NCBI RefSeq assembly: GCF_008831155.1
Contig: NZ_WBKB01000012.1
Span: 1-64,000 of the forward strand
Source: Gulosibacter chungangensis
Lineage (GTDB): Bacteria; Actinomycetota; Actinomycetes; Actinomycetales; Microbacteriaceae
Length of the DNA stretch: 64,000 nt
Reading direction: 5' to 3'
Shown here: positions 1-64,000 of the stretch, piece by piece
How the letters are laid out: every line of letters starts with the position of its first letter
How positions within the stretch are numbered: the stretch's first letter is position 1
Translations under genes and position numbers: made by a program
The notes under the pieces: model-generated
What the model was told of the DNA's origin: nothing
The model's input: only the letters and a program-made list of their open reading frames with translations
Databases searched by the model: none

Positions 1-71
1 TCATCGTTCGACTTGCATGTGTTAAGCACGCCGCCAGCGTTCGTCCTGAGCCAGGATCAAACTCTCCGTAA
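1..71 (-). rRNA. rrs: 16S ribosomal RNA, 5' end only (partial)
   Basis: Read on the minus strand, the first bases hold the universal 16S 5' motif (AGAGTTTGATCCTGGCTCAG, about 45-64) followed by the conserved GACGAACGCTGGCGGCGTGC. The gene runs leftwards out of the window, so only about 70 nt of the 5' end are present. The exact mature 5' end is estimated from the usual distance to the AGAGTTTGAT motif. Transcription comes from the promoter at 371-399. Confidence 0.97.
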
Positions 72-264
72 ATGAACAACACTGACATGAACACAAAACG
101 CATCCACACCAGCAAAATTCGAAATACCTGACCCCGAAAGATCAGAGTTCAATCAACTGACAAAACAAACCACACACACCCACAAAAAAAGGGGCATGTA
201 CTGGCTCTCTTTTATCCAAAATAAGGAACCACAAAGGGTCCAAAATGGCATTAGACAATAAAAG

Positions 265-285
265 TGCACACTGTTGAGTTCTCAA
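265..285 (-). promoter_or_regulatory. rrn leader antitermination/processing-type element
   Basis: On the minus strand this reads TTGAGAACTCAACAGTGTGC, a sequence characteristic of actinobacterial rrn leaders between promoter and 16S. It contains a short self-complementary part (GAGAACTC) and lies about 190 nt upstream of 16S. Assignment to antitermination (boxA/boxB-like) rather than RNase processing is inferred from position. Confidence 0.5.
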
Positions 286-370
286 GGATCGGATGCACCC
301 CACCATTTACCACGCCAGACGACTACTGTCGAGCTAGTTTGTGTGGCTTCCTCGTGGAGGCAACTTCACA

Positions 371-399
371 ATCTTACAACAGGCTTCCCTGCGTGTCAA
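371..399 (-). promoter_or_regulatory. rrn promoter, near-consensus housekeeping sigma
   Basis: The minus strand shows TTGACA (394-399), a 17-bp spacer, then TAAGAT (371-376), which is a perfect -35 and a 5/6 -10. Transcription would start near 364, giving a leader of about 290 nt before 16S. This is the strongest promoter seen by eye in the window, as expected for an rRNA operon. The stretch from about 400 to 870 upstream holds no supportable gene; short ORFs there look like noise. Confidence 0.85.
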
Positions 400-871
400 C
401 TCCAACTCCCGTGAGATCTAACCGATCTTTCGAAGCGGCGAACCACTCAATATTCTTGAGTCTGGTTCAGACACTGGCAGGCGTTCCCGCCTTGTTGTGT
501 TGTTGTCGTTTCCGGCAACTCCATAAGCATAGGACACTCGAATCCTTCACCGCAAACCCGGGCACCCCAAACCCCTGTCATCCGCACCAACACGCGCCAC
601 ACGACCAGACAACCCGGGCGTGTCACAGCCAGAATTCCACTATTCCGATACCCATCACGAAGCCGACACCAAGCAATGGGCGCTCCACATGAGCACCCAG
701 TACAGAATCGTCCGCTCCTGACCGTCCACATTGACCGGAAGTCACGACCAGCCCCTCGACTGTTTTATTACCGTCCGATCAAGGGACGTTAGACGCAGCA
801 ATCTCCTGCCGCGTCTTTGTCTGCATGACTGCAGATGCGGCACCCCGCCACGGAGCCGTACTGAAATCGAC

Positions 872-908
872 GAAAGCCTCGACTTCAAGAACTGAAGTCG
901 AGGCTTTC
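872..908 (-). terminator. Intrinsic terminator of tRNA-Ser
   Basis: A perfect 16-bp inverted repeat (872-887 and 893-908) with a 5-nt loop lies just 3' of the tRNA on the minus strand. Only a short T-rich tract flanks it, so it may also act as a 3' processing or stability hairpin. Confidence 0.75.
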
Positions 909-911
909 AAT

Positions 912-1001
912 TGGCGGTGACGGTGGGATTTGAACCCACGGTGGAGTTGCCCCCACACAACATTTCGAGTGTTGCACCTTCGGCCGCTCGGACACGTCAC
1001 C
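912..1001 (-). tRNA. tRNA-Ser(CGA)
   Basis: The minus strand folds as a class II tRNA. The 7-bp acceptor is GGTGACG/CGTCACC with discriminator G and encoded CCA (912-914). The anticodon stem CAACA/TGTTG encloses loop CTCGAAA, anticodon CGA (reads UCG). The long variable arm (TGTGGGGGCAACTCCACC region) is the serine hallmark, and the T loop is GGTTCAAATCC. It is a single tRNA with its own downstream hairpin at 872-908. Confidence 0.95.
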
Positions 1002-1120
1002 GCGGACAAATATACGGGCACACGCTTTGTAATTGCAAATTGATTTCCGAAGAAAGTTCAAGAACGGCGTCTCTGCCAGGCGAAACTCACGATGTCGGTG
1101 GCTACACATACCCTTACGAC

Positions 1121-2473
1121 ATGCCTCCAAAGAGTAAAGCCCGAGTCAAATCTGCGTACACCTGCACCGAGTGCGGGTACGAAGCAGTGAAATGGGTGGG
1201 TCGCTGCCCCGAGTGTCAAACCTGGGGCACCATCGAAGAACGCGGCGCCACTACCAAGGGCGTGCACTTCCAAGCCACCGCGTCGAAACCATCGACAAAG
1301 GCACGCCCGATCACCGAAGCTACGGGGACGGATGCACAGCACCTCCCCGTCGGGATTGGCGAGTTCGATCGTGTGCTCGGTGGCGGGATCGTGCCAGGCG
1401 CTGCAATCCTCCTCTCCGGCGAGCCTGGGGTAGGTAAATCAACGCTGCTCATCGAGGTTGCATCCCGCGTCGCTGCCACCGGTGCCAAGGTGCTCTACAT
1501 CAGCGCCGAAGAATCGGTCAATCAGGTGCGGATGCGCGCATCCCGTACCGGGGCGCTGCAACCCACGCTCTATCTCGCGAACGAGACTGACCTCGGCACC
1601 GTGCTCGGGCATATCGACGAGGTCGAACCAGCCCTGCTTATTCTCGACTCGGTACAAACCGTCTCCTCAAGTGAGGTGGATGCACTCGCTGGGCAGCCGA
1701 GTCAGGTCCGGACGGTCGCATCCACGATGGTGCGGGTCGCGAAAGAACGTGACCTGCCGACCATCCTGGTTGGGCACGTCACCAAAGATGGCAATGTGGC
1801 CGGTCCGCGCTTGCTCGAGCACCTCGTCGACGTGGTCGCGCACATCGAAGGCGATCGGCAGACCGCGCTTCGTCTCGTCCGTACGCTCAAGAACCGCTTC
1901 GGCCCGACGGATGAAGTGGGCTGCTTCGAAATGGAAGGTGACGGCATGAATGAAGTACCGGATCCCTCCGCCCTGTTTATCAGTGAACGGGACAACCCTG
2001 CGATTGGCTCTTGCGTGACGATGTCACTCGAAGGTCGACGCGCGCTACCGGTTGAGATTCAGGCGCTCGTGGTTCCGACAACTGCCCCAAATCCCCGGCG
2101 AGTCGTGAACGGCGTGGATGGGAACCGCGTCGCCATGATTCTCGCCGTACTCGAGCGACGCACTTCGGTGCCGCTCGCAAAGTTGGACGTATTCGTCTCG
2201 ACGAGCGGCGGAGTTCGGGTGACCGAACCGGCAGCCGATCTCGCAATTGCTATGGCGATTACGAGTGCCCATCGAGAGCGGCCAATTAAGGCCAAAGCAG
2301 TCGTCTTCGGCGAAGTAAGCCTCGTGGGCGAAATTCGCGGAGTTACTTCCGAACGTCATCGAGTGGCCGAAGCAGCACGATTGGGATTCACCGAACCTAT
2401 CGGGCCAAGCGCCGGCACTGTGCGCGAGGCACAAGGTCTTGCGTTACTGCCGAAAGACCTACGCGGCAAGTAA
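1121..2473 (+). CDS. radA: DNA repair protein RadA (Sms)
   Basis: RadA is a RecA-like branch-migration helicase that processes recombination intermediates in DNA repair. The 450-residue protein has the full family layout. A C4 zinc finger (C15, C18, C29, C32) comes first, then Walker A GEPGVGKST (100-108), the RadA-specific KNRFG motif near 256, and a C-terminal Lon-protease-like domain without protease activity in this family. The frame stays open upstream into the tRNA, but homology begins at the ATG at 1121, which I chose although no good Shine-Dalgarno precedes it; a leaderless or weakly translated message is possible. The gene stands alone downstream of tRNA-Ser on the opposite strand. 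Confidence 0.96.
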   Translation: MPPKSKARVKSAYTCTECGYEAVKWVGRCPECQTWGTIEERGATTKGVHFQATASKPSTKARPITEATGTDAQHLPVGIGEFDRVLGGGIVPGAAILLSGEPGVGKSTLLIEVASRVAATGAKVLYISAEESVNQVRMRASRTGALQPTLYLANETDLGTVLGHIDEVEPALLILDSVQTVSSSEVDALAGQPSQVRTVASTMVRVAKERDLPTILVGHVTKDGNVAGPRLLEHLVDVVAHIEGDRQTALRLVRTLKNRFGPTDEVGCFEMEGDGMNEVPDPSALFISERDNPAIGSCVTMSLEGRRALPVEIQALVVPTTAPNPRRVVNGVDGNRVAMILAVLERRTSVPLAKLDVFVSTSGGVRVTEPAADLAIAMAITSAHRERPIKAKAVVFGEVSLVGEIRGVTSERHRVAEAARLGFTEPIGPSAGTVREAQGLALLPKDLRGK

Positions 2474-2558
2474 AGAGACCGATGACGAGACAGCGGGAAC
2501 TGTGGCAAGCATCAGGAGGCAGAACGAAGGGGACGCGACGGCACAGTAAGTCGATGGC

Positions 2559-3224
2559 TTAGTACAGCGCGAAGTAGACGGGGTCGGAGGTGATGCCGCC
2601 GATCTTGACCGTGAGGTTGTAGTAGGCCCCACCGGTCACCGCATCCGGACGATTTTCGTCATCGCAGGTGTCCGTATTCGATCGCTCACGCGACCATTCA
2701 ATCGCGGGCGCCGAGACTTCCTTGCCTGCCACGAGTTCAACGACCTGGGAGTCGGAGTTCTCCTGACAGTGGGTCGATACCCAAATCGTGTCGCTGCCGG
2801 ACATCACCGTGTACACCTGCGAGGCCGTACCCACATCGATGATGCAAGACGTATCCGATGTGTTCTCGAGCGTCACCGAGAACTGCGGCAGCTGATCCGC
2901 GTCATAGGATTCGGAATCCACCACAGCAGTGACCGCGACCTCAGCTTCCGTGCACACGGTGGGCGTCGGCTCCGGTTCCGGGGTCGACATTGGGGTTTCG
3001 GTTGGGGTGGGTTCCGGATCAGTGGTCTCGGCGGGAGCCGCCTCAGCCGTGTCGACTTCGGTTGAGGTGGGTGAGGTGGTCGCTGCGGGGTTCCCACCAC
3101 CACCAAAGAGCGCGCTCACCAACCACCAGATGAGCGCGATCACCACGACAACTCCGACTAGCGCGACAAGTCGACGGCGGCGATAAACGGCCGGACTGGG
3201 CTTGCTACTCGGGCTCGTACTCAT
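2559..3224 (-). CDS. Membrane-anchored extracellular protein of unknown function
   Basis: A 221-residue protein with a short basic N-terminus (YRRRR) and one transmembrane helix around residues 17-35. A low-complexity T/E/P linker (about 40-90) follows, then a compact extracellular domain of about 130 residues with four cysteines that could form two disulfides. The domain contains VTLENTSDTSC, reminiscent of DUF4232-like beta-sandwich domains of actinobacterial surface proteins, but I do not recognise a specific family. The ATG at 3224 is chosen because GGGGG lies just upstream; the frame extends further but that part looks non-coding. It is convergent with radA (85-bp gap) and separated from the nucleotidase gene by a terminator. 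Confidence 0.75.
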   Translation of the reverse strand: MSTSPSSKPSPAVYRRRRLVALVGVVVVIALIWWLVSALFGGGGNPAATTSPTSTEVDTAEAAPAETTDPEPTPTETPMSTPEPEPTPTVCTEAEVAVTAVVDSESYDADQLPQFSVTLENTSDTSCIIDVGTASQVYTVMSGSDTIWVSTHCQENSDSQVVELVAGKEVSAPAIEWSRERSNTDTCDDENRPDAVTGGAYYNLTVKIGGITSDPVYFALY

Positions 3225-3394
3225 ACCCCCAGCGTAGGGATGCACGCACCAACGCGACCGGAGGCACACCGCAAAAGCCTGCGGACTCAGTTTCTTGTGG
3301 CGATCCAACCGTGTCGGACATCCGCAAGCGGCGGAGAACAATTCCGACTGCCTCCCGATTCACCGCAACAACTTTGCCAATCTGCCGAGACAAG

Positions 3395-3436
3395 AAATCG
3401 CGGCTCGCATCCCGAGTGGAATGCGAGCCGCGATTT
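3395..3436 (-). terminator. Intrinsic terminator of the 5'-nucleotidase gene
   Basis: A perfect 16-bp stem (3395-3410 and 3421-3436) with a 10-nt loop, followed on the minus strand by a T-rich tail (TTTCTTGT). It lies about 30 bp past the stop codon of the nucleotidase gene. Confidence 0.85.
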
Positions 3437-3467
3437 AGGAACGGTCAACCGCTCCGGTTACCGAAAC

Positions 3468-6125
3468 CTAGGCGTTGCGCTGGCGACGAATCGCCAGGAA
3501 TGTACCGCCCAGTGCGAGTGCAGCAGCAGCGGCCGCGAGGATTCCGAAGATTAGGTTGCTGTCGGCACCGGTCTGCGCAAGGTTGTCGTCACCCTTCGCT
3601 GAGCCGTTGTCGTCACCCTTGGTCGAACCGTTGTCGTCGCCAGTTGCGTCGTCGGTCGGCGGGGTGGTCCCACCGGTCGAGTCACCGTTGGCGTCATCAT
3701 CGCCGGTTGCGTCCTCGCCACCCGTGGCGTCACCAACGGTGAAGCTGATCGTTGCGGTCAGCGTTTCACCGTCAACACTCTGGGTTGCAGTGATGGTGTA
3801 GGTACCTTCCGGGAACGGCAGGAAGTCCTCGACTACGTTGCCCTCCTCGTCGGTGGTCTGCCACACGAGACGGTCCACAAACGTACCGGCCTCATCAGTC
3901 TCGACACCATCGATGTTGGTCACGGTGCCATCTGGCAGAGTTACTGCGATCTCGACCGCTGCGTTCTGGGCCCAGTTCTCTCCGCCATAAAGCACACCCT
4001 CGGTGGTCTCTTCAGCGGTGTAGTGCTCCTGCTCAGTAGCGAGGGTCGGCTCAGCCTGTTCGCCTTCGACAACTTCAAGAGGAACCTGCACGGTCGAGCC
4101 CGAAGGGTTCGCGGTGAGTTCGAGCGTGTACGCACCGACCGCGAGCGCGGCCGGAATCGTGATGGTGATTTCAGCGGAGGTGGTCTCGCCGTTCGCGGTC
4201 ACGCCGGTAATCGAAGCGGTGCCGATTTCCTCACCGTCGATGGATGCGACCAGTTCCGTGTTCGCGATGTGGTCAACCGAGTGCAGGTCAACATCGTTCA
4301 CGGTGAAGGTGTGGCTGGCGCCCTGCGCAAGCTGCGGGGCCGAGCCGTCTTCGTTGAAGTAGCCAACTACGTTGAACCCGTTACGGGTCTGTTCGGCCTT
4401 GAGTTCGGTGCCTTCGAGCGATTCCACATAGGTGATGAATGCTTCGAGGTCGACCGAACCGGTGTCGAACTTCTCAACCGCGTTGTTCAGCGAGTAGAAG
4501 TTGTCGCCACCGGCAGCGAGGAAGGAGGGCATTACCACGGTGTAGATCTGGTCGTCGACGAGGGGTTCGCCGTCGATGTAGACCGAGGTGATGTGGCTAC
4601 CCTGCGTGGTCGCGGGGTCGTCGGTGATCGAACCGGTGAAGGTGTAGTTCACGTTCGAGGAGATACCGAGCTGCAGGTATGGACGGCTGGGTACCGCGCC
4701 CTTGTCGTCCAGCTGCCACTGCTCTTCGAGCACGTTCTTGAGCTCCGCACCGCTGATCGACACGATCGAGAGGTTGTTCACGAACGGCAGCACCGATTGG
4801 GAGTCCTTGTAGGTAAGCTCACCGTCACCGCTAATGTCGGCACGCAGACCACCCGGGTTCATGATCGACAGGTCAGCACCGAGCTGAGTGTTGGCGTCGG
4901 CCCAAACCATCATCGAGTCGGCAACGACGCTACCGAGTGTCGATTCCTGGTCACGGGCATCCTGGCTCGAGGTCTCCGTGATCGGCCAAACCTTTGCGCG
5001 AGAGATGTTGTCGTTGACGACACCCACGGCAACCGCGCCGAGAATCTCAGCCTCGTCGAGCGCGGCCTGCTTGGTCTCGGCAACCGTGTCGTAGATCGCC
5101 TGCGAATCGGCGTCGAGGTCCTCGCGGTCAACACGCGGTGCGGTTGCGTTAGCGTCGTTCTCGGTCGGGGCCGGAACCGTGGAGGAGATCACCGAGGAGT
5201 CTGAAGAAACAACCTGGCCATCCGCATCCACTGTCAGCACAATCTGGCCGACTGCGCCACCGTACTCACCCGCCTGGACGATCTGACGGTCGTTGTACTC
5301 GTAGTTGTACGACTTGTGCGTGTGCGCATTGAAGATTGCGTCGACATCATCCGAAGTGTCGTTGGCGATCTCCGCGAAGGTCGAGTTCGACAGGTTGTTG
5401 TCGATCGGGTTGCCGCTGACCGGGCCACCCTCGTGGTAAGAGGCCACCACGATGTCGGCTTCGCCGTTGGACTCGTCTCCGTCCTTGAGCTGCGCCGCGT
5501 ACTCGTTGACCGCATCCACCGGGTTACCGAAGGTCAGCCCCTGAATACCGTCGGGGCTCACGCCCGAAGGAGTCGACGCCGTGACGGCACCAACCACGGC
5601 AACCTTGAAGCCCTGCACCTCGTAGATTTGGTAGGCATCGAGAGCGAGCGACCCGTCAGCCTTGGTGACGTTCGCACCGAGCAGGTGACCGAGCTCTGAC
5701 TGGATCGAGAGCGTGTCGTTCGCGGCACCGGTGTCATAGCCGGCATCGAATTCGTGGTTACCGGCGGTGAATGCGTCAACGCCGAGTTCCTGCAGCGCCT
5801 CAAGCGTCGGGGCATCGAGCGCCACCGAGGACTCGAACTCCGAGGCACCAACCTGGTCGCCGTTACCAATGATCACGGTGTTCTCGGCACCGAAGGGTGC
5901 CTGAACGTCGAGCACGTTCGAGGCGAAAGAATCGACCTTGGTGATGCGGCCGTGGAAGTCATTGAACCCAAGCAGGTTGATTTGGGTGGTGTCGGCGGTC
6001 GGTTGGATCGGTTCACCGGTATTGAGCGCTTCCGCTTGCGCGGGAAGCACAAGCGAAGTGAAAGCGAGCGCGCAACCAGCGCTGGTCGCCACCGCTCCCT
6101 TCACAAACTTTGAAACCTGAGCCAC
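3468..6125 (-). CDS. Secreted, sortase-anchored bifunctional metallophosphatase/5'-nucleotidase
   Basis: Predicted to hydrolyse extracellular nucleotides to nucleoside plus phosphate. The 885-residue precursor has an N-terminal signal peptide (cleavage near residue 30, PAQA). The calcineurin-like metallophosphatase domain shows FNDFHG (54-59), GNGDQ (87-91) and GNHEFD (122-127) metal-binding motifs. A 5'-nucleotidase C-terminal domain with NPGGLRADI follows, then two bacterial Ig-like segments, an acidic D/G/T-rich stalk with GSTKGDDN repeats, the LAQTG sorting signal (about 849), a hydrophobic helix and a basic tail. I chose the GTG start at 6125 because AAGGAGG sits 5 nt upstream (6131-6137); an in-frame ATG 11 codons earlier lacks this. 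UshA-like enzymes are the relatives. It is flanked by terminators on both sides, so monocistronic. A PHO-box-like repeat lies upstream. Confidence 0.93.
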   Translation of the reverse strand: MAQVSKFVKGAVATSAGCALAFTSLVLPAQAEALNTGEPIQPTADTTQINLLGFNDFHGRITKVDSFASNVLDVQAPFGAENTVIIGNGDQVGASEFESSVALDAPTLEALQELGVDAFTAGNHEFDAGYDTGAANDTLSIQSELGHLLGANVTKADGSLALDAYQIYEVQGFKVAVVGAVTASTPSGVSPDGIQGLTFGNPVDAVNEYAAQLKDGDESNGEADIVVASYHEGGPVSGNPIDNNLSNSTFAEIANDTSDDVDAIFNAHTHKSYNYEYNDRQIVQAGEYGGAVGQIVLTVDADGQVVSSDSSVISSTVPAPTENDANATAPRVDREDLDADSQAIYDTVAETKQAALDEAEILGAVAVGVVNDNISRAKVWPITETSSQDARDQESTLGSVVADSMMVWADANTQLGADLSIMNPGGLRADISGDGELTYKDSQSVLPFVNNLSIVSISGAELKNVLEEQWQLDDKGAVPSRPYLQLGISSNVNYTFTGSITDDPATTQGSHITSVYIDGEPLVDDQIYTVVMPSFLAAGGDNFYSLNNAVEKFDTGSVDLEAFITYVESLEGTELKAEQTRNGFNVVGYFNEDGSAPQLAQGASHTFTVNDVDLHSVDHIANTELVASIDGEEIGTASITGVTANGETTSAEITITIPAALAVGAYTLELTANPSGSTVQVPLEVVEGEQAEPTLATEQEHYTAEETTEGVLYGGENWAQNAAVEIAVTLPDGTVTNIDGVETDEAGTFVDRLVWQTTDEEGNVVEDFLPFPEGTYTITATQSVDGETLTATISFTVGDATGGEDATGDDDANGDSTGGTTPPTDDATGDDNGSTKGDDNGSAKGDDNLAQTGADSNLIFGILAAAAAALALGGTFLAIRRQRNA

Positions 6126-6174
6126 GTGGGCCTCCTTAAGGGGTTTGAGACGAAACATTCATCACACTCACAGC

Positions 6175-6195
6175 CTCAGGTAACAGATAGGTAAA
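6175..6195 (-). promoter_or_regulatory. PHO-box-like direct repeat upstream of the 5'-nucleotidase
   Basis: The minus strand reads TTTACC-N5-GTTACC, two hexamers in 11-bp register, 50 bp upstream of the GTG start. It closely matches the element at 9587-9607 upstream of the other secreted phosphoesterase. The 11-bp repeat and the xTxACC core resemble actinobacterial PhoP boxes (GTTCACC repeats). Function is inferred. Confidence 0.5.
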
Positions 6196-6246
6196 TATCA
6201 ACCGTTTGCTGGAATTAACTTTTTAAGTCAGACCAGGGGGTTAAGG

Positions 6247-6280
6247 ATGCCGGGGCAGCCCGCGTAGGCTGCCCCGGCAT
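6247..6280 (-). terminator. Intrinsic terminator of the extracellular nuclease gene
   Basis: A perfect 14-bp GC-rich inverted repeat (6247-6260 and 6267-6280) with a 6-nt loop, about 60 bp beyond the stop codon of the nuclease gene on the minus strand. Confidence 0.8.
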
Positions 6281-6340
6281 GTTCTGTATTGAGTTAGTTA
6301 CTGATTGGATGCGCGGATCGGTCGTGCATCCGGGTCGCTA

Positions 6341-9300
6341 CTAGGCACGGAGTCGGCGCTGGAGCATGATGCCCGCACCAGCCAGCAGCAAGACGATTCC
6401 TACCGCGAGTGCGATGAGCAGCGTGTCCTCAGCACCCGTCTTGGCAAGGCCACCCTCGTGGTTGTCACCGGCGAAGTCGCCCTTGTCACCGGCGTTACTG
6501 CCGCCGTTGCCCGAGCCACCGTTGTCGCTCCCCTTGGTGCTGCCGTCCTCGTTGGCACCGGCGTCCTGGCTGCCTTGGTTGTCGTCGCCCTCCGCAGCGC
6601 CGTCCTGGTCGCCCTGGTCGTCGCCGTCCTGGCCGGCGTCCTCGTCGCCTTCATCCGGAGTGGTCGGGGTCGGGTTCTCATCCTCGTCCGCGACAACCTC
6701 GAAGGGTGCCTCGACAATGAGCTCTTCGCCGTCGACTACTTGAGTGAAGCGGATGGTGTGCGTACCAACCGGCATCGGAATCGCGTTTTCGTCCCCGTCA
6801 CGGTAGACAATTGCACCGTTGAAGGCGCCTTCCGAAACCGCGGCAGCCTCGTTGATGAGCGACACGGTGCCGTCTTCCTGCACGACCTCGATGCGGACGG
6901 TGTCGCCCGGGAAGCCCTCGCCCTGGTAGGTAACGCCGTTTACCGACTCGGACTGCGTCAGGGTTTCGAGATCCAACGTGACCGAAGCCTCGACCGGTGT
7001 TTCGTCGTCAGTCGGGCCCGGAGTTTCGGTGTCGTCTTCTTCCGAGAACTGCAGCGCGATGATCGCCGGGTTGTGGTCGGAAGAACGGTACGGGCTCGCG
7101 TCGTAGAGGTCCGCAACGTTGTAGTTGTAGCGGCTGTACTCCAGGGCGATCGCCTCGTTGGCGTTAATGGTCCAGATGTCCTGGTCGACGATGAGTTCGT
7201 TCGCGGCCTGCGAGGCGAACACGTGGTCGAGCGAGCCGACAGTGCCACCGAAGGAGTACGAGTACTCTGGCCCGCCCACGGTGAGGTGCTCATAGCCGGC
7301 GTCGACGATCGTGGTGATCGGGGTCTCTGCCGAGTAGGAGTTGATGTCGCCGGTGAGGAACACGAGGTCGGTTCCCTGGTCTTCCTGCAGGTCGGCCGCG
7401 AAATCAACGAGTGCCTCAGCCTGCAGGGTGCGCGCGAGGTTCCAGCCACCAACGTTGTCGTCGGTGTTGGCGTTGCCGCCCGAACCCTCGCCACCCTTCG
7501 ATTTGAAGTGGTTGCCGATCACGATGAACTGGTTCTCTTCGCCGTCGATCCCCTCACCCACCGGGATGAAGGAGCTCGCCAGCGGCGCACGCGCATTCGC
7601 GTAGTTCCCACCGGCGGTGAACGCCGGGCTGTCGAGGATCTCGTAGGTGCCCTCAACGAAGCTCACTTCGGCGGGCTGGTAGATAAACGCGGTGCGGATG
7701 ACGTCGTTACCGCTGGTCGGCACGTCGTAGCCTTCCGGAGTCTCGACGTACGCCCACTTGTCGGTGCCCGCATCCGCATTCAGCGCATCCACGAGGGTGC
7801 TCAGCGCGTCGTCACGGTGACCGCCGAAGTCCGAAGAGTCTTCGATCTCTTCAAGCGAGATGACGGATGCATCCAACGTCTGAATTGCCGCGACGATCTT
7901 GTCTTCCTGGCGCTCGAGGTTTTCCTCGTTGAAGGCGCCTCGCGGGCCATTGCCACAGTTCGAGGTGGCAATCGGGTTGCCTTGACGGTCGTTGTAAGCC
8001 GAGCAACCGTAGTCCGCGCCGAGAGTCGTGAAGTAGTTCAGCACGTTGAAGGTTGCCACGGTGACATCACCGCGGTCGGCGAGGTTCGGCGCAGCTTCGC
8101 GGACATCCTCGAAGGCGACCGGCGAATTTTCGGTTCCCTTGACCGGTGCGGTCGGCTGGAAGCGCCACTCGTCGAAGCCGTAATCGAGGATGACCCCATC
8201 ACCGACGGTGAAGTCCACGCTCGCGCCGATGGTCACCGGGGTGTCCAGCGTGAGGTACGGCAGCGGCGAGTTCTTCGCCGAGTTATTCGTCATGTAGTTC
8301 CAGGTCTGGCCGTCGTCGAGGAGCACGCCGCGCGCCTCGTTGTCAGCCGCCACGGCATCCGCCTCGGCAGTACCGGGGGCTGCGACCTCGCTCGGGGTGA
8401 GCAGCAGCCCCTCGAAGCCGAGGCCGATCTCACCAAACTGGTTGAGCGAGTAGTTATCGGTGACCACATAGTCACCCTGCGGAGCAAGGAGCATGCCCTC
8501 AAATACCTCGCGCTCGGCGTCGGTGGTGGGCCACTCGGGAAGTGCCACAGCGACTGCTTCACCCAGTGCATCCTCACCGGTGAGGATGCTCGTGGCGGTC
8601 GTGGTGATCTGAGTCACCTCGGAATATTCGCTTACGCCACCGGTCACCTGCACCGAGTCACCGATCTCGACGCCGCCGGCGAAACTGCTACCGCCGTAGA
8701 CGAAGACGCCGGTGGATGCGTTGTGGGTCGCGAGGTCAACCTCGCCCGGTTCCTGAATAAAGAAGCCATTCTTGCTCCCCTGGCCGGTGTAGACCGCGGT
8801 GACAACACCCTGCGTGGTCACGGTCTGGCCGCTGAGCGGGCTGGATGCACCGGTCCCCTGGATCTGCGCGATCGGGGTGATCTCGCTCGGGTCGACGGGC
8901 TCAACCGGATCGACCGGGTCCGGGTCGCCGGTGCCGGTGTCACCGGAGTTCTGTGGGGTGGGGGCTGCGACACTGAAATCTGCCGCGTTGTTATCCGTGT
9001 CCACGGCAGGGTCCGTGCGCTGTGCCGAGGTGGAGTTGCTCAACGACGGGGTCGCGGCGCCTTCGAACTTGTTCGCGGTGCCGAACCCGACCAGGTCGAT
9101 CACGGCTCCGGTGCTATCGCGCAGCTCGACTGCACCGTTGGTGCCGCTCATGTTGGCGCCAAAGGTATGGTCAGCTTCGATCGCCGGCAGCGCCTTATTG
9201 CTCCCGAACGCCGCCCCGACGAGGTAGTAGGTTTCGGGTTCGAGCACCACATTCGGCAGCGTGGTCGAGCCACCCGAGTTGCCGTTTGCCGAGAAGTATT

Positions 9301-9529
9301 CGAGCTGTAGCCCCTGCAGGTTCACGGGGGCGTCGGACAGGTTGTACAGCTCGATGAAGTCTTGGTTATAGGGGGCGCCGCTATTGCCGCCACCACCGTA
9401 AGCTTCGCTGATCACGATGGTGCTTGAGGCGGCCTCGGCTGGCTGCGCAGCGGAGAAAGCACTGACGCCTCCAATCGCAAGCGTTGCCGCCAGGACACCA
9501 AAGCCCAGCTTCTTTAGTTCAGTACGCAC
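6341..9529 (-). CDS. Secreted, sortase-anchored ExeM/NucH-like endonuclease with lamin-tail domain
   Basis: Predicted wall-anchored extracellular nuclease degrading environmental DNA. The 1062-residue protein has a signal peptide (to about residue 33) and an N-terminal lamin-tail domain (about 35-160: ISEAYGGGGNSG, FIELYN). An OB-like ExeM domain follows, then an endonuclease/exonuclease/phosphatase domain with ATFNVLNYF, the metal ligand motif SLEEIED, GNHFKSKGG, GDINSY and the catalytic SSDHNP. A D/G/N-rich stalk precedes LAKTG (about 1028), a hydrophobic helix and an RR tail. The start is GTG (9527-9529) with AAGGA upstream. The stalk shares GSTKG repeats with the neighbouring nucleotidase. 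Both enzymes release phosphate from nucleic acids and may act in series at the cell surface. Confidence 0.93.
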   Translation of the reverse strand: MRTELKKLGFGVLAATLAIGGVSAFSAAQPAEAASSTIVISEAYGGGGNSGAPYNQDFIELYNLSDAPVNLQGLQLEYFSANGNSGGSTTLPNVVLEPETYYLVGAAFGSNKALPAIEADHTFGANMSGTNGAVELRDSTGAVIDLVGFGTANKFEGAATPSLSNSTSAQRTDPAVDTDNNAADFSVAAPTPQNSGDTGTGDPDPVDPVEPVDPSEITPIAQIQGTGASSPLSGQTVTTQGVVTAVYTGQGSKNGFFIQEPGEVDLATHNASTGVFVYGGSSFAGGVEIGDSVQVTGGVSEYSEVTQITTTATSILTGEDALGEAVAVALPEWPTTDAEREVFEGMLLAPQGDYVVTDNYSLNQFGEIGLGFEGLLLTPSEVAAPGTAEADAVAADNEARGVLLDDGQTWNYMTNNSAKNSPLPYLTLDTPVTIGASVDFTVGDGVILDYGFDEWRFQPTAPVKGTENSPVAFEDVREAAPNLADRGDVTVATFNVLNYFTTLGADYGCSAYNDRQGNPIATSNCGNGPRGAFNEENLERQEDKIVAAIQTLDASVISLEEIEDSSDFGGHRDDALSTLVDALNADAGTDKWAYVETPEGYDVPTSGNDVIRTAFIYQPAEVSFVEGTYEILDSPAFTAGGNYANARAPLASSFIPVGEGIDGEENQFIVIGNHFKSKGGEGSGGNANTDDNVGGWNLARTLQAEALVDFAADLQEDQGTDLVFLTGDINSYSAETPITTIVDAGYEHLTVGGPEYSYSFGGTVGSLDHVFASQAANELIVDQDIWTINANEAIALEYSRYNYNVADLYDASPYRSSDHNPAIIALQFSEEDDTETPGPTDDETPVEASVTLDLETLTQSESVNGVTYQGEGFPGDTVRIEVVQEDGTVSLINEAAAVSEGAFNGAIVYRDGDENAIPMPVGTHTIRFTQVVDGEELIVEAPFEVVADEDENPTPTTPDEGDEDAGQDGDDQGDQDGAAEGDDNQGSQDAGANEDGSTKGSDNGGSGNGGSNAGDKGDFAGDNHEGGLAKTGAEDTLLIALAVGIVLLLAGAGIMLQRRLRA

Positions 9530-9586
9530 GGAGTGAATTCCTTAAATACCCGGTATGGACTCGAATTTCGTTCGAACCATACGAAG

Positions 9587-9607
9587 CTGAGGTATCAGTG
9601 AGGTAAA
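9587..9607 (-). promoter_or_regulatory. PHO-box-like direct repeat upstream of the nuclease gene
   Basis: The minus strand reads TTTACC-N5-GATACC, two hexamers in 11-bp register, about 58 bp upstream of the GTG start. It shares the register and most bases with the element at 6175-6195. The site suggests co-control of the two secreted phosphoesterases, plausibly by phosphate limitation. Confidence 0.5.
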
Positions 9608-9684
9608 CGTAACGGGCTGATAACGAGCCCAATCCGCCATCCGGAATTCACCCGGGCGTTACTTTGATCTGCGTGCAGCAGTAA

Positions 9685-10188
9685 TTAAAGCTGCAGGATC
9701 ATCCGAGTATTGCCGAGCGTATTCGGCTTCACCCACGGCAAATCAAGGAACTCGGCCGTACCGGCATCCGGCGAGTGCAGCATTTCACGGTAGGTGTCGG
9801 AATCCACGATCTGCTCCTCGACCGCTTTGAAACCGTGCCGACCAAAAAATTCCGTTTCAAAAGTCAGACAAAACAGGCGCTCTAACCCGAGCCCCCGCGC
9901 ATCCACCATCAACCGATCGAGCATCGCGTGCCCAACACCCTGGCCGCGCACTTTCGGTGAGGATGCGATCGTTCGCACCTCGCCGAGGTCACGCCAGAGC
10001 ACGTGCAGCGCCCCGCATCCCACCAAATCGCCGTCGGGAGTTTCGGCGACGACGAATTCCTGCACTGCTTCATACAGCACGACGAGACCCTTACCAAGGA
10101 GGATGTTTTCATCCACCATCGGCTGAATCAGCTCCTGAATGCCGACCACATCAGGCGTACGCGCCGGGCGAATCGTGTACTCAACCAT
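9685..10188 (-). CDS. argA: Amino-acid N-acetyltransferase (N-acetylglutamate synthase-like GNAT)
   Basis: A 167-residue GNAT protein with the acetyl-CoA-binding motif VRGQGVGHAM at about residues 79-88 and the characteristic ending TFETEFFGRHGFKAVE. Its length and motifs match the short, stand-alone actinobacterial acetyltransferases that make N-acetylglutamate, the first step of arginine synthesis, rather than the longer ArgA or ArgJ. Other arginine genes are not in the window, so the substrate is inferred from family. It is divergent from ppx with only 35 bp between start codons, so the two must have overlapping promoters. Confidence 0.8.
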   Translation of the reverse strand: MVEYTIRPARTPDVVGIQELIQPMVDENILLGKGLVVLYEAVQEFVVAETPDGDLVGCGALHVLWRDLGEVRTIASSPKVRGQGVGHAMLDRLMVDARGLGLERLFCLTFETEFFGRHGFKAVEEQIVDSDTYREMLHSPDAGTAEFLDLPWVKPNTLGNTRMILQL

Positions 10189-10223
10189 CGGACAAGGGTA
10201 TCGCGCGCGTAGACTTGCGCACT

Positions 10224-11162
10224 ATGCGCCTCGGAGTCCTCGATGTCGGGTCCAACACCATCCACCTGCTTGTCGTCAATGCACGACCGGGGGCGATGCC
10301 GGTTCCGGAAGCATCCAAAAAATCAACCATGCGACTCATGAAATACCTGGAGCCCGACGGTTCGATTAGCGAGGATGGCGTCGAGCGAATCATGTCGAAG
10401 CTGCACACCGCGGCCGCACTCATCGAGGATCTGAACCTCGACGAGCTGATGCCGATGGCGACCTCGGCTCTGCGAGAGGCGAAGAACGGGCAGGCGCTGC
10501 TCGACCGGATCCGCAATGAAACCGGTATTGACCTGCACGTTATGAGCGGTGAAGACGAAGCTTCAGTGACCTTCCTCGCGGTTCGCCGCTGGTTCGGCTG
10601 GTCGGCCGGGCGCATCACGCTCGTCGACATCGGCGGCGGTTCGCTGGAGCTTGCCACCGGGACGAATGAGCTGCCGGAGCTCGCCATGTCAGTGCCGCTC
10701 GGTGCCGGGCGGATGACGCGGCGCTTTTTCGAAAGTAACCCGCCGACGTCTTCCGAAATCAAGAAGTTGCGACAGCACATCCGCCGGGTACTGCCGGATG
10801 CGGTACGCGAGTTCGGTGGGCTGCCGAACGCTGACCAGTTTGTCGGTTCTTCAAAGACCGTGCGCTCTTGGGCGCGGCTGGCGGGTTCCGTTACCGACGG
10901 TGTCGGCCCGACCGACCGCGTGCGCCTGCGCAAACACCAGCTTGATGACTGGGTGCCGCGCCTGGCGGCAATGCCTGCCGCCTCCCGCTCGGCGCTCCCC
11001 GGGGTCACCAAGGATCGCTCGTATCAAATCGTTGCCGGCGGCATCGTCCTGGCCGAGGTGATGGATGCATTCGGCATCGAAGAGCTCGACGTCTCGCCCT
11101 GGGCGATGCGCGAGGGCGTACTACTCGACTACCTCGACCGGCTGCCCCGCGACCCGCGCTAG
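10224..11162 (+). CDS. ppx: Exopolyphosphatase, Ppx/GppA family
   Basis: Predicted to hydrolyse polyphosphate or (p)ppGpp. The 312-residue protein is the short actinobacterial form, restricted to the actin-like ASKHA domain. It has the phosphate-1 motif LGVLDVGSNTIHLLVV at the N-terminus and the phosphate-2 motif LVDIGGGSLELATG near residues 135-148. I used the ATG at 10224, where homology starts, although the frame is open upstream. It faces the regulator gene at 11169 tail to tail with a 6-bp gap. The protein adds to a phosphorus-metabolism theme in this part of the window. Confidence 0.92.
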   Translation: MRLGVLDVGSNTIHLLVVNARPGAMPVPEASKKSTMRLMKYLEPDGSISEDGVERIMSKLHTAAALIEDLNLDELMPMATSALREAKNGQALLDRIRNETGIDLHVMSGEDEASVTFLAVRRWFGWSAGRITLVDIGGGSLELATGTNELPELAMSVPLGAGRMTRRFFESNPPTSSEIKKLRQHIRRVLPDAVREFGGLPNADQFVGSSKTVRSWARLAGSVTDGVGPTDRVRLRKHQLDDWVPRLAAMPAASRSALPGVTKDRSYQIVAGGIVLAEVMDAFGIEELDVSPWAMREGVLLDYLDRLPRDPR

Positions 11163-11168
11163 CTGAAG

Positions 11169-12947
11169 TTAGCGCGGGCGGTACGGGCCGACCAGGCGGT
11201 GGGCGGCGAGCAGGATGTGGTGGTCGAGCCCCCGCTGACCCTCAGCCCAATCAGCACCGAGTAACTGCGCCAAGCGATCGAGCCGCTGGCGGACCGTATT
11301 CGCGTGCACGTGCATCCGCTCGGCTGTCTTCGCAACCGAATGCGCCGCATCCAGGTAGGCAGAGGCGGTGTCGGCCAGGTCGGTGCCGTGCTCGGCGTCG
11401 TAGTCGAGCACCGGGCCCAGCGCAGCCACAATGGCCTGTTTCGTCGGTTCGATCGTGACCTTGCTGAGGAACGCTCCGATCACGCCGTAGGAATCCAAGG
11501 AAACCAGGGTTCTCGTGTGCCCCGACTGACGCGCCGCGTTCAACACACGCAGCACGAGCGCGTATTCCTCAGGCACGATCTCGAGCATGTGTAGCCTCGG
11601 CGAGTGGCCCACCAGCATCCCGCCCCAACCGCGAGCGCCGCGCGCATCGAACATTGCCCGGATGCGCTCAAACGCTTCTTCGGGCATGAGGCTCACGATC
11701 TGACCATCGAATTCGCCGTAGAGCAGCGAGAGTCCAAAATCGAGATCCAGCCGGTGTTGGAAGTCGCCGAGCGTTGATTCCGAGCCGTCGATGACGAGGA
11801 TGCGGAAGGGCTCCGATTCCGCGATGCCAAGTTCGCGTAGCTGCGTGACCACGGCAATATTGAGCCCGCGTGCGCCGGCAGCCAGTAGCTGTGCGATGAG
11901 TTCGCGACGGCGCCGCACGATTGCGGTTCGTTCGCGATGCTGGCCACTCAAGAACACCCCGAGCACGCGCGCGCAACGTTCCAAGACGGCTGCGTCTTTT
12001 TCCAGCAGTTCACCTTCGACCATCACTGCGCCCACCGCGGCTTCGTCTTGTGTGGCTGCCATCACCGCGAAGGGTGCGCCATCCTCGCGCATTGAGGTCA
12101 TCGGTTCGCCAGCCCGGGCCGAGAGCATCACGAGCGGCCGTTCCGCGTCTCCGATTTTCGCGACGGCATTGCGCAAGTCGTGGCGCACGGTGAGGTCCAC
12201 GATCTGCACTTCCCGGCCCATCACCCGCGACATGCCTTCACCGAGTTCGGTGAATCCGGCGCCCCGGCCCATTACCGAAAGCAGGACTTCGTCCACGCGC
12301 GCGAGCCGTCGTTCTTCGGCCAGTTCGCGATCCGCGTCGGTGGTCTGCCCTCGAAGTTCGTCGATGGTGGCTTCAAGCTCGTCGACTCGAGCCTGATTTT
12401 CGATCGCCACACCGGCAAGGTTCGCCAGCGTCTGGGCGATGAACACCTGCTCCGTCGAGAATTTACCCGGAAACCGGTTGGCCGCAAGGAGTGCACCGAT
12501 CACGCCCTCTTCGCTGCGCATCGGCGCACCGAGAATCGCTCGCACACCCTCTCCCGCAACGATGCGATCCACCTCGGCATCGTGGACGAGTTCGCTGTCG
12601 TTTTGATAGTCGGCGGTCTGCGCAACCCCACCGAATTTTGCAACCTTCCCGAGCACCCCGGCGCCGAGCGGCATCCGCAGACGACGGTACTCCTCGCTCC
12701 ACACCCCGTCGGTAGCGACGATATTCGTGTAGCCCGAGCCGTCGGTGCCATTCAGGCTGAGGTAGACCATGTCGGTCTGGATGAGCAGCCTGGCTTTCGA
12801 GACGAGTTCGTGGAGTGCCTCTGAATGGTCGCGAATTCGGGTGATGGATGCGGCGAAGTCGCTAATCGAGGTGAGCAGCTGTTGCTGTCTCCGTGCCCAT
12901 TCGAGCAGCTGCTCGTGCTCCTCGGCCGAAGTTCGCTCATCCATCAT
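11169..12947 (-). CDS. GAF domain-containing PucR-type transcriptional regulator
   Basis: A 592-residue regulator. An N-terminal GAF sensor domain (about 20-190: TDMVYLSLNG, LGAPMRSEEGVIGALLAANR) is followed by a coiled-coil linker (about 185-215), a CdaR-like middle region, and a C-terminal PucR helix-turn-helix (HVHANTVRQRLDRLAQLLG, about 555-573). PucR-type proteins often control degradation of unusual carbon sources in actinobacteria. It is divergent from the alcohol dehydrogenase/monooxygenase/esterase operon, with 180 bp between them, so it is the likely regulator of that operon. The effector is unknown. Two ATG codons in tandem (12947, 12944) are possible starts; no strong Shine-Dalgarno is visible. 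Confidence 0.87.
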   Translation of the reverse strand: MMDERTSAEEHEQLLEWARRQQQLLTSISDFAASITRIRDHSEALHELVSKARLLIQTDMVYLSLNGTDGSGYTNIVATDGVWSEEYRRLRMPLGAGVLGKVAKFGGVAQTADYQNDSELVHDAEVDRIVAGEGVRAILGAPMRSEEGVIGALLAANRFPGKFSTEQVFIAQTLANLAGVAIENQARVDELEATIDELRGQTTDADRELAEERRLARVDEVLLSVMGRGAGFTELGEGMSRVMGREVQIVDLTVRHDLRNAVAKIGDAERPLVMLSARAGEPMTSMREDGAPFAVMAATQDEAAVGAVMVEGELLEKDAAVLERCARVLGVFLSGQHRERTAIVRRRRELIAQLLAAGARGLNIAVVTQLRELGIAESEPFRILVIDGSESTLGDFQHRLDLDFGLSLLYGEFDGQIVSLMPEEAFERIRAMFDARGARGWGGMLVGHSPRLHMLEIVPEEYALVLRVLNAARQSGHTRTLVSLDSYGVIGAFLSKVTIEPTKQAIVAALGPVLDYDAEHGTDLADTASAYLDAAHSVAKTAERMHVHANTVRQRLDRLAQLLGADWAEGQRGLDHHILLAAHRLVGPYRPR

Positions 12948-12976
12948 GTAAGTAATTCTATGCAGGACTGAAAATT

Positions 12977-13099
12977 ATGGAGTTTTCTCCATGGGTATGA
13001 GTTTTGACCCTCGGCATACTCGTCTCAACAGCACAACGCTAAATCGATACAGCATCCGGACTTGTCAACAAAGCAGCCGGTTTGCCGATACAGCATCCG
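12977..13099. promoter_or_regulatory. Divergent regulatory region with candidate operator repeats
   Basis: Between the regulator and the dehydrogenase lie an inverted repeat ATGGAG-N4-CTCCAT (12977-12992) and two exact 14-bp direct repeats CGATACAGCATCCG (13045-13058 and 13086-13099), 41 bp apart start to start, about four helical turns. These are plausible binding sites for the PucR-type protein. I could not place -35/-10 boxes with confidence. Confidence 0.5.
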
Positions 13100-13127
13100 C
13101 CCCGCCAGCCCAATCGACGGAGATCTC

Positions 13128-14333
13128 ATGACCACCACCTCACGCGAAACACGCACCATCCGCGGCGCTGTCCTCAACGAAATTGGCGCCGACGCACCCT
13201 TCGCCAGCACGCGCCCGATCACGATCGACACGCTCACGCTCGAAGGTCCGGCGGAACACGAAGTGCTCGTTCGGATTGAAGCAGCGAGCATCTGCCACTC
13301 CGACCTGTCGGTGGTCAACGGTTCGCGACCGCGCCCGGTCCCCATGCTCCTCGGTCACGAGGCAGCCGGCATCGTCGAAGAGATCGGTTCCGGCGTCACC
13401 GACATCGAACTCGGTCAGCGCGTAGTCCTTACCTTCCTCCCCCGCTGCGGCGAGTGCCGCGAGTGTCTCACCGATGGCAAGCTGCCCTGCTCGAATGGCT
13501 CAAAAACCAATGAGGCCGGCACCCTGCTCGATGGCAGCGAGCACCTGCAGCGCGGTGCCGAACGCGTCAAGCACCACCTCGGTTGCTCGGGATTCGCCGA
13601 CTACGCAGTGGTCGATCGACGCTCGATCGTCCCAGTCGGTGCGGATGTCCCCGCCGATATCGCCGCAGTCCTCGGCTGCGCGGTGCTCACCGGCGGCGGC
13701 GCGGTACTCAACGCCGCCAAGCTCTCCAAGCAGCACTCGGTCGCCGTCGTCGGACTCGGCGGGGTCGGCATGGCCGCACTCCTGACCGCTATCGGCATCG
13801 AACCGCGCGAGGTGATCGCCGTTGACTCAAACGAATCAAAGCTCGAACTCGCCCGCGCGTGGGGTGCCAACGCAACCTACACGCCTGCCGAAGCGGTCGA
13901 ACAGGGCATCACCGCCGACGTCGTGATCGAGGCAGTCGGACACCCCCGAGCCTTCGAAACTGCATTCAACATGATCGGCTTTGGCGGCACCCTCGTCACC
14001 GTCGGCCTGCCAGCCCCCGGCGCTGAAAGCGCGATTGAACCGCTCAAGCTCACCGCTCGAGCCCAATCCGTGATCGGCTCCTACCTCGGCTCCGCGGTCC
14101 CCAGCCGCGACATCCCCAAATTTGAACAGCTCTGGCGCGAGGGCAAACTCCCGCTCGAACGCCTCATCAGCGACACCATCGACCTCGACGACATCAACGA
14201 GGGCATGGATGCGCTCGCCGCCGGCACCGTGCTGCGGCAAATCATCCGCTTCCCACACGACTCCGACCAGCCAGGTGGGGAAGCCACCACCGAACCGGCC
14301 ATCCTCGCCGATTCCGTCACCGTCACCGCCTAA
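13128..14333 (+). CDS. Zinc-dependent alcohol dehydrogenase (MDR family)
   Basis: Predicted to oxidise a secondary or cyclic alcohol to its ketone with NAD(P). The 401-residue protein has the medium-chain dehydrogenase layout. Catalytic zinc ligands lie in ICHSD (C56) and GHEAA (H77, E78); the four structural-zinc cysteines are C107, C110, C113 and C121. The Rossmann motif GLGGVG is at 209-214. The start at 13128 has GGAG 8 nt upstream. It is the first gene of a three-gene operon with a Baeyer-Villiger monooxygenase (20-bp gap) and an esterase, which is why a ketone product is inferred. Confidence 0.92.
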   Translation: MTTTSRETRTIRGAVLNEIGADAPFASTRPITIDTLTLEGPAEHEVLVRIEAASICHSDLSVVNGSRPRPVPMLLGHEAAGIVEEIGSGVTDIELGQRVVLTFLPRCGECRECLTDGKLPCSNGSKTNEAGTLLDGSEHLQRGAERVKHHLGCSGFADYAVVDRRSIVPVGADVPADIAAVLGCAVLTGGGAVLNAAKLSKQHSVAVVGLGGVGMAALLTAIGIEPREVIAVDSNESKLELARAWGANATYTPAEAVEQGITADVVIEAVGHPRAFETAFNMIGFGGTLVTVGLPAPGAESAIEPLKLTARAQSVIGSYLGSAVPSRDIPKFEQLWREGKLPLERLISDTIDLDDINEGMDALAAGTVLRQIIRFPHDSDQPGGEATTEPAILADSVTVTA

Positions 14334-14353
14334 CCGATACATAAGGACTTCTC

Positions 14354-15838
14354 ATGACCACTTCAAACCACTTCCGCGTTGCAATTCTCGGCTCCGGATT
14401 CTCGGGCCTCGGCATGGCCGCCCAGCTCGTTCGCGCCGGTGAAACCGACTTCGTCGTATTCGAAAAGGCCAATGAAATTGGCGGTGTCTGGCGAGACAAC
14501 ACCTACCCGGGCGCTGCTTGCGACACCCAGGCTCACGTGTACTGCTACAGCTTCTTCCCGCACCTGCGAGTGTCGAAGATGTTCGCCGGGCAGGATGAAA
14601 TGCTCGGCTACCAGCTGCAGATGAAGGATGCTTTCGGTCTCGACAAGTACATCAAGTACAACGCCGAGGTTGTGTCCGCTCGTTGGATTGAAGAGGATGC
14701 GCGCTGGCTGATCACGCTCCGCGGCGGCGAGCAGTACACCGCGAACGTGTTTGTCCCAGCTTGGGGTCAGCTCAACGCCCCAAAGACCCCGACCTGGGAG
14801 GGTCAGGAGAAGTTCCAGGGCGAACAGTTCCACTCGGCGCACTGGAACCACGACATCGACCTCAAGGGGAAGAAAGTCATCTCGATCGGTTCGGCCGCCT
14901 CGGCCGTCCAGTACGTGCCCTTCGTTGCGCAAGAAGCCGAACACCTCGAGGTATTCCAGCGCTCGGCGAACTACATCCTCCCGCGCGAGCAGATCACCTT
15001 CACCGAGGAACAGCTCGACGCTTTTGAAGCCGACCCCTCAATTTTTGAAGCTTCGCGCCGCTCGATCCACGAGATTCGCGAGGCTGGCTTCGAGCGCACC
15101 CGACTCAACACCGGCGGTCAGGCCCAGGGCGCACAAGAGGCAATCGACTACCTGAACTCAGTGATCGAAGACCCCGAGCTGCGCGAAAAGCTGACCCCGA
15201 CCTACGAGTTCGGTTGCAAGCGCATCCTGCGCACCTCGGACTACTACCCGACTTTCCTGCGCGACAATGTTTCGCTCGTTACCTCCGGTATCTCGCACTT
15301 CACCGAGAACGGCGTCGTGACTGCTGACGGCGTCGAGCACGAAGCGGACGTGGTGATCTACGCGACCGGTTTCTACTCGCAGAATTTCCAGGGCGACCTC
15401 GAGATCATCGGCCGTGACGGCGTGACGCTCGCGGACCGCTGGGGTACCGAGGACGCCGAGGCATTCGTTGGGACCTCGGTGGACGGCTTCCCCAACATGT
15501 TCCTGATCTACGGGCCGAACACGAACCTCAACCACAACTCCAACATCGCGATGTTCGAAATCCAGCAGGACCACATCATCGACATGCTGAACAAGACCCA
15601 GCACCTCGAGGGAGTCTCGGTGGAGATCCGCCGCGATCGACTGGATGCGTTCAACGAGGCGCTGCAGTCCGAAATGGAAGGTTCGTCCTTCTCGAGTGAC
15701 TGCTCGAGCTGGTACAAGAACTCGAAGGGCAAGGTCATCAACAACTGGTCGGGCACGGTGGAAGAGTTCCGTGACTGGGCCGCGACCTTCAACACCGAGG
15801 ACTACCTGGTGAAGTCGGAAGTGCTGGTCGACGCCTAA
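14354..15838 (+). CDS. Baeyer-Villiger flavin monooxygenase
   Basis: Predicted to insert oxygen next to a carbonyl, turning a ketone into an ester or lactone using NADPH, O2 and FAD. The 494-residue protein has two Rossmann motifs, GSGFSG (13-18, FAD) and GSAASA (179-184, NADPH). Between them is the type I BVMO fingerprint FQGEQFHSAHWNHD (154-167), matching FxGxxxHxxxW. Length is close to class members. AGGACT precedes the ATG. The preceding dehydrogenase would supply the ketone and the following esterase would open the ester. Substrate range (cyclic, linear or aryl ketone) cannot be told from sequence. Confidence 0.92.
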   Translation: MTTSNHFRVAILGSGFSGLGMAAQLVRAGETDFVVFEKANEIGGVWRDNTYPGAACDTQAHVYCYSFFPHLRVSKMFAGQDEMLGYQLQMKDAFGLDKYIKYNAEVVSARWIEEDARWLITLRGGEQYTANVFVPAWGQLNAPKTPTWEGQEKFQGEQFHSAHWNHDIDLKGKKVISIGSAASAVQYVPFVAQEAEHLEVFQRSANYILPREQITFTEEQLDAFEADPSIFEASRRSIHEIREAGFERTRLNTGGQAQGAQEAIDYLNSVIEDPELREKLTPTYEFGCKRILRTSDYYPTFLRDNVSLVTSGISHFTENGVVTADGVEHEADVVIYATGFYSQNFQGDLEIIGRDGVTLADRWGTEDAEAFVGTSVDGFPNMFLIYGPNTNLNHNSNIAMFEIQQDHIIDMLNKTQHLEGVSVEIRRDRLDAFNEALQSEMEGSSFSSDCSSWYKNSKGKVINNWSGTVEEFRDWAATFNTEDYLVKSEVLVDA

Positions 15839-16866
15839 TGCAGATCCCACTCTCACGCGTCGCCGCTGATCAGCGCCCGCTCATCGCCGCGTTTCGGGAT
15901 GCCGGTGGGAAGTCCTTCCAGGACGCGGGCTCGGTCGAACGGTCACGGGTGAACTACGAGACATCGTGTGCCGCGAACGGTCTCGCGCCGGATGCAGTTG
16001 CTTCCGTCGAGGACGTGGCGGTGGGCGCCTTCGGGGTGCGGGTTTATGACCCGCGCCCCGCGGGCGCTTCCGCGGCTGACCCTGTGATCGTGTTCGCGCA
16101 CGGGGGTGGCTGGGTGATCGGCTCGCTCGAGACACACGACTCGGTCTGTCGCCGACTTGCGACATTAACGGGCCTGCCTGTGGTCGCGATCGACTATCGA
16201 CTCGGGCCCGAGGTGCCGTTCCCAGCCGGTCACGAAGACTGTCGGGATGCGGTGGCTTGGGTTCGCGAGGTCGCGACCGATCGCTCGTGGGATGCTTCGC
16301 GCATCCTCACCGTCGGCGACAGCGCCGGTGGCGGCATCGCGACTGCGCTCGCCTTCGAGCCGCGGATGCAGGTGCCCGGTACTCGCGTCATCGGCCAGGT
16401 TCTGCTCTACCCGATGCTCGATGTGGCGAATGAGTCGCCGGGCTTCGAGCGCATCACCGAGGGTGTCCCGTTGACTGCGGACACGATCCGCTGGTTCGTC
16501 GAGAACTATGTGCCGGATGCGGCGCTGCGCTTGGATCACCGTGTCTCGCCGTTGTTGGCGGTGCGCGGCGAAGAGCCTGACGCGAGCCCCCAGCCATCTG
16601 CGCCTGTGCAGCGGTCAGCGGCTGTGCAACCATCTGCGGCTCTGCAACCGCCAGCGTGGATCCTGTCGCTTGGCCTCGATCCGTTGGCGGATGAAGCACT
16701 CGAGTATGCACGCCTACTCGCCCTCGGCGGCACCGAGGTCGAACTCGTGCACCTACCGGACCACGCCCACGGGCTGTTCTCTTCGGCAGGGAAGGTCCGC
16801 ACTGGTGAACTGATGCTGGAGCGAGCCGCAGAGTTCATCCTCCGCACCGTCGCCGCGTCCCGCTGA
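15838..16866 (+). CDS. Alpha/beta hydrolase (HSL-type esterase)
   Basis: Predicted to hydrolyse the ester or lactone made by the monooxygenase. The 342-residue protein has the oxyanion-hole motif HGGGW (88-92), nucleophile motif GDSAGG (S162), acid D281 in SLGLDPLADE and H311 in DHAHGL, the hormone-sensitive-lipase arrangement. Its ATG overlaps the monooxygenase stop codon by one base (TAATG), so translation is coupled. An unusual insertion at residues 251-274 consists of four 6-residue repeats of xQPSAA type encoded by four 18-bp units at 16588-16659, just before the catalytic aspartate strand. Confidence 0.92.
   Translation: MQIPLSRVAADQRPLIAAFRDAGGKSFQDAGSVERSRVNYETSCAANGLAPDAVASVEDVAVGAFGVRVYDPRPAGASAADPVIVFAHGGGWVIGSLETHDSVCRRLATLTGLPVVAIDYRLGPEVPFPAGHEDCRDAVAWVREVATDRSWDASRILTVGDSAGGGIATALAFEPRMQVPGTRVIGQVLLYPMLDVANESPGFERITEGVPLTADTIRWFVENYVPDAALRLDHRVSPLLAVRGEEPDASPQPSAPVQRSAAVQPSAALQPPAWILSLGLDPLADEALEYARLLALGGTEVELVHLPDHAHGLFSSAGKVRTGELMLERAAEFILRTVAASR
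16588..16659 (+). repeat. In-frame 18-bp tandem repeat inside the esterase gene
   Basis: Four imperfect 18-bp units encode PQPSAP, VQRSAA, VQPSAA and LQPPAW. Units two and three are the closest. The phase of six codons keeps the frame, so copy number could change without inactivating the enzyme. Confidence 0.8.
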
Positions 16867-16967
16867 TCTCCGCACCCCGCTGACCGCGGCATCCGGGCCC
16901 GACCGCCCGTCCCGGTCAACCGCCACATCTCGGCTGGCCAGGCGCATCCTTGCTACCACAACACCCG

Positions 16968-17031
16968 AATACCACCGAGAGTGCAGTCGACCCCTTTCCT
17001 GATCGTGGTCAACTGCGTTCTCGGTAGTATT
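16968..17031. repeat. Intergenic palindromic repeat, copy A
   Basis: An imperfect 64-bp palindrome starting AATACCACCGAGAGTGCAGT and ending with TTCTCGGTAGTATT. It lies between the convergent esterase and SDR genes. The same outer sequence (TACCACCG) and inner core (GCAGTCGAC, CTTTCCTGA) recur at 19296-19357 and 20608-20807. At this convergent junction it could also serve as a terminator. Confidence 0.8.
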
Positions 17032-17118
17032 TCGTTTGGGCGAGCGGCGTGCCCGGTGGCGATTCGCTTGTGCGTGCGTGCGCGAACGAGCGAGCGAGCG
17101 AAGCCAGTAGCGACGCGA

Positions 17119-17847
17119 CTACTGGGCGGTGAATCCGCCGTCCGCGACGAACTCAGAGCCGGTGATGAACTCGGCTTCGTCGCTCGCGAGGTAAGCGATG
17201 AGCGAAGCAATGTTCTCGGGCTTACCGAGTCGCTTCATCGGGGTGATGTCGGCGAGCATCTGGCGGTCGACCTCACCGAGAATCGGCGTGTCGATGAATC
17301 CCGGGTGGACCGAGTTCACGCGGATGCCATCGTTCACCCACGCCATCGCAGCATTCTTCGAGAGAAGGCGCACCGCGCCCTTCGCCGCCTGATAGGCCGG
17401 CCCCGAAACCGCGCTGCCGACGATGCCGTACATCGAGCTGGTCGTGACCGAGTTGCCCTTGGTCTTCTTAAGTTCTTCGTAAGCAGCCTTGAGGCCAAGG
17501 AACACGCTGGTCTGCGTCACCGCGATGGTTTTGTCCCAGCTGGCCAGTGACGTGTCCTGAATCGGAACAGTGTCGCCAATACCGGCGTTGTTCACGAGGA
17601 TGTCGAGCTTGCCGAACTTTGACACGGTCTCGGCGACCGTCGCGTCCCATTCTTCTTCGCTGGTGACGTCGAGCTTCACGAAGTGGACGTTCTCACCGAG
17701 TTCGGCGGCAACCTGCTCGCCAAGCTCGGTGTTGATGTCGGCGATGACGACCTTGCCACCTTCGCTCACAATGCGCTCTGCGGTCGCGCGGCCGATGCCG
17801 CTCGCACCACCGGTGATGAGCGCAACTTTGTCAGTAAACCTAGCCAT
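17119..17847 (-). CDS. SDR-family NAD(P)-dependent oxidoreductase
   Basis: A classical short-chain dehydrogenase/reductase of 242 residues. It has the cofactor motif TGGASGIG (12-19), NNAG (86-89), catalytic S138, Y152 and K156 (YxxxK), and PG at about 189-190. An acidic residue at the end of beta-2 (D37 in VIADIN) favours NAD(H). Relatives include alcohol and cyclohexanol dehydrogenases; substrate is not determined. A strong GAGGAG precedes the ATG. It follows the MFS gene on the same strand with a 109-bp gap containing the palindrome CAACATATGTTG, so it may have its own controlled promoter. A link with the adjacent ketone catabolic operon is possible but not shown. Confidence 0.9.
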   Translation of the reverse strand: MARFTDKVALITGGASGIGRATAERIVSEGGKVVIADINTELGEQVAAELGENVHFVKLDVTSEEEWDATVAETVSKFGKLDILVNNAGIGDTVPIQDTSLASWDKTIAVTQTSVFLGLKAAYEELKKTKGNSVTTSSMYGIVGSAVSGPAYQAAKGAVRLLSKNAAMAWVNDGIRVNSVHPGFIDTPILGEVDRQMLADITPMKRLGKPENIASLIAYLASDEAEFITGSEFVADGGFTAQ

Positions 17848-17891
17848 GGATACTCCTCAATCTTGAAAGGCACTTAGCGCTCAAGATTTAG

Positions 17892-17903
17892 CAACATATG
17901 TTG
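17892..17903. promoter_or_regulatory. Candidate operator palindrome upstream of the SDR gene
   Basis: A perfect 12-bp palindrome, CAACATATGTTG, lies 45 bp upstream of the SDR start in the gap after the MFS gene. Size and symmetry fit a dimeric repressor site. No regulator gene is adjacent. Confidence 0.4.
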
Positions 17904-17956
17904 GATTCTTGCCGAGAACCTGCGCCCCTTCGCGGCCAGCCGGCGACCGCTCGCCG

Positions 17957-19216
17957 CTATTCCCCACCCAGCTCAATCGGCCCGGTCATCGGCGGCTTCG
18001 GGACGTACTTCGGGATGTACCGACCGAATAAGAAGCATCCACCGAACCCAATGACACCGAAGACGGCAGCGGTCACCGGCAGACTGGCCACCGCGGCAAG
18101 CCCCGACACGATAAACGGCACCAAGGCTCCGGACGAGTCGGTGATCGTTCGCCATACCCCGAGGAATGGCGCCGGATCCTGTTGGTCCGCGAGGTCGGCA
18201 CCGAGCGTCATCACGATCCCTGAACCGATGCCGTTCGACAGAGCGAGCCAACAGGTAATCACGATGAACCATAGGTCGACATGCGGGACGCCGAATAGGA
18301 ACGCCAGCACGAGAAAGCCGAGGCCCATGCCCGCCATCGCCGGCACCGCGCTCGCGCCGCGACCGAACTTGTCCATGATCCAGCCGCTGGTGAAGAACAG
18401 CGCAAAATCAATTGCCCCACCGATACCGATGACGACCGCGACGAGCCCGGCATCCATCCCAATCGCGTAGCCCCACAGCGGCAGCACGACCTGCCGCGCC
18501 GAGCGCACCATCATCATCGATCCCGCGCCAACGCCGAGCGTCAGCAAGACATTGCGGCGTCGCGTGAAGGTCCGCCACATCGGCTCTTTGCCTGGCTTCT
18601 CTTCCTTCGCCATGCTCAGGCGCGCATTGGGCTTCGCGTACTTTTCGATATCCGGCAGCACGAGCAGCACCAGAAATATCAGGAACGAGCAGGTAATAAA
18701 CGCCAGGAAGTTCACCTGCGGATCGCCGGTCATGGAGATCAGCCAGGCCGCAAGAAACGGCCCGACGAACATGCCCGAGCGGAACACACCACCGAGTGAG
18801 GACATCGCCCGCGCGCGATATTTGAGCGGCACGTAGGTCGACAGGAACGACTGCCGCGCGAGCGCGAAGGTCGCGGTCATCAGGCCTTGGATCGTGATTC
18901 CAGCGAGGAGCATCCAGGTCGAGGTCGCGAAAAAGGAGATGGATGCGCCGATAATCGTCGCCAGCGCCGCGATCATCATCGCCTTTTGCTCGCCGAGTTT
19001 TCGCACGACGGATGCGGCGGGCAGGTTCCCGACGGCCTGCCCAATCAGCAGCGACCCGGCGATGAAGCCCGCGAAGGCGACGTCGGCGCCGAGTGATGAT
19101 GCCACCGCTGGGATGACGGGGACAATCGACCCCTGCCCGATCGAATAGATAAACGTCGGCAGAAACGCGATTGTCAGCACCCGCGAAAGCGGTGCCTCCC
19201 CCTTGCCAGCAGCCAT
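17957..19216 (-). CDS. MFS transporter
   Basis: A 419-residue polytopic membrane protein with about 12 predicted helices in two halves separated by a charged loop (PDIEKYAKPNARLSMAKEEKPGKEP, here residues about 200-225). The loop after helix 2 carries VRKLGEQKA, in place of the MFS A-motif. No substrate can be deduced. I set the start at 19216 where GGAGGGT directly precedes the ATG; the longer open frame upstream runs through a copy of the palindromic repeat and is not coding. It is divergent from the AbiEi/DUF559-like gene. Confidence 0.88.
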   Translation of the reverse strand: MAAGKGEAPLSRVLTIAFLPTFIYSIGQGSIVPVIPAVASSLGADVAFAGFIAGSLLIGQAVGNLPAASVVRKLGEQKAMMIAALATIIGASISFFATSTWMLLAGITIQGLMTATFALARQSFLSTYVPLKYRARAMSSLGGVFRSGMFVGPFLAAWLISMTGDPQVNFLAFITCSFLIFLVLLVLPDIEKYAKPNARLSMAKEEKPGKEPMWRTFTRRRNVLLTLGVGAGSMMMVRSARQVVLPLWGYAIGMDAGLVAVVIGIGGAIDFALFFTSGWIMDKFGRGASAVPAMAGMGLGFLVLAFLFGVPHVDLWFIVITCWLALSNGIGSGIVMTLGADLADQQDPAPFLGVWRTITDSSGALVPFIVSGLAAVASLPVTAAVFGVIGFGGCFLFGRYIPKYVPKPPMTGPIELGGE

Positions 19217-19295
19217 ACCCTCCAGACTACGCCCGCGCTCGTGGACGCCCGCTGCAGCGCTGCCCCACTCCCTGCTCCGCTCACCTATCCCCCGG

Positions 19296-19357
19296 ATACC
19301 ACCCGAAATGCAGTCGACTACTTTCCTGAAAGTAGTAGACCTCATCGCGGGTGGTAT
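19296..19357. repeat. Intergenic palindromic repeat, copy B
   Basis: A 62-bp imperfect palindrome (ATACCACCCGAAATGCAGTC at the left end, GCGGGTGGTAT at the right) with core ACTTTCCTGAAAGT. It lies in the 336-bp divergent gap between the MFS gene and the AbiEi/DUF559-like gene. The rest of that gap holds only the DnaA-box-like pair at 19496-19514. Confidence 0.85.
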
Positions 19358-19495
19358 TTCCTGACGGGTCGCTTCGGCATCCGCTGCCACTGCTGCCCAA
19401 ATCAGCACGCGTCTACCCCGCCAAACCCGTCACGAATCGTGATGCCGAACGCACTACGGCCCCATTACCACGCCGGCGCTTCGAGGCAGCCGATC

Positions 19496-19514
19496 TATCC
19501 ACAGCGGTGGATAA
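19496..19514. promoter_or_regulatory. Inverted pair of DnaA-box-like sequences
   Basis: The plus strand reads TATCCACAGCGGTGGATAA: TATCCACA followed, after one base, by an inverted near-match (GGTGGATAA). Each arm matches 8 of 9 bases of the TTATCCACA DnaA box. It sits about 40 bp upstream of the AbiEi/DUF559-like gene. It is not accompanied by a cluster of further boxes, so it is not an origin. Confidence 0.5.
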
Positions 19515-19552
19515 CCTCAGCCGATGTGCGCGACTTTCGGTATGACAGGCAC

Positions 19553-20560
19553 ATGGCAGCAGTGATTCGACACGGCAACGAGCGCTACGAGACGACCAAC
19601 AGCAAATGGCAGCTCAATCGCAAGGCAGACCGCGGAGAAATCCTTCGGCTTCGCCCCGGCGCGTTTCTCGCCGGGCAAGGTGAACCCTTGGATGCGGTCT
19701 CGGCAACGCGCATCCATCTTGCGAAAATCGTGGCTACCGTCAGCGAACTGCGGGGCTCGGTTATCGCACGCCAAAGTGCGGCGATATTGCACGGCTTGCC
19801 GCTGTCATTCTCGCTGATCCCCGACCGCGTGATCGTTCATCGCAGCAGCGGCGGCCACCGCAGCCCCTGGGTCCACAGCTATCGAACGCACCATGAGCCG
19901 GACGAAATCGTCGAGATGTACGGCGTGAAAGTCACTAGTCTCGCGCGGACGGTCCGTGATCTCGCCCGGGTCCTTGACCCACGTGACGCCATCGCGATCG
20001 TGGATGCGGCACTTCGGCTTGGTCTCGACAAGTCTCAGCTCGATACGCGGTCGCCTTCCGCCGCGAAGCTCCGAACACTGTTACCGATCGCGAGCAATCG
20101 GAGTGAAAGCCCTCTGGAATCCCGCAGCCGCTTTTTGATCCACGACCTCAACCTTCCGATTCCGCGCGAACAGGTAACAGTGCACGATGAAGCCGGCAAT
20201 CATGTGGCACGTCTCGATTTCTGGTGGCCAGACCTCGGGCTCGCTGGGGAGGCCGATGGGGCGATCAAGTACACAACACTGCTTCGTCCAGGCGAAACGG
20301 CACGCGAGGTCATCGAAGATGAACGGAAACGCGAAAAACGGCTCCAACAACTTGGGATTCACGTGATCCGCTGGGGTTGGGGCGACACAATGCGTTCGGC
20401 GAGCTTTGGACGGTTGCTCGAGAACGGGATGCGCACCGCAGCGAAAATGCCCGCGCCCCGTGGTCACTACGTCGAGGTACCGGTGCCGCCGTTGCCTCCG
20501 GTGGACTATTCGAAGCAGTTTGAGTCGGTTCGGTATCGGCCCTCGGTCGCTGAGGTGTAG
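19553..20560 (+). CDS. AbiEi-like/DUF559 protein with Vsr-type nuclease fold
   Basis: A 335-residue protein of a type common in actinobacteria. The N-terminal third resembles the AbiEi antitoxin region (RGEILRLRPGAFL, then SAAILHGLPL). The C-terminal part resembles the DUF559/Vsr PD-(D/E)xK fold: LDFWWPDLGLAGEADG followed by EDERKREKRLQQLGIHVIRWGW. The D, E and K positions needed for a metal nuclease appear present. No toxin partner (AbiEii) is adjacent, so a working toxin-antitoxin pair is unlikely here. The ATG at 19553 is chosen from homology. The gene is bracketed by copies of the palindromic repeat family. Confidence 0.75.
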   Translation: MAAVIRHGNERYETTNSKWQLNRKADRGEILRLRPGAFLAGQGEPLDAVSATRIHLAKIVATVSELRGSVIARQSAAILHGLPLSFSLIPDRVIVHRSSGGHRSPWVHSYRTHHEPDEIVEMYGVKVTSLARTVRDLARVLDPRDAIAIVDAALRLGLDKSQLDTRSPSAAKLRTLLPIASNRSESPLESRSRFLIHDLNLPIPREQVTVHDEAGNHVARLDFWWPDLGLAGEADGAIKYTTLLRPGETAREVIEDERKREKRLQQLGIHVIRWGWGDTMRSASFGRLLENGMRTAAKMPAPRGHYVEVPVPPLPPVDYSKQFESVRYRPSVAEV

Positions 20561-20607
20561 GCCTTCGACTGGAGCGATGTAGTCAAGATTCGGCCTGCAC
20601 CCTCAGG

Positions 20608-20807
20608 TACCACCGAAAATGCAGTCCAGATCCCGCCTGAGCGGCCCAAATACCACCGACAATACAGTCAGCATTCCGCCTGCGCCACCCAGTTACCACC
20701 GGAAATTTAGTCGACCACTTTCCTGAAAGTGGTCGACTAAATATTCGGTGGTATTCGGAGAATGTGTCACCCTTCAATGGGTGGTCAACTGCATTTTGGG
20801 TGGTATT
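20608..20807. repeat. Intergenic palindromic repeat array, copies C1-C4
   Basis: Two left half-units (from 20608 and 20650, each beginning TACCACCGA and carrying an AGTC core) precede a complete element C3 (20694-20755). C3 contains a 17-bp perfect inverted repeat (20706-20722 and 20725-20741) around CT. A right half-unit (20781-20807, ending GGGTGGTATT) follows. The array fills most of the gap between the AbiEi/DUF559-like gene and clpC, both of which end here. Confidence 0.85.
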
Positions 20808-20840
20808 GGGCAAGCACGCGAGGTCGATAGACATCCGGTG

Positions 20841-20875
20841 CGGTGCGGAGCGGCGCGGAGCGGCGCGGAGCGGCG
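20841..20875. repeat. 10-bp tandem repeat
   Basis: The unit CGGCGCGGAG occurs about three and a half times in a row (20841-20875, first unit with one mismatch). It lies between the palindromic repeat array and the clpC terminator, in non-coding sequence. Confidence 0.8.
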
Positions 20876-20946
20876 GAAGAATCAGCAGCAATCCCGTGCC
20901 GCGGAGCACACAGCACCGAGCTCCACGGCCGAGACCCACGCAACGC

Positions 20947-20992
20947 AAAAGCGCGGGGCGCCTCCTGCAATGAGGAGGCGCCCCGCGCTTTT
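20947..20992 (-). terminator. Intrinsic terminator of clpC
   Basis: A perfect 19-bp GC-rich stem (20947-20965 and 20974-20992) with an 8-nt loop and TTTT at the 3' side of the minus-strand stem, 11 bp past the clpC stop codon. The A-run on the other side makes it potentially bidirectional. Confidence 0.9.
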
Positions 20993-21002
20993 ACGAACCG
21001 AC

Positions 21003-23570
21003 CTAGTTGTCGAGGTCCTGCGTGGTGGTACCGGCTTCGGCGATGCCGACGACCCCGGCTTCGGGATTCACGTCGACAACACCTTCAGCGTTCACGTAGC
21101 CGGAGCCGGCTCCGACGCGCTGGCGCTCTTTGCGCTGGATGTCGAAGTGGAACTCCTTGCCGTCGTAGTCGACTTCAACGTGGTCGCCACCGCGAAGTTC
21201 ACCGCGAAGGATGAATTCCGAGAGCTGGTCTTCGACCTCGTGCTGCATTGCGCGGCGAAGCGGACGCGCACCGAGAGCGGGGTCGTACCCGACCTTGATG
21301 AGCTGTTCCTTCGCGGGCTGCGAGAGCTTCACGGTCATGTCCTGGTCGAGCATGCGCTCGGCAAGGCGCTTTGTGAACAGGTCGACGATCTGCAGCAGTT
21401 CCTTCGGCGAGAGCTGCGGGAACACGATGGTGTCGTCAACACGGTTGAGGAACTCGGGCTTGAAGTGCTTCTTGAGCTCTTCGTTGACCTTGGCCTTCAT
21501 CCGCTCGTACGAGGTCTCGGTGTCACCCTCGATCTGGAAGCCGACGGGGCCACCGGCGATGTCCTTGGTACCGAGGTTCGTCGTCATGATGATGACGGTG
21601 TTCTTGAAGTCCACCACGCGGCCCTGACCGTCAGTCAGACGGCCCTCTTCAAGAATCTGCAGCAGCGAGTTGAAGATGTCCGGGTGGGCCTTCTCGATCT
21701 CGTCAAAGAGCACGACCGAGAACGGCTTGCGGCGTACCTTTTCGGTGAGCTGGCCACCGTCTTCGAAGCCGACGAATCCTGGAGGAGCACCGAAGAGGCG
21801 CGAAACCGTGTGCTTCTCACCGAACTCGGACATGTCGAGGGTGATCAGCGCCGACTCGTCATCGAAGAGGAACTCCGCCAGCGCCTTCGCGAGCTCGGTC
21901 TTACCAACGCCGGTGGGACCGGCGAAGATGAACGAGCCGGATGGGCGGTTCGGGTCCTTGAGGCCCGCACGGGTACGGCGGATGGTCTTCGAGAGTGCGG
22001 CAACCGCTTCTTCCTGACCGATCACGCGCTCGTGCAGAGCGTCTTCCATGAAGACCAGGCGTGCGGTTTCTTCCTCGGTGAGCTTGAACACCGGGATACC
22101 GGTGGCCTGAGCGAGCACCTCGGCAATGAGCCCCGCATCCACGGTGCCGGTTGCCTTGACGTCGCCAGCCTTCCACTGCTTCTCGAGACGAAGGCGCTCG
22201 CCGAGCAGCTTCTTCTCGTCATCGCGCAGGGATGCGGCCTTTTCGAAGTCCTGAAGGTCGATCGCCTCTTCCTTGTCGCTGCGGACCTTGGCGATTTTCT
22301 CGTCAAGCTCGCGCAGCTCGGGCGGCGAGGAAAGCACCGACAGGCGCAGGCGCGCGCCCGCTTCATCGATGAGGTCGATGGCCTTGTCCGGCAGGTGGCG
22401 GTCGGAGACGTAGCGGTCCGAAAGGTTCACCGCGGCGACGATGGCGTCGTCGGTGATGGTGACCTTGTGGAATGCCTCGTACTTGTCGCGCAGACCCTTG
22501 AGGATGTTGATCGAGTGTGCAGCCGAGGGCTCATCCACCAGGATGGGCTGGAAGCGGCGCTCGAGTGCGGCATCCTTCTCGAAGTGCTTCTTGTACTCGT
22601 CGAGCGTGGTGGCACCGATGGTCTGCATTTCACCGCGCGAAAGCATCGGCTTGAGGATGTTCGCGGCGTCGATTGCGCCTTCTGCCGAGCCAGCACCGAC
22701 GAGGGTGTGGATCTCGTCGATGAAGACGATGATGTCGCCGCGGGTCTTGATTTCCTTGGTGACCTTCTTGAGGCGTTCCTCGAAGTCACCGCGGTAGCGG
22801 GAACCTGCGATCAGCGAGCCGAGGTCGAGGCTGTAGAGCTGCTTGTCCTTCAGCGTCTCGGGGACTTCGCCGTTGACGATGGCCTGCGCGAGCCCCTCAA
22901 CCACGGCGGTCTTACCGACGCCGGGCTCACCGATCAGCACGGGGTTGTTCTTGGTGCGACGCGAGAGGATCTGCATCACGCGCTCGATTTCCTTCTCGCG
23001 GCCGATGACCGGGTCGAGCTTGCTATCGCGCGCGAGCTGCGTGAAGTTTTCACCGAATTGGTCGAGCACTGCCGAACCCGAGGGGCTTGCACCGCTGGTA
23101 CCTTCAGGACCTGCCGCAACGGGCTCTTTGCCCTGGAAGCCAGCGAGCAGCTGGATGACCTGCTGCCGGACCGAGTTCAGGTCGGCGCCGAGTTTCACGA
23201 GGACCTGGGCAGCGACGCCCTCACCCTCGCGGATCAGACCGAGCAGGATGTGTTCGGTGCCAATGTAGTTGTGGCCGAGCTGCAGCGCTTCGCGCAGCGA
23301 CAGCTCAAGTACCTTCTTGGCACGCGGAGTAAAGGGAATGTGGCCGTTGGGCTTCTGCTGCCCCTTGCCAATAATGTCCTGCACCTGGTCGCGCACTGCC
23401 TCCAGCGAAATGCCGAGCGACTCAAGCGCCTTGGCCGCAACACCATCGCCCTCGTGGATGAGGCCGAGCAGCAGGTGCTCGGTACCGATGTAGTTGTGGT
23501 TGAGGAGCTTTGCCTCTTCTTGGGCGAGCACGATCACGCGTCGGGCGCGGTCGGTAAAGCGTTCAAACAT
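21003..23570 (-). CDS. clpC: ATP-dependent Clp protease ATP-binding subunit ClpC
   Basis: ClpC is the AAA+ unfoldase that feeds substrates to ClpP and is essential in several actinobacteria. The 855-residue protein shows two N-terminal Clp repeats ([11 protein letters not shown] about 27-37; [11 protein letters not shown] about 102-112). The first AAA+ domain has Walker A GEPGVGKT (214-221). A UvrB/UvrC-like middle motif ([18 protein letters not shown]) distinguishes ClpC from ClpA/B. The second AAA+ domain has GPTGVGKT (about 555-562). AAGGAG precedes the ATG. A ClgR-like site lies about 100 bp upstream and a strong terminator follows, so the gene is monocistronic. Confidence 0.98.
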
Positions 23571-23669
23571 GCGGATCTCTCCTTCGGGCTGGTTCCGGCG
23601 CCAGTGCTACACCGGTGGCCAGGTTGATTTCGAGCGTACTGGGGGCATCCCTGAAATCTCGCCCCTGTT

Positions 23670-23680
23670 CGCCCTCGGCG
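23670..23680 (-). promoter_or_regulatory. Candidate ClgR binding site upstream of clpC
   Basis: The minus strand reads CGCCGAGGGCG followed by AAC, which fits the ClgR core as I recall it (CGCYNANRGCG then WWS). It lies 100 bp upstream of the clpC start. ClgR is the actinobacterial activator of clp genes. The clgR gene is not in this window, so this is a motif-based inference. Confidence 0.55.
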
Positions 23681-23722
23681 TGAGTCGTTTAGATAACGCC
23701 TGCGCAGGCTTTGCAGCCCGCG

Positions 23723-24892
23723 CTAATCAGCATCAGATCCCGCGGAGTCTTCGTCATGCGAGTGATCTCCGCCGTTGGGATTTACACAGCTCGGGTCAGC
23801 TTCGAAGCGTTCGGCGGAGGCATTTTTCTCCCACACCGCGGTGAGATGATTCGACAGCACCGGCCAGCGCGAGTCGGCTTCAAGTTCACAACCGTGCACC
23901 GAAAACTTGAGTTGGAAATTGCCACCGTCATTCAAGGGGTTCGCGAGGACTTGCACGCCGTAGTCGAGCGCTCCGGCGCCCTCCAGCAGGGACACGAGAT
24001 CAAGCAGGTGCGTCCAAGCCTCAGTCTGCTCAAACGTGGCTTCGGCATCGTCATTTCCCACACCATCCATCACGTCGTCGAAGACGGCGATGCGAATGCG
24101 CAGCGGCGTATCGTGACCACTGTCGCGTAGCACTTCAACGTTTGCGAGCCCATCGACTTCGGCAAAGTGGCTGCCTGCGGTCACGGCATAAGAAAGATCC
24201 GCAATTGACGGGAAGTTGGGGCCGGCGTACTCCCCCTTGGTGCGCGGCGCGAGGTTCAGGAAGTCCCATTGCCCCTCGGTCGCACCCGGGTCAGGCACCG
24301 CGGCGAGTGTTTCGATCAGGATGCGCAGATCGGCTTCCGGAATATCAGTCGGCAGATCGATCAATACGTATCGCGGCGGTTGTTCGGCTTCTTCAGCGCC
24401 GAGGTCGGCGGCACCGTCTGGACCGCCGAGCGCAGGCACGTTCATCGTCGAGGTGAAGGTGCGCAGTTGTACGGCGACCACACTGGCTTGTTGCAGTTCC
24501 AGCCAATAGTTCAGCTGCTCGGCAATCGTCTCATCCGGCAGCTCGTCGAAATAGGAATAGCTGGAGGCACCCGACTGGATCACCGGCTCATATGGCACAA
24601 AACCGCGCTCTTGCGCCTTCCCAGAAAAATCGGCAACAGCCGCGCCGATTTCGGTAAGTGACTCCGCCGCGACATCGGGATCCACCGCAACGGTGAGGCT
24701 CGCCGCGAGCGTCTGCTCGTTGGTATTGAGGTCGACCGCTGCAACGCCCGTGAGGTTTTGCAACTTCCCCACGTAGTTTGCGAACTCGTCAACCTGCGCT
24801 TCAGTTCGCGGCTCGGCGGATGCGCAGCCAGAGGTTCCCAGGACTGATACGAGGCTCAGCGCGAGGGCAACCCCGACGACCAACTGACGCAA
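23723..24892 (-). CDS. Putative secreted lipoprotein of unknown function
   Basis: A 389-residue exported protein. The N-terminus has a hydrophobic signal (about 4-18) ending LGTSGC, a weak lipobox with C23 as the likely lipidated residue. The mature part is mixed alpha/beta with no domain I recognise; it contains two further cysteines late in the sequence (HGCELE and PSCVN). It ends in an H/D-rich tail (HSHDEDSAGSDAD), possibly metal binding. The TTG start (24890-24892) is chosen because GGAGGG lies 8 nt upstream. It sits upstream of clpC on the same strand, with the ClgR-like site between, so they are probably separate units. Confidence 0.75.
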   Translation of the reverse strand: MRQLVVGVALALSLVSVLGTSGCASAEPRTEAQVDEFANYVGKLQNLTGVAAVDLNTNEQTLAASLTVAVDPDVAAESLTEIGAAVADFSGKAQERGFVPYEPVIQSGASSYSYFDELPDETIAEQLNYWLELQQASVVAVQLRTFTSTMNVPALGGPDGAADLGAEEAEQPPRYVLIDLPTDIPEADLRILIETLAAVPDPGATEGQWDFLNLAPRTKGEYAGPNFPSIADLSYAVTAGSHFAEVDGLANVEVLRDSGHDTPLRIRIAVFDDVMDGVGNDDAEATFEQTEAWTHLLDLVSLLEGAGALDYGVQVLANPLNDGGNFQLKFSVHGCELEADSRWPVLSNHLTAVWEKNASAERFEADPSCVNPNGGDHSHDEDSAGSDAD

Positions 24893-25083
24893 GATATTCC
24901 CTCCTCAGCAGGACTCCGGCACAAGATGTGCGACTAACAACTCCACAAGGGTAGGAGGGCAATCCCGACGATTACTGAGGTTTTGCCGAGCGCTCTCAGG
25001 GTATTCGGATAGTGGTGCAACTTGCCGGGGTCACGCGACTCAACGCATCCGAATCAGGCAGTCCCTTGCCAGACCGCGCCAAT

Positions 25084-25115
25084 GAACCCCGCACTAAAAC
25101 AGCAGCGCGGGGTTC
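25084..25115 (-). terminator. Intrinsic terminator of the lysS-side transcript
   Basis: A 9-bp stem, GAACCCCGC (25084-25092) with GCGGGGTTC (25107-25115), and a 14-nt loop, 11 bp past the stop of the 66-residue membrane protein gene on the minus strand. Confidence 0.75.
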
Positions 25116-25126
25116 AGGATGCTCGG

Positions 25127-25327
25127 CTATTCGCCGTCGGCAGGCTTCGGCCTGTTGCGGCGCTCGGCTTCGAAGCGGGCGCGCTCTTCGGCATCTACGT
25201 CGGCACGTTCCTTGCGGATCTTACGGTCTGCGTTAATGGCCGCGTAAATGATGAGTCCGAAGAGAATGCCGATGATGATGGTCGGGGTGACCGACCAGAG
25301 GGCATTAAGCCACCATTCTTGCGTCAT
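25127..25327 (-). CDS. Small single-pass membrane protein
   Basis: A 66-residue protein with one transmembrane helix (about 10-30, VTPTIIIGILFGLIIYAAI) and a highly charged cytoplasmic tail (RKIRKERADVDAEERARFEAERRNR) likely to be helical. Function is unknown. It lies 63 bp downstream of lysS on the same strand and ends at a terminator, so it is probably the last gene of the panC-lysS transcript. My impression is that similar small proteins accompany lysS in related actinobacteria. Confidence 0.7.
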   Translation of the reverse strand: MTQEWWLNALWSVTPTIIIGILFGLIIYAAINADRKIRKERADVDAEERARFEAERRNRPKPADGE

Positions 25328-25390
25328 GATCCTCCAAGTCTACCCGCCCACCCGTTTCCGCAACGGTTCTCCCAGCTTCGGCCGAAGGCC

Positions 25391-26896
25391 CTACTTCACG
25401 AGGGGGAAGAGCACCGTCTCGCGAATGCCGAGACCGGTCAGGGCCATCAGGAGGCGGTCAATACCCATACCCATGCCACCGGCCGGCGGCATGCCGTGCT
25501 CAAGGGCGGTGAGGAAGTCTTCGTCAAGCTGCATGGCTTCGACGTCGCCGCGGGCCGCCTCGCGCGCCTGCTCGACGAAGCGCTCGCGCTGGTCAACCGG
25601 GTCGATGAGCTCGGAATAGCCGGTGGCCAGCTCGAAGCCGCGCACGTAGAGGTCCCACTTCTCGACCACGCCCGGCTTCGAGCGGTGCGCGGCGGTCAGC
25701 GGCGAGGTCTCCACCGGGAAGTCCACGACGAACACCGGGTTCTCGAGCTGCCCCTTCACGAAGTGCTCCCAGAGCTCTTCGACGAGCTTGCCGTGGTTCG
25801 GCAGGTGCACTTCGACGCCTTCGCGGTCGGCGAGGGCTTCGAGCTCCGCAACCGAAGTGTCGGGGGTGACCTCAATCCCGGATGCTTCCGAGAGCGACTC
25901 GTACATCGACATCCGCGGCCAGTCACCACCGAGATCAAACTTGGTGCCATCGGCCCAGGTCACCACGCACGAGCCGTCACCCGAGACCGCGCGAGCAGCG
26001 TTCTGCACGAGCTGCTGGGTGAGGTCGGCGATCGAGTTGTAGTCGCCGTAGGCCTGGTAGGCCTCGAGCATTGCGAATTCGGGCGAGTGAGTCGAGTCAG
26101 CGCCTTCGTTGCGGAAGTTGCGGTTGATCTCAAAGACCCGGTCGAGCCCACCGACGAGTGCCCGCTTGAGGTACAGCTCCGGCGCAATGCGCAGGAAGAG
26201 TTCGGTGTCGAAGGCGTTCGAGTGCGTGACGAAGGGGCGGGCCGCAGCGCCACCGTGCAGCGTCTGCAGCATCGGCGTTTCTACCTCGAGGAAGCCATTT
26301 TCGGCAAAGGTCTGCCGCATCGAGGCATTGGCGAGGGCACGGGTGCGCACCATCTCGCGCGCGGCCGGGCGAATAATTAGGTCGAGGTAGCGCTGGCGAA
26401 CGCGGGTCTCTTCGCTCAGTTCCGAGTGCAGGTTCGGTAGCGGCCGCAGCGCCTTCGCCGCCATCTTCCACTCGGTCACCATGATCGACAGCTCCCCGCG
26501 ACGCGAGGTGATCACTTCACCGGTCACAAAGATTTGGTCGCCCAGGTCGACGAATTCCTTCCACTGGGCCAGCGCATCCTCACCTACTTCAGCGAGCGAC
26601 ACCATGGCCTGGATGCGCGCATCCCCATCCTGCAGGGCCGCGAAGCAGAGCTTGCCGGTATTGCGCAGGTGCACGATGCGTCCGGCGACGCCGACGATGT
26701 CGCCGGTCTTTACGTCGGCCTCGAGCCCCTGGTGCGAGGCGACGACGTCGGCGATCTTGGTGGTAATGGGCACTTCGAGCGGGTACGGGGCAATGCCCGC
26801 CTCGATCATGCGCTCGCGCTTATCGAGTCGCACCTGCTTCTGTTCCGAAATTTCGGACTCGGTCAGCGGTTCGTGCAGCTCGGGCGTATTTGCCAT
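25391..26896 (-). CDS. lysS: Lysyl-tRNA synthetase, class II
   Basis: Charges tRNA-Lys with lysine. The 501-residue protein has the N-terminal OB-fold anticodon domain (about 60-165, [23 protein letters not shown]). The class II core shows motif 2 ([11 protein letters not shown], then DSTHSPEF) and motif 3 ([13 protein letters not shown] near the C-terminus). I placed the start at 26896, with AAGGAA 5 nt upstream; the open frame further upstream overlaps panC and is not coding. It follows panC with a 52-bp gap, so it is probably co-transcribed. Confidence 0.97.
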
Positions 26897-26948
26897 TACG
26901 GTTCCTTGCGAGGTCGTCGGGTGAGAAAAGAAATGGATGTTCCGGCAG

Positions 26949-27839
26949 CTAGAAGGTAACGCGCCGGTTGTCGATGAGTCGGGTCTGACCGATTCGTGCG
27001 GCGGTGAGCGCGAGCGCTTTGCCGGTGAATCCCTCGCTGAGCGGCGCGAATGTGGCGGCGTCAACGAGCTCTAAGTAGTCCATGCTAGCCAATGGTTGGC
27101 GTTCATAGATTTCACGTCCTGCCGCGAGCGCGGCTTCGACGCCCTCGGATGCAGCTTCTGCGACGGCTGCGAGGGCCCCCGAGAGTGCGAGGGCCGCTTC
27201 ACGGTCTTCGCTTTCGAGGTAGACATTTCGGCTCGAGCGGGCGAGGCCATCCGTTTCGCGCGCAATAGGTGCGGCGAGAATGTCGAGGGGGAAGTTGAGG
27301 TCGCGCACCATTCGCCGCACGAGCGCGAGTTGCTGCGCATCCTTTTCGCCGAAGCAGGCGAAGTCGGGGCGGATGATGTTGAAGAGTTTCGCGACGACGG
27401 TCAGTACGCCGTCGAAGTGGGTCGGGCGGAATTCGCCTTCGAGGATGCGCCCGGCGGCTCCCGCAGAGACGATCGTGACGTCCTCAAGGTCGCCGTACAT
27501 GTCCTCGATCTCGGGGGCGAAGACGTAGTCGACACCTTCTTCTTCGAGGACCGCGAGGTCTTGCTCAAGAGGTCGCGGGTACTCGTCGAAGTCTTCGTTC
27601 GGCCCGAACTGCAGTGGGTTCACGAAGAGCGAGACGATGACGTAGTCGGCGTTCTCTTTCGCGAGCTTGATGAGTGCCCGGTGCCCGTCGTGGAGGGCTC
27701 CCATTGTGGGTACGAGCGCCAACTTCTTCGCGGCGACGGGGATGCGCCCGGCCACGATTCTTCCGGTGGCTTTCTGCGCGCCGCGGATCTTCGCGAGCGC
27801 GTCCTTCGTTTCGACGACAGTCTTCAGGATTTGAGTCAC
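26949..27839 (-). CDS. panC: Pantothenate synthetase
   Basis: Condenses pantoate and beta-alanine with ATP to make pantothenate (vitamin B5). The 296-residue protein carries the HIGH-like signature [10 protein letters not shown] (44-53), the [18 protein letters not shown] motif, GEKDAQQL, and the KMSKS-equivalent loop [10 protein letters not shown]. The start is GTG (27837-27839). It lies downstream of the DUF2520 gene (102-bp gap) and upstream of lysS on the minus strand. In several actinobacteria panC and panD neighbour a DUF2520 protein; panD is not seen here. Confidence 0.96.
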
Positions 27840-27941
27840 CAGTGCAGCCTAGCGATTTTGCGAGCCGTGCTGTGTCGGGTCAAAGTTTTGCGGTGTGACA
27901 CACGCCTCAACGGCCGCCGCTTTCGCGAGGGAGCCTCACTC

Positions 27942-28655
27942 CTACCCTTCCCCGAACGGCGGCTCGGGCGTCGGACTCGCGTCGATGAGTGCGTTGTCGG
28001 CGGCGGAGCGCACCAGGCTCGAGAGCACGAAGCCGGGAGCGTCGACGCCAATGCCCGCGAGGAGTGCGGTGGCTTGTTTAACGATCGACCGGGTGAACGA
28101 GGTCGCGGTGGTGATCGCTTCGGCGTAGGTGCCCCGATCTTCTTCGGCGATCACGACAGGTTCGGCGCCGAGTTCGACGACGAGTGCCTGCGCGATCGGC
28201 AGCACCGGGCGCGGAGCGGTCACCGCACACCAGCCCTCGCGCAGCCTGGTGAGGTCAAGGGAGGTGCCAGTGACGTCGATTGCCGGATGGATGGCCAATG
28301 GGATTGCGCCCTTCGCCAACGCGGGTGCAAGCACTCCCGTCCCGAATTCGGCGACGTTGTGCATGACGAGTTGGCCAGGCACCCAGACGCTTGCTTCAGT
28401 CAGTGCGGCCACACGCTCGGCCAGAGTCTCGGCAGACTCAGCGAGGATCACCAGTTCGCTGCGTTCAATCACCTGCGCCTCGCTTAGCCGCTGCAGGCCG
28501 GGGAGCAGCGCTTCGGCCCGCTCATACGCCGATTCCTCCGCAATCGAGGCACCAATGATCGCGTGTCCTGCTCCCGCGAGACCGCGGGCGATTACCGGCG
28601 CAGCGGCCTCGTTCCCGACGATCCCGATGCCGAGCCGCCCATCCTTCTGACTCAC
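27942..28655 (-). CDS. DUF2520-containing Rossmann-like protein
   Basis: A 237-residue protein with an N-terminal Rossmann-like region (LGIGIVGNEAAAPVIARGLAGAG) and a C-terminal helical DUF2520 domain. The architecture resembles F420/ProC-like or ketopantoate reductases, and its place next to panC suggests a role in pantothenate supply, although this is inference from neighbourhood. The glycine motif is altered (GNEAAAPV after GIVG), so cofactor binding is uncertain. It starts with GTG overlapping the stop of the PH-domain gene (GTGA), showing tight translational coupling. Confidence 0.85.
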   Translation of the reverse strand: MSQKDGRLGIGIVGNEAAAPVIARGLAGAGHAIIGASIAEESAYERAEALLPGLQRLSEAQVIERSELVILAESAETLAERVAALTEASVWVPGQLVMHNVAEFGTGVLAPALAKGAIPLAIHPAIDVTGTSLDLTRLREGWCAVTAPRPVLPIAQALVVELGAEPVVIAEEDRGTYAEAITTATSFTRSIVKQATALLAGIGVDAPGFVLSSLVRSAADNALIDASPTPEPPFGEG

Positions 28656-31021
28656 TGGCGAGGCTCCATCGGTGGCAGCGGTGGCATCCCGTCAGGGTTC
28701 TTCGGGGGTTGGTCGGGGCCCGACTGGTGACCCTGCTGGGTTGACTGATTCGGACGCGGCCGCTGCGTTGGCAGCGGCTGATTTGGATGCTGCGGCTGGT
28801 GCTGACGCGGCTCCATCGGTTGCTGGGCTTGCGGCTGCCCCGGTTGCTGGCTCTGCTTAAACGGCGCTGCCTGCTGCTGCGAAACACCTTGCGGTGGCCG
28901 ACCCGAAGCTTGGGGCTGACGCTGTGCGGCCTGGTCGCGCATCCACGCCGCTTCGGCGTCGAGCATGCGCTGCGAGTACGGGTCGACCCGCTCACCGCGC
29001 TGGGCGGCATCCGCCGCTGCCATGCGCGCGGTCGCAAGCGCCGTGCGCGCCTGCGCCTCATGCCAGCGGTGCGAAGTATCGGCTGCGGCTTGACGAACGG
29101 CCAGTCCCTCAAGTTCGTCGAAGAGCGCGACGGAGCGTTTTGCATCCAACCCGGGAAGTCGCGTCGTAACCGCGGTACCGACCGTGTTGAGCCACAGCGA
29201 GACCACACCGGCGGCGCGTTCGAGTGGGCTCGAGTGTAGGGTGACGGACTGGATCCGCTCCCCCGGCACGAGCGCGACCCGGCGCGTAAGCCGGCCCTTG
29301 CGTAGGTACACGACGCCGCGGTCGATCGCGTAGCCGAGGCTCTTCCACTGCACCGGGTGCAACCACCAGGATCGCGCGGGTGCAGGCACGAAGGTGTCCT
29401 GTTTGCCGCGCGACATGGCCGTGGCGAGAATGCGCGAAGTGTCGGCGCTCATGTGCATCGGCAACACGAGCGCGAGCACACGCTGCACCTCGTCCCAGGT
29501 ACCGACCGGCAGAATCACCTGGCGGCGCAGGTTCGCCGCTTGTTCGTTGCTATCGCTCGAGGCAACGACCGAAAGGTCGGCCCGGTCGACCTTCACTTCG
29601 TACCACTTGAACGGTCGCCACAGCCACGGCTGGCGCACCTGCACGGCGTGGATGCGTCCGGGCGGCACGGTGTCGCTGGTCTGGCTGAGCGCGCCACGGC
29701 CAACACGGATACCGTCGGGCGTTCCGGCGATGGTGTAGTTCAGCGAGGAGATCATGGTGCCGCCGGCGGTGAGCCCGCCTACAAAGATCATGAACACGAA
29801 GAAGCCGAGGAGCGAGAGCATCCCGATGAGGAACACGAGGCCGCCATCTGCTGGGGTCGCTGCCGCCAGAATGATCGAAAACGGGATGAGCGCAATCGCG
29901 AGCCCCAGGATGATCCCGAGGGCGACGAGGATGGTGCTGAGGAATCCCGCGCCCGCGATGCGTCCCGCCGAGACCCGCACGACGGCCGGTTCGGGAACCG
30001 AGCCGGCCGGGAGTTCCGGACTCGCGAAATCGTCGACCGCGGCATCGATGTAGTCGCTCAGGGTACGGGCCCGGCGTCGCGGAGCCGTTTCGGCGGCTGC
30101 GGCAGGCATTCCAGTTCCAGCCTGGCCCGCGGAAGCGGCTTGGGCGCTACCCGCGACGGTTCCAGGTGCACCAGGATGCGCTTGGGCACCTTCGAAGGCG
30201 GCGCGGCTTTGCTGTTGCTTCTGTCGTTTCGCTCCGGATGCGCGGCGCAAGATTTCAGCGCGCAGCAGCTCGGCTTCGTCCTTGCCGAGGTACATGAGCT
30301 TGATGTCGGCGTCTTTTCCGGCGCCGCTGGTCTCGAGGATGGTGAGGCCGAAGATGCGGGCGAAGACGGGCCGGTTGAGGTTGACCGACTGCAGCCGGTC
30401 GAGGCGGGCCTGTCGGTTAGCTTTGCCGATCACACCGCTGCGCATCTCGAAGACTTCGGAAGTCAGCCGGAACTGTCGGTTGCGGTAGCCGAGGATCGTT
30501 CCCACCACGGTCAACGCCAAAATGACAAAGAAGAGGAGCGCTCCAAGCGCGAAGACCAGACCGACCTCAAGGTGGATGTCGCCGTCGCTGATCGCGCCGA
30601 AGAGTCCGACCACTACCCAGAACAGTGCGAAGGCGCTGGCGAAGATACCGCCGATGATTCCGGCCCAGGGCGTGAGCTTGTGCAGCCGGTGCCACTCGCC
30701 GTCAGCGAGGTTCGTGGTCGGCGGCTGTTGTTGGAATTGCTGCTGATACTGGGACGGTTGGCCCTGTTGATACTGCGGCTGTGCCGGGCTCGGCTGATAC
30801 TGCGGCGGCTGACTTTGACGGAACTGCCCCTGCTGAGCTTGACCAGGGTGACCCTGTTGCGGCTGCCCCTGATATTGGGGCTGCTGCAGGGTCTGCCCTG
30901 GATACGGCGCTTGTCGTTGCTGTGGAGGCTGCCCCTGCTGCGGAGGCAGCTGTCCGGGCTGCGGATTATTCTGCTGCTGGCCCTGCGGCGGCCAGCCCTG
31001 TGGCGGGTGCTGTTGGGTCAT
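28652..31021 (-). CDS. Large PH (bPH2) domain membrane protein with Q/P-rich tails
   Basis: A 789-residue membrane protein of the YdbT-like bacterial PH-domain type. Two pairs of transmembrane helices lie near 115-180 and 355-435. Three bPH2-like domains can be seen: RNRQFRLTSEVFEMRSGVIG after the first pair, LNYTIAGTPDGIRVGRGAL after the second, and LGYAIDRGVVYLRKGRLTR near 580. The first about 100 and last about 100 residues are extremely rich in Gln and Pro and probably disordered, unusual for the family. The start codon overlaps the stop of the smaller PH-domain gene (TAATG). Function in the envelope is unknown. Confidence 0.87.
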   Translation of the reverse strand: MTQQHPPQGWPPQGQQQNNPQPGQLPPQQGQPPQQRQAPYPGQTLQQPQYQGQPQQGHPGQAQQGQFRQSQPPQYQPSPAQPQYQQGQPSQYQQQFQQQPPTTNLADGEWHRLHKLTPWAGIIGGIFASAFALFWVVVGLFGAISDGDIHLEVGLVFALGALLFFVILALTVVGTILGYRNRQFRLTSEVFEMRSGVIGKANRQARLDRLQSVNLNRPVFARIFGLTILETSGAGKDADIKLMYLGKDEAELLRAEILRRASGAKRQKQQQSRAAFEGAQAHPGAPGTVAGSAQAASAGQAGTGMPAAAAETAPRRRARTLSDYIDAAVDDFASPELPAGSVPEPAVVRVSAGRIAGAGFLSTILVALGIILGLAIALIPFSIILAAATPADGGLVFLIGMLSLLGFFVFMIFVGGLTAGGTMISSLNYTIAGTPDGIRVGRGALSQTSDTVPPGRIHAVQVRQPWLWRPFKWYEVKVDRADLSVVASSDSNEQAANLRRQVILPVGTWDEVQRVLALVLPMHMSADTSRILATAMSRGKQDTFVPAPARSWWLHPVQWKSLGYAIDRGVVYLRKGRLTRRVALVPGERIQSVTLHSSPLERAAGVVSLWLNTVGTAVTTRLPGLDAKRSVALFDELEGLAVRQAAADTSHRWHEAQARTALATARMAAADAAQRGERVDPYSQRMLDAEAAWMRDQAAQRQPQASGRPPQGVSQQQAAPFKQSQQPGQPQAQQPMEPRQHQPQHPNQPLPTQRPRPNQSTQQGHQSGPDQPPKNPDGMPPLPPMEPRQ

Positions 31022-31503
31022 TACAGGCCTGCCCGGCGGGTTTCGGCGACGCGGATGAGGTGGTCACGAAGTTGGTCCGCCTCAGCCTGGGGAAGACCAG
31101 GGATCGCCAGGCCGGTGGATGCGGCGGCCGTGACCATCTTCAGGCTCGCGAGGCCGAGCATCCGCTCGACCGGGCCGCGATTGATGTCGACTAGCTGCAG
31201 GCGACCGTACGGGACAGCAACCATACGGCTCCACCAGATGCCGCGACGGTAGACGATGTCGTCCTGGCGGAGCGCGTAGCCGATGGCTTTCGTGCGAATG
31301 ACCACGAAGATCATCTGTGAAGCGAAGAGCAACGCCGGTATCGCGCCGAAGAGCCACCACCAGCCGCCTCCCGGGATGAAACTGAGCCCGATCGCGACGG
31401 CGATGAAGAACAGCGTCGAGATCGCGAAGTTGATGACCCCAAGCGTCGCGTACTTCATCGAGACACGTCGCCACTGGATATTCGGATGGTCAGTACCGCT
31501 CAT
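31021..31503 (-). CDS. Small PH (bPH2) domain membrane protein
   Basis: A 160-residue partner of the large PH protein, with two adjacent transmembrane helices (about 18-65) and one bPH2 domain (YALRQDDIVYRRGIWWSRMVAVPYGRLQLVDINRGPVERMLGLASL). Such pairs (YdbS/YdbT type) are common in Gram-positives; the role is unsettled. I chose the ATG at 31503, preceded by GGGGGA, over the longer open frame. It starts a four-gene minus-strand series (PH, PH, DUF2520, panC) with overlapping codons. The 341-bp gap to the divergent glycan exporter (31504-31844) shows only a TAAGAT at 31656 without a good -35. Confidence 0.88.
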   Translation of the reverse strand: MSGTDHPNIQWRRVSMKYATLGVINFAISTLFFIAVAIGLSFIPGGGWWWLFGAIPALLFASQMIFVVIRTKAIGYALRQDDIVYRRGIWWSRMVAVPYGRLQLVDINRGPVERMLGLASLKMVTAAASTGLAIPGLPQAEADQLRDHLIRVAETRRAGL

Positions 31504-31844
31504 TTTTCCCCCGGTTACGTTGGTGAACGCTGCCCAAGTGTAGGCGAGGGAGGACGCTGCCGCCTCAGTTATCCAACGCCAGATGTAGGCCCTACAAACC
31601 ACCCTTCTTTCAGTCTCCACCCTTAACTCTTATATCGAGGTGATCTCGCGGTTGCTAAGATGAATCGCTACTGAGTTTGAGCGGCACGTCTCATGCCCAC
31701 CGAACTCACTGCCCGCGATCGTGCACTGGCTTCGGCGGTGCACTCTCCTCTTCCGGGTGGAACATGGAAGGATTACGCCTAGATTTTGAAGACCTTCGCT
31801 GAGCCCGCACTACTGTTGGCCGCGTCTAAGGACGGTGACTTCTC

Positions 31845-32837
31845 GTGAGCGATCAGCCCGCAATCCAGTCTGCACCAACTTCAGATGTAGCCACCAAACG
31901 GGTCCTCGCGGCTCGTCCGTATTCGAAGCACGAGCAGAAGGAATTTGATTCCCTCAAAGACTCGAAGTTCGCACACACCGTTGCAGAAGTTCGCGGCGAC
32001 CTGAGCCACCTGCGGACAGTGAGCGGGCGGCCTTCTCTTGGCCGCTATCTAAAGCAGCTCATCGAACGTCGCCACTTTATCTGGTGGGATTCCAAGAGCC
32101 GCGTTTCGACCGCGAATGTGGAAGATCGCCTCGGGTCGTTCTGGCTCATATTGCGTCCGCTACTTGACGCGGCGTTCTACTGGCTCATCTTTGGCTTACT
32201 GCTCAACATGAGCCGAGGATTACCGAACTACATTGCGTTCGTCATCATCGGTGTCTTTATGTTCCAGAGCAGCTCCCAAGCGATCAACGCGGGCACGAAG
32301 GTGATCTCGTCCAATAAGTCGATGATCCGAGCGTTCCAATTCCCACGTGCGGCACTCCCGCTCGCCGTGCTTGTGCGTGATTTCTTGCAGCGCGTGCCCG
32401 CAATGTTCGTGATGATCGCGATCATCATGATCATTCCGCCGCACGAGTTGCCGAGCACCTCGTGGTTACTTTTCCCGGTCATCTTGCTACTGCAACTGTG
32501 CATGGACTTCGGACTACTGCTCGTGTTCTCTCGACTCGGAGTAATGTTGCCGGACCTCTCCAAGGCGGTCCCGTTTGCTACTCGGCTCCTGATGTATGGC
32601 TCGGGTGTTATCTTCCCTATCGATCGCTTCTTGAATCACCCGACGCTGATGCAGATCATCAATTTGAACCCGATCTACGTCGTGCTCGACATGTACCGAG
32701 TGATTCTGATCGACGGTGCAGTCCCGCCAACGCACCACTGGGTGGTGCTGTGCTCCTGGGCGTTTGGCCTCCTAATCTTCGGTTTCCTGTTCTTCTGGAA
32801 GGGAGAGGAGTCGTACTCTCGTGAACGAACCTACTGA
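31845..32837 (+). CDS. ABC-2 type polysaccharide/teichoic acid exporter permease (Wzm/TagG-like)
   Basis: Membrane subunit predicted to export an undecaprenyl-linked glycan across the cytoplasmic membrane. The 330-residue protein has a hydrophilic N-terminus of about 95 residues, longer than typical, then six predicted helices beginning at LGSFWLILRPLLDAAFYWLIFG, the family's conserved entrance. ISSNKSMIRAFQFPRAALPL matches the Wzm/TagG loop. The start is GTG at 31845. The ATPase gene overlaps its 3' end by 17 bp. No Wzx/Wzy is visible in the window, so the polymer is probably made by an ABC-transporter-dependent pathway. Confidence 0.9.
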   Translation: MSDQPAIQSAPTSDVATKRVLAARPYSKHEQKEFDSLKDSKFAHTVAEVRGDLSHLRTVSGRPSLGRYLKQLIERRHFIWWDSKSRVSTANVEDRLGSFWLILRPLLDAAFYWLIFGLLLNMSRGLPNYIAFVIIGVFMFQSSSQAINAGTKVISSNKSMIRAFQFPRAALPLAVLVRDFLQRVPAMFVMIAIIMIIPPHELPSTSWLLFPVILLLQLCMDFGLLLVFSRLGVMLPDLSKAVPFATRLLMYGSGVIFPIDRFLNHPTLMQIINLNPIYVVLDMYRVILIDGAVPPTHHWVVLCSWAFGLLIFGFLFFWKGEESYSRERTY

Positions 32838-33729
32838 CACTTCTGAAGTCGAAAGCACCGAGACAAACGACCCAGAACACGCCGCGCCACCCCCCAGCGT
32901 CGATGTCACGGGCAAGGAAGTCACTGTCTTCGCCTCTGACATCTACATGGACTACCGCGTCACGCTCGACGCTGATAAGAACACGAAGCGTGGCAAGTTC
33001 CAGATCGGCAAAGCCCGAACGACGTTCCATGCGCTTCGTGGAGTTTCACTCTATGCGGTCGAAGGGGAATTCATCGGTCTCCTTGGGCGTAACGGTTCCG
33101 GCAAGAGCACGTTCCTACGTGTCCTCGCGGGGCTTGAGACGCCGACTTCCGGCACCGTTATGGCGAGCGCCAAACCGCAGCTGCTCGGCGTTAGCGCGGC
33201 GCTACTACCAAACCTCTCGGGCCTCGAGAACATCCGTCTTGGCCTATTGGCAATGGGGATGAGTCCGGAAGAGGCCGAAGAACGTCGCGACCGCATTGTC
33301 GAATTCGCCGACATCGGCGATTCCATTCGGATGCCGATGCGCACTTACTCCTCCGGTATGGGTGCACGCCTGCGCTTTGCCATCTCCGTCGCAGCCGACC
33401 CTGAAATCATCATGATCGACGAAGCCCTCGCAACTGGTGACGCGGCGTTCCTGGAGCGCTCACAGCAAGCCATGCGCGGGCTCATGGGCCGTTCGGGTAC
33501 GGGCTTCCTCGTGAGCCACTCCGCTGGCACAATTCAAAGCATGTGCACGCGTGCGGTGTGGATGGATCAAGGCGAAGTCATCGCTGATGGTGACCCCGCC
33601 GAAGTCCTACGTCAATACCAGCGCTTCGCGAAGGCCCTCGCTAAGGGCCGTCCAGAGGGCGCCGCGAAGGTCCGCCGCGAGCAACGGGAAGCCTTGGAAG
33701 CCCGAAACTTCCTACCTTCAAACCACTAA
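32821..33729 (+). CDS. ABC transporter ATPase for polysaccharide export (Wzt/TagH-like)
   Basis: Energises glycan export with the overlapping permease. The 302-residue protein has Walker A GRNGSGKST (about 91-99), the variant signature YSSGMGARLRFAISV typical of TagH/Wzt in place of LSGGQ, Walker B EIIMIDEAL and the H-loop VSHSAGTI. There is no C-terminal carbohydrate-binding domain of the O9a Wzt kind, which argues for a TagH-type exporter not dependent on terminal cap recognition. The start is GTG at 32821, inside the permease gene. A 22-bp hairpin follows. Confidence 0.93.
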   Translation: MNEPTDTSEVESTETNDPEHAAPPPSVDVTGKEVTVFASDIYMDYRVTLDADKNTKRGKFQIGKARTTFHALRGVSLYAVEGEFIGLLGRNGSGKSTFLRVLAGLETPTSGTVMASAKPQLLGVSAALLPNLSGLENIRLGLLAMGMSPEEAEERRDRIVEFADIGDSIRMPMRTYSSGMGARLRFAISVAADPEIIMIDEALATGDAAFLERSQQAMRGLMGRSGTGFLVSHSAGTIQSMCTRAVWMDQGEVIADGDPAEVLRQYQRFAKALAKGRPEGAAKVRREQREALEARNFLPSNH

Positions 33730-33734
33730 TCCTC

Positions 33735-33782
33735 AAAGCACTGCGGGGCTGATCGATTTCTCGATCAGCCCCGCAGTGCTTT
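33735..33782. terminator. Bidirectional intrinsic terminator
   Basis: A perfect 22-bp stem (33735-33756 and 33761-33782) with a TTTC loop, A-rich on the left and T-rich on the right, placed between the convergent exporter operon and wecB. It should stop transcription in both directions. Confidence 0.9.
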
Positions 33783-33797
33783 CCGCTGCAGAAATAA

Positions 33798-34964
33798 CTA
33801 CGGCCGAGTAAGCCCGTCGTCGAACTCCTCAAGGCGGCTACCGACGCCCAGTAATTCCGCGATCGCTGCAACCGTTCGTTCTGCAGCGCGGCCGTCGCCA
33901 TACGGGTTTACGGCGTTCGCCATTTTGTCGTATGCAGCTTTGTCGGTAAGAAGTTCGGTGACGTCGTTGAAGATTCGCTCTTCATCGGTCCCGATGAGTC
34001 GAACGGTGCCCGCTTCGACTGCTTCCGGACGTTCGGTGTTTTCGCGCATGACGAGCACGGGCTTACCGAGAGAGGGCGCTTCTTCCTGGACGCCGCCCGA
34101 GTCGGTGAGGACGACGGTTGAGAGGCTCAGTGCGTGAGTGAATTCACCGTATGGCATCGGCTCTGTGACAGTGACGTTCGCCAACCCCTCGAGGTAGGGC
34201 AGCACTGCTTCACGCACGACCGGGTTCCTGTGCGCGGGCAACAGGAACAGCACGTCCGGGTGCGTCTCGGCCAGACGCTTGATCGCACGCCCAACACCGT
34301 GCATCGCGTCACCTTGGTTCTCACGACGGTGCGTGGTGATTACAACGAGCTGGGTTCCCTCAGCGACCTTCTGCGCGATCTCCTGCAGCGCCGGGTCTGT
34401 GAATGGGACGGCGAGCTCAACCACATCAAACAGCGCGTCGATCACAGTGTTACCAGTGACGTAGACGTCGTCTTCTGCAATTGCTTCGCGAAGCAGGTTG
34501 CCGCGGCTCACCGAGGTGGGCGCGAGGTGGAGCGAGCTGATTTGCGACGTCATCTTGCGGTTCGCCTCTTCGGGGAACGGCGAGAAAATATCGAAACTGC
34601 GTAGACCCGCTTCGGCGTGCACGACGGGGATCCCTCGGTAGAACGCCGCGATGCCGCCAGCGGTCGAGGTCGTGGTATCTCCCTGTACGATCACGGCGTC
34701 GGGCTTTTCTGACTCGAGAATTGCGTCGAGGCCAGCAATAGTCTTCGCCATCACCGTGTTCAGCGTCTGACGCGGTTCAATGATGTTGAGGTCGAAGTCT
34801 GGAGTGATACCGAAGAGTTCGTTTACTTGGTCGAGCATCTCACGGTGCTGACCCGTCACGGTCACGACGCATTCAAAATCGGGGGATGCATCCAGCGCCT
34901 TAACGATCGGCGCCATCTTGATGGCCTCGGGTCGCGTGCCGTAGATCGGCATTACTTTCTTCAA
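33798..34964 (-). CDS. wecB: UDP-N-acetylglucosamine 2-epimerase (non-hydrolysing)
   Basis: Interconverts UDP-GlcNAc and UDP-ManNAc. The 388-residue protein begins KKVMPIYGTRPEAIKMAP, the family signature, and has VTGQHREMLDQ, VQGDTTTS, HVEAGLRS-like VHAEAGLRSFD, and DSGGVQEEAPSLGKPVLVMRENTERPEA. The TTG start at 34962-34964 is chosen because AAGGAG is 4 nt upstream; an in-frame ATG four codons later is too far from it. Together with WecC (53555-54820) it would make UDP-ManNAcA. It is the last gene of the long minus-strand operon, after a 191-bp gap. Confidence 0.95.
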   Translation of the reverse strand: MKKVMPIYGTRPEAIKMAPIVKALDASPDFECVVTVTGQHREMLDQVNELFGITPDFDLNIIEPRQTLNTVMAKTIAGLDAILESEKPDAVIVQGDTTTSTAGGIAAFYRGIPVVHAEAGLRSFDIFSPFPEEANRKMTSQISSLHLAPTSVSRGNLLREAIAEDDVYVTGNTVIDALFDVVELAVPFTDPALQEIAQKVAEGTQLVVITTHRRENQGDAMHGVGRAIKRLAETHPDVLFLLPAHRNPVVREAVLPYLEGLANVTVTEPMPYGEFTHALSLSTVVLTDSGGVQEEAPSLGKPVLVMRENTERPEAVEAGTVRLIGTDEERIFNDVTELLTDKAAYDKMANAVNPYGDGRAAERTVAAIAELLGVGSRLEEFDDGLTRP

Positions 34965-35155
34965 GTTACTCCTTGTAAAAATCCACGCGTTACGGAACGC
35001 GTCTGGTCCCGATGAAGACCATTGAGTGCCGACGCGCATGGTTTATCACTTAGGGATGCGCATGCACGACGTATGGCGTCCGGCACGCACATCGCACGGA
35101 ATCAACGGTACCAAGGTAAGGCCACCAAGGTCGGTGCGGCGTCGGATGCGCAGTT

Positions 35156-37000
35156 CTAACGGCGGATCTTGGGAACCCAATCGCCTTCGAGCCACAGGTC
35201 GGCAAGCACGAGTCGCCAAGTCATGAGTTGAAGCCATCGAGGGCTCTTGTCGGACGGCGCCAGACCGCGTGCCGACTTCTCTTGGTATTTTGCGGCTTGT
35301 TCAACGATCCCACGGAACTCGGGTGCAAGGTAGCGGCGCAGTTCCCTCCACCGTGGGCTCGTTGTCACATACCTGGATGCGCTCGAGATCGGCGATGCGA
35401 AAAAGTCACGATCCTTTGCTGCGTCAAATGCCGTGTCGTCGACGGGTCCTGTGTACGGTTCGGGTTTCGCGGTGCGCTCAAGGTAGTGGTCGCCAGAGAT
35501 GCCCTCCAATGGACCAGTCGCTTCGAACCGGAACCGACCGTCGTTAGCAAGCGGAACTTGGAGTGCCTCCGGCCAAATCTCCTGGATCGCGAGGAAGGCC
35601 GTGATCTGCCGCATCCGGTTCATGATCGGCAAAGCGTCCGCGACAGCGGTCACCTGTGAGTCAACGTATGGATAAAGGACTTCAGCCTCGCGGTCGAGCT
35701 GAGTAGCGTGCGGCTGAAGATATCGACTCGAGCGAATATCCCGGCCATACATATAAAGGAGTTCCAGGTTCGTAAAGGCGGGGACACTTGCTGCCCAGTC
35801 TTGAATCGCGCGCTCCGAGTCACGGTTGTGTCGAGGCGATAGCACCGATGCGCTTCGGTCAAGTAGCAGATGCCAAGCCGCTTCAAGTGCATTATTGGCA
35901 GTACGTTCTAGCACACCCTTGAAGAGAGGCCATTGACCAGCTGCGAGAGATTCCCCTACGTTCATTGGGTCTGCAACTGCGTAAGGCGAGACCAGCGCTT
36001 CGGACGGTATCAAGCCCTGTGCCTCACCAATGCTCTGTCTCATTGAGTCGACGAAGCCACTGGGATCGATGAGTTCGGGAGTTTTTACGATCAGTTCGAT
36101 GCCAGCGAGCGCAGCAAGTTGGGCGGCCACCATCACCTCTTCGCTATCGGCACCTCCCTGACACACCGCGGTGATATTCTCGACCGGATGCTCCTTCAGT
36201 AGGCCGAGGAGCAGTCGACTATCGACGCCACCGCTAAGGCGGAGCTGAATCTCGTCTTTTGGCTGCGAGTCGAGCAATCGTGCGGTCGACTCCCTCAGTG
36301 CAGTCACGAGTTCGGCGGTGCCAGTCCGCCGGGGGTCTTCGTTGGATTCCAGAGTCGTTTCGTGTCCCACAGGCGCAGCGATGAGCTGCAGTCGCCCGCT
36401 ACCAATCGACAGCGCAGTCCGTGGTGGCAAGACACGCACCCCGTCGAAGGGAGTACATCCTGAAACAGAGAATCCAAAATTGATGTACTCGAGGAGATAG
36501 TCTCGCGAGGTCCGAATCTGGCGTCGGCTCACCGCAGCCATTGCGATGGCAATCGTGATTGGCCGGTTCGACACGTAGATGAAATCAGCGTCCTGGCCGT
36601 AGTGAATTGCTTCTAGGGTTGGGGCCGTGTTCCACGCCGTGATTCGGTCGGTGCTCTTGTCGCCCTTTATCGCAGCGAACGAGCCGTAGGTGTCGTCACC
36701 ATAACGAATCGTTCCACCAGCCGAATAGACACCGTCGAGAAGTCGCGAAGCAGTTTTCGGCGCTGTGGCAGCTGTCCAGCGACCCTTCTTCACAACGAGT
36801 CCGTCTCGGATACCCGCTGGGTGCCACAGCAGGAGTGACCCACCATTTGTAGTGATATCAACGAACACCTGCGGTTTCTTGGAATATCGTTCTCCAAGAA
36901 ATTGGGGGTATGTTCGCTCAACGGCCTTCGAAGCTACGGTTAGTTTCCGCGCCGAGCGAGCTGTTTTTTCTTTCGGAACGATTGCAAGCAACACTGCCAT
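35156..37000 (-). CDS. Asparagine-synthase-like protein lacking the Cys nucleophile
   Basis: A 614-residue protein related to class B asparagine synthetases. The PP-loop motif SGGVDSR (256-262) marks an ATP pyrophosphatase domain able to adenylate a carboxylate. The N-terminal 200 residues resemble the glutaminase fold (YGQDADFIYVSNRPITIA, GCTPFDGVRVLPPRTALSI) but start MAVLL, with no Cys2, so glutamine hydrolysis is unlikely. In a locus that makes two uronic acids, amidation of a uronate is an attractive but unproven role. Alternatively the protein may modify the polymer in another way. The 5' neighbour ends 69 bp upstream. Confidence 0.75.
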   Translation of the reverse strand: MAVLLAIVPKEKTARSARKLTVASKAVERTYPQFLGERYSKKPQVFVDITTNGGSLLLWHPAGIRDGLVVKKGRWTAATAPKTASRLLDGVYSAGGTIRYGDDTYGSFAAIKGDKSTDRITAWNTAPTLEAIHYGQDADFIYVSNRPITIAIAMAAVSRRQIRTSRDYLLEYINFGFSVSGCTPFDGVRVLPPRTALSIGSGRLQLIAAPVGHETTLESNEDPRRTGTAELVTALRESTARLLDSQPKDEIQLRLSGGVDSRLLLGLLKEHPVENITAVCQGGADSEEVMVAAQLAALAGIELIVKTPELIDPSGFVDSMRQSIGEAQGLIPSEALVSPYAVADPMNVGESLAAGQWPLFKGVLERTANNALEAAWHLLLDRSASVLSPRHNRDSERAIQDWAASVPAFTNLELLYMYGRDIRSSRYLQPHATQLDREAEVLYPYVDSQVTAVADALPIMNRMRQITAFLAIQEIWPEALQVPLANDGRFRFEATGPLEGISGDHYLERTAKPEPYTGPVDDTAFDAAKDRDFFASPISSASRYVTTSPRWRELRRYLAPEFRGIVEQAAKYQEKSARGLAPSDKSPRWLQLMTWRLVLADLWLEGDWVPKIRR

Positions 37001-37069
37001 TTTGCGTTCTCGACTTTCTTGTTGGATTTATGGGTGGCGTGGACGCAATGTGGCCACGCTACCCCGCGA

Positions 37070-39205
37070 TTAGCGTTCGACGATATTGTCGAGGAACTGC
37101 TTGACCTGCTGGACACGCGCCGACCACGACTCCGACTCACGCGCGGCGCTGATGGCGGCTTGGTAATCGGTATTACTCATCCGCTCAAGTGTCTCTACGA
37201 GCGAATCCGTGTCACGCTGTGTAGCTGCACCGACCATGTTGTGTTCAACGAACGCCGCAATGGCCATGTCTGAGTAAGTGATGACCGGGAACCCCTTTTC
37301 GATCATGCTGATCGTCTTGTAGGGGAACGAGAACCGCGCGTATTCACTGTCGAGCAGCACTGCGCCGATTGTCAGTTCCGAAGACGGTAGGTACACGTCG
37401 AGTGAGTTCGTAGATACAGAGACTCGAGGGTGTTCTGCTAGCCCAAACGACGCCAATTCTTCGAGTAACTGCTCGGTCTCACCGGGCCGCACAACGAAAT
37501 CTACGAAGAATTCGTTTTCGACGAGCGTCTGCATGGCGGTGAGCAAATTAGTCATCGCGTACACGGCGCCGACTCCACCGGCATACAGCAGCGTTGGACC
37601 GTTTCGCTTGTCACGGAGCGTCCCCGACTCCAGCACGTTCTCCGGCGCCACGCCCGGCGGTAGCGCAACCCAAGGCGTGGACGGTGCATCATGCCCGGCG
37701 AGCAATCGCTTGAAGCCTTCGACTGACGCTGGATCGGGCGCAAGCAGGAGGTCTGCAGCTCCTCCGACGTGGTTAAGTTCGTGCAGTCCGTTTGCGATGA
37801 TCCCGTCAGTGCCGTCGGCCGCTTGAGCGATACCGGCCTTCGGGTCGAGCCAATGCAGGTCACGCACAAACCACGCGCTCCGTCCGCCTGCCTCACGCCA
37901 TTTCCGCAAGAAGTCACCGAGTTCCTCACGGATATCTGCAGAAGGAATCGGCGAGGTTGAGTTTTCACCGTAGAAGATCTCTGCTTTCCGTCCAGCAGAG
38001 ATCAGGTCAAGTACGAAATCACGCCGACGTCGGAAGCCATTGACGTTCGAGGCAATTCGAACCGTTGGCGTATCCGAGTCAAGGGCCTCCGCCATGTTTC
38101 GGATTCGCTGAGGTCGAGCCCCGTCCGTTCGATCTTCTAGACCTGTCGTCGAGAAGAACACGTTGAACGGACCTTCATTCTCAGTAACGTTGAGCTGCTC
38201 AAAGCTACTTGGGTATTGCTGTTCTACGAGGTTCCGAAGAACCGCAATGGGTTCCCCTGTCTCGACGATTCGGGCGGACCGTTCCTGCTTCAAGGATCCC
38301 GTCAATACGTCATCCAATAGCTTGGCTAGGCGTGAACCTCGACCGAGTTGTTTGAACCCGATCTGACGGCCCCATCGAGAAAGTCCAATTGTATCTTCAG
38401 CAATGAGCCGGTCGCCCTGCGTTGTGTCAACCAAATAGGCGCCCAGTGACGATGCGTGCTTTGAAGAGCCAACCAGCACCATGTGCGTCGCGTGTTCGAG
38501 TCGCTGTACTGCGGTTTCGTGGAATGAACGATTCCGTGTCAAGTCACGTGCACGGAACAACGCATCGGCCGCGATGGTATTGACTGACGCACCGTGTTTC
38601 GCGGCCACTGCATTGAACATCTGCTCGTAAGCCTCGATACGTTCACCGTTGCTACCTTCGGGATAGACGACAGCAATCCGCGCTGTGGCCGCACCTTCAG
38701 TGAGAAGTTTCGGCAATCCCTCAAATGAGAACTGTGGATGCAGCAGGTGAGCACTCTGAGAGCCCTTGGACAGAGCCTTGTCGAACTCGTAATCGTCTTC
38801 GAGGAAAAGCACTTCGGCGCCACTCGTGAGGTCGCCAAACCGACGCGAGAAAATTGCGCGGGAACGACTGAAATCCAGGTCCTCGCGCCAAAGCAGTGGA
38901 ATAAATGGAAGCGAAATATGCCGTTTAGCGATGCCGTTGGCGGAAAGACCAGACGCCATTACGACATCGTGTCCTCCAACGTCAATGACCTGATTGAAGT
39001 AGGAAGCAATCTGATTGCCAAACTTCTGCAACGTCACCGAGGTGATCCAGTTCGCTGGTTTCGCAAATTTCCGTCGTGCCGAGGTCGTGAGCCAAGCCAA
39101 ATGGCTCAGGCTTAAGACGTCCACTTCGTGGCCATGTCGTTGCAGTCGTTCGCACCATAGGACTTCAGCAGGGCCCATCGATGAGGAAAGGAACAGTACT
39201 TTCAA
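37070..39205 (-). CDS. Large two-module glycosyltransferase-like protein
   Basis: A 711-residue protein with two GT-B-like halves. The first (1-330) opens MKVLFLSSSMGPAEVLWCERLQ, a typical N-terminal Rossmann start. The second (about 348-711) has PQRIRNMAEALDSDTPTVRI and, late, LLYAGGVGAVYAMTNLL and PYKTISMIEKGFPVITYSDMAIAAFV, resembling the donor-binding part of GT4 enzymes. The usual EX7E motif is not obvious, so activity of either half is uncertain. The start is TTG (39203-39205) with GAGGAG upstream. Codon and base use look less GC-rich than in the housekeeping genes. It follows the next glycosyltransferase gene by 16 bp. Confidence 0.75.
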   Translation of the reverse strand: MKVLFLSSSMGPAEVLWCERLQRHGHEVDVLSLSHLAWLTTSARRKFAKPANWITSVTLQKFGNQIASYFNQVIDVGGHDVVMASGLSANGIAKRHISLPFIPLLWREDLDFSRSRAIFSRRFGDLTSGAEVLFLEDDYEFDKALSKGSQSAHLLHPQFSFEGLPKLLTEGAATARIAVVYPEGSNGERIEAYEQMFNAVAAKHGASVNTIAADALFRARDLTRNRSFHETAVQRLEHATHMVLVGSSKHASSLGAYLVDTTQGDRLIAEDTIGLSRWGRQIGFKQLGRGSRLAKLLDDVLTGSLKQERSARIVETGEPIAVLRNLVEQQYPSSFEQLNVTENEGPFNVFFSTTGLEDRTDGARPQRIRNMAEALDSDTPTVRIASNVNGFRRRRDFVLDLISAGRKAEIFYGENSTSPIPSADIREELGDFLRKWREAGGRSAWFVRDLHWLDPKAGIAQAADGTDGIIANGLHELNHVGGAADLLLAPDPASVEGFKRLLAGHDAPSTPWVALPPGVAPENVLESGTLRDKRNGPTLLYAGGVGAVYAMTNLLTAMQTLVENEFFVDFVVRPGETEQLLEELASFGLAEHPRVSVSTNSLDVYLPSSELTIGAVLLDSEYARFSFPYKTISMIEKGFPVITYSDMAIAAFVEHNMVGAATQRDTDSLVETLERMSNTDYQAAISAARESESWSARVQQVKQFLDNIVER

Positions 39206-39221
39206 GATCTCTCCTCGAGTC

Positions 39222-40799
39222 TCAGTTAGTATCTGCCAGCGGCAGACCCATCATGACCATTTCTTTCGCTACTGTCTGCCGGGGCCCACTCTGGCTAGCA
39301 ACCCTTTCGGACGCCAGACGGGACATCTTTTGGAACCGTTCCGCGCTCTTGAACAGCGCAATCATTCCAGCGACCATTCCTTCGACGTCTTCGGGGCCAG
39401 CGAGGACCGCTACCTCGTCGTTGACAAATTCTGGGACGGCCGCGACAGCGTTCGTGATTGGGACGAGGCCGCTCGCCATCGCTTCATCGCGAGATACGCC
39501 TTGCGTGTCCAGTCGTGTAGGTACAAGGAAGATGCCGTACTCGCGATGCAGACGGGCTATCTCCGTTTGGTTGATGAAACCACGGTTGATGTGCACGTTC
39601 GCATCTTCGGCAAACGTCGATTCGAATTCCCCGAAGTATCGTCCGTCGCCCACAATCTTGACGTCAAGCTTCGACCAATATGGAGTCTCGCGAAGAGCCT
39701 TAAGCACACGGACGGCAATGTCGCTGCCGTAGTTGAAATTATTCGCCGTGCGCACCCACAGGATCTTAAAGCGCTGGTCGGCAGACTTCGGCATGTACCG
39801 GAACAGACTCGTATCAACCAGGTTGTGGATGACTTCAGTTTTGCTCGTCGGGATTGTTAGTTCGAGGTCTTCTTGCGCAGCATTTCGCCACCATTGAGAA
39901 ACGAAGACATACTTCACGGGTCCGTTTGGGTGAGCGAGAACGCGGCGCCAGAATTGTTGTCGTCGCAGCGACGTAGCGAGCTCTCGCTCAAGCGCATCAC
40001 TGCTGCGGTAGTTGTGCAGTGACCGCACCCACCGACGGGCTTCAAACCCGTGGATATAGCAGTACAGGCGTTGCCCATCAAGATAGGGCGCCATCTTCTG
40101 CCACAAGTACTCACTCATAAAGTGAGTGCTCACACTCTCGTATTCATGACGCTGGAGCAGAGCGGCGAGTTCCTGCCCTTGCCCAGCTATAACGGTCACG
40201 CCGTCGTACTCGAATATTTCCGACGTTGCATTTCGGGAGACCACCGCGACGTGAACCTCAGCCCCGCCTTCCTGATATAGCTTCACACGGCGGTGCACGA
40301 AGCCGTTACCGTATTCAGCACCCTCTCGCGGATACACCTCGACGACAACAAGATGCCGAACCGTGGAACCGGCCGAAGGCGAGAAGGAATCAAGATACTG
40401 CTGCGCGAGTATCAGGGATTCCTCGCTGCTTTCTTCAACATCTCTTTCTGCGTCGAAGCCGTGTTGTTCCGACATTTGGAAGTAGAGTTGCTTCAGGTAC
40501 GACAACTCATACTGCAAAAACGTCGAGATTTGCGCTTCCGAGTATGTAGAACCGGCTGCCTGCAACGGGACCATGTGGCCGTTACTGATCGCTTCGCCAA
40601 TGAGTGGTGCGTTCTGCGGCGGTGCCGCTGCGACGGAACGAAGAGTGTTCGTCAGCTTGTTCTGAGGAAGTGCCTTGACCTTGTCTTTGGCGAAGCTCTT
40701 CATTCCGTCTGGAAGACGTCGTCCTAGGGCTGCAGCCGCTTTAGCAGTCTTCGTCCCTGCGACGCGGAGTCCAGCGTTGATCCGGTTCTTGATTGACAT
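39222..40799 (-). CDS. Glycosyltransferase, GT4-like
   Basis: A 525-residue predicted retaining glycosyltransferase. A strongly basic, helical N-terminus of about 50 residues (many K/R) probably tethers it to the membrane surface. The GT-B body has HLVVVEVYPREGAEYGNGFVHRR in the acceptor half and KILWVRTANNFNYGSDIAVRVLKAL, IVGDGRYFGEFE and DEAMASGLVPITNAVAAVPEFV in the donor half. The last segment is the glutamate-containing nucleotide-sugar binding loop (EAMASG). Sugar specificity cannot be read. It lies 34 bp downstream of the Gfo/Idh/MocA gene in the long operon. Confidence 0.83.
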   Translation of the reverse strand: MSIKNRINAGLRVAGTKTAKAAAALGRRLPDGMKSFAKDKVKALPQNKLTNTLRSVAAAPPQNAPLIGEAISNGHMVPLQAAGSTYSEAQISTFLQYELSYLKQLYFQMSEQHGFDAERDVEESSEESLILAQQYLDSFSPSAGSTVRHLVVVEVYPREGAEYGNGFVHRRVKLYQEGGAEVHVAVVSRNATSEIFEYDGVTVIAGQGQELAALLQRHEYESVSTHFMSEYLWQKMAPYLDGQRLYCYIHGFEARRWVRSLHNYRSSDALERELATSLRRQQFWRRVLAHPNGPVKYVFVSQWWRNAAQEDLELTIPTSKTEVIHNLVDTSLFRYMPKSADQRFKILWVRTANNFNYGSDIAVRVLKALRETPYWSKLDVKIVGDGRYFGEFESTFAEDANVHINRGFINQTEIARLHREYGIFLVPTRLDTQGVSRDEAMASGLVPITNAVAAVPEFVNDEVAVLAGPEDVEGMVAGMIALFKSAERFQKMSRLASERVASQSGPRQTVAKEMVMMGLPLADTN

Positions 40800-40833
40800 T
40801 CTCTTCTCGGTGATCCTGACCCGGGTTCAGCGG

Positions 40834-41817
40834 TCAGAGCTCGATTTCGTGGCCAACCGAGGCGGATTCGATCATGGCTTCTGCGACACGTAATGTGTTC
40901 AGGCCTTCCGCCATGGAGACGTACTCACTCGGCTTGCCCAGGATCGCGTCGCGCCACGCTTCGTGCTCGGTCTTCAACGGTTCTTGCTTCTCAAACGCGT
41001 ACCGGAAGGCGTCACCTTCCGTGACGCCACGGAAGTTCTCCACCGGCTGCCACGTACTCCGAACCGTCCCGTTCTCGAAGAACCGCAAATCTGCCGTCAA
41101 TGTGTCGGCAACAAACACTCCATTTTCACCGGTCACCACCGTGGAACGTTCCTTCACCGCTGACAACCAATTCACGGTGTGATTCACAATCACACCATTC
41201 TCCAACCGACCAACCGCGAGCACCATATCCTCATACGCACGGCCGGCAACCTTCACGGTCTCCGCACTAATCCGGGCATACGACGAACGCGTCAACCAAG
41301 CGGTCAAATCAATATCATGCGTGGCCAGATCCTTCACCACACCAACATCCGCGATCCGCGCCGGAAACGGACCCTCACGCCGCGTCGACACCTGATACAC
41401 CTGACCCAGCTGACCGTCATCTAGCCGACGACGAAGCTCCTGCAACGCCGGATTAAACCGCTCAATATGCCCAACCGCACCAATCAAGCCCACCTCGGCG
41501 AACGCGCCAGCGAGCCGCTCACCCGCCTGGACGTTTTCGGCGATCGGTTTCTCTACCATCGCGTGCACGCCAGCCTCGGCAAGCTTTAGTCCGACTTCTT
41601 CATGCATCCCGGTCGGCACCGCGCACATCACGGCGTCCACACCATGCTCGATCAGCTGATCCACGGTCTCGAACAGCGGCAGGTCGCCCGCGACGCCGTG
41701 CTTGTCCCCCATCGGGTCAGCAACCGCCACCAGCTCCATACCCTCGATGGACCGCATCACCCGGGCATGGTGGCGACCCATCATGCCCAGGCCAATCAAA
41801 CCAGTACGAATCGTCAC
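40834..41817 (-). CDS. Gfo/Idh/MocA oxidoreductase (WbpB/WlbA-like)
   Basis: Predicted to oxidise UDP-GlcNAcA at C3 to the 3-keto sugar, the step before transamination. The 327-residue protein has the Rossmann motif GLIGLGMMGRHHARV (about 6-20) and EKPIA with the family's catalytic lysine (about residue 96). It starts with GTG (41815-41817), and its Shine-Dalgarno GGAGG lies inside the end of the aminotransferase gene, 3 bp upstream. The order dehydrogenase, acetyltransferase, aminotransferase, oxidoreductase in this operon is what suggests the WbpB role. Confidence 0.88.
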   Translation of the reverse strand: MTIRTGLIGLGMMGRHHARVMRSIEGMELVAVADPMGDKHGVAGDLPLFETVDQLIEHGVDAVMCAVPTGMHEEVGLKLAEAGVHAMVEKPIAENVQAGERLAGAFAEVGLIGAVGHIERFNPALQELRRRLDDGQLGQVYQVSTRREGPFPARIADVGVVKDLATHDIDLTAWLTRSSYARISAETVKVAGRAYEDMVLAVGRLENGVIVNHTVNWLSAVKERSTVVTGENGVFVADTLTADLRFFENGTVRSTWQPVENFRGVTEGDAFRYAFEKQEPLKTEHEAWRDAILGKPSEYVSMAEGLNTLRVAEAMIESASVGHEIEL

Positions 41818-41820
41818 GGC

Positions 41821-42918
41821 CTATGCCTCCTCGACCACGGTGTTCACCGCAGCAATGATCCGGTCAAGATCCGAAGCAGTCAGCGACGGGTGCACCGGCA
41901 GCGAGAACACACTCGCCGCCGCAAGCTTCGTGTTCGGCAAATCCACCGCCACATTAAACGACGGCAACTCGTTCGTCGGCACCGGATAGTAGACACCCGT
42001 CCCGACCCCGAACTCGTCCTTCAACCGCGCCAAAAGCTCCGCGCGCTTCGGCGCGAGCGCCTCCGGTAGCCGCACCGTGTACTGGTGATACACATGCGCA
42101 CACCCCTCGACTACCACCGGGGTCGTCACACCCTGCAACCCAGCAGTCAACACCGCAGCATTCTCCTGCCGCTGCTTCGTCCACCCTGCGACCTTGGTCA
42201 ACTGCACCCGGCCAATCGCCGCGTGAATGTCGGTCATGCGGTTGTTAAACCCGACCAGTTCGTTCTGGTACTGCACTTCCATGCCCTGGTTCCGCAGCAA
42301 CCGCAACCGGCGCGCGACCTCCGAATCGGCGACGGACACCATGCCGCCCTCGCCACTGGTCATGTTTTTCGTCGGATACAGACTGAACATCGCGAACGTC
42401 CCAAACGTCCCCACCGGCTGTCCCTGCCACGTGGCAGCGTGGGCTTGTGCAGCATCTTCGAACACCATCAGCCCGTGCTTGTCCGCGATCGCCTGGATCG
42501 CGGTCATGTTCGCGGCATGCCCGTACAGGTGCACCGGCATGATCGCCTTCGTGCGCGGGGTGATCGCCGCCTCCACCGCGGCCGGGTCAACACAGTACGT
42601 GTCGAGTTCGATGTCAACGAACACCGGGGTCGCACCGGTCAACGCGACCGAGTTCCCGGTCGCGGCGAACGTGAACGCCGGCACAATCACCTCATCGCCC
42701 GGGCCAATCCCCGCAGCCAGCAACCCCAGGTGCAGGCCGGAGGTGCCCGAGTTCACCGCGACCGACTCACGACCGTCCACGAGGGCGGCCGCGAACTCTT
42801 CTTCAAACTTCGCGACCTCGGGGCCCTGCGCGATCATGCCGGTCTGCATGACCCGATCAACCGCAGCGCGCTCCTCGGCACCGATGATGGGTTTGGCCGG
42901 TGGAATAAATTCAGGCAC
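41821..42918 (-). CDS. DegT/DnrJ/EryC1/StrS aminotransferase (WbpE-like)
   Basis: Predicted PLP-dependent sugar aminotransferase adding an amino group at C3 of the 3-keto-uronate with glutamate as donor. The 365-residue protein has SGTSGLHLGLLAAGIGPGDEV, FEDAAQAHAA (cofactor aspartate) and the Schiff-base lysine in SLYPTKNMTSGEGG, all family hallmarks. It starts with GTG at 42916-42918 after AAGGAAGG. It is tightly packed with the acetyltransferase (13 bp) and oxidoreductase (3 bp). Confidence 0.93.
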   Translation of the reverse strand: MPEFIPPAKPIIGAEERAAVDRVMQTGMIAQGPEVAKFEEEFAAALVDGRESVAVNSGTSGLHLGLLAAGIGPGDEVIVPAFTFAATGNSVALTGATPVFVDIELDTYCVDPAAVEAAITPRTKAIMPVHLYGHAANMTAIQAIADKHGLMVFEDAAQAHAATWQGQPVGTFGTFAMFSLYPTKNMTSGEGGMVSVADSEVARRLRLLRNQGMEVQYQNELVGFNNRMTDIHAAIGRVQLTKVAGWTKQRQENAAVLTAGLQGVTTPVVVEGCAHVYHQYTVRLPEALAPKRAELLARLKDEFGVGTGVYYPVPTNELPSFNVAVDLPNTKLAAASVFSLPVHPSLTASDLDRIIAAVNTVVEEA

Positions 42919-42931
42919 CTAACGACCTTCC

Positions 42932-43534
42932 TTATGCAATGGCGGCAAGACTGCCGTCAGTCTCTACAAAACGTTCCTGCGTGTCGGGGCACTCCCACAC
43001 CCCGTCCACCTCGACCAGACGGTGGCCGGTCTTCCCGACCCACCCGATCTGCTTCGCCGGAACACCCACCATCAGCGCGTGGTCCGGCACATCTTTCGTC
43101 ACGACCGAACCCGCCGCGATCAGCGCCCACGCACCGATCGTCACGGGTGCAACGCACACCGAACGCGCGCCGATGGCGGCACCACGCTTGATTGTCACGC
43201 CCACCGCGTCCCAGTCCGAAGCCGACTTCTGGGTGCCGTCCGGGTTGATCGCGCGCGGGTAAGTGTCGTTGGTGAGTACCACGGCCGGGCCGATGAAGAC
43301 ACCGTCTTCGAGCACTGCGGGCTCGTACACGAGCGCGTAGTTCTGCACCTTGCAGTTATCGCCAAGGCTCACGCCGGTACCGATATAGGCGCCACGACCG
43401 ATCACGCAGTTCTCCCCCAGCACGGCGTCTTCGCGCACCTGCGCGAGGTGCCATACCGACGAGCCCGCACCGATCTGTGCGGCATCTGCGACATCGGCGC
43501 TGTCGACGATGCGCACGTTCGAACGCTCGCCCAT
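42932..43534 (-). CDS. Hexapeptide-repeat N-acetyltransferase (WbpD-like)
   Basis: Predicted to acetylate the 3-amino group of UDP-GlcNAc(3NH2)A. The 200-residue protein is built of left-handed beta-helix hexapeptide repeats (for example IGAGSSVWHLAQVREDAVLGENCVIGRGAYIGTG in the first half) with a C-terminal hairpin. It resembles WbpD and PglD-type trimeric acetyltransferases. Its ATG overlaps the dehydrogenase stop by one base (TAATG). A short C-terminal extension (WECPDTQERFVETDG) resembles a cysteine-containing end seen in WbpD relatives. Confidence 0.9.
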   Translation of the reverse strand: MGERSNVRIVDSADVADAAQIGAGSSVWHLAQVREDAVLGENCVIGRGAYIGTGVSLGDNCKVQNYALVYEPAVLEDGVFIGPAVVLTNDTYPRAINPDGTQKSASDWDAVGVTIKRGAAIGARSVCVAPVTIGAWALIAAGSVVTKDVPDHALMVGVPAKQIGWVGKTGHRLVEVDGVWECPDTQERFVETDGSLAAIA

Positions 43535-44841
43535 TAGCGAGTAGCCTCGCCCGGGACGCCGATCACGCGACGGGTAACGCCAGCCCAGACCGCGGGGTCG
43601 GTCACGTTGCGACCATCCACGAGCGTACGGATGCCTGGCAGGTCCGCAGGCGTCAGCGACCGGTACTCGGCGTGGTCGGTCTGCAGCACCGCGGCATCCA
43701 CCGACTCACCCAAGTGGTAGGCCGTCCAGCCAAACTTCGCAAGCTCCTCATCGGTGTACATCGGGTCGTGCACGAGCACCTCGGCACCACGCTCAACGAG
43801 CGAGTTCACCGTGTCAAACACGCCAGAGAACGCCGTCTCCTTCACGCCACCACGGTACGCAGCACCGAGCACCACGACCTTCTGACCCGAAAGGTCAGCA
43901 TCATGCGCGCCCGCGAGCAGCCCCACGGTGAACGCCGGCATATCCGCGTTCAATGCACGCGCCGTGCGAACGATCTCCGCCTTCGGGTCGTTCCACAAAT
44001 ACAGACGCGGGTACACCGGGATGCAGTGACCGCCCACTGCGATCCCCGGACGGTGAATGTGGCTATACGGCTGCGAGTTCGATGCCTCGATCACCTGGTA
44101 CACATCGATGCCGTTTTCCCCGGCATAGCGGGCGAACTCGTTCGCGAGCCCAATGTTCACATCGCGATACGTCGTCTCCGCAAGCTTCGCCAACTCCGAA
44201 GCCTCGGCGCTGCCGAGGTCCCAGACCCCGTTCGCACGCTGCAGGTCCGGGCGCTCATCAAAGTCAAGCACGGCCTCGTAAAACTCGCGAGCCCGCTCTG
44301 CACCCTCGGGTGAGAGCCCGCCGATGAGCTTCGGGTACTTCCGCAGGTCCTCAAACACGCGGCCCGTGAGCACCCGCTCTGGCGAGAACACCAGGTGGAA
44401 GTCCTTACCCTCCACCAGTCCCGAGATCTCTTCGATCATCGGCTTCCAACGGTTCCGCGTGGTGCCCACCGGAAGCGTGGTCTCGTAGGACACGAGCGTG
44501 CCGGGGGTCAGGTGCTGCGCGAGTTCCTTCGTCGCGGCATCCATCCACCCAAAATCAGGCTTCGCATCCTGGTCCACAAACAACGGTACGACAAGCACGA
44601 TCGCGTCCGCACCCGGCACTGCCTCGGCATAGCTCGTCGTGGCCTTCAGATTCCCTGCACCGACCGTCTCTGCAAGCTTTTCCTGCAACAGGTACTCGCC
44701 CGGGAACGGTTCCTTAGCCTGATTGATCAGGTCAACCGTCTGTTGGTTGACATCAACACCAGTGACCTGGTGGCCCTTCGACGCGAACTGAACAGCCAGG
44801 GGCAGACCGATTTTGCCCAACGCAATGACGACAATTTTCAA
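43534..44841 (-). CDS. Nucleotide-sugar dehydrogenase (WbpA-like, UDP-GlcNAc 6-dehydrogenase)
   Basis: Predicted to oxidise UDP-GlcNAc to the uronic acid in two NAD-dependent steps. The 435-residue protein has the three-domain UDP-sugar dehydrogenase layout, active-site Cys273 in VGGHCIPVYP, and FSPERV. The first glycine of the cofactor motif is alanine (VIALGKIG instead of VxGLGxIG), a mild oddity. The TTG start (44839-44841) has AAGGAT upstream. It heads the WbpA-D-E-B-like set. The second dehydrogenase in the locus (53555-54820) is clearly WecC-like, so this one probably supplies the diacetamido-uronate branch. Confidence 0.9.
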   Translation of the reverse strand: MKIVVIALGKIGLPLAVQFASKGHQVTGVDVNQQTVDLINQAKEPFPGEYLLQEKLAETVGAGNLKATTSYAEAVPGADAIVLVVPLFVDQDAKPDFGWMDAATKELAQHLTPGTLVSYETTLPVGTTRNRWKPMIEEISGLVEGKDFHLVFSPERVLTGRVFEDLRKYPKLIGGLSPEGAERAREFYEAVLDFDERPDLQRANGVWDLGSAEASELAKLAETTYRDVNIGLANEFARYAGENGIDVYQVIEASNSQPYSHIHRPGIAVGGHCIPVYPRLYLWNDPKAEIVRTARALNADMPAFTVGLLAGAHDADLSGQKVVVLGAAYRGGVKETAFSGVFDTVNSLVERGAEVLVHDPMYTDEELAKFGWTAYHLGESVDAAVLQTDHAEYRSLTPADLPGIRTLVDGRNVTDPAVWAGVTRRVIGVPGEATR

Positions 44842-44962
44842 AACAGTCGCATCCTTCTCTGAGTGAGTACAAAAGAGCTGGGGACTGTGAGGCCGGACCG
44901 CACATCCTCAAGGGTTCAGGCTAACACGCAGGCTCTTCTTGGCCCGTCAACTAACCAGGGTT

Positions 44963-47179
44963 CTAGCCGCTAATCGCTGCCAGCCACGCATCCTCAACCG
45001 CGTGCTCGTCAAACCGTTCGACGGCGGCAATTGCCTGGTTACGAAGCACTGCCAGCTGCACCGGTTCTTCAATAAGACCCAGAATGCGCGACGCGGCTTC
45101 CGCAGTACCGGCCACGAGAAATTCATTCCCGAACGTGTGGCGCGCGCCGGGTCGATCCCACACGATGGGCACCGCGCCCGAAGCCATGCCCTCTGCGGGC
45201 GCCAGATGGAAGCTTTCGGTCGTAGACGGCGAGAGCATCCACCCGATCTTGCGATACCAGCTGCCCATGTCGGCGCCGAAGGGTTCGAAAGCTACAGCCT
45301 CGTGGAGGTCACTCGAGCCAAGTCGCGAGAAGAGATCGAGATAGCTTTCGCGCTGTTCGGGCTTCTGCCACAGGTGTGGGAACTCCCAGGGCATTCGGCC
45401 GCGGATGTGCAGGGTGAAGCGGTCATCCACCTCACGCAAGCGACTCAGTAGGTCTATCGCGCGGTCGGGACGTTTGAGGAGCGGCACGAAACCGACAAGG
45501 CCAAGGCGATACTCGCGACCCGGCAGCGGCTCGCGCTGCAGGTCGTCGAGGCTCAGAGCATTCGGGATGACCGAGACCTTCGTGGCGTCGACGTCGAGGT
45601 GTTCCTGGATGAGTTCGCGCGTGTATTCCGAAACCGCGATGAACTGATCGACGTTCTGTGTGTTGATGTTCCGCAGCCAGCGCCCGCGGAACTCGAACAT
45701 GTGGAGCCGGACGACAAGGCGCTGCCCCGGCTTCTTGTGCTTCGAGTACCAGACAGCGTTCGAACCGGCCCATTCACAGATGATGACGTCGGCCCAGTCG
45801 AGCGCCTTCTTCGAGGCGATCTCGTCGTGCGAATGCAACGCCTTCCACTGATCGATCCGCAGTTCGACGCCGGGCATCCGCTGCAGCAGCTCGACGAGTT
45901 CGCCAGCAAACTTGAGGTCGTGTCCGGCGAGTAGCACCTTGAGCGGCTGGTCGGGTGCCTTCGTGTTCGTAACCCCGGCCGCAACCGCCACGGCGTCCAC
46001 AAATTCACCGTCGTGCGAATCAATGCCGATGCGGCGCAGGTAGCCGCGCAGTTCATCCGCGCGGCTCGAAATGCGATATGGCTGGATCAACGCCGCGAGG
46101 CGGCCTGAGAGGTCTTCGTTGCGCTGCAGAGCCACGCGAATCGTCGCCGCGATGTCCGCCGGGGTGTCGGTCCGCGCATCCACGAAGAGGGGATAATCGT
46201 CGCCAAAAATGGCCTCGTGAATCGGCGTGCGGTTGATGACCGACGGCACGCCGAGTGCGCTCGATTCGAGCACCTTGGTCGAAACCTCGAGGCTCAGGTC
46301 CAGGTCGGAGGAGCGCCAGCTCAGGAGGAGATCCGACTCGGCGACGAGCGCGAGACTCGACGCGCGGTCCTTTGCGCCCGCCCACGTCACGCCAGGAGTT
46401 GAGGCCGCCATGACACTCCGCATGTTGTCGGCCCAGTCGGGGTCGCTCGGCTCGTTGTGTACCTTGTCGCCCACCATTGTGAGCGTGGCGTAAATGCCAA
46501 GCTGCGCGAGTTCGGCGACAAGCTGCGGCATGAGATCGGTGCGCCAGGCCTTCGCGAACTTGCCCGTGTAAATCAACCGCAGCGGGTTCTCGGGCGTCCC
46601 ACGCCCGGCAAGCTCGTGCTGTCCGGTGGGCGTAATCTCGTCGGGCACCATTGGGCGAAGCAAGAGCGTCTTGCCCGCAGCATCCGGCACGAGGTTCTCA
46701 AGCACCGCGCGAGCCTCTTCAGTCTGTGCGAGCATGTACCGCGTCGAGTTCGCAATCGCACCGATGCGCTCTCGCCGCTGCTCGTCAAAGTGGTCCGGAC
46801 CGTAGGCGTATTCGGTCACGTAGGCCCACAGCTTCGCCGCGAGCGCGGGTCTCTTCCCGATCGCAGTGGCAGCCTGAATGCCGCGAACCAAAATCACGTC
46901 ATAGTGGTGCTCGTTGTCGAGCGCCTCGATGGCGTCGGCGGCTTCCTGCACAGTGAGGGTTTCGCGGTTTCGTGGATGCGCGTCAAAGACTTGAACGCTA
47001 GGTAGGCTTCGAAGCGGCCCAGACAGCAGCGAGCGCTGCTCGACTGCCTTGAGCTGCACGTGCACATCAGCACCCGCTTTAGCCCAGGCCTCCGCCATCG
47101 AAGGCAACCAAATAGCCGAGCCGTCGATGACATTGAGGTTGACGTCGCCGTAGACGAGTACTTTCACGGTCCTGCTCAT
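44963..47179 (-). CDS. Bimodular GT4-type glycosyltransferase
   Basis: A 738-residue protein with two GT-B modules in tandem. Module one (about 1-395) has a donor half with LRLIYTGKFAKAWRTDLMPQL and STKVLESSALGVPSVINRTP. Module two (about 405-738) starts LKVLLAGHDLKFAGELVELL and ends with the GT4 loop STTESFHLAPAEGMASGAVPIVW (ExxxxxxxE-like). Module two is clearly related to the C-terminal half of the glycosyltransferase at 51683-53548 (shared GHD-KFA, CEWA-N-VWYS and FGxDMxxWY). Two active sites in one chain could add two sugars in sequence. Its ATG overlaps the upstream stop (ATGA). Confidence 0.85.
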   Translation of the reverse strand: MSRTVKVLVYGDVNLNVIDGSAIWLPSMAEAWAKAGADVHVQLKAVEQRSLLSGPLRSLPSVQVFDAHPRNRETLTVQEAADAIEALDNEHHYDVILVRGIQAATAIGKRPALAAKLWAYVTEYAYGPDHFDEQRRERIGAIANSTRYMLAQTEEARAVLENLVPDAAGKTLLLRPMVPDEITPTGQHELAGRGTPENPLRLIYTGKFAKAWRTDLMPQLVAELAQLGIYATLTMVGDKVHNEPSDPDWADNMRSVMAASTPGVTWAGAKDRASSLALVAESDLLLSWRSSDLDLSLEVSTKVLESSALGVPSVINRTPIHEAIFGDDYPLFVDARTDTPADIAATIRVALQRNEDLSGRLAALIQPYRISSRADELRGYLRRIGIDSHDGEFVDAVAVAAGVTNTKAPDQPLKVLLAGHDLKFAGELVELLQRMPGVELRIDQWKALHSHDEIASKKALDWADVIICEWAGSNAVWYSKHKKPGQRLVVRLHMFEFRGRWLRNINTQNVDQFIAVSEYTRELIQEHLDVDATKVSVIPNALSLDDLQREPLPGREYRLGLVGFVPLLKRPDRAIDLLSRLREVDDRFTLHIRGRMPWEFPHLWQKPEQRESYLDLFSRLGSSDLHEAVAFEPFGADMGSWYRKIGWMLSPSTTESFHLAPAEGMASGAVPIVWDRPGARHTFGNEFLVAGTAEAASRILGLIEEPVQLAVLRNQAIAAVERFDEHAVEDAWLAAISG

Positions 47180-47937
47180 GCCGCCACCTCCAGGTTGCGA
47201 ATAATCTCCACGATTCCGGCGGGTGCCTCACCCGGGTTTTCAGTGAAGTGCAGCTGTTCTGCGCTGGGCAGGCCTGGAACGAGCACATTCACGAGGTCTG
47301 ATCCCTCGAGCAAAATTGCACCGTGGTGGTGCAACTGTTCACCACGCATAACGAGCCAGCAGGTGACACCGCGAGCGCGCGCGGTTTCAAGCGCGGCATA
47401 CACTTCGCGGATCAATCCGATCCCACTCGGGTCGAGCGCGCCGTCCCACACCCCGGTGAATCCGGCAATGTCGAGGACGACGACTTCAGCCTGCTTCGCG
47501 AGGGCCGAAGAGATTCCCGGCACGAAAGGATGCACGCTGTGACCGGCTTCTACGAGCGCTGCTCTGAGGTCCGGCGCGAACACACCGGCAATGGGCCGAC
47601 CTCCTGCAGCCGTGCGTTCTGGCACGGTGCGCCCGAACATCGCGCGGTGGAGTCGCTCCGCGGCGTGCTCATCAATCACCGTCCCGGCGGCAGCACGACC
47701 TGTGACGTTTTTGGCCGCACCCTTCCCGAGACGATTCGGGATGCCCTCGGCGAGCCCGAGGTGGTCGAGCGGATACTTCGCTTGCGCGACTCGCTTCTTC
47801 GGGCGACCGATGGCCTGTTGCACGGGTGCGGGCAGCTGCTGCACGACGCGCTTGCCCGAAGTCTTAATCTTCTTACGCATCGGTTTCGGCACGAGCTTGC
47901 CAGCGCGCTTGATCGCCTTGGTCACAAAATTCGGCAT
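47176..47937 (-). CDS. Basic, glycosyltransferase-like N-domain protein of unknown function
   Basis: A 253-residue protein. The first about 60 residues are very basic (KAIKRAGKLVPKPMRKKIKTSGKRV) and probably amphipathic and membrane-associated. The rest resembles a single Rossmann domain (PDLRAALVEAGHSVHPF, EVVVLDIAGFTGVWDGAL, GVTCWLVMRGEQLHHHGAIL) like the acceptor half of a GT-B enzyme, with no donor half. It overlaps the bimodular glycosyltransferase start by 4 bp (ATGA), suggesting the two products work together. It could be a regulatory or acceptor-binding subunit; I do not recognise a family. Confidence 0.7.
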   Translation of the reverse strand: MPNFVTKAIKRAGKLVPKPMRKKIKTSGKRVVQQLPAPVQQAIGRPKKRVAQAKYPLDHLGLAEGIPNRLGKGAAKNVTGRAAAGTVIDEHAAERLHRAMFGRTVPERTAAGGRPIAGVFAPDLRAALVEAGHSVHPFVPGISSALAKQAEVVVLDIAGFTGVWDGALDPSGIGLIREVYAALETARARGVTCWLVMRGEQLHHHGAILLEGSDLVNVLVPGLPSAEQLHFTENPGEAPAGIVEIIRNLEVAA

Positions 47938-47997
47938 GGGTGCCCTCGCGGTTGATCGAAAGTGTGGTCGTGGTGTTCGGCTCAGATGGTCTTCGGC

Positions 47998-49776
47998 CTA
48001 ACCGACCAGACGTTCATAGACATTCTCATATGTGGCTGCGTTCGCCGCCCACGTGCGCGTCGAAAGGGCCCACTCGCGCCCGTTCTCGCCCATTTCGGCA
48101 GCGCGCTCGGGATCGTCAAGCAATCCTCGCAGCGTCTGGGCGAGCGCGTGCTCGTCTTCAGCGGCAAATAGCGCGCCGGTCTCGCCGTCGACGACGAGTT
48201 CTTCGAGCGCGGGCAGGCGTGATGCGACAACTGGTCGACCAACTGCGGAGGCTTCGACAGTCTTCATCGGCGTAACCGAGCGAGTCACCGTGAGGTCCTT
48301 GCGCGGCACGACGAAGACGTCGAGAGCCGCGTGATTGAAGATCGCTTCGGAACGCGCCACGCGCCCCGGGAAGTCACAGCGGTCGGCGATGCCGAGCTGT
48401 TCGGCCAAGACCTTGAGCCCCGGCAGCGCGACACCGTCGCCCGCGATCCTGGCCCGTAGCTGAGGGTATTCCGGAGCCAAGAGCGCGACCGCACGGATAA
48501 GCAGATCGAGTCCCTCGTAGTCGACGATGCTCGAGACGGTGCCGACGAGCTGCAGTTCGTCGTCGAGGCCGAGCTTGGCCCGCGCATCCTTCTTCGTCGG
48601 CGGCTCGTCGATAAACGGCGACCCGACAGCGTTCGGGCACACCGAGATCTTCGCTTCGTCGACGCCACCGGCTACGAGCTGACGCTTCATGTTTTCGCCA
48701 AGGGTGACCACGGCATCCGCTGCCAAGGCTGCGTCGAGCTCGCGTGCCGAAAACTCCAGGTAGCGCTGCGACTCAAGGGCCTTGAGGCCGCGCGTAGAGG
48801 CCCAGGTATCGGCCAGCTGCCCGCGCACCTCATACACCCAGGGAATGCCGAAGGCTCGCGCGACCGCGCCAACCGCGAGCGCATTCGTGAAGTGCGTCGT
48901 CGTGTGCAAGATGGCAGGACGGAACTTTCGGACTTCCTCAGCGAGGAGCGCGGCCTGCTGATCGGCACGCTCACGAAGGCCCTGCCCGAGGCGAGCGGGA
49001 AGCAGCCGCACGTAGCGGATGCCGTCGATCTCGTCTTCACCCGCGGCCCATGCAACACCCACTTGCACGGGATACCCCGGACGAGTCACCGCTTCCACCT
49101 CATACCCGTGCTCAACGAGCGACTTCAAGATCGAGTGGCTGCGCTGGGCGTATCCGCTCGAAGTGTGGGGCAGCGAGTTCGTGAGCACGTGCATGACCCG
49201 GCCCTTCACCGGCGAGTACCCGACCTTGGCAGGAAGTTCCGGCACGTAACCTGCGAACACCGCTTGCTCGCCAAGCATTCGTTGCGCCAAGTGTGCGTTT
49301 CGGGGGTGACGGCTCGCGAACTCCACAGCCCCGTCGTGGTCGCCGCGGTAGAGCGCTATTCGAGCGGCCACTGCGAACCAGGATGCGCGACGGGCTTCAG
49401 CAGGAACGCTTTCGATCAGTGCTTCCGCACGGTCGGCGTCGCCGAGTGAGAGCGCGACGTCTGCGAGGTGGGCGAGTTTGTTGGCGGAGCGCTTGGTCGA
49501 AAAGTCTGCGTCGGCGAGCGACGCATCCGCCACTGCGCTGTCAATCGACCGCTCGGCGTTCGCTCGCTCGCCGGCGGCTTCAAATCCAATCGCCGCGACT
49601 GAGGGAAAGCGCTCCCCAGCCAACTTCGCGACGGTGTTCCCGAGCGCTCCGCGCGACCCCGCCGGAAGCCGGCGCGACACCTGCAGTGCAAGCTGCACGG
49701 GGTCGTCAACGATGTGCTCGGTGACGGTCTGCCCCGTGAGCGAAATATTCTGCCACCACGGTCGATTGAGTTTCAT
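47998..49776 (-). CDS. Glycosyltransferase family 4 with helical repeat N-terminus
   Basis: A 592-residue protein. The first about 200 residues are helical and repeat-like (LADVALSLGDADRAEALIES, RIALYRGDHDGAVEFASR), suggesting TPR-type interaction. The remainder is a canonical GT4: HTSSGYAQRSHSILKSLVEHGYEVEAV, VCPNAVGSPFI, the donor loop KTVEASAVGRPVVASRLPALEELV with the conserved glutamate, and DGETGALF. The ATG at 49776 is preferred to one 12 codons earlier because GAGAAGG is well placed. This is the first gene of the eleven-gene minus-strand operon and is divergent from the heparinase-like gene (208-bp gap). Confidence 0.9.
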   Translation of the reverse strand: MKLNRPWWQNISLTGQTVTEHIVDDPVQLALQVSRRLPAGSRGALGNTVAKLAGERFPSVAAIGFEAAGERANAERSIDSAVADASLADADFSTKRSANKLAHLADVALSLGDADRAEALIESVPAEARRASWFAVAARIALYRGDHDGAVEFASRHPRNAHLAQRMLGEQAVFAGYVPELPAKVGYSPVKGRVMHVLTNSLPHTSSGYAQRSHSILKSLVEHGYEVEAVTRPGYPVQVGVAWAAGEDEIDGIRYVRLLPARLGQGLRERADQQAALLAEEVRKFRPAILHTTTHFTNALAVGAVARAFGIPWVYEVRGQLADTWASTRGLKALESQRYLEFSARELDAALAADAVVTLGENMKRQLVAGGVDEAKISVCPNAVGSPFIDEPPTKKDARAKLGLDDELQLVGTVSSIVDYEGLDLLIRAVALLAPEYPQLRARIAGDGVALPGLKVLAEQLGIADRCDFPGRVARSEAIFNHAALDVFVVPRKDLTVTRSVTPMKTVEASAVGRPVVASRLPALEELVVDGETGALFAAEDEHALAQTLRGLLDDPERAAEMGENGREWALSTRTWAANAATYENVYERLVG

Positions 49777-49984
49777 TGCTACCTTCTCGACGGTGTCGTC
49801 ACGCCGCCGCACGTCTCAAGTTTTGGCGCATCAGATGCACGCCGAGTTTCAAGCTCAACAGTTGATTATCGCGTACTCGCCCCGCGATTCCGATTCACCT
49901 CACCCGTGACCCTTGGAATCTCCAGGTAGCCACCGTAGTAGTGTCCGGTGAGACAGCTTTCGATTCTCGCAAGGAGCATTCGTC

Positions 49985-51652
49985 TTGAGCCGATCCGAAA
50001 CGCGCAAGAACCTTCGCCGGGGGCACATCACGGTTCCCGAGAAGTATCAGGTTGCGCCTATCGCGTGGCGGGACGGGCTCGACTACGAGGAACTCAACAA
50101 GGGTTCAGAATCATTCAAGTGGTGGCTATCCTGTCTCGGGTTCCTGCGGGTGTTTGCGAATGCTGACCAGCTCAGCGAAGACGATGAGGAAGTCTGTCTA
50201 GCAATCATCAGTGACTGGTTTGCGCATAACCCGCAGACCTCGCCCGCAATCTCGCGGGCCTGGGACGCTCATGCCGTTGCCTACCGTACCGACTCGCTTA
50301 TTGATATTGCCGAACGCGTGTCGAACAGCACGTGGCTCGATGAGTTACTCGAAGAGCACAAGGCCTTCCTCGCACTCGAAGACAACTTCCAAGGCAATTG
50401 GAACCACGGCGTCGACCAGGCCAAGTCACTCATCAACGTCGCCGAGCGGCTGAAGGATGCATCTGCCCAACAGATCGGGCTCACACGACTCGAAGGCGCG
50501 ATGCTCAGCATCGTGGACGACGAGGGCGTCACGATCGAACAGGCCGTGCACTACGACTATTTCAACTACCAGCAGCTCGATAAGTGCATTTCCTATCTCG
50601 ACGGCCATCCCGGGGCAGAGAACACGATTGCAAGATTGCGCGAGCGGATGCAGAAAATGCCCGACTTCCTCGCCCACGCAACCCGACCGGACGGCACGTG
50701 GTTCGAAATCGGTGACACCCCGATCGAACCGGCCGGTTCGATTCCAGGGACGATCGCAGAATACGCAGCTACACAGGGGGCGAACGGACCACGCCCCGAC
50801 GAGACGGTGAGGACCTTCTCGGCTGGGTACATTTTCGGTCGTTCCGGATGGGGTGAGTCGCGCGAGTTTGCCGAAGAGTCGGCCTACTCAATCCGGTTTG
50901 GGCCGGGCAGGCTCATCCACGGCCACGCCGACAACCTTTCGCTGCGATTCGTTTCGCGAGGCATAGAGATCATCAAGGACGGCGGCTTCCACGGCTACAC
51001 CGACGATGAGAACCGCGCCTTTCTACGCTCCCAGGCCGCGCACAGCACGATCATTGCGAGCCGCGGCCGCAAGAAGTCCACAACGAAGCCAAGCGAGTTG
51101 ACGTTCTCACGCATCGAACCGCAGTGGCAGTCATTCACGATCAATGCGAACCCTTTCGAGCACACCTACGTCACGCGCTCGATCTACATCGAATTTGACC
51201 CGGACATCGTGGTGGTATGGGATCGCCTGCGCAGCCGTTCACGTACGCCCTTCGAACAGCGTTGGATCATCAACCCCGAGTTCCGGCTCACCCAGCGTCG
51301 CGATGCCGTCACTGGCATAGGCCCAACGCCATTCGTTGCGACGCAGCACCTGCGCGTGCCATTCCGAGGACAGAGCAGTGGCGTGATCAACGCCAACGAG
51401 ACGGATGCTCCGCTCGGCGCTACAGAGACACTCATTGAGCTCACGCGAAACGGACTGATCCAGCACAAGCAAACCGGTCTCACCGGTGAGTTCCTCACGG
51501 TGTTTGAGTTCGGGACAGAAGAGCCGAACGTGCGATTCACGTCACGACGCACGGGTCTCGCGGCCGCGTCGAGGCACCTAGTCGGTGTGCGGCAGGCCTC
51601 ATTCCTCGATCTGGACGGTAATACTGGGTTGGTGCCCCGCTCAGCGAAATAG
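49985..51652 (+). CDS. Heparinase II/III-like protein
   Basis: A 555-residue protein with the heparinase II/III layout: an N-terminal (alpha/alpha) toroid (about 30-290) and a C-terminal beta-sandwich beginning around the motif FGPGRLIHGHADNLSLRF. HGHAD is the conserved catalytic and metal-binding region of these polysaccharide lyases. No signal peptide is visible, so it would act in the cytoplasm or is exported unusually. In biosynthetic clusters such proteins may trim or edit uronic-acid polymers. The TTG start (49985) follows AAGGAG. The gene is on the opposite strand to the main operon and is followed by a glycosyltransferase 30 bp downstream. Confidence 0.85.
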   Translation: MSRSETRKNLRRGHITVPEKYQVAPIAWRDGLDYEELNKGSESFKWWLSCLGFLRVFANADQLSEDDEEVCLAIISDWFAHNPQTSPAISRAWDAHAVAYRTDSLIDIAERVSNSTWLDELLEEHKAFLALEDNFQGNWNHGVDQAKSLINVAERLKDASAQQIGLTRLEGAMLSIVDDEGVTIEQAVHYDYFNYQQLDKCISYLDGHPGAENTIARLRERMQKMPDFLAHATRPDGTWFEIGDTPIEPAGSIPGTIAEYAATQGANGPRPDETVRTFSAGYIFGRSGWGESREFAEESAYSIRFGPGRLIHGHADNLSLRFVSRGIEIIKDGGFHGYTDDENRAFLRSQAAHSTIIASRGRKKSTTKPSELTFSRIEPQWQSFTINANPFEHTYVTRSIYIEFDPDIVVVWDRLRSRSRTPFEQRWIINPEFRLTQRRDAVTGIGPTPFVATQHLRVPFRGQSSGVINANETDAPLGATETLIELTRNGLIQHKQTGLTGEFLTVFEFGTEEPNVRFTSRRTGLAAASRHLVGVRQASFLDLDGNTGLVPRSAK

Positions 51653-51682
51653 CGCTGACACTCAATCAGTTTCGGAGGCGAG

Positions 51683-53548
51683 TTGCAGATCCCCTATCTC
51701 CCGCGGCTCATTCGCGGGGTAAAGACCAGAGTTCAGCGATACACGCGAAAAGCACAAGCCGGTACTCAGCGCGCTATCTATCGTGCGATGCAGCGCGGCG
51801 ACCTGAACTCGCGTGTTCCTGAGCGATATTGGCCGCGCGAGTTCGAAGCTGCGCCCCCAAGTGACCCGCTTCGTTCCTTCCTCCCACTCCCCCCAGCCCC
51901 CGGGCTTACGGAGTGGTTCTTTGGGAGTTCGACCCGCTCGAACGATGCCGGGGCACGCACACTGAACTGTCTCCTCGTACGCGTCGACACCGAAACCACT
52001 GCTGAGTCGTTTTCGGTGAACACGCTGCCTCAGTTACTTGAGAGCCGTAAGGCCCTGACACAGCCGCTGCACACGATCATCATTGGTTCTGACGAGGCAG
52101 CAATGGCGGCGAAAGGAATGCTCGCGGCAGCGCAGATTCGCTCGGGCGTTTCGGTGTTTGCGATGCCGAGCCCTACTCGCTTGAACGCGCTGTTTAGTCT
52201 TGCGGCAGCGATGGTCATCCCTGCTTCCACGACCGCTGATCCCATCCGCAAGATCAGCGACGTTACCTCGACGATCTTCCGGGCGCGCGCATCCGGTGTG
52301 CCGATCGCCGAATGGCGCCCCGATGTCCCGCTCCCCCGCGATCCGCTCGACGCGGCCTCACCGGTGAAGGCCCCACGGCACAGCATCCTGCCGTCAGGCG
52401 CTCCGGCTCAACGCCTCATATCTCTGCGCGTTGCCAGCCAGGCTGCGCGCTACGAAGCGCTTTCGGCAATCGTCGAGGTCGACACCTACCAGCCCACCGT
52501 GTGGACTGAGCCGCGCGCCACAATCGGCAAACCGCTCGCCGAACCGAACCGCCCTCAAAAAATCGTCGTCGCGGGCCACGACATGAAATTCGCGCACCCA
52601 GCGGTTGCCGAACTGCGCGCGCAAGGCCACGAGGTCCGGTTCGACGAATGGTCGGGGCACGCGCGCCATGATGAGGCCCGTAGCCGGGAGTTGCTTCGCT
52701 GGGGCGATGTCGTCTGGTGCGAGTGGGCGCTTGGCAATGTCGCTTGGTACTCGCGCAACGTGGACAGTTTGACGCGGCTCGTGACGCGCCTGCACCTGCA
52801 GGAGCTCTCGACGGCCTTCCCTTCGACGGTCCGGTGGGAAAAGGTGGATGCCACGATCGCCATCGCCGACCACGTGCGCCGTCAGCTCTTGCGCGACACG
52901 AATGCGCCCGAGGACCGCACGGTGGTGATCCCCAATATGGTGCATGTGCCGGATGCGCTGCCCCAGCGACACGACGTCGCACGCTTCCGCCTCGGGCTCG
53001 TCGGAATGGTCCCGGCCCGCAAGGGACTTCGCGAGGCGCTCGACCTCCTTGTCGCACTCAGAAGCATCGACGATCGGTATACGCTATCGCTCCGTGGCAA
53101 GCGGCCAGAGGAATACCCATGGATGGCCGAACGTGGTGAGGAATCAAAGTACTTCGCCACACAGCTCGAGCGAATCGAGACAGACCCACGACTTCGCGGA
53201 GCCGTCGAGTTCTCACCGTTCGGTCCAGACATGGCCGAGTGGTATGCCGGGGTCGGTGTCGTGCTGTCAACGAGTGAGTTCGAGTCGTTCCACTTCACTG
53301 CTCCCGATGGCGCTGTCAACGGGGCTCTCCCGATGCTGCTCAACTGGGCCGGCGCAGACCTCCTCTACCCCGCCTCATGGCTCCACCCGAATGTTGAGCA
53401 CATGGCCGCGGCAATACTCAAAGCGACAGCGGATGCCCACGTCTGGCGACAGCGCGCCGTCGCGGCTCGCGAATTCATCGCGGAAAATTATGCCGAGGAT
53501 CGCGTTGTTCGGAGCCTCACGAACACGATCCTCGGCAGAACAGAGTGA
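51683..53548 (+). CDS. GT4-like glycosyltransferase with divergent N-terminal half
   Basis: A 621-residue protein. A basic N-terminus (RLIRGVKTRVQRYTRK) precedes a poorly conserved half (to about 285). The second half (about 290-621) is a GT-B module closely related to module two of the bimodular enzyme at 44963-47179. Shared stretches include VVAGHDMKFA, WGDVVWCEWALGNVAWYS, FRLGLVGMVP and FSPFGPDMAEWYAG. The donor loop is STSEFESFHFTAPDGAVNGALPMLL, where the second glutamate of EX7E is replaced (PDGAVNG). The TTG start (51683) follows CGGAGG. It ends 6 bp from the convergent wecC. Confidence 0.82.
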   Translation: MQIPYLPRLIRGVKTRVQRYTRKAQAGTQRAIYRAMQRGDLNSRVPERYWPREFEAAPPSDPLRSFLPLPPAPGLTEWFFGSSTRSNDAGARTLNCLLVRVDTETTAESFSVNTLPQLLESRKALTQPLHTIIIGSDEAAMAAKGMLAAAQIRSGVSVFAMPSPTRLNALFSLAAAMVIPASTTADPIRKISDVTSTIFRARASGVPIAEWRPDVPLPRDPLDAASPVKAPRHSILPSGAPAQRLISLRVASQAARYEALSAIVEVDTYQPTVWTEPRATIGKPLAEPNRPQKIVVAGHDMKFAHPAVAELRAQGHEVRFDEWSGHARHDEARSRELLRWGDVVWCEWALGNVAWYSRNVDSLTRLVTRLHLQELSTAFPSTVRWEKVDATIAIADHVRRQLLRDTNAPEDRTVVIPNMVHVPDALPQRHDVARFRLGLVGMVPARKGLREALDLLVALRSIDDRYTLSLRGKRPEEYPWMAERGEESKYFATQLERIETDPRLRGAVEFSPFGPDMAEWYAGVGVVLSTSEFESFHFTAPDGAVNGALPMLLNWAGADLLYPASWLHPNVEHMAAAILKATADAHVWRQRAVAAREFIAENYAEDRVVRSLTNTILGRTE

Positions 53549-53554
53549 TTCTGG

Positions 53555-54820
53555 CTAGCGCCACACACCCTTGGTGTCGACAATGACCTTCTCATTCAGC
53601 AGATCACGGTCAATGTTCTTGAACTGGTCGTGGTCGACGAGCAGCAACACGATGTCGGCCTCGCGAATCGCGCCCTCCAGGTCCTGCTTCGTGATGTTGG
53701 CGTGACGAGTCAGCTGCTCCGGAAGGGCTTCCACGTTGGGTTCGACGACGCGCACGTCGACGTCCTTCACGTGATCGGCGAGCTGGTCAACGATGTTGAG
53801 CGATGGTGATTCGCGGAGGTCGTCAATGTTCGCTTTGAAGGCGATACCGAGTGCCGCGACGACCGGAGCCTTAAAGCGCTGCGCGAGTGCCTCCACTTTG
53901 TCGAGGACGTGGACGGGCTTGCCGTCGTTGACCTCGCGGGCAGTGCGGATGAGTCGCGCCTCGTCGGGTGCCGCGCTCACAATGAACCACGGGTCGACCG
54001 CGATGCAGTGACCACCCACGCCGGGGCCCGGCTGCAGGATGTTCACACGTGGGTGGTGGTTCGCCAGCTCAATGAGCTCCCAAACGTCAATGCCGAGGCG
54101 TTCGGCAATGATCGAGAGTTCGTTCGCGAATGCGATGTTGACGTCGCGGAAGGAGTTCTCCGTGAGCTTCGCCATTTCGGCGGTCTTCGCATCCGTCAGC
54201 AGGAGTTCACCGTTGCAGAAGGTTGCGTAGAGGTCACGGGCGAGTTCCGCAGCGCGAGGTGTGACACCACCGATAACTCGGTCGTTCTCCGACATTTCGG
54301 CCATGATCCGGCCTGGGAGTACCCGCTCAGGGCAATGTGCGAAATGTACCGTGTTTCCCTTGCCCTCGTCGAGAGTAAGGTCAGGCCGCTCGGCGAGGAT
54401 GAGTTCCGCAAGCTTCTCGGTCGTCCCAGGAGGGGAAGTCGACTCGAGGACGATGAGTTCGCCGCCTTTGAGCTGCTCGGCGATCTTCGAGCCCGCGGCC
54501 TGGATGTACTTGGTGTCGACCTCGTAGTTGTCTTTAAACGGTGTCGGCACCGCAACGATGTAGGCATCCGCGTGTGGCGTCGCGGTCTGCGCAATAAGCT
54601 GACCGTTCGCGACGACCCCCGACAGTAGTTCGCCAAAGTCAGGTTCGTAGAACGGAACCTTGCCAGCGTTGATGCGCTCGACGAAAGATTCGTTGAGGTC
54701 GACACCAATGACCTTCGAACCGTGCGCAGCAATGAATGCGGCGGTCGGCAATCCGATGTAGCCAAGACCGATGACGGAGACCGTCTCGAATACCGCCTTG
54801 GGCTGTGCGGATGTCGTCAT
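53555..54820 (-). CDS. wecC: UDP-N-acetyl-D-mannosamine dehydrogenase
   Basis: Oxidises UDP-ManNAc to UDP-ManNAcA. The 421-residue protein begins FETVSVIGLGYIGLPTAAFIA, the WecC signature with intact glycine motif. It has VPTPFKDNYEVDTKYIQAA, the FAHCPERVLPG segment, the active-site cysteine in GPGVGGHCIAVDPWFIV and a C-terminal NAD-binding domain (ALGIAFKANIDDLRESPS). With wecB at 33798-34964 it gives a complete two-step route to ManNAcA. It is transcribed away from the last glycosyltransferase gene with a 94-bp gap. Confidence 0.96.
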   Translation of the reverse strand: MTTSAQPKAVFETVSVIGLGYIGLPTAAFIAAHGSKVIGVDLNESFVERINAGKVPFYEPDFGELLSGVVANGQLIAQTATPHADAYIVAVPTPFKDNYEVDTKYIQAAGSKIAEQLKGGELIVLESTSPPGTTEKLAELILAERPDLTLDEGKGNTVHFAHCPERVLPGRIMAEMSENDRVIGGVTPRAAELARDLYATFCNGELLLTDAKTAEMAKLTENSFRDVNIAFANELSIIAERLGIDVWELIELANHHPRVNILQPGPGVGGHCIAVDPWFIVSAAPDEARLIRTAREVNDGKPVHVLDKVEALAQRFKAPVVAALGIAFKANIDDLRESPSLNIVDQLADHVKDVDVRVVEPNVEALPEQLTRHANITKQDLEGAIREADIVLLLVDHDQFKNIDRDLLNEKVIVDTKGVWR

Positions 54821-54914
54821 GTTTTTTTACCTTCCATCGATTCCACCGGGGCTAAGCCCCAGAGCATTCAATCCTGAACCGTGTACGAACACCGTCGGAT
54901 TGGATGCGAGTCTG

Positions 54915-56156
54915 TCACCTCGTTGCCGAGGTATTCGCGACTTCTTCGAGAATTTCAAAGTATTGCGAAGCAAGCCGGTCATACGTGACGTTTGCCTGTA
55001 CCCAGGCCCGACCGGACGTGCCAACGTTGAGTTGGTCGCGGTTTGCGGCCAAGTCACGCCAAAAGGCCACGAGCCCTTCGACATCACCGGGCGATACTAC
55101 TGCTCCGCCATGTGCGTTCGAAAGGATCTCAGCCCCTTCGCCCGCAAGAATACCGGTCACATGCCGTCCAGACGAAAGCACCTCGTAGAGTTTCGAGGGG
55201 ATCGTCCATTCAAAGGGCTTCCAATCACGCAACGTAACGAGCGTGGTATCTGCCCACGCGTAGTGAGAAGCGACCTGATCCGGTGACACCGCCGGAAGAA
55301 TCTCTACGGGCGAACCCAATTCTTCGTTAAGCGCGATTAATGCGGGCCGGTCATGACCCGAGCCGATCATCCGAACCTGCACCGGCACACCTTCATCCTT
55401 CAGTTGTTTCGTTGCGCGGATGACTACGTCAAGGCCTTGGCTGCGGCCCATCGTGCCGAGATATACGGCGCGGAGTTCTTGGTGGTCGCTATCAATTGGT
55501 GGAAGCTTCGTGAAACGACTGAGGTTCGCGCCATTTCGTACTACCGCGACTTCGCCCATGCCACGGTTCTCGAGGATGCTGCCAAAGCGTTCGGTGGTCG
55601 TAACTACCTTCGTCGCTGCCCGCTGCAGGCTCGTAACATACCGGTGGATCAGTTTTTTGGCGAACCCGATCGGGCTGCTCCCGCTGAGGCCGGACACATG
55701 CGTTACCAAATCAGGCCAAGCATCCCGCATTTCAACGATGAGCGGAATCTTGAATCGCTTCGATAAAGCCTTGCCCGCGATCAGTGTCGGGATTGCCGGA
55801 GCCGTCGCGATGATTACATCTGGGACGAACTTCTTTCGGCGGATCAGCTTTGACGCGCGCGAAATTGAGGTGAGGGACGACGCAAGGTGATCGACCGTTC
55901 GAGTGATGAGGTCACCGCGGTGCGGCAAGTAACCGACGCGAAAGACCAACGCTCCGTTCTCGGCACGTTCGGCGCTACCGCGACGGTAATACTGCTTATA
56001 CCGGTCGGACACCTGCCCAGTGGGGTGATGCGGTGGCGGGCACATCACAGCAACCTCGTGGCCTGCTGCGACGAACTCACGGATCAACGAGTCCCAACGC
56101 CGTTGTGGGGCACCGGTCTCCGGCATGAAGTAGTGAGTGAGTAAGAGGACGCGCAA
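54915..56156 (-). CDS. Glycosyltransferase family 4 (WbuB-like)
   Basis: A 413-residue single-module GT4. The N-terminus MRVLLLTHYFMPETGAPQRRWDSLIREFVAAGHEVAV is typical of the WbuB-like subgroup. The donor half has VYLGTMGRSQGLDVVIRA, the glutamate loop PFEWTIPSKLYEVLSSGRHVTGIL and AGEGAEIL. The TTG start (56154-56156) has AAAGG 6 nt upstream. It lies upstream of wecC on the same strand. This gene marks the right end of the intact glycan locus; decayed sequence follows. Confidence 0.92.
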   Translation of the reverse strand: MRVLLLTHYFMPETGAPQRRWDSLIREFVAAGHEVAVMCPPPHHPTGQVSDRYKQYYRRGSAERAENGALVFRVGYLPHRGDLITRTVDHLASSLTSISRASKLIRRKKFVPDVIIATAPAIPTLIAGKALSKRFKIPLIVEMRDAWPDLVTHVSGLSGSSPIGFAKKLIHRYVTSLQRAATKVVTTTERFGSILENRGMGEVAVVRNGANLSRFTKLPPIDSDHQELRAVYLGTMGRSQGLDVVIRATKQLKDEGVPVQVRMIGSGHDRPALIALNEELGSPVEILPAVSPDQVASHYAWADTTLVTLRDWKPFEWTIPSKLYEVLSSGRHVTGILAGEGAEILSNAHGGAVVSPGDVEGLVAFWRDLAANRDQLNVGTSGRAWVQANVTYDRLASQYFEILEEVANTSATR

Positions 56157-56292
56157 CCGGTGCCTTTCGTGGAGAAACGGCGCAAAACTCGGTCAAGCAT
56201 ACGACGAGGTGGCTTATAAGTGCTTTCAACTTCTTCCCCTCCGCTGCAGCCTCGGCAACGTCTGCTGCGCAATCGAATGGGATGATCGCAGC

Positions 56293-56421
56293 ATGATGGT
56301 CGTCGCAGGACGAAGAAGTCGCGGCCCCATGATCGTCTTCGGTGTTTTGATCATGCTGACCGTAGTGGCCATCGTTGCGGTCGGAAGCCTATGGGCGAAC
56401 ATCGGCAAGCAGTCCACCCAT
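56293..56421 (+). pseudogene. Truncated membrane protein gene fragment
   Basis: An ATG at 56293 opens a frame encoding a basic N-terminus (GRRSRG) and one strong hydrophobic helix (MIVFGVLIMLTVVAIVAVGSLWA), then NIGKQSTHSLP. The frame continues only by reading the antisense of the neighbouring regulator remnant, so the authentic gene appears cut at about 56421. I do not recognise the parent. It could be a coincidental hydrophobic ORF. The rest of 56157-56421 shows nothing else. Confidence 0.35.
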
Positions 56422-57213
56422 TCACTCCCCCTGCGGAAAGATCGCCGCCCGCACCTCCTCGAGCGCATCCTCACGCACCAACTCGGTCGCGGGGTCTACC
56501 GCGAGCGCCGCGGTGTTCAGCGCCGACAGCAGCAGCATCTGCACGATGTCGGCGGTGATGCCGTATTCCTTCCAGGTGTGGAATTCCGCACCAGCGATCA
56601 GCGCGTAGTCGGCGGTGTTTACGAGTTCCGAGCGGCCGTAGCTCGTGAGGCCGATGACCGTCGCGCCCGCTTGCAGCGCGTTGCGTACCGACCGCATCGT
56701 GAACTGGTTCGTACCGCTGTCGCTCACCGCGAGGCACACATCCCCCGGCCGCAGCACGCGTGCGGTGATGTGCTACGACATGATGTCGGACGGGCTTTCG
56801 CACAGCTTCCCCGAGGCACGGAAGTAAATCGCGGCAGACTGCGCCGCCGGGAGCGACGAGCCGTTCCCGACGATCAGTAACCGGTTGCAATCGCGGATCT
56901 TCTCGGCCGCCGCATCCATCGCCTCGAAATCGAGCGCGCCTAGGGCATTTTGGATGCCCGAGACGGCCCGCAGAAACAACTGCTCGACGGGATGCTGGGC
57001 CACGTCGAGCGCGGGCCCGGCCGGGGCACTCTGGTCGCGACGCAGCAGCTCGCGGAGTTCTTGGAACCCGGCAAAGCTCATCCGCTGGCAAGCGCGGATG
57101 ACGGTGGCCGGTGACACGTCCGCGGCGGTCGCGAGCTCGGCGGCAGACATCTCGGGGATCTTGTCGGCACGGTCGATACACACCTGCGCGACACGCTGCT
57201 CACTCGGCACCAA
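56422..57213 (-). pseudogene. MurR/RpiR-family regulator, interrupted by an in-frame amber codon
   Basis: The frame encodes an N-terminal HTH_6 domain (PSEQRVAQVCIDRADKIPEMSAAELATAADVSPATVIRACQRM) and a C-terminal SIS sugar-phosphate domain (LIVGNGSSLPAAQSAAIYF, LRPGDVCLAVSDSG). A TAG at 56773-56775 (codon 147) splits the two parts of the SIS domain in the same frame; homologues have a Gln-like position there (SPSDIMS-stop-HITARVLRPGD), consistent with CAG to TAG. The conserved RIRALLQSL segment just upstream of the TTG at 57213 is open but has no start codon; an ATG in another frame (about 57279) hints at a second lesion. Such regulators control amino-sugar or MurNAc metabolism. Confidence 0.85.
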
Positions 57214-57259
57214 GGAAGGGGCCAGGGATTGCAGGAGCGCCCGAATGCGGGGTTTAAAT

Positions 57260-57303
57260 ATTCAAAATTTCCCCCAGTCATACAAAGTGTCGATATTTTG
57301 AAT
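57260..57303. promoter_or_regulatory. Inverted repeat upstream of the RpiR-type gene
   Basis: ATTCAAAAT (57260-57268) and ATTTTGAAT (57295-57303) form a perfect 9-bp inverted repeat in an AT-rich stretch directly upstream of the regulator remnant. TGAAAT-like palindromes are usual RpiR/MurR operators, so this may be an autoregulatory site that outlived the gene. Confidence 0.45.
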
Positions 57304-57408
57304 GTGTATTTGTATGTCTAGCGCGAGCATTGAATTTACTGGATTACTCGCACCTCGATACGCCCTACGGGCTACTCGGTGACCGGCAAAATCCTCGGTA
57401 AGTGACAG

Positions 57409-57972
57409 TTAACTGGCGGCGGAGGCGGTGTCACTTTCGCCGCGGCTCGGCGGGAGCGAGCACCATGACTCGGCGATGAGGCCGGCGATCACGAGTAGGG
57501 CCGAGGCGACCGCCGCAATCACAGCTTCGGTGACGCCCGAGCCCATGACAGTCCGCGACGTAAGCCACACAATCACCGCCGCAGAACCGCCCAAGAAGAC
57601 GCTGCCCGCAAGGCTCGCGGCCTTCGCGAGCGCTACCGCGAACGTCGCGCGGAACGGATCCACCCGTAACTTGGCCACCTCGCGAGTCGCGGCGTCCGCA
57701 TCCTCGAAGGAAGCATCCTTCTTTGCGTTCGAAGTGGAACGAAGCGAGGCCTCGCGGGCTGCATCCGCCTTGCGGAGTGCTGCCGTGTAGCGGCGCACCG
57801 GCCAGGCGATCGCGAGCACGACCACGGCCATCACGATCAGCGTGATCGCGAAGGCGATCGAGGGCACGAGCGATCCGCCGCCGGTGGAGGTCAGCCAGAC
57901 TTCGATTGCCCAGGTGACGACGCCGCCGGCGATGGCCAACAGCACCAGCAGCCACGGGTTCGTGCGCGTCAT
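57409..57972 (-). CDS. DUF3180 membrane protein
   Basis: A 187-residue membrane protein with two transmembrane pairs: LLVLLAIAGGVVTWAIEVWL and SIAFAITLIVMAVVVLAIAW near the start, then LAKAASLAGSVFLGGSAAVIVWL and VIAAVASALLVIAGLIA. The loop between them is charged. This matches DUF3180, an actinobacterial family normally found right after folK. Its ATG overlaps the FolB-FolK stop (ATGA), so the gene is translationally coupled to the folate genes. Function is unknown. Confidence 0.87.
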   Translation of the reverse strand: MTRTNPWLLVLLAIAGGVVTWAIEVWLTSTGGGSLVPSIAFAITLIVMAVVVLAIAWPVRRYTAALRKADAAREASLRSTSNAKKDASFEDADAATREVAKLRVDPFRATFAVALAKAASLAGSVFLGGSAAVIVWLTSRTVMGSGVTEAVIAAVASALLVIAGLIAESWCSLPPSRGESDTASAAS

Positions 57973-58958
57973 GCGTGATACCGCTTTACCTCGTCGCTGG
58001 TTTGCTCAAGCAACTGCTGAATCGGTCCGCGGCCGGTAAGCGAAGCCTCCGGCTCAATCTCGACCCAGGGCGCGAGCACGAATGCGCGCTCGAACGCGCG
58101 GGGATGCGGCAACTCGAGCACTGCATCCGCAAACTCGAGGCCACCGTGCTCGATCAAATCGAGATCGAGCGTGCGACTCCCCCAGCGTTCCTGCCGGACG
58201 CGACCGTGCGCATCCTCAATCTGCTGCAGCTTGTCGAGCAGCAGGTGCGGCTCAAGATCGGTCTGGATGCTGATCACCGCGTTGAGATAAGCGGGCACCG
58301 TCTCGTCGATGCCGTGGGTGGTCAGCGCCGGGGTCTCGTAGAGGCTCGAGCGGCGGTGCGCCCAGACGCCATCGAGCGACTCGATCTCGTCCATCGCATC
58401 GCGAATTGCCGCCTCGCGGGCACCGAGATTCGCACCCAAAGCAATCACCGCACGGGAATGCGGACGGCGAGCCTGCTCCGGCTCGGCGCCCTCGGGACGG
58501 TAGCGAAGCACCGACACCGTGACGTCCTTGAAGCGCAGCTTCACCGGCGCCTGCGGCTTGTGCACCGTGATCCGCACCGCCTGCGGGCCAGCGAACGCGA
58601 AGGTCACCGCCGCGAGCCGTTCGGCGAGCGTTTCGAGGAGGTCGACCGGTTCCTTCATCGCGACTTCGTAGAGCGCGCGCATCAGGTGGCCGTAGTGCAG
58701 GGTGTCGTCGATTTGGTCGGTCTGCGCGGCCGCACGCGTGTCGATCCACACTTCCGCATCGATGTAAAAGTCCTGACCAGACTGCCGTTCGTGCGCGAAC
58801 ACGCCGTGGCGACCGTGCACGTGCAGACGCTCGATGCTGATGCGGTCAAGCTCCGGCGCCGGCAAAGCAGGATGCGCTTCCGGGCCTGGCCGCGTCGGCA
58901 TCAGCCGGATGGCCTGCTCGGCGGGGTGCATGTCGATGGCCTTGCGCGCTTCGCTCAT
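57969..58958 (-). CDS. folK: FolB-FolK fusion: dihydroneopterin aldolase / HPPK
   Basis: Catalyses two consecutive folate steps in one chain. The 329-residue protein carries dihydroneopterin aldolase (about 38-155: ISIERLHVHGRHGVFAHERQSGQDFYIDAEVWID, LETLAERLA) and 6-hydroxymethyl-7,8-dihydropterin pyrophosphokinase (about 165-325: IALGANLG, ERWGSRTLDLDLI, LPHPRAFERAFVL). Separate folB and folK are commoner, but fusions occur in actinobacteria. Internal ATGs could shorten the N-terminus by up to 19 residues without touching FolB. It lies 82 bp downstream of folP. Confidence 0.95.
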   Translation of the reverse strand: MSEARKAIDMHPAEQAIRLMPTRPGPEAHPALPAPELDRISIERLHVHGRHGVFAHERQSGQDFYIDAEVWIDTRAAAQTDQIDDTLHYGHLMRALYEVAMKEPVDLLETLAERLAAVTFAFAGPQAVRITVHKPQAPVKLRFKDVTVSVLRYRPEGAEPEQARRPHSRAVIALGANLGAREAAIRDAMDEIESLDGVWAHRRSSLYETPALTTHGIDETVPAYLNAVISIQTDLEPHLLLDKLQQIEDAHGRVRQERWGSRTLDLDLIEHGGLEFADAVLELPHPRAFERAFVLAPWVEIEPEASLTGRGPIQQLLEQTSDEVKRYHA

Positions 58959-59040
58959 CGACGTCCACCGAACACAGGAGCAGTCTGCCTAGAAGTCATA
59001 CCTCTATCTTGCCGCATCCAGGCGTTCGCGCGCGGTGAGA

Positions 59041-59886
59041 CTACTGACGCCCCTGCTGCCATGCGCTGACCACATCGAGCGCGACCTTGGTGGCCTCGAC
59101 ATTGTGCACGCGAACGCCCCACACGCCGCGCTCGGCGCAGAGCGCCGAGACGATCGCGGTCGGGAGGTCGCGTTCGTGCACGTGGGCGTCGGGTTCGAGG
59201 AGGGCACCCATGAAGCGCTTGCGGCTCACGCCGATGAGCAGCGGATGTCCGAGGGCGAGGAACTCATCGAGTTTCTGCAACACCGCCCAGTTGTCGTCGC
59301 GATCCTTCGCGAACCCGAGGCCCGGGTCGAGCACGATGCGCTCTGACTTGACCCCCGCATCCACCGCGCGATCGCGCATCTGCAGCAATTCGGTCTTGAT
59401 CTCATCGGCCGCGTCCTCGTAGACCGCGAGGTCGTTCATCACAACCGAGTGACCGCGCCAGTGGCTGAGGATAAAGCGGCCCTCGCGTTCGGCGACGGTT
59501 TGGAGCATCGCGTCATCCGCGAGACCACCGGAGACATCGTTAATAAAGACGTCGCCAGCTTCGAGGCAGGCCGCAGCCGTCGCGGCGTACATGGTGTCAA
59601 CCGACACGGTGATGCCAGCGCGCACGAGCTCCTGCACCACCGGCACGACGCGTGCCGACTCTTCCACTTGCGGTACTCGCTGAGCGCCGGGCCTGGTCGA
59701 CTCGCCACCGACGTCGATGATCGTCGCGCCCTGGTCGACCATCCGGAGCGCCTTCTCGACAGCACGCGCCGTGCGAGCATCCGCACTCGCGGCCTCGACC
59801 GACCCGCCATCCGAAAACGAGTCTGGGGTGACGTTGAGCACCGCCATGATCTCTGTGTTGGTCGAGGTCTTCGAGGAATCAATCAT
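59041..59886 (-). CDS. folP: Dihydropteroate synthase
   Basis: Joins p-aminobenzoate to the dihydropterin pyrophosphate; the target of sulfonamides. The 281-residue protein has MAVLNVTPDSFSDGG near the N-terminus, IIDVGGESTRPGA, INDVSGG, DPGLGFAKDRDDN and IGVSRKRFMG. I chose the ATG at 59886, with GAGAGGA upstream, over an in-frame start 21 codons earlier. In many actinobacteria folE precedes it; here a convergently arranged terminator and a surface protein gene lie upstream instead. Confidence 0.96.
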   Translation of the reverse strand: MIDSSKTSTNTEIMAVLNVTPDSFSDGGSVEAASADARTARAVEKALRMVDQGATIIDVGGESTRPGAQRVPQVEESARVVPVVQELVRAGITVSVDTMYAATAAACLEAGDVFINDVSGGLADDAMLQTVAEREGRFILSHWRGHSVVMNDLAVYEDAADEIKTELLQMRDRAVDAGVKSERIVLDPGLGFAKDRDDNWAVLQKLDEFLALGHPLLIGVSRKRFMGALLEPDAHVHERDLPTAIVSALCAERGVWGVRVHNVEATKVALDVVSAWQQGRQ

Positions 59887-59965
59887 GGTGACTATCCTCT
59901 CGCACCTTGCAGAGGACATGTGAGTCTCGTTGGCTGGGTGCCGCCGCACGAAGGCCCAACCTCAT

Positions 59966-60010
59966 AAACTTGCCGCCCGCATCCAACTGTTGGATGAGGG
60001 CGGCAAGTTT
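59966..60010 (-). terminator. Intrinsic terminator of the choice-of-anchor L gene
   Basis: A long inverted repeat, AAACTTGCCGCCC... with ...GGGCGGCAAGTTT, one mismatch and a very small loop, lies 34 bp past the stop codon of the surface protein gene and upstream of folP. Confidence 0.8.
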
Positions 60011-60043
60011 CTAAAGGTGAGTGACTAGTTCACAGGTTGGTGA

Positions 60044-61393
60044 CTAGGCCTGACGGCGAAGCTTCGTTGCCGCGAAGAGTGCACCACCTGCTGCGAGAAG
60101 CGCAGCACTCAGGCCGATGATGAGCCCCATGTCGCTGGCACCGGTGCTTGCGAGGTGGTCCTCGTCGTCGGTGTCAGTGGTGGGCGCTTCGGTCGTGGTG
60201 GGCTCTGCCGTCTTGGTCGGGATCGCCGACTCGGTCGGCTCCTCGGTGGTCGGCGGCGTGGTCGGTTCTTCCGTGGTCGGCGGGGTCGTGGTGGTCGGCG
60301 GAATCACGACGCCCTCTTCGAGCACCGTGATCGTGACGGTGGCCGGAGCCGAGTTCACCGATCCGTCGTTGACGCGGTAGGTGAAGGTTGCGTCGCCAGT
60401 GAAGCCCTCGGCCGGAGTAAAGGTGACCTTGTTCCCGTCAACCGCCGAGAGGGTGCCCTGCTCCGCAGTGGGACCGTCAAGGATGCTGTAAGTCAGCGCA
60501 TCGCCATCGGCGTCAGTTCCCTGCAGGGTTACGTCGATGGGTGTTTCGAACTCGGTTTCTTTGGTGACGTCCGCTGCGACCGGAGCGGTGTTCGACTTGA
60601 AGCTGCCCGCTGCGATGATGACGGCTGAGTCGAAACGGCTGTCGCTCGCGTCAGCGATCGCCAGCTTAATGTGGTTAGTTTCGTTGGCATTCACCGGCGC
60701 CTCGAAACTCAGTGCGACGGTGAAACCATCGAGCTCAGTGTTGAACGTCGTCGCGAGGTGGTTGTCGCGGTAGTACGCCGAGTTCACCTCGTGATTGATC
60801 GAGTTGATGGTCACCGGAGCCGGGCCGTCTTCCGTGTCGACGGTCGCGTAGTTGACGTCGTTGACGAAGAACCCGAACACGTCATTGAACTCGGTATCAA
60901 CGAATTCTTGGTACTCGTCAGACCCAAACACATACGAGAACGTCACAGTGTCCGAGGTCGGAACGAAATCAAACTCAAGAACCGAAGCATCGTTGGTGGT
61001 ATGAGGCGCCACGATTGCGTCGAGGTCGGTATCTCCATCCGTGTCGAGGTTACCGCTGTTGTCTTCGAATTCATTCGGGCCAATGATCGAGCTCTGATAC
61101 CCCTCGGCGTCCGCCACCGAACCGCTCGAGAGCACGACGCCCGTGTCGATACCGAAGGGATCGTTGAATCCGGTCGCATAGCCAGCACCGAGAGGGTTGC
61201 CCGTGTAGGTAACGTTGCTCACCACGGTGTCGTCACCAATCAGCGAGGCGACAAGCTGTTCCGCGTTGAGCACTGACGGGTCGGTGATGTTGGTTACTTC
61301 TTGGCTAGCAGCAAATGCTGGGGTGGCCACCGCGCCAGCGAGCACCAGCGCACCGGCTGCCGCACCAGCGCCGATCAAACGACGATTCTTCAT
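60044..61393 (-). CDS. Sortase-anchored choice-of-anchor L surface protein
   Basis: A 449-residue surface protein. It has a signal peptide (cleavage near residue 29, AFA-AS), a choice-of-anchor L domain (about 30-270: GYATGFNDPFGIDTGVVLSSG, TFSYVFGSDEYQEFV, FGFFVNDVN, NSAYYRDN), one cadherin/Ig-like domain (about 272-355: PVAADVTKETEFETPIDVTLQGTDADGD), a T/P/E-rich wall-spanning segment of about 55 residues, the LASTG sorting signal (about 415), a hydrophobic helix and KLRRQA. Function is unknown; adhesion is possible. It is the third LAxTG protein of the window. No sortase gene is present. Confidence 0.92.
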   Translation of the reverse strand: MKNRRLIGAGAAAGALVLAGAVATPAFAASQEVTNITDPSVLNAEQLVASLIGDDTVVSNVTYTGNPLGAGYATGFNDPFGIDTGVVLSSGSVADAEGYQSSIIGPNEFEDNSGNLDTDGDTDLDAIVAPHTTNDASVLEFDFVPTSDTVTFSYVFGSDEYQEFVDTEFNDVFGFFVNDVNYATVDTEDGPAPVTINSINHEVNSAYYRDNHLATTFNTELDGFTVALSFEAPVNANETNHIKLAIADASDSRFDSAVIIAAGSFKSNTAPVAADVTKETEFETPIDVTLQGTDADGDALTYSILDGPTAEQGTLSAVDGNKVTFTPAEGFTGDATFTYRVNDGSVNSAPATVTITVLEEGVVIPPTTTTPPTTEEPTTPPTTEEPTESAIPTKTAEPTTTEAPTTDTDDEDHLASTGASDMGLIIGLSAALLAAGGALFAATKLRRQA

Positions 61394-61548
61394 TGATGTC
61401 CTTTTCGGTTCGGATGAAATTCACAAACGTTCGTAATCTATCCGTTACCGTCGGATCAGCATTAAAATCGCCGCAATCTTGAAATCATTTCGCACTCACA
61501 TCAAACTTAATCACCGTTGAGACGTACTGTCGGTCAAATCCATAGAAA

Positions 61549-61579
61549 AGGCGGGGCGAACATCCAGCTCACCCCGCCT
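61549..61579 (-). terminator. Intrinsic terminator of the PfpI-like gene
   Basis: An 8-bp GC-rich stem, AGGCGGGG (61549-61556) with CCCCGCCT (61572-61579), then TTTT on the minus strand, 19 bp past the stop codon. Confidence 0.8.
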
Positions 61580-61598
61580 CGCACAATGGCCTCGACGG

Positions 61599-62147
61599 CT
61601 ACGCGGTCTGCCCCTTGTGCTTACCTTCGGCGATCTCCTCAACCAGCTTCGCGTTGAACGCGGGCAGGTCCTTGGGCGTGCGACTCGTGACGAGCCCCTG
61701 GTCGACAACGACTTCCTCATCAACCCATTCGGCGCCCGCGTTGCGCAGGTCGGTCTTGAGGCTCGCGTATGAGGTCAGCTTCCGCCCGCGGACAACATCC
61801 GCATCAGTCAAAATCCAGCCGCCGTGGCAGATTGCGGCGACGGGCTTGTGCTGGTCGAAAAACGCTCGGGTAAACGCCACCGCGTTCTCGTCGAGGCGAA
61901 TCTGGTCGCCGTTCACCACGCCGCCGGGCAAGACGAGTGCATCGTATTCCTCGGCCTTTACCTCTGAAGTGGTCCGGTCCACCGTCTCTTTGTGACCGTT
62001 CTTACCCGAGATGGAACCTGACGTGGGTGCAATGATGTCGACGGATGCGCTGTGTTCGCGAAGTGCGGCCAGCGGCTCGGTGAGTTCGGAGTCCTCGTAT
62101 CCGTTCGTGGCGAGAATCGCTACGCGTTTTCCGGTCAGATGGGTCAT
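61599..62147 (-). CDS. DJ-1/PfpI family protein (type 1 glutamine amidotransferase-like)
   Basis: A 182-residue protein of the PfpI/YhbO group. It has the nucleophile elbow AICHGGW (Cys at about residue 104), GYEDSELTEPL near the N-terminus with the conserved glutamate, and DALVLPGGVVNGD. Members act as glyoxalase/deglycase-type or chaperone-like stress proteins; the exact activity is not predictable. The ATG at 62147 has AAGGAG 7 nt upstream and is chosen over one 16 codons earlier. The remnant of dps, another stress gene, lies directly upstream on the same strand. Confidence 0.92.
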   Translation of the reverse strand: MTHLTGKRVAILATNGYEDSELTEPLAALREHSASVDIIAPTSGSISGKNGHKETVDRTTSEVKAEEYDALVLPGGVVNGDQIRLDENAVAFTRAFFDQHKPVAAICHGGWILTDADVVRGRKLTSYASLKTDLRNAGAEWVDEEVVVDQGLVTSRTPKDLPAFNAKLVEEIAEGKHKGQTA

Positions 62148-62206
62148 CGGTGTTCTCCTTTTCGTAGTACTTCGTGCGTTTCGTTCAGTGGCCATCTGGC
62201 CTGGAG

Positions 62207-62388
62207 TTACTTCTCCGGGGTGCGGTTCTCCGCGCTCACCATCCAGGCCAGCTGCTCGAGCCGCTCGATGACGGCGTGCAGCAGGTCGGCGCTCGTCGGA
62301 TCCTCTTCATCGATTTGGTCGTGAACGTCGCGGATCGTGCCGACGGTCGCTTCGAGGCGTTCGGTAATGAGGCATGATCTGCCTCCTT
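62207..62388 (-). pseudogene. dps remnant (internal deletion, frameshifted)
   Basis: The minus-strand frame ending at the TAA (62207-62209) encodes about 54 residues typical of the Dps/ferritin-like C-terminus (IRDVHDQIDEEDPTSADLL, then HAVIERLEQLAWMVSAENRTPEK). An intact ribosome-binding site AAGGAGG (62382-62388) and ATG (62373-62375) sit immediately upstream but in another frame, and the ATG frame stops after 22 codons. The simplest reading is that most of the gene, including the ferroxidase-site helices, was deleted, joining the start region to the 3' end out of frame. Dps normally protects DNA in stationary phase. Confidence 0.8.
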
Positions 62389-62473
62389 AGGTGTCACCGA
62401 GTAACTTGCTCGGTAGTGCACAGGTCTAACAACCGAACATGGCGGTTACCTCGGTAGCACCTGCAGGCAAGCT

Positions 62474-63217
62474 TCATCCCGAAGAACGGATGCCCTGCAA
62501 GAATTCCGCGAAACCGTGCGGCGCCCGCCCACCGGTGCGGAACGAGGTCGCCACCGGAGCCTGCTTAGTCGACACGAGCTTGAAACCGAGGTCAGCTAGC
62601 GATCGCGCCAAGCGAACATCCTCATCGCTCGAAACGTTCGCGAACCCACCGGTCGCAACATACGCATCCGCCCGCACCCCGAGATTTGCGCCGTGGATGT
62701 GCCCGTGACCATCGATCGGCCGATACCGTGTGGCCCACTCGCGAGTGTGCGCATTCATCACCGAATGACGATCGGGTTCGATCGTGCCAAGCACTGCCGC
62801 GACCCCGTTCCGGGCGAACGTGAGTTGCGTCGATACCCATTCTTCGGGCACGGCAGAATCGGCGTCGGTATTGGCGAGCCACACGTTGGGCAGCGGCTCT
62901 CCCAATCGCTCGAGTGCGTGCCGCACGCCGACCGCGCGTGCCCGGCCGACTTTGCCGGCAGCAATGCTCAAGAACTCGGCACGAGCATCCCCCGCCGCGG
63001 CCTCGATCGCGACCCGCTCCGAGTCGTCGACGCACGAGTCGAACACCACCGTCAGGATGCTCCGCACACCGTGGGTCTGTTCCGCCCGGCTCATCGAGGT
63101 CAGCGCGGCACGTACCGCTTCACCGATCAGTTCGGCCTCGTCTCGCGCTGGGATGACGACCGCGACGGCGCTCAACACGTGAAGCATGTATCGCCCGTCC
63201 GACGCTGGCTCGTTCAC
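62474..63217 (-). CDS. Glycosyltransferase family 2
   Basis: A 247-residue GT-A enzyme. It has AVVIPARDEAELIGEAV at the N-terminus, the DxD-like metal motif NTDADS (about 117-122), HGANLGVRADAYVATGGF and the acidic SSDEDV motif. No membrane helix is present. It starts with GTG overlapping the stop of the upstream gene (GTGA). The pairing with a PIG-L/methyltransferase protein recalls small cassettes that make modified glycolipids or nodulation-factor-like glycans, but the product is unknown. Confidence 0.88.
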   Translation of the reverse strand: MNEPASDGRYMLHVLSAVAVVIPARDEAELIGEAVRAALTSMSRAEQTHGVRSILTVVFDSCVDDSERVAIEAAAGDARAEFLSIAAGKVGRARAVGVRHALERLGEPLPNVWLANTDADSAVPEEWVSTQLTFARNGVAAVLGTIEPDRHSVMNAHTREWATRYRPIDGHGHIHGANLGVRADAYVATGGFANVSSDEDVRLARSLADLGFKLVSTKQAPVATSFRTGGRAPHGFAEFLQGIRSSG

Positions 63218-64000
63218 GACTGGCCTTCAACCGGTACGGAAAATATTTCCAGCAGGAAATCTGGCTCGCGATGGGTCACCCGGGGTTTCCAGCCGCGCGC
63301 GTGGGCGGCTTCGTGGACGTCCTCGCCCATCAGCGACCACCCGTTAATTGGATGCAGCCAGTGGCACAGCAGGACATCCGAGTCGGGCCCAATGGTCGCC
63401 TCGATTTGCGCAAAGGTCTCCTCGAGCTCGTTTCGGGTGAGGAAGTAGCCGATCTCCGACATCACCACGAGGTCGGCGGCGCGCACATCCGGCGATTCGC
63501 GCGGGATCACGCACGGCACGAGCTTGACGTTCTCGAGACCCGCCAGCCGCTTTCGCGCATCCCGCACGGCCGTCTCGCTGGCGTCGACGCCCACCACTCG
63601 ATCGCAGCGTTCGGCGAGCTCGGCGGTAAGCGCACCGGTCGCGCTGCCCAGCTCCAGCGCATTTTGGTAGCGCGCCTTCGGTAGCGAGGCCAGCAGAATT
63701 GCACGCTTGCGCCGCTCATAGTCGTCGTTAAAATCCCAGGGCTCAGGGACGGTTTTGAAGAGCGCATCAAAGGTTTCTTCCGCTCGCGCGCCGCTGCCGA
63801 GGCCCGGGTTACTCAACCGAAACACCTCGACATCAAACGAGAAATGCTCGAGAAAACGCTCGGACAATACCGCCGCATCCTCAATCGCTGGCGACAGCGC
63901 TTCAAACTGCGAAGGGTAGGCCCGAATCGCCGCCTGCTTTGCGCTCATGGCCTGATCGTCCAAGGGCAGCGGCAGCATCGTCTGCCATTTCGTGTCGCTC
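63214..64000 (-). CDS. PIG-L deacetylase / class I SAM methyltransferase fusion, 3' part
   Basis: The gene runs off the right edge; 262 codons are visible. The C-terminal about 190 residues are a NodS-like SAM methyltransferase: DFNDDYERRKRAILLASLP, the SAM motif ALELGSATGALTAELAERC, VVGVDAS and LVVMSEIGYFL. The first about 60 visible residues (KQAAIRAYPSQFEAL, VLSERFLEHFSFDVEVFRL) match the C-terminal end of PIG-L/LmbE deacetylases, and the frame stays open to 64000. I therefore read it as the bifunctional deacetylase/methyltransferase fusion known from other bacteria. An ATG at 63978 could be mistaken for the start. It would de-N-acetylate and then N-methylate an amino sugar. Confidence 0.8.
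   Translation of the reverse strand, partial: SDTKWQTMLPLPLDDQAMSAKQAAIRAYPSQFEALSPAIEDAAVLSERFLEHFSFDVEVFRLSNPGLGSGARAEETFDALFKTVPEPWDFNDDYERRKRAILLASLPKARYQNALELGSATGALTAELAERCDRVVGVDASETAVRDARKRLAGLENVKLVPCVIPRESPDVRAADLVVMSEIGYFLTRNELEETFAQIEATIGPDSDVLLCHWLHPINGWSLMGEDVHEAAHARGWKPRVTHREPDFLLEIFSVPVEGQS

Follow-up and report, generated by a model that had tools for sequence, protein, structure and literature searches.

Two uronate pathways in a candidate teichuronic-acid-type locus of Gulosibacter chungangensis

Organization of the gene cluster

The window analysed here is a stretch of 64,000 nucleotides of Gulosibacter chungangensis (contig NZ_WBKB01000012.1, positions 1 to 64,000), in which a gene cluster at 31845-56156 combines wecB and wecC, a quartet resembling wbpA, wbpD, wbpE and wbpB, a TagGH-type exporter and six glycosyltransferase genes. 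The first-pass annotation had claimed precisely these components, and every gene that it named was recovered as a full-length open reading frame; the exporter genes and the glycosyltransferase gene at 54915 fall outside its span (33798-54820). Uronate precursor genes, glycosyltransferases and an exporter are thus clustered in a Gram-positive bacterium of the Microbacteriaceae, which is the gene arrangement expected of a teichuronic-acid locus.

The exporter (31845-33729, plus strand) consists of a tagG/wzm-type permease gene (31845-32837), whose product passes PF01061 (31.7 bits, cut-off 26.9), scores 47 bits with NF050109, below the cut-off of 380, and also resembles KpsM/Wzm-type exporters, and of a tagH/wzt-type ATPase gene (32821-33729), whose product scores 190 and 174 bits with the teichoic acid export models NF010065 and NF010066, below their cut-offs of 538 and 320. 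The wecB gene (33798-35039, minus strand) encodes a UDP-GlcNAc 2-epimerase of the WecB type (TIGR00236, 461 bits, cut-off 210), while wecC (53555-54820, minus strand) encodes a protein with a GGHC motif at residue 269 that passes the UDP-ManNAc dehydrogenase equivalog model NF008286 (578 bits, cut-off 459).

The Wbp-like quartet lies on the minus strand as one operon in the order A-D-E-B, with intergenic gaps of -1, 13 and 3 bp. The wbpA-like UDP-sugar 6-dehydrogenase (43534-44841, TTG start, GGHC at residue 270) passes TIGR03026 (310 bits, cut-off 190), yet remains below every substrate-specific cut-off. The best PDB match of the wbpD/wlbB-like N-acetyltransferase (42932-43534) was 3mqg, presumably WlbB, with 139 bits against 87 for the runner-up. 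The wbpE-like DegT 3-aminotransferase (41821-42918; PF01041, 416 bits) scored 225-228 bits with chains named WbpE, its best match being a different sugar transaminase, 2oga (262 bits). Finally, the wbpB-like Gfo/Idh/MocA UDP-sugar 3-dehydrogenase (40834-41817) was closest to 7bvj (96 bits), which we take to be GnnA, the PDB entry being named only 'Oxidoreductase, NAD-binding', and reached 65 bits with 3q2k, assumed to be WlbA.

Four of the six glycosyltransferase genes exceed Pfam cut-offs, and all four are GT4-like and located on the minus strand. They encode proteins of 525 aa (39222-40799; PF13692, 46 bits), 604 aa (47998-49812; PF00534, 105 bits; TIGR04063, 258 bits, below the cut-off of 442), 413 aa (54915-56156, WcaI-like; PF13579, 59 bits; NF007640, 104 bits, below the cut-off of 276) and 738 aa (44963-47179), the last with PF13692 and PF13439 above cut-off in its C-terminal half and PF13524 just below cut-off in its N-terminal half, so that it may comprise two glycosyltransferase halves. 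The GT4-like 621-aa protein (51683-53548, plus strand, TTG start) showed sub-threshold Pfam matches only (PF13439 and PF13692, 18.6 and 17.3 bits), but is 38-41% similar to homologues of the 738-aa enzyme and has homologues of its own in Micrococcaceae clusters. No Pfam match was obtained for the 711-aa protein (37070-39205, minus strand, TTG start), whose AF2 model (mean pLDDT 74.6) retrieved sucrose-phosphate synthase, MshA, SdgB and BshA in Foldseek; the predicted fold therefore matches a GT-B glycosyltransferase. The gene of a conserved 253-aa protein with no assigned role (47176-47937, minus strand) overlaps that of the 738-aa glycosyltransferase by 4 bp, and homologues sharing 37-45% identity occur in four Micrococcaceae clusters.

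Two further genes were absent from the first-pass annotation. The first (35156-37000, minus strand) encodes an asparagine-synthase-like protein with an ATP-PPi loop, SGGVDSR, at position 256 and without a cysteine at position 2, which scores 18.9 bits with PF00733, below the cut-off of 21. The motif S/T-GGxD-S/T-R is present in seven distant homologues, of which five were scanned with PF00733 and all five pass, and an amide ligase is a possible identity on sequence grounds. A PDB search with this protein and one distant homologue returned no matches, the single-sequence AlphaFold model reached a pLDDT of 33.7, and the 20-kb surroundings of five of the seven distant homologues contained no quartet, wecB or wecC homologue above 55 bits; a literature search on uronate amidation of the asparagine-synthetase type yielded no matching paper. 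The second gene (49985-51652, plus strand) encodes a heparinase II/III-like protein (PF07940, 58 bits; HGHAD at residue 312) that matches Uly1040 in the PDB (E 0.0024).

Conservation and distribution of the two pathways

The same set of wecB, wecC, quartet, tagGH and homologous glycosyltransferases was found in Micrococcus sp. EYE_212 and Citricoccus zhacaiensis, which upholds the earlier proposal that two separate uronate pathways share one exporter-linked cluster. Among 72 actinobacterial loci (79 minus seven that were non-actinobacterial and weakly similar), homologous glycosyltransferases occurred in five, all in Micrococcaceae, and the five genomes concerned all encode WecB and WecC. Since Citricoccus also has a second locus, containing WbpI, the manno form of the diacetamido sugar may be produced there as well. 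On the other hand, Zhihengliuella salsuginis has wecB and wecC divergently arranged, with 0.4 kb between them, on a different contig from the quartet, and in Arthrobacter sp. ATA002 the two genes are distant from the D-E-B genes.

In an even draw of 199 Microbacteriaceae genomes, the quartet 6-dehydrogenase was present in 39. WbpI-type genes, called at 417 bits or more to a WbpI query, were present in 21 genomes, all of them within these 39 (hypergeometric probability 5e-18, relatedness being ignored), while at E 1e-5 the WbpI query found no match in 16 of the 39. Quartet genomes without such an epimerase are thus common, and a gluco end product is therefore both plausible and common. WecC was detected in eight of the 199 genomes, and in each of these the epimerase scored within the WecB-like range against the WbpI query (127-155 bits). 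Six of the seven other WecC genomes were compared with the locus, and their epimerases are 56-60% identical to its WecB; WecB lies at most 20 kb from WecC in five of the seven and on a separate contig in the remaining two. WecC and the quartet dehydrogenase coincided in one of the eight WecC genomes against 1.6 expected, indicating that the two pathways show no association within the family.

Proposed product and alternative readings

Taken together, the cluster probably represents a teichuronic-acid-type locus (probability of roughly 0.6) whose polymer would contain ManNAcA and the gluco form of GlcNAc3NAcA in one chain, be exported by TagGH and be attached to the wall. WecB would convert UDP-GlcNAc to UDP-ManNAc, and WecC would oxidize the latter to UDP-ManNAcA. 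The four quartet enzymes, namely the 6- and 3-dehydrogenases, the aminotransferase and the acetyltransferase, would form a separate route from UDP-GlcNAc to UDP-2,3-diacetamido-2,3-dideoxy-glucuronic acid, and with no WbpI encoded this sugar would retain its gluco configuration. The six glycosyltransferases would then form the linkages of a chain carrying both uronates on a lipid carrier, the TagGH-type transporter would export it, and an LCP ligase encoded outside the locus would join it to peptidoglycan. Consistent with this, the genome contains three LCP genes and two PF00953 genes.

Alternatively, the two pathways could serve two polymers, a ManNAcA teichuronic acid and a separate GlcNAc3NAcA chain, carried for instance on teichoic acid as in Streptomyces antibioticus. 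The pathways are indeed separable, as indicated by the layouts of Z. salsuginis and Arthrobacter sp. ATA002 and by one congener, in which tagGH, wecB and wecC stand in the same housekeeping string without the quartet dehydrogenase; moreover, six glycosyltransferases suffice for two repeats. However, there is a single exporter pair, and the genes form one compact locus that is kept in Micrococcus and Citricoccus, which leaves two polymers an unlikely outcome, albeit one to be taken seriously.

The same precursors could also feed a polysaccharide that is released or forms a capsule instead of being bound to the wall as a teichuronic acid, in keeping with the KpsM/Wzm-like character of the permease and the lack of a ligase gene in the locus. 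This is improbable, considering that three LCP genes are located elsewhere in the genome and that the related polymers described for Streptomyces (PMC13274773) and Micrococcus (PMC3005890) are wall polymers. The genome encodes two more nucleotide-sugar dehydrogenases outside the locus, one of them separated by some 6 kb from an LCP gene on contig C1, and another wall glycan may therefore use these ligases.

The affinities of the 3-dehydrogenase bear on the quartet itself. This enzyme resembles 7bvj and NF040723, the archaeal UDP-GlcNAc 3-dehydrogenase model (209 bits, below the cut-off of 450), more closely than 3q2k, suggesting that it may act on UDP-GlcNAc first. A GnnA/GnnB-like route leads to neutral UDP-GlcNAc3NAc, and D-E-B might follow it, leaving the 6-dehydrogenase to produce a different uronate, for example UDP-GlcNAcA. 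Nevertheless, within the 10 kb per side that each locus spans, 50 of the 72 actinobacterial loci have the 6-dehydrogenase together with D, E and B. Likewise, among 20 dehydrogenase regions of 20 kb taken from the 38 other Microbacteriaceae genomes with this enzyme, 16 (two of them cut at the edge) hold at least one of D, E and B, and nine hold all three. Considering also that the acetyltransferase is nearest to 3mqg and that Streptomyces with a similar predicted gene set are described as making GlcNAc3NAcA (PMC13274773), a neutral product appears quite improbable.

The suggestion, made in the first-pass annotation, that WecB could epimerize the diacetamido sugar was not borne out. The locus epimerase scored 370-404 bits with the nine closest WecB/MnaA chains in the PDB, against 145-148 bits with the WbpI structures 8sxv and 8sxy. 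With the two classes labelled by best BLAST match, its residues at all 32 discriminating columns are of the WecB type and none is of the WbpI type (30 of 30 columns before two WecB-type sequences were added). Epimerase names and subfamilies match imperfectly, given that 4neq, named UDP-GlcNAc 2-epimerase, is nearer to the WbpI type (272 versus 197 bits). Thus, even though wecB is the only Epimerase_2 gene in the genome and homology (36% identity) links the two subfamilies, a WecB acting as WbpI, or as both, to give ManNAc3NAcA was rejected as very improbable in view of these scores and columns, the presence of WecC in the cluster and the frequency of epimerase-free quartet genomes.

Relation to known polymers and implications

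The first-pass annotation had regarded the predicted polymer as unusual and the diacetamido uronate as best known from Gram-negative O antigens, which was overstated. Teichuronic polymers with GlcNAc3NAcA and ManNAc3NAcA were proven by NMR in Streptomyces in 2025, including a ManNAc3NAcA-GalNAc polymer in S. griseus and a GlcNAc3NAcA homopolymer in S. antibioticus, and were attributed to the Utr locus (PMC13274773), while ManNAc3NAcA had been proven in the same way in 2019 in a wall/matrix polysaccharide of Cutibacterium acnes (PMC6598116). The notion that the diacetamido sugar is characteristic of Gram-negative bacteria or archaea was consequently rejected. By its description, the Utr locus resembles the present one in its predicted Wbp-like dehydrogenase, aminotransferase, oxidase and acetyltransferase for a Gram-positive wall polymer, and the gluco form is known there; however, in the available part of that source the system is described without WecB/WecC or ManNAcA, and its polymer sits on teichoic acid (PMC13274773). 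The C. acnes polymer likewise places a diacetamido uronate in an actinobacterial wall, but its five-residue repeat, as given there, has two ManNAc3NAcA residues and no ManNAcA (PMC6598116). Conversely, the teichuronic acid of Micrococcus luteus, ManNAcA-Glc, is a ManNAcA-based wall polymer within Micrococcales, whose repeat as published includes no diacetamido uronate (PMC3005890).

Outside these bacteria, the Wbp (Wlb) pathway of Pseudomonas, Bordetella and Thermus uses the same A-B-E-D enzyme set but ends with WbpI, yielding ManNAc3NAcA (PMC10622841). The Methanococcus voltae N-glycan, ManNAcA6Thr-GlcNAc3NAcA-GlcNAc, has the same two uronates side by side, with threonine on position 6 of ManNAcA; the likeness concerns the glycan, and the structure is an archaeal protein glycan rather than a repeat polymer (PMC2952790). 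It is conceivable, though doubtful, that the Gulosibacter repeat is an independent bacterial counterpart of this glycan, with ManNAcA beside gluco GlcNAc3NAcA, some carboxylates amide-capped by the asparagine-synthase-like enzyme and the chain trimmed by the heparinase-like lyase.

Since both acidic sugars are already known singly in related bacteria, the locus is an informative new combination of known parts. The novelty lies in a Micrococcales locus that conserves the ManNAcA/GlcNAc3NAcA pairing, in the mosaic composition of that locus and in the window-specific asparagine-synthase-like and heparinase II/III-like genes. In the available text of the sources compared, actinobacterial wall polymers contain either ManNAcA or a diacetamido uronate (PMC13274773, PMC3005890, PMC6598116), whereas a conserved locus with both pathways predicts a chemically distinct wall polymer. 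Additionally, a sequence rule is suggested, according to which a quartet with WbpI would give ManNAc3NAcA and a quartet without it GlcNAc3NAcA. As Streptomyces polymers of this kind are described as umbrella toxin receptors (PMC13274773), it may be speculated that swaps of the inner block, such as the one that this locus appears to have undergone, might alter target recognition.

Gene content of the cluster

In the 3.24-Mb genome of G. chungangensis (family Microbacteriaceae, order Micrococcales; 21 contigs, completeness 99.71), the genes that the first-pass annotation had assigned to the cluster were borne out, with wecB, wecC, the wbpA-D-E-B-like operon, the TagGH-type exporter and six glycosyltransferase (GT) genes all found as full-length ORFs, together spanning 31845-56156. 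The operon, which is compact (intergenic gaps of -1, 13 and 3 bp), encodes a 6-dehydrogenase (A), an acetyltransferase (D), an aminotransferase (E) and a 3-dehydrogenase (B) predicted to lead to UDP-GlcNAc3NAcA, and WecB and WecC would supply UDP-ManNAcA. WecC and the 6-dehydrogenase each have the GGHC motif, and the aminotransferase has PTKN; we take these motifs to be catalytic. As judged from sequence, this is probably, at roughly 0.6, a locus for a teichuronic-acid-type polymer combining ManNAcA and gluco-configured GlcNAc3NAcA in one chain. Confidence in this reading is slightly reduced by two further nucleotide-sugar dehydrogenases encoded elsewhere in the genome. One of them is separated by about 6 kb from a gene for an LCP protein (contig C1, 54523-61491, outside the window), and these two genes perhaps mark a second wall-glycan locus.

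Two of the six GTs, of 621 and 711 aa, have no Pfam match above the cut-off. The 621-aa protein resembles, at 38-41%, the homologues of the 738-aa GT, and the 711-aa protein has five Micrococcaceae homologues (alignment A1). The predicted model of the latter (mean pLDDT 74.6) found its best PDB matches in GT-B enzymes, namely sucrose-phosphate synthase, MshA, SdgB and BshA, with PimA lower. Its query-normalised TM-scores are low (0.25-0.37 in the best 50 rows of PDB structure matches) because the query is longer than nearly all matched chains; given these scores, and a 2-epimerase also among the matches listed, the fold alone is no proof that the protein is a transferase.

Two additional genes accompany this set, and neither has a homologue in the 72 actinobacterial loci compared (10 kb each side). 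The divergent 614-aa protein (35156-37000) has no Cys at position 2 but contains the SGGVDSR loop typical of asparagine synthase-like enzymes; its score against PF00733 is 18.9 bits (cut-off 21). Among 295 further genomes of the class, 7 have a match to it (E <= 1e-8, 24-28% identity), and all five of these distant homologues that were scanned passed PF00733. By analogy with known family chemistry, a guess would be that it forms amides on uronates. At the corresponding place, three Micrococcaceae clusters have a GT-domain ORF of 846-923 aa. The heparinase II/III-like gene (49985-51652), placed divergently within the biosynthetic cluster, keeps HGHAD and weakly matches Uly1040, an ulvan lyase; inspection of the first residues by eye revealed no signal peptide. 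Homologues at 31% occur near a dehydrogenase-WbpI locus in a further sequence (L164).

Epimerase class

It had been proposed as an alternative that WecB could take the role of WbpI, the UDP-GlcNAc3NAcA 2-epimerase giving the manno product. The genome has one Epimerase_2 gene, which scored 461 bits against the WecB profile model. Among PDB chains, the nine closest WecB/MnaA entries gave 370-404 bits and most others of this type 300-358. Two chains that bear the name UDP-GlcNAc 2-epimerase but are more distant reached 197 (4neq) and 118 (4hwg), whereas the UDP-GlcNAc3NAcA 2-epimerases of solved structure scored 145-148. A WbpI candidate from Arthrobacter (L037) was the mirror image, with 343-346 bits against the solved WbpI structures, 272 against 4neq and 110-138 against WecB/MnaA chains. 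At alignment columns where each type has its own residue in at least 90% of sequences, the window's epimerase had the WecB residue at 32 of 32 (10 WecB-type and 45 WbpI-type sequences) and, with 8 WecB-type sequences, at 30 of 30, and the solved WbpI had the WbpI residue at 27 and 25, respectively; because similarity was also used to seed the two classes, the comparison tests consistency and is not independent. By these scores and columns, a WbpI role for WecB is unlikely.

Distribution in related genomes

A species-genome scan with the aminotransferase returned at least 79 loci, 72 of them actinobacterial. Among the matches listed, the dehydrogenase, D, E and B occurred together in 50 of the 72, and D, E and B with WbpI in 33. 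The 711-aa and 525-aa GTs were found in at least five loci (Micrococcus EYE_212, Micrococcus S28M_Sa_42, Citricoccus zhacaiensis, Zhihengliuella RM56 and Z. salsuginis), and WecB (596-629 bits) and WecC (482-553 bits) are encoded in every one of these five genomes. Both genes lie inside the cluster, with tagGH, in Micrococcus EYE_212 and C. zhacaiensis; in Zhihengliuella RM56 wecC is within the cluster and wecB on a different contig, in Z. salsuginis they form a divergent pair on a contig other than that of the quartet, and in Micrococcus S28M_Sa_42 wecB, wecC and the quartet are on short contigs. Micrococcus EYE_212 has an additional epimerase, which represents a third type (39% to WbpI, 30% to WecB). 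C. zhacaiensis has a second locus (L179, 7188-16001) with WbpI (57% identity), aminotransferase, 3-dehydrogenase and a dehydrogenase aligning in three pieces; therefore this organism may produce the manno sugar as well, which counts against a simple reading. The Citricoccus cluster is adjoined by a polysaccharide pyruvyl transferase-like ORF (L114, 2474-3781, PF04230).

The 6-dehydrogenase was detected in 55 of 296 genomes of the class (E <= 1e-120) and in 39 of 199 Microbacteriaceae (E <= 1e-60). WbpI-type epimerases (>= 417 bits) occurred in 21 of the 199, all 21 also having the dehydrogenase (hypergeometric 5e-18, relatedness ignored). In two more of the 39, the window's genome and G121, the only score is a WecB-like one; the remaining 16, some of them incomplete genomes, gave no match at E 1e-5 with WbpI as the query. 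WecC (E <= 1e-100) was present in eight of the 199, all with an epimerase at 127-155 bits to the WbpI query; it coincided with the quartet dehydrogenase in the window's genome only (one of eight observed vs 1.6 expected, P(at most one) 0.51), and thus Microbacteriaceae show no tendency to combine the two.

Mosaic composition and genomic site

By best match to sampled sets of Microbacteriaceae and Micrococcaceae, tagG, tagH, wecC and the 413-aa GT are nearest to the former, and wecB (75 vs 59%), wbpB, wbpE, a 253-aa gene and five GTs to the latter; the quartet dehydrogenase is slightly nearer Micrococcaceae (82 vs 79%) and wbpD slightly nearer Microbacteriaceae (77 vs 75%). The cluster splits a housekeeping string, with DUF3180/fol genes (28652-31620) on one side; on the other (57409-59949) comes a bPH_2 pair, then panC and a tRNA synthetase of class II, probably lysS. 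The string is unbroken in G006, and in a congener (G100) it contains a wecB-wecC-tagGH cluster without the quartet on the opposite side of the bPH_2 pair. From this comparison and the mosaic of best matches, we infer that a resident ManNAcA locus had an inner block exchanged. The window also holds a Choice-of-anchor L/Big_9 protein (60044-61393), weakly similar to a LAETG-anchored family, and a 1062-aa lamin-tail domain ORF (6341-9529) opposite a 1001-aa ORF without matches.

Relation to known wall polymers

Streptomyces griseus has a ManNAc3NAcA-GalNAc polymer on teichoic acid, with Wbp-like genes predicted by the authors, and S. antibioticus a GlcNAc3NAcA homopolymer likewise on teichoic acid (PMC13274773); ManNAc3NAcA is present in C. 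acnes (PMC6598116), ManNAcA-Glc is the teichuronic acid of M. luteus (PMC3005890), and ManNAcA6Thr-GlcNAc3NAcA occurs in M. voltae (PMC2952790), the Wbp pathway and WbpI structure being covered in PMC10622841. Among the literature matches listed, which take in few subscription journals, none pointed to a wall polymer of bacteria that combines ManNAcA with GlcNAc3NAcA; this absence is weak evidence. The earlier pathway assignment is largely right, the WbpI alternative aside. The cluster is a real and coherent locus that a few Micrococcales share, and its novelty is that of known parts in a new combination.
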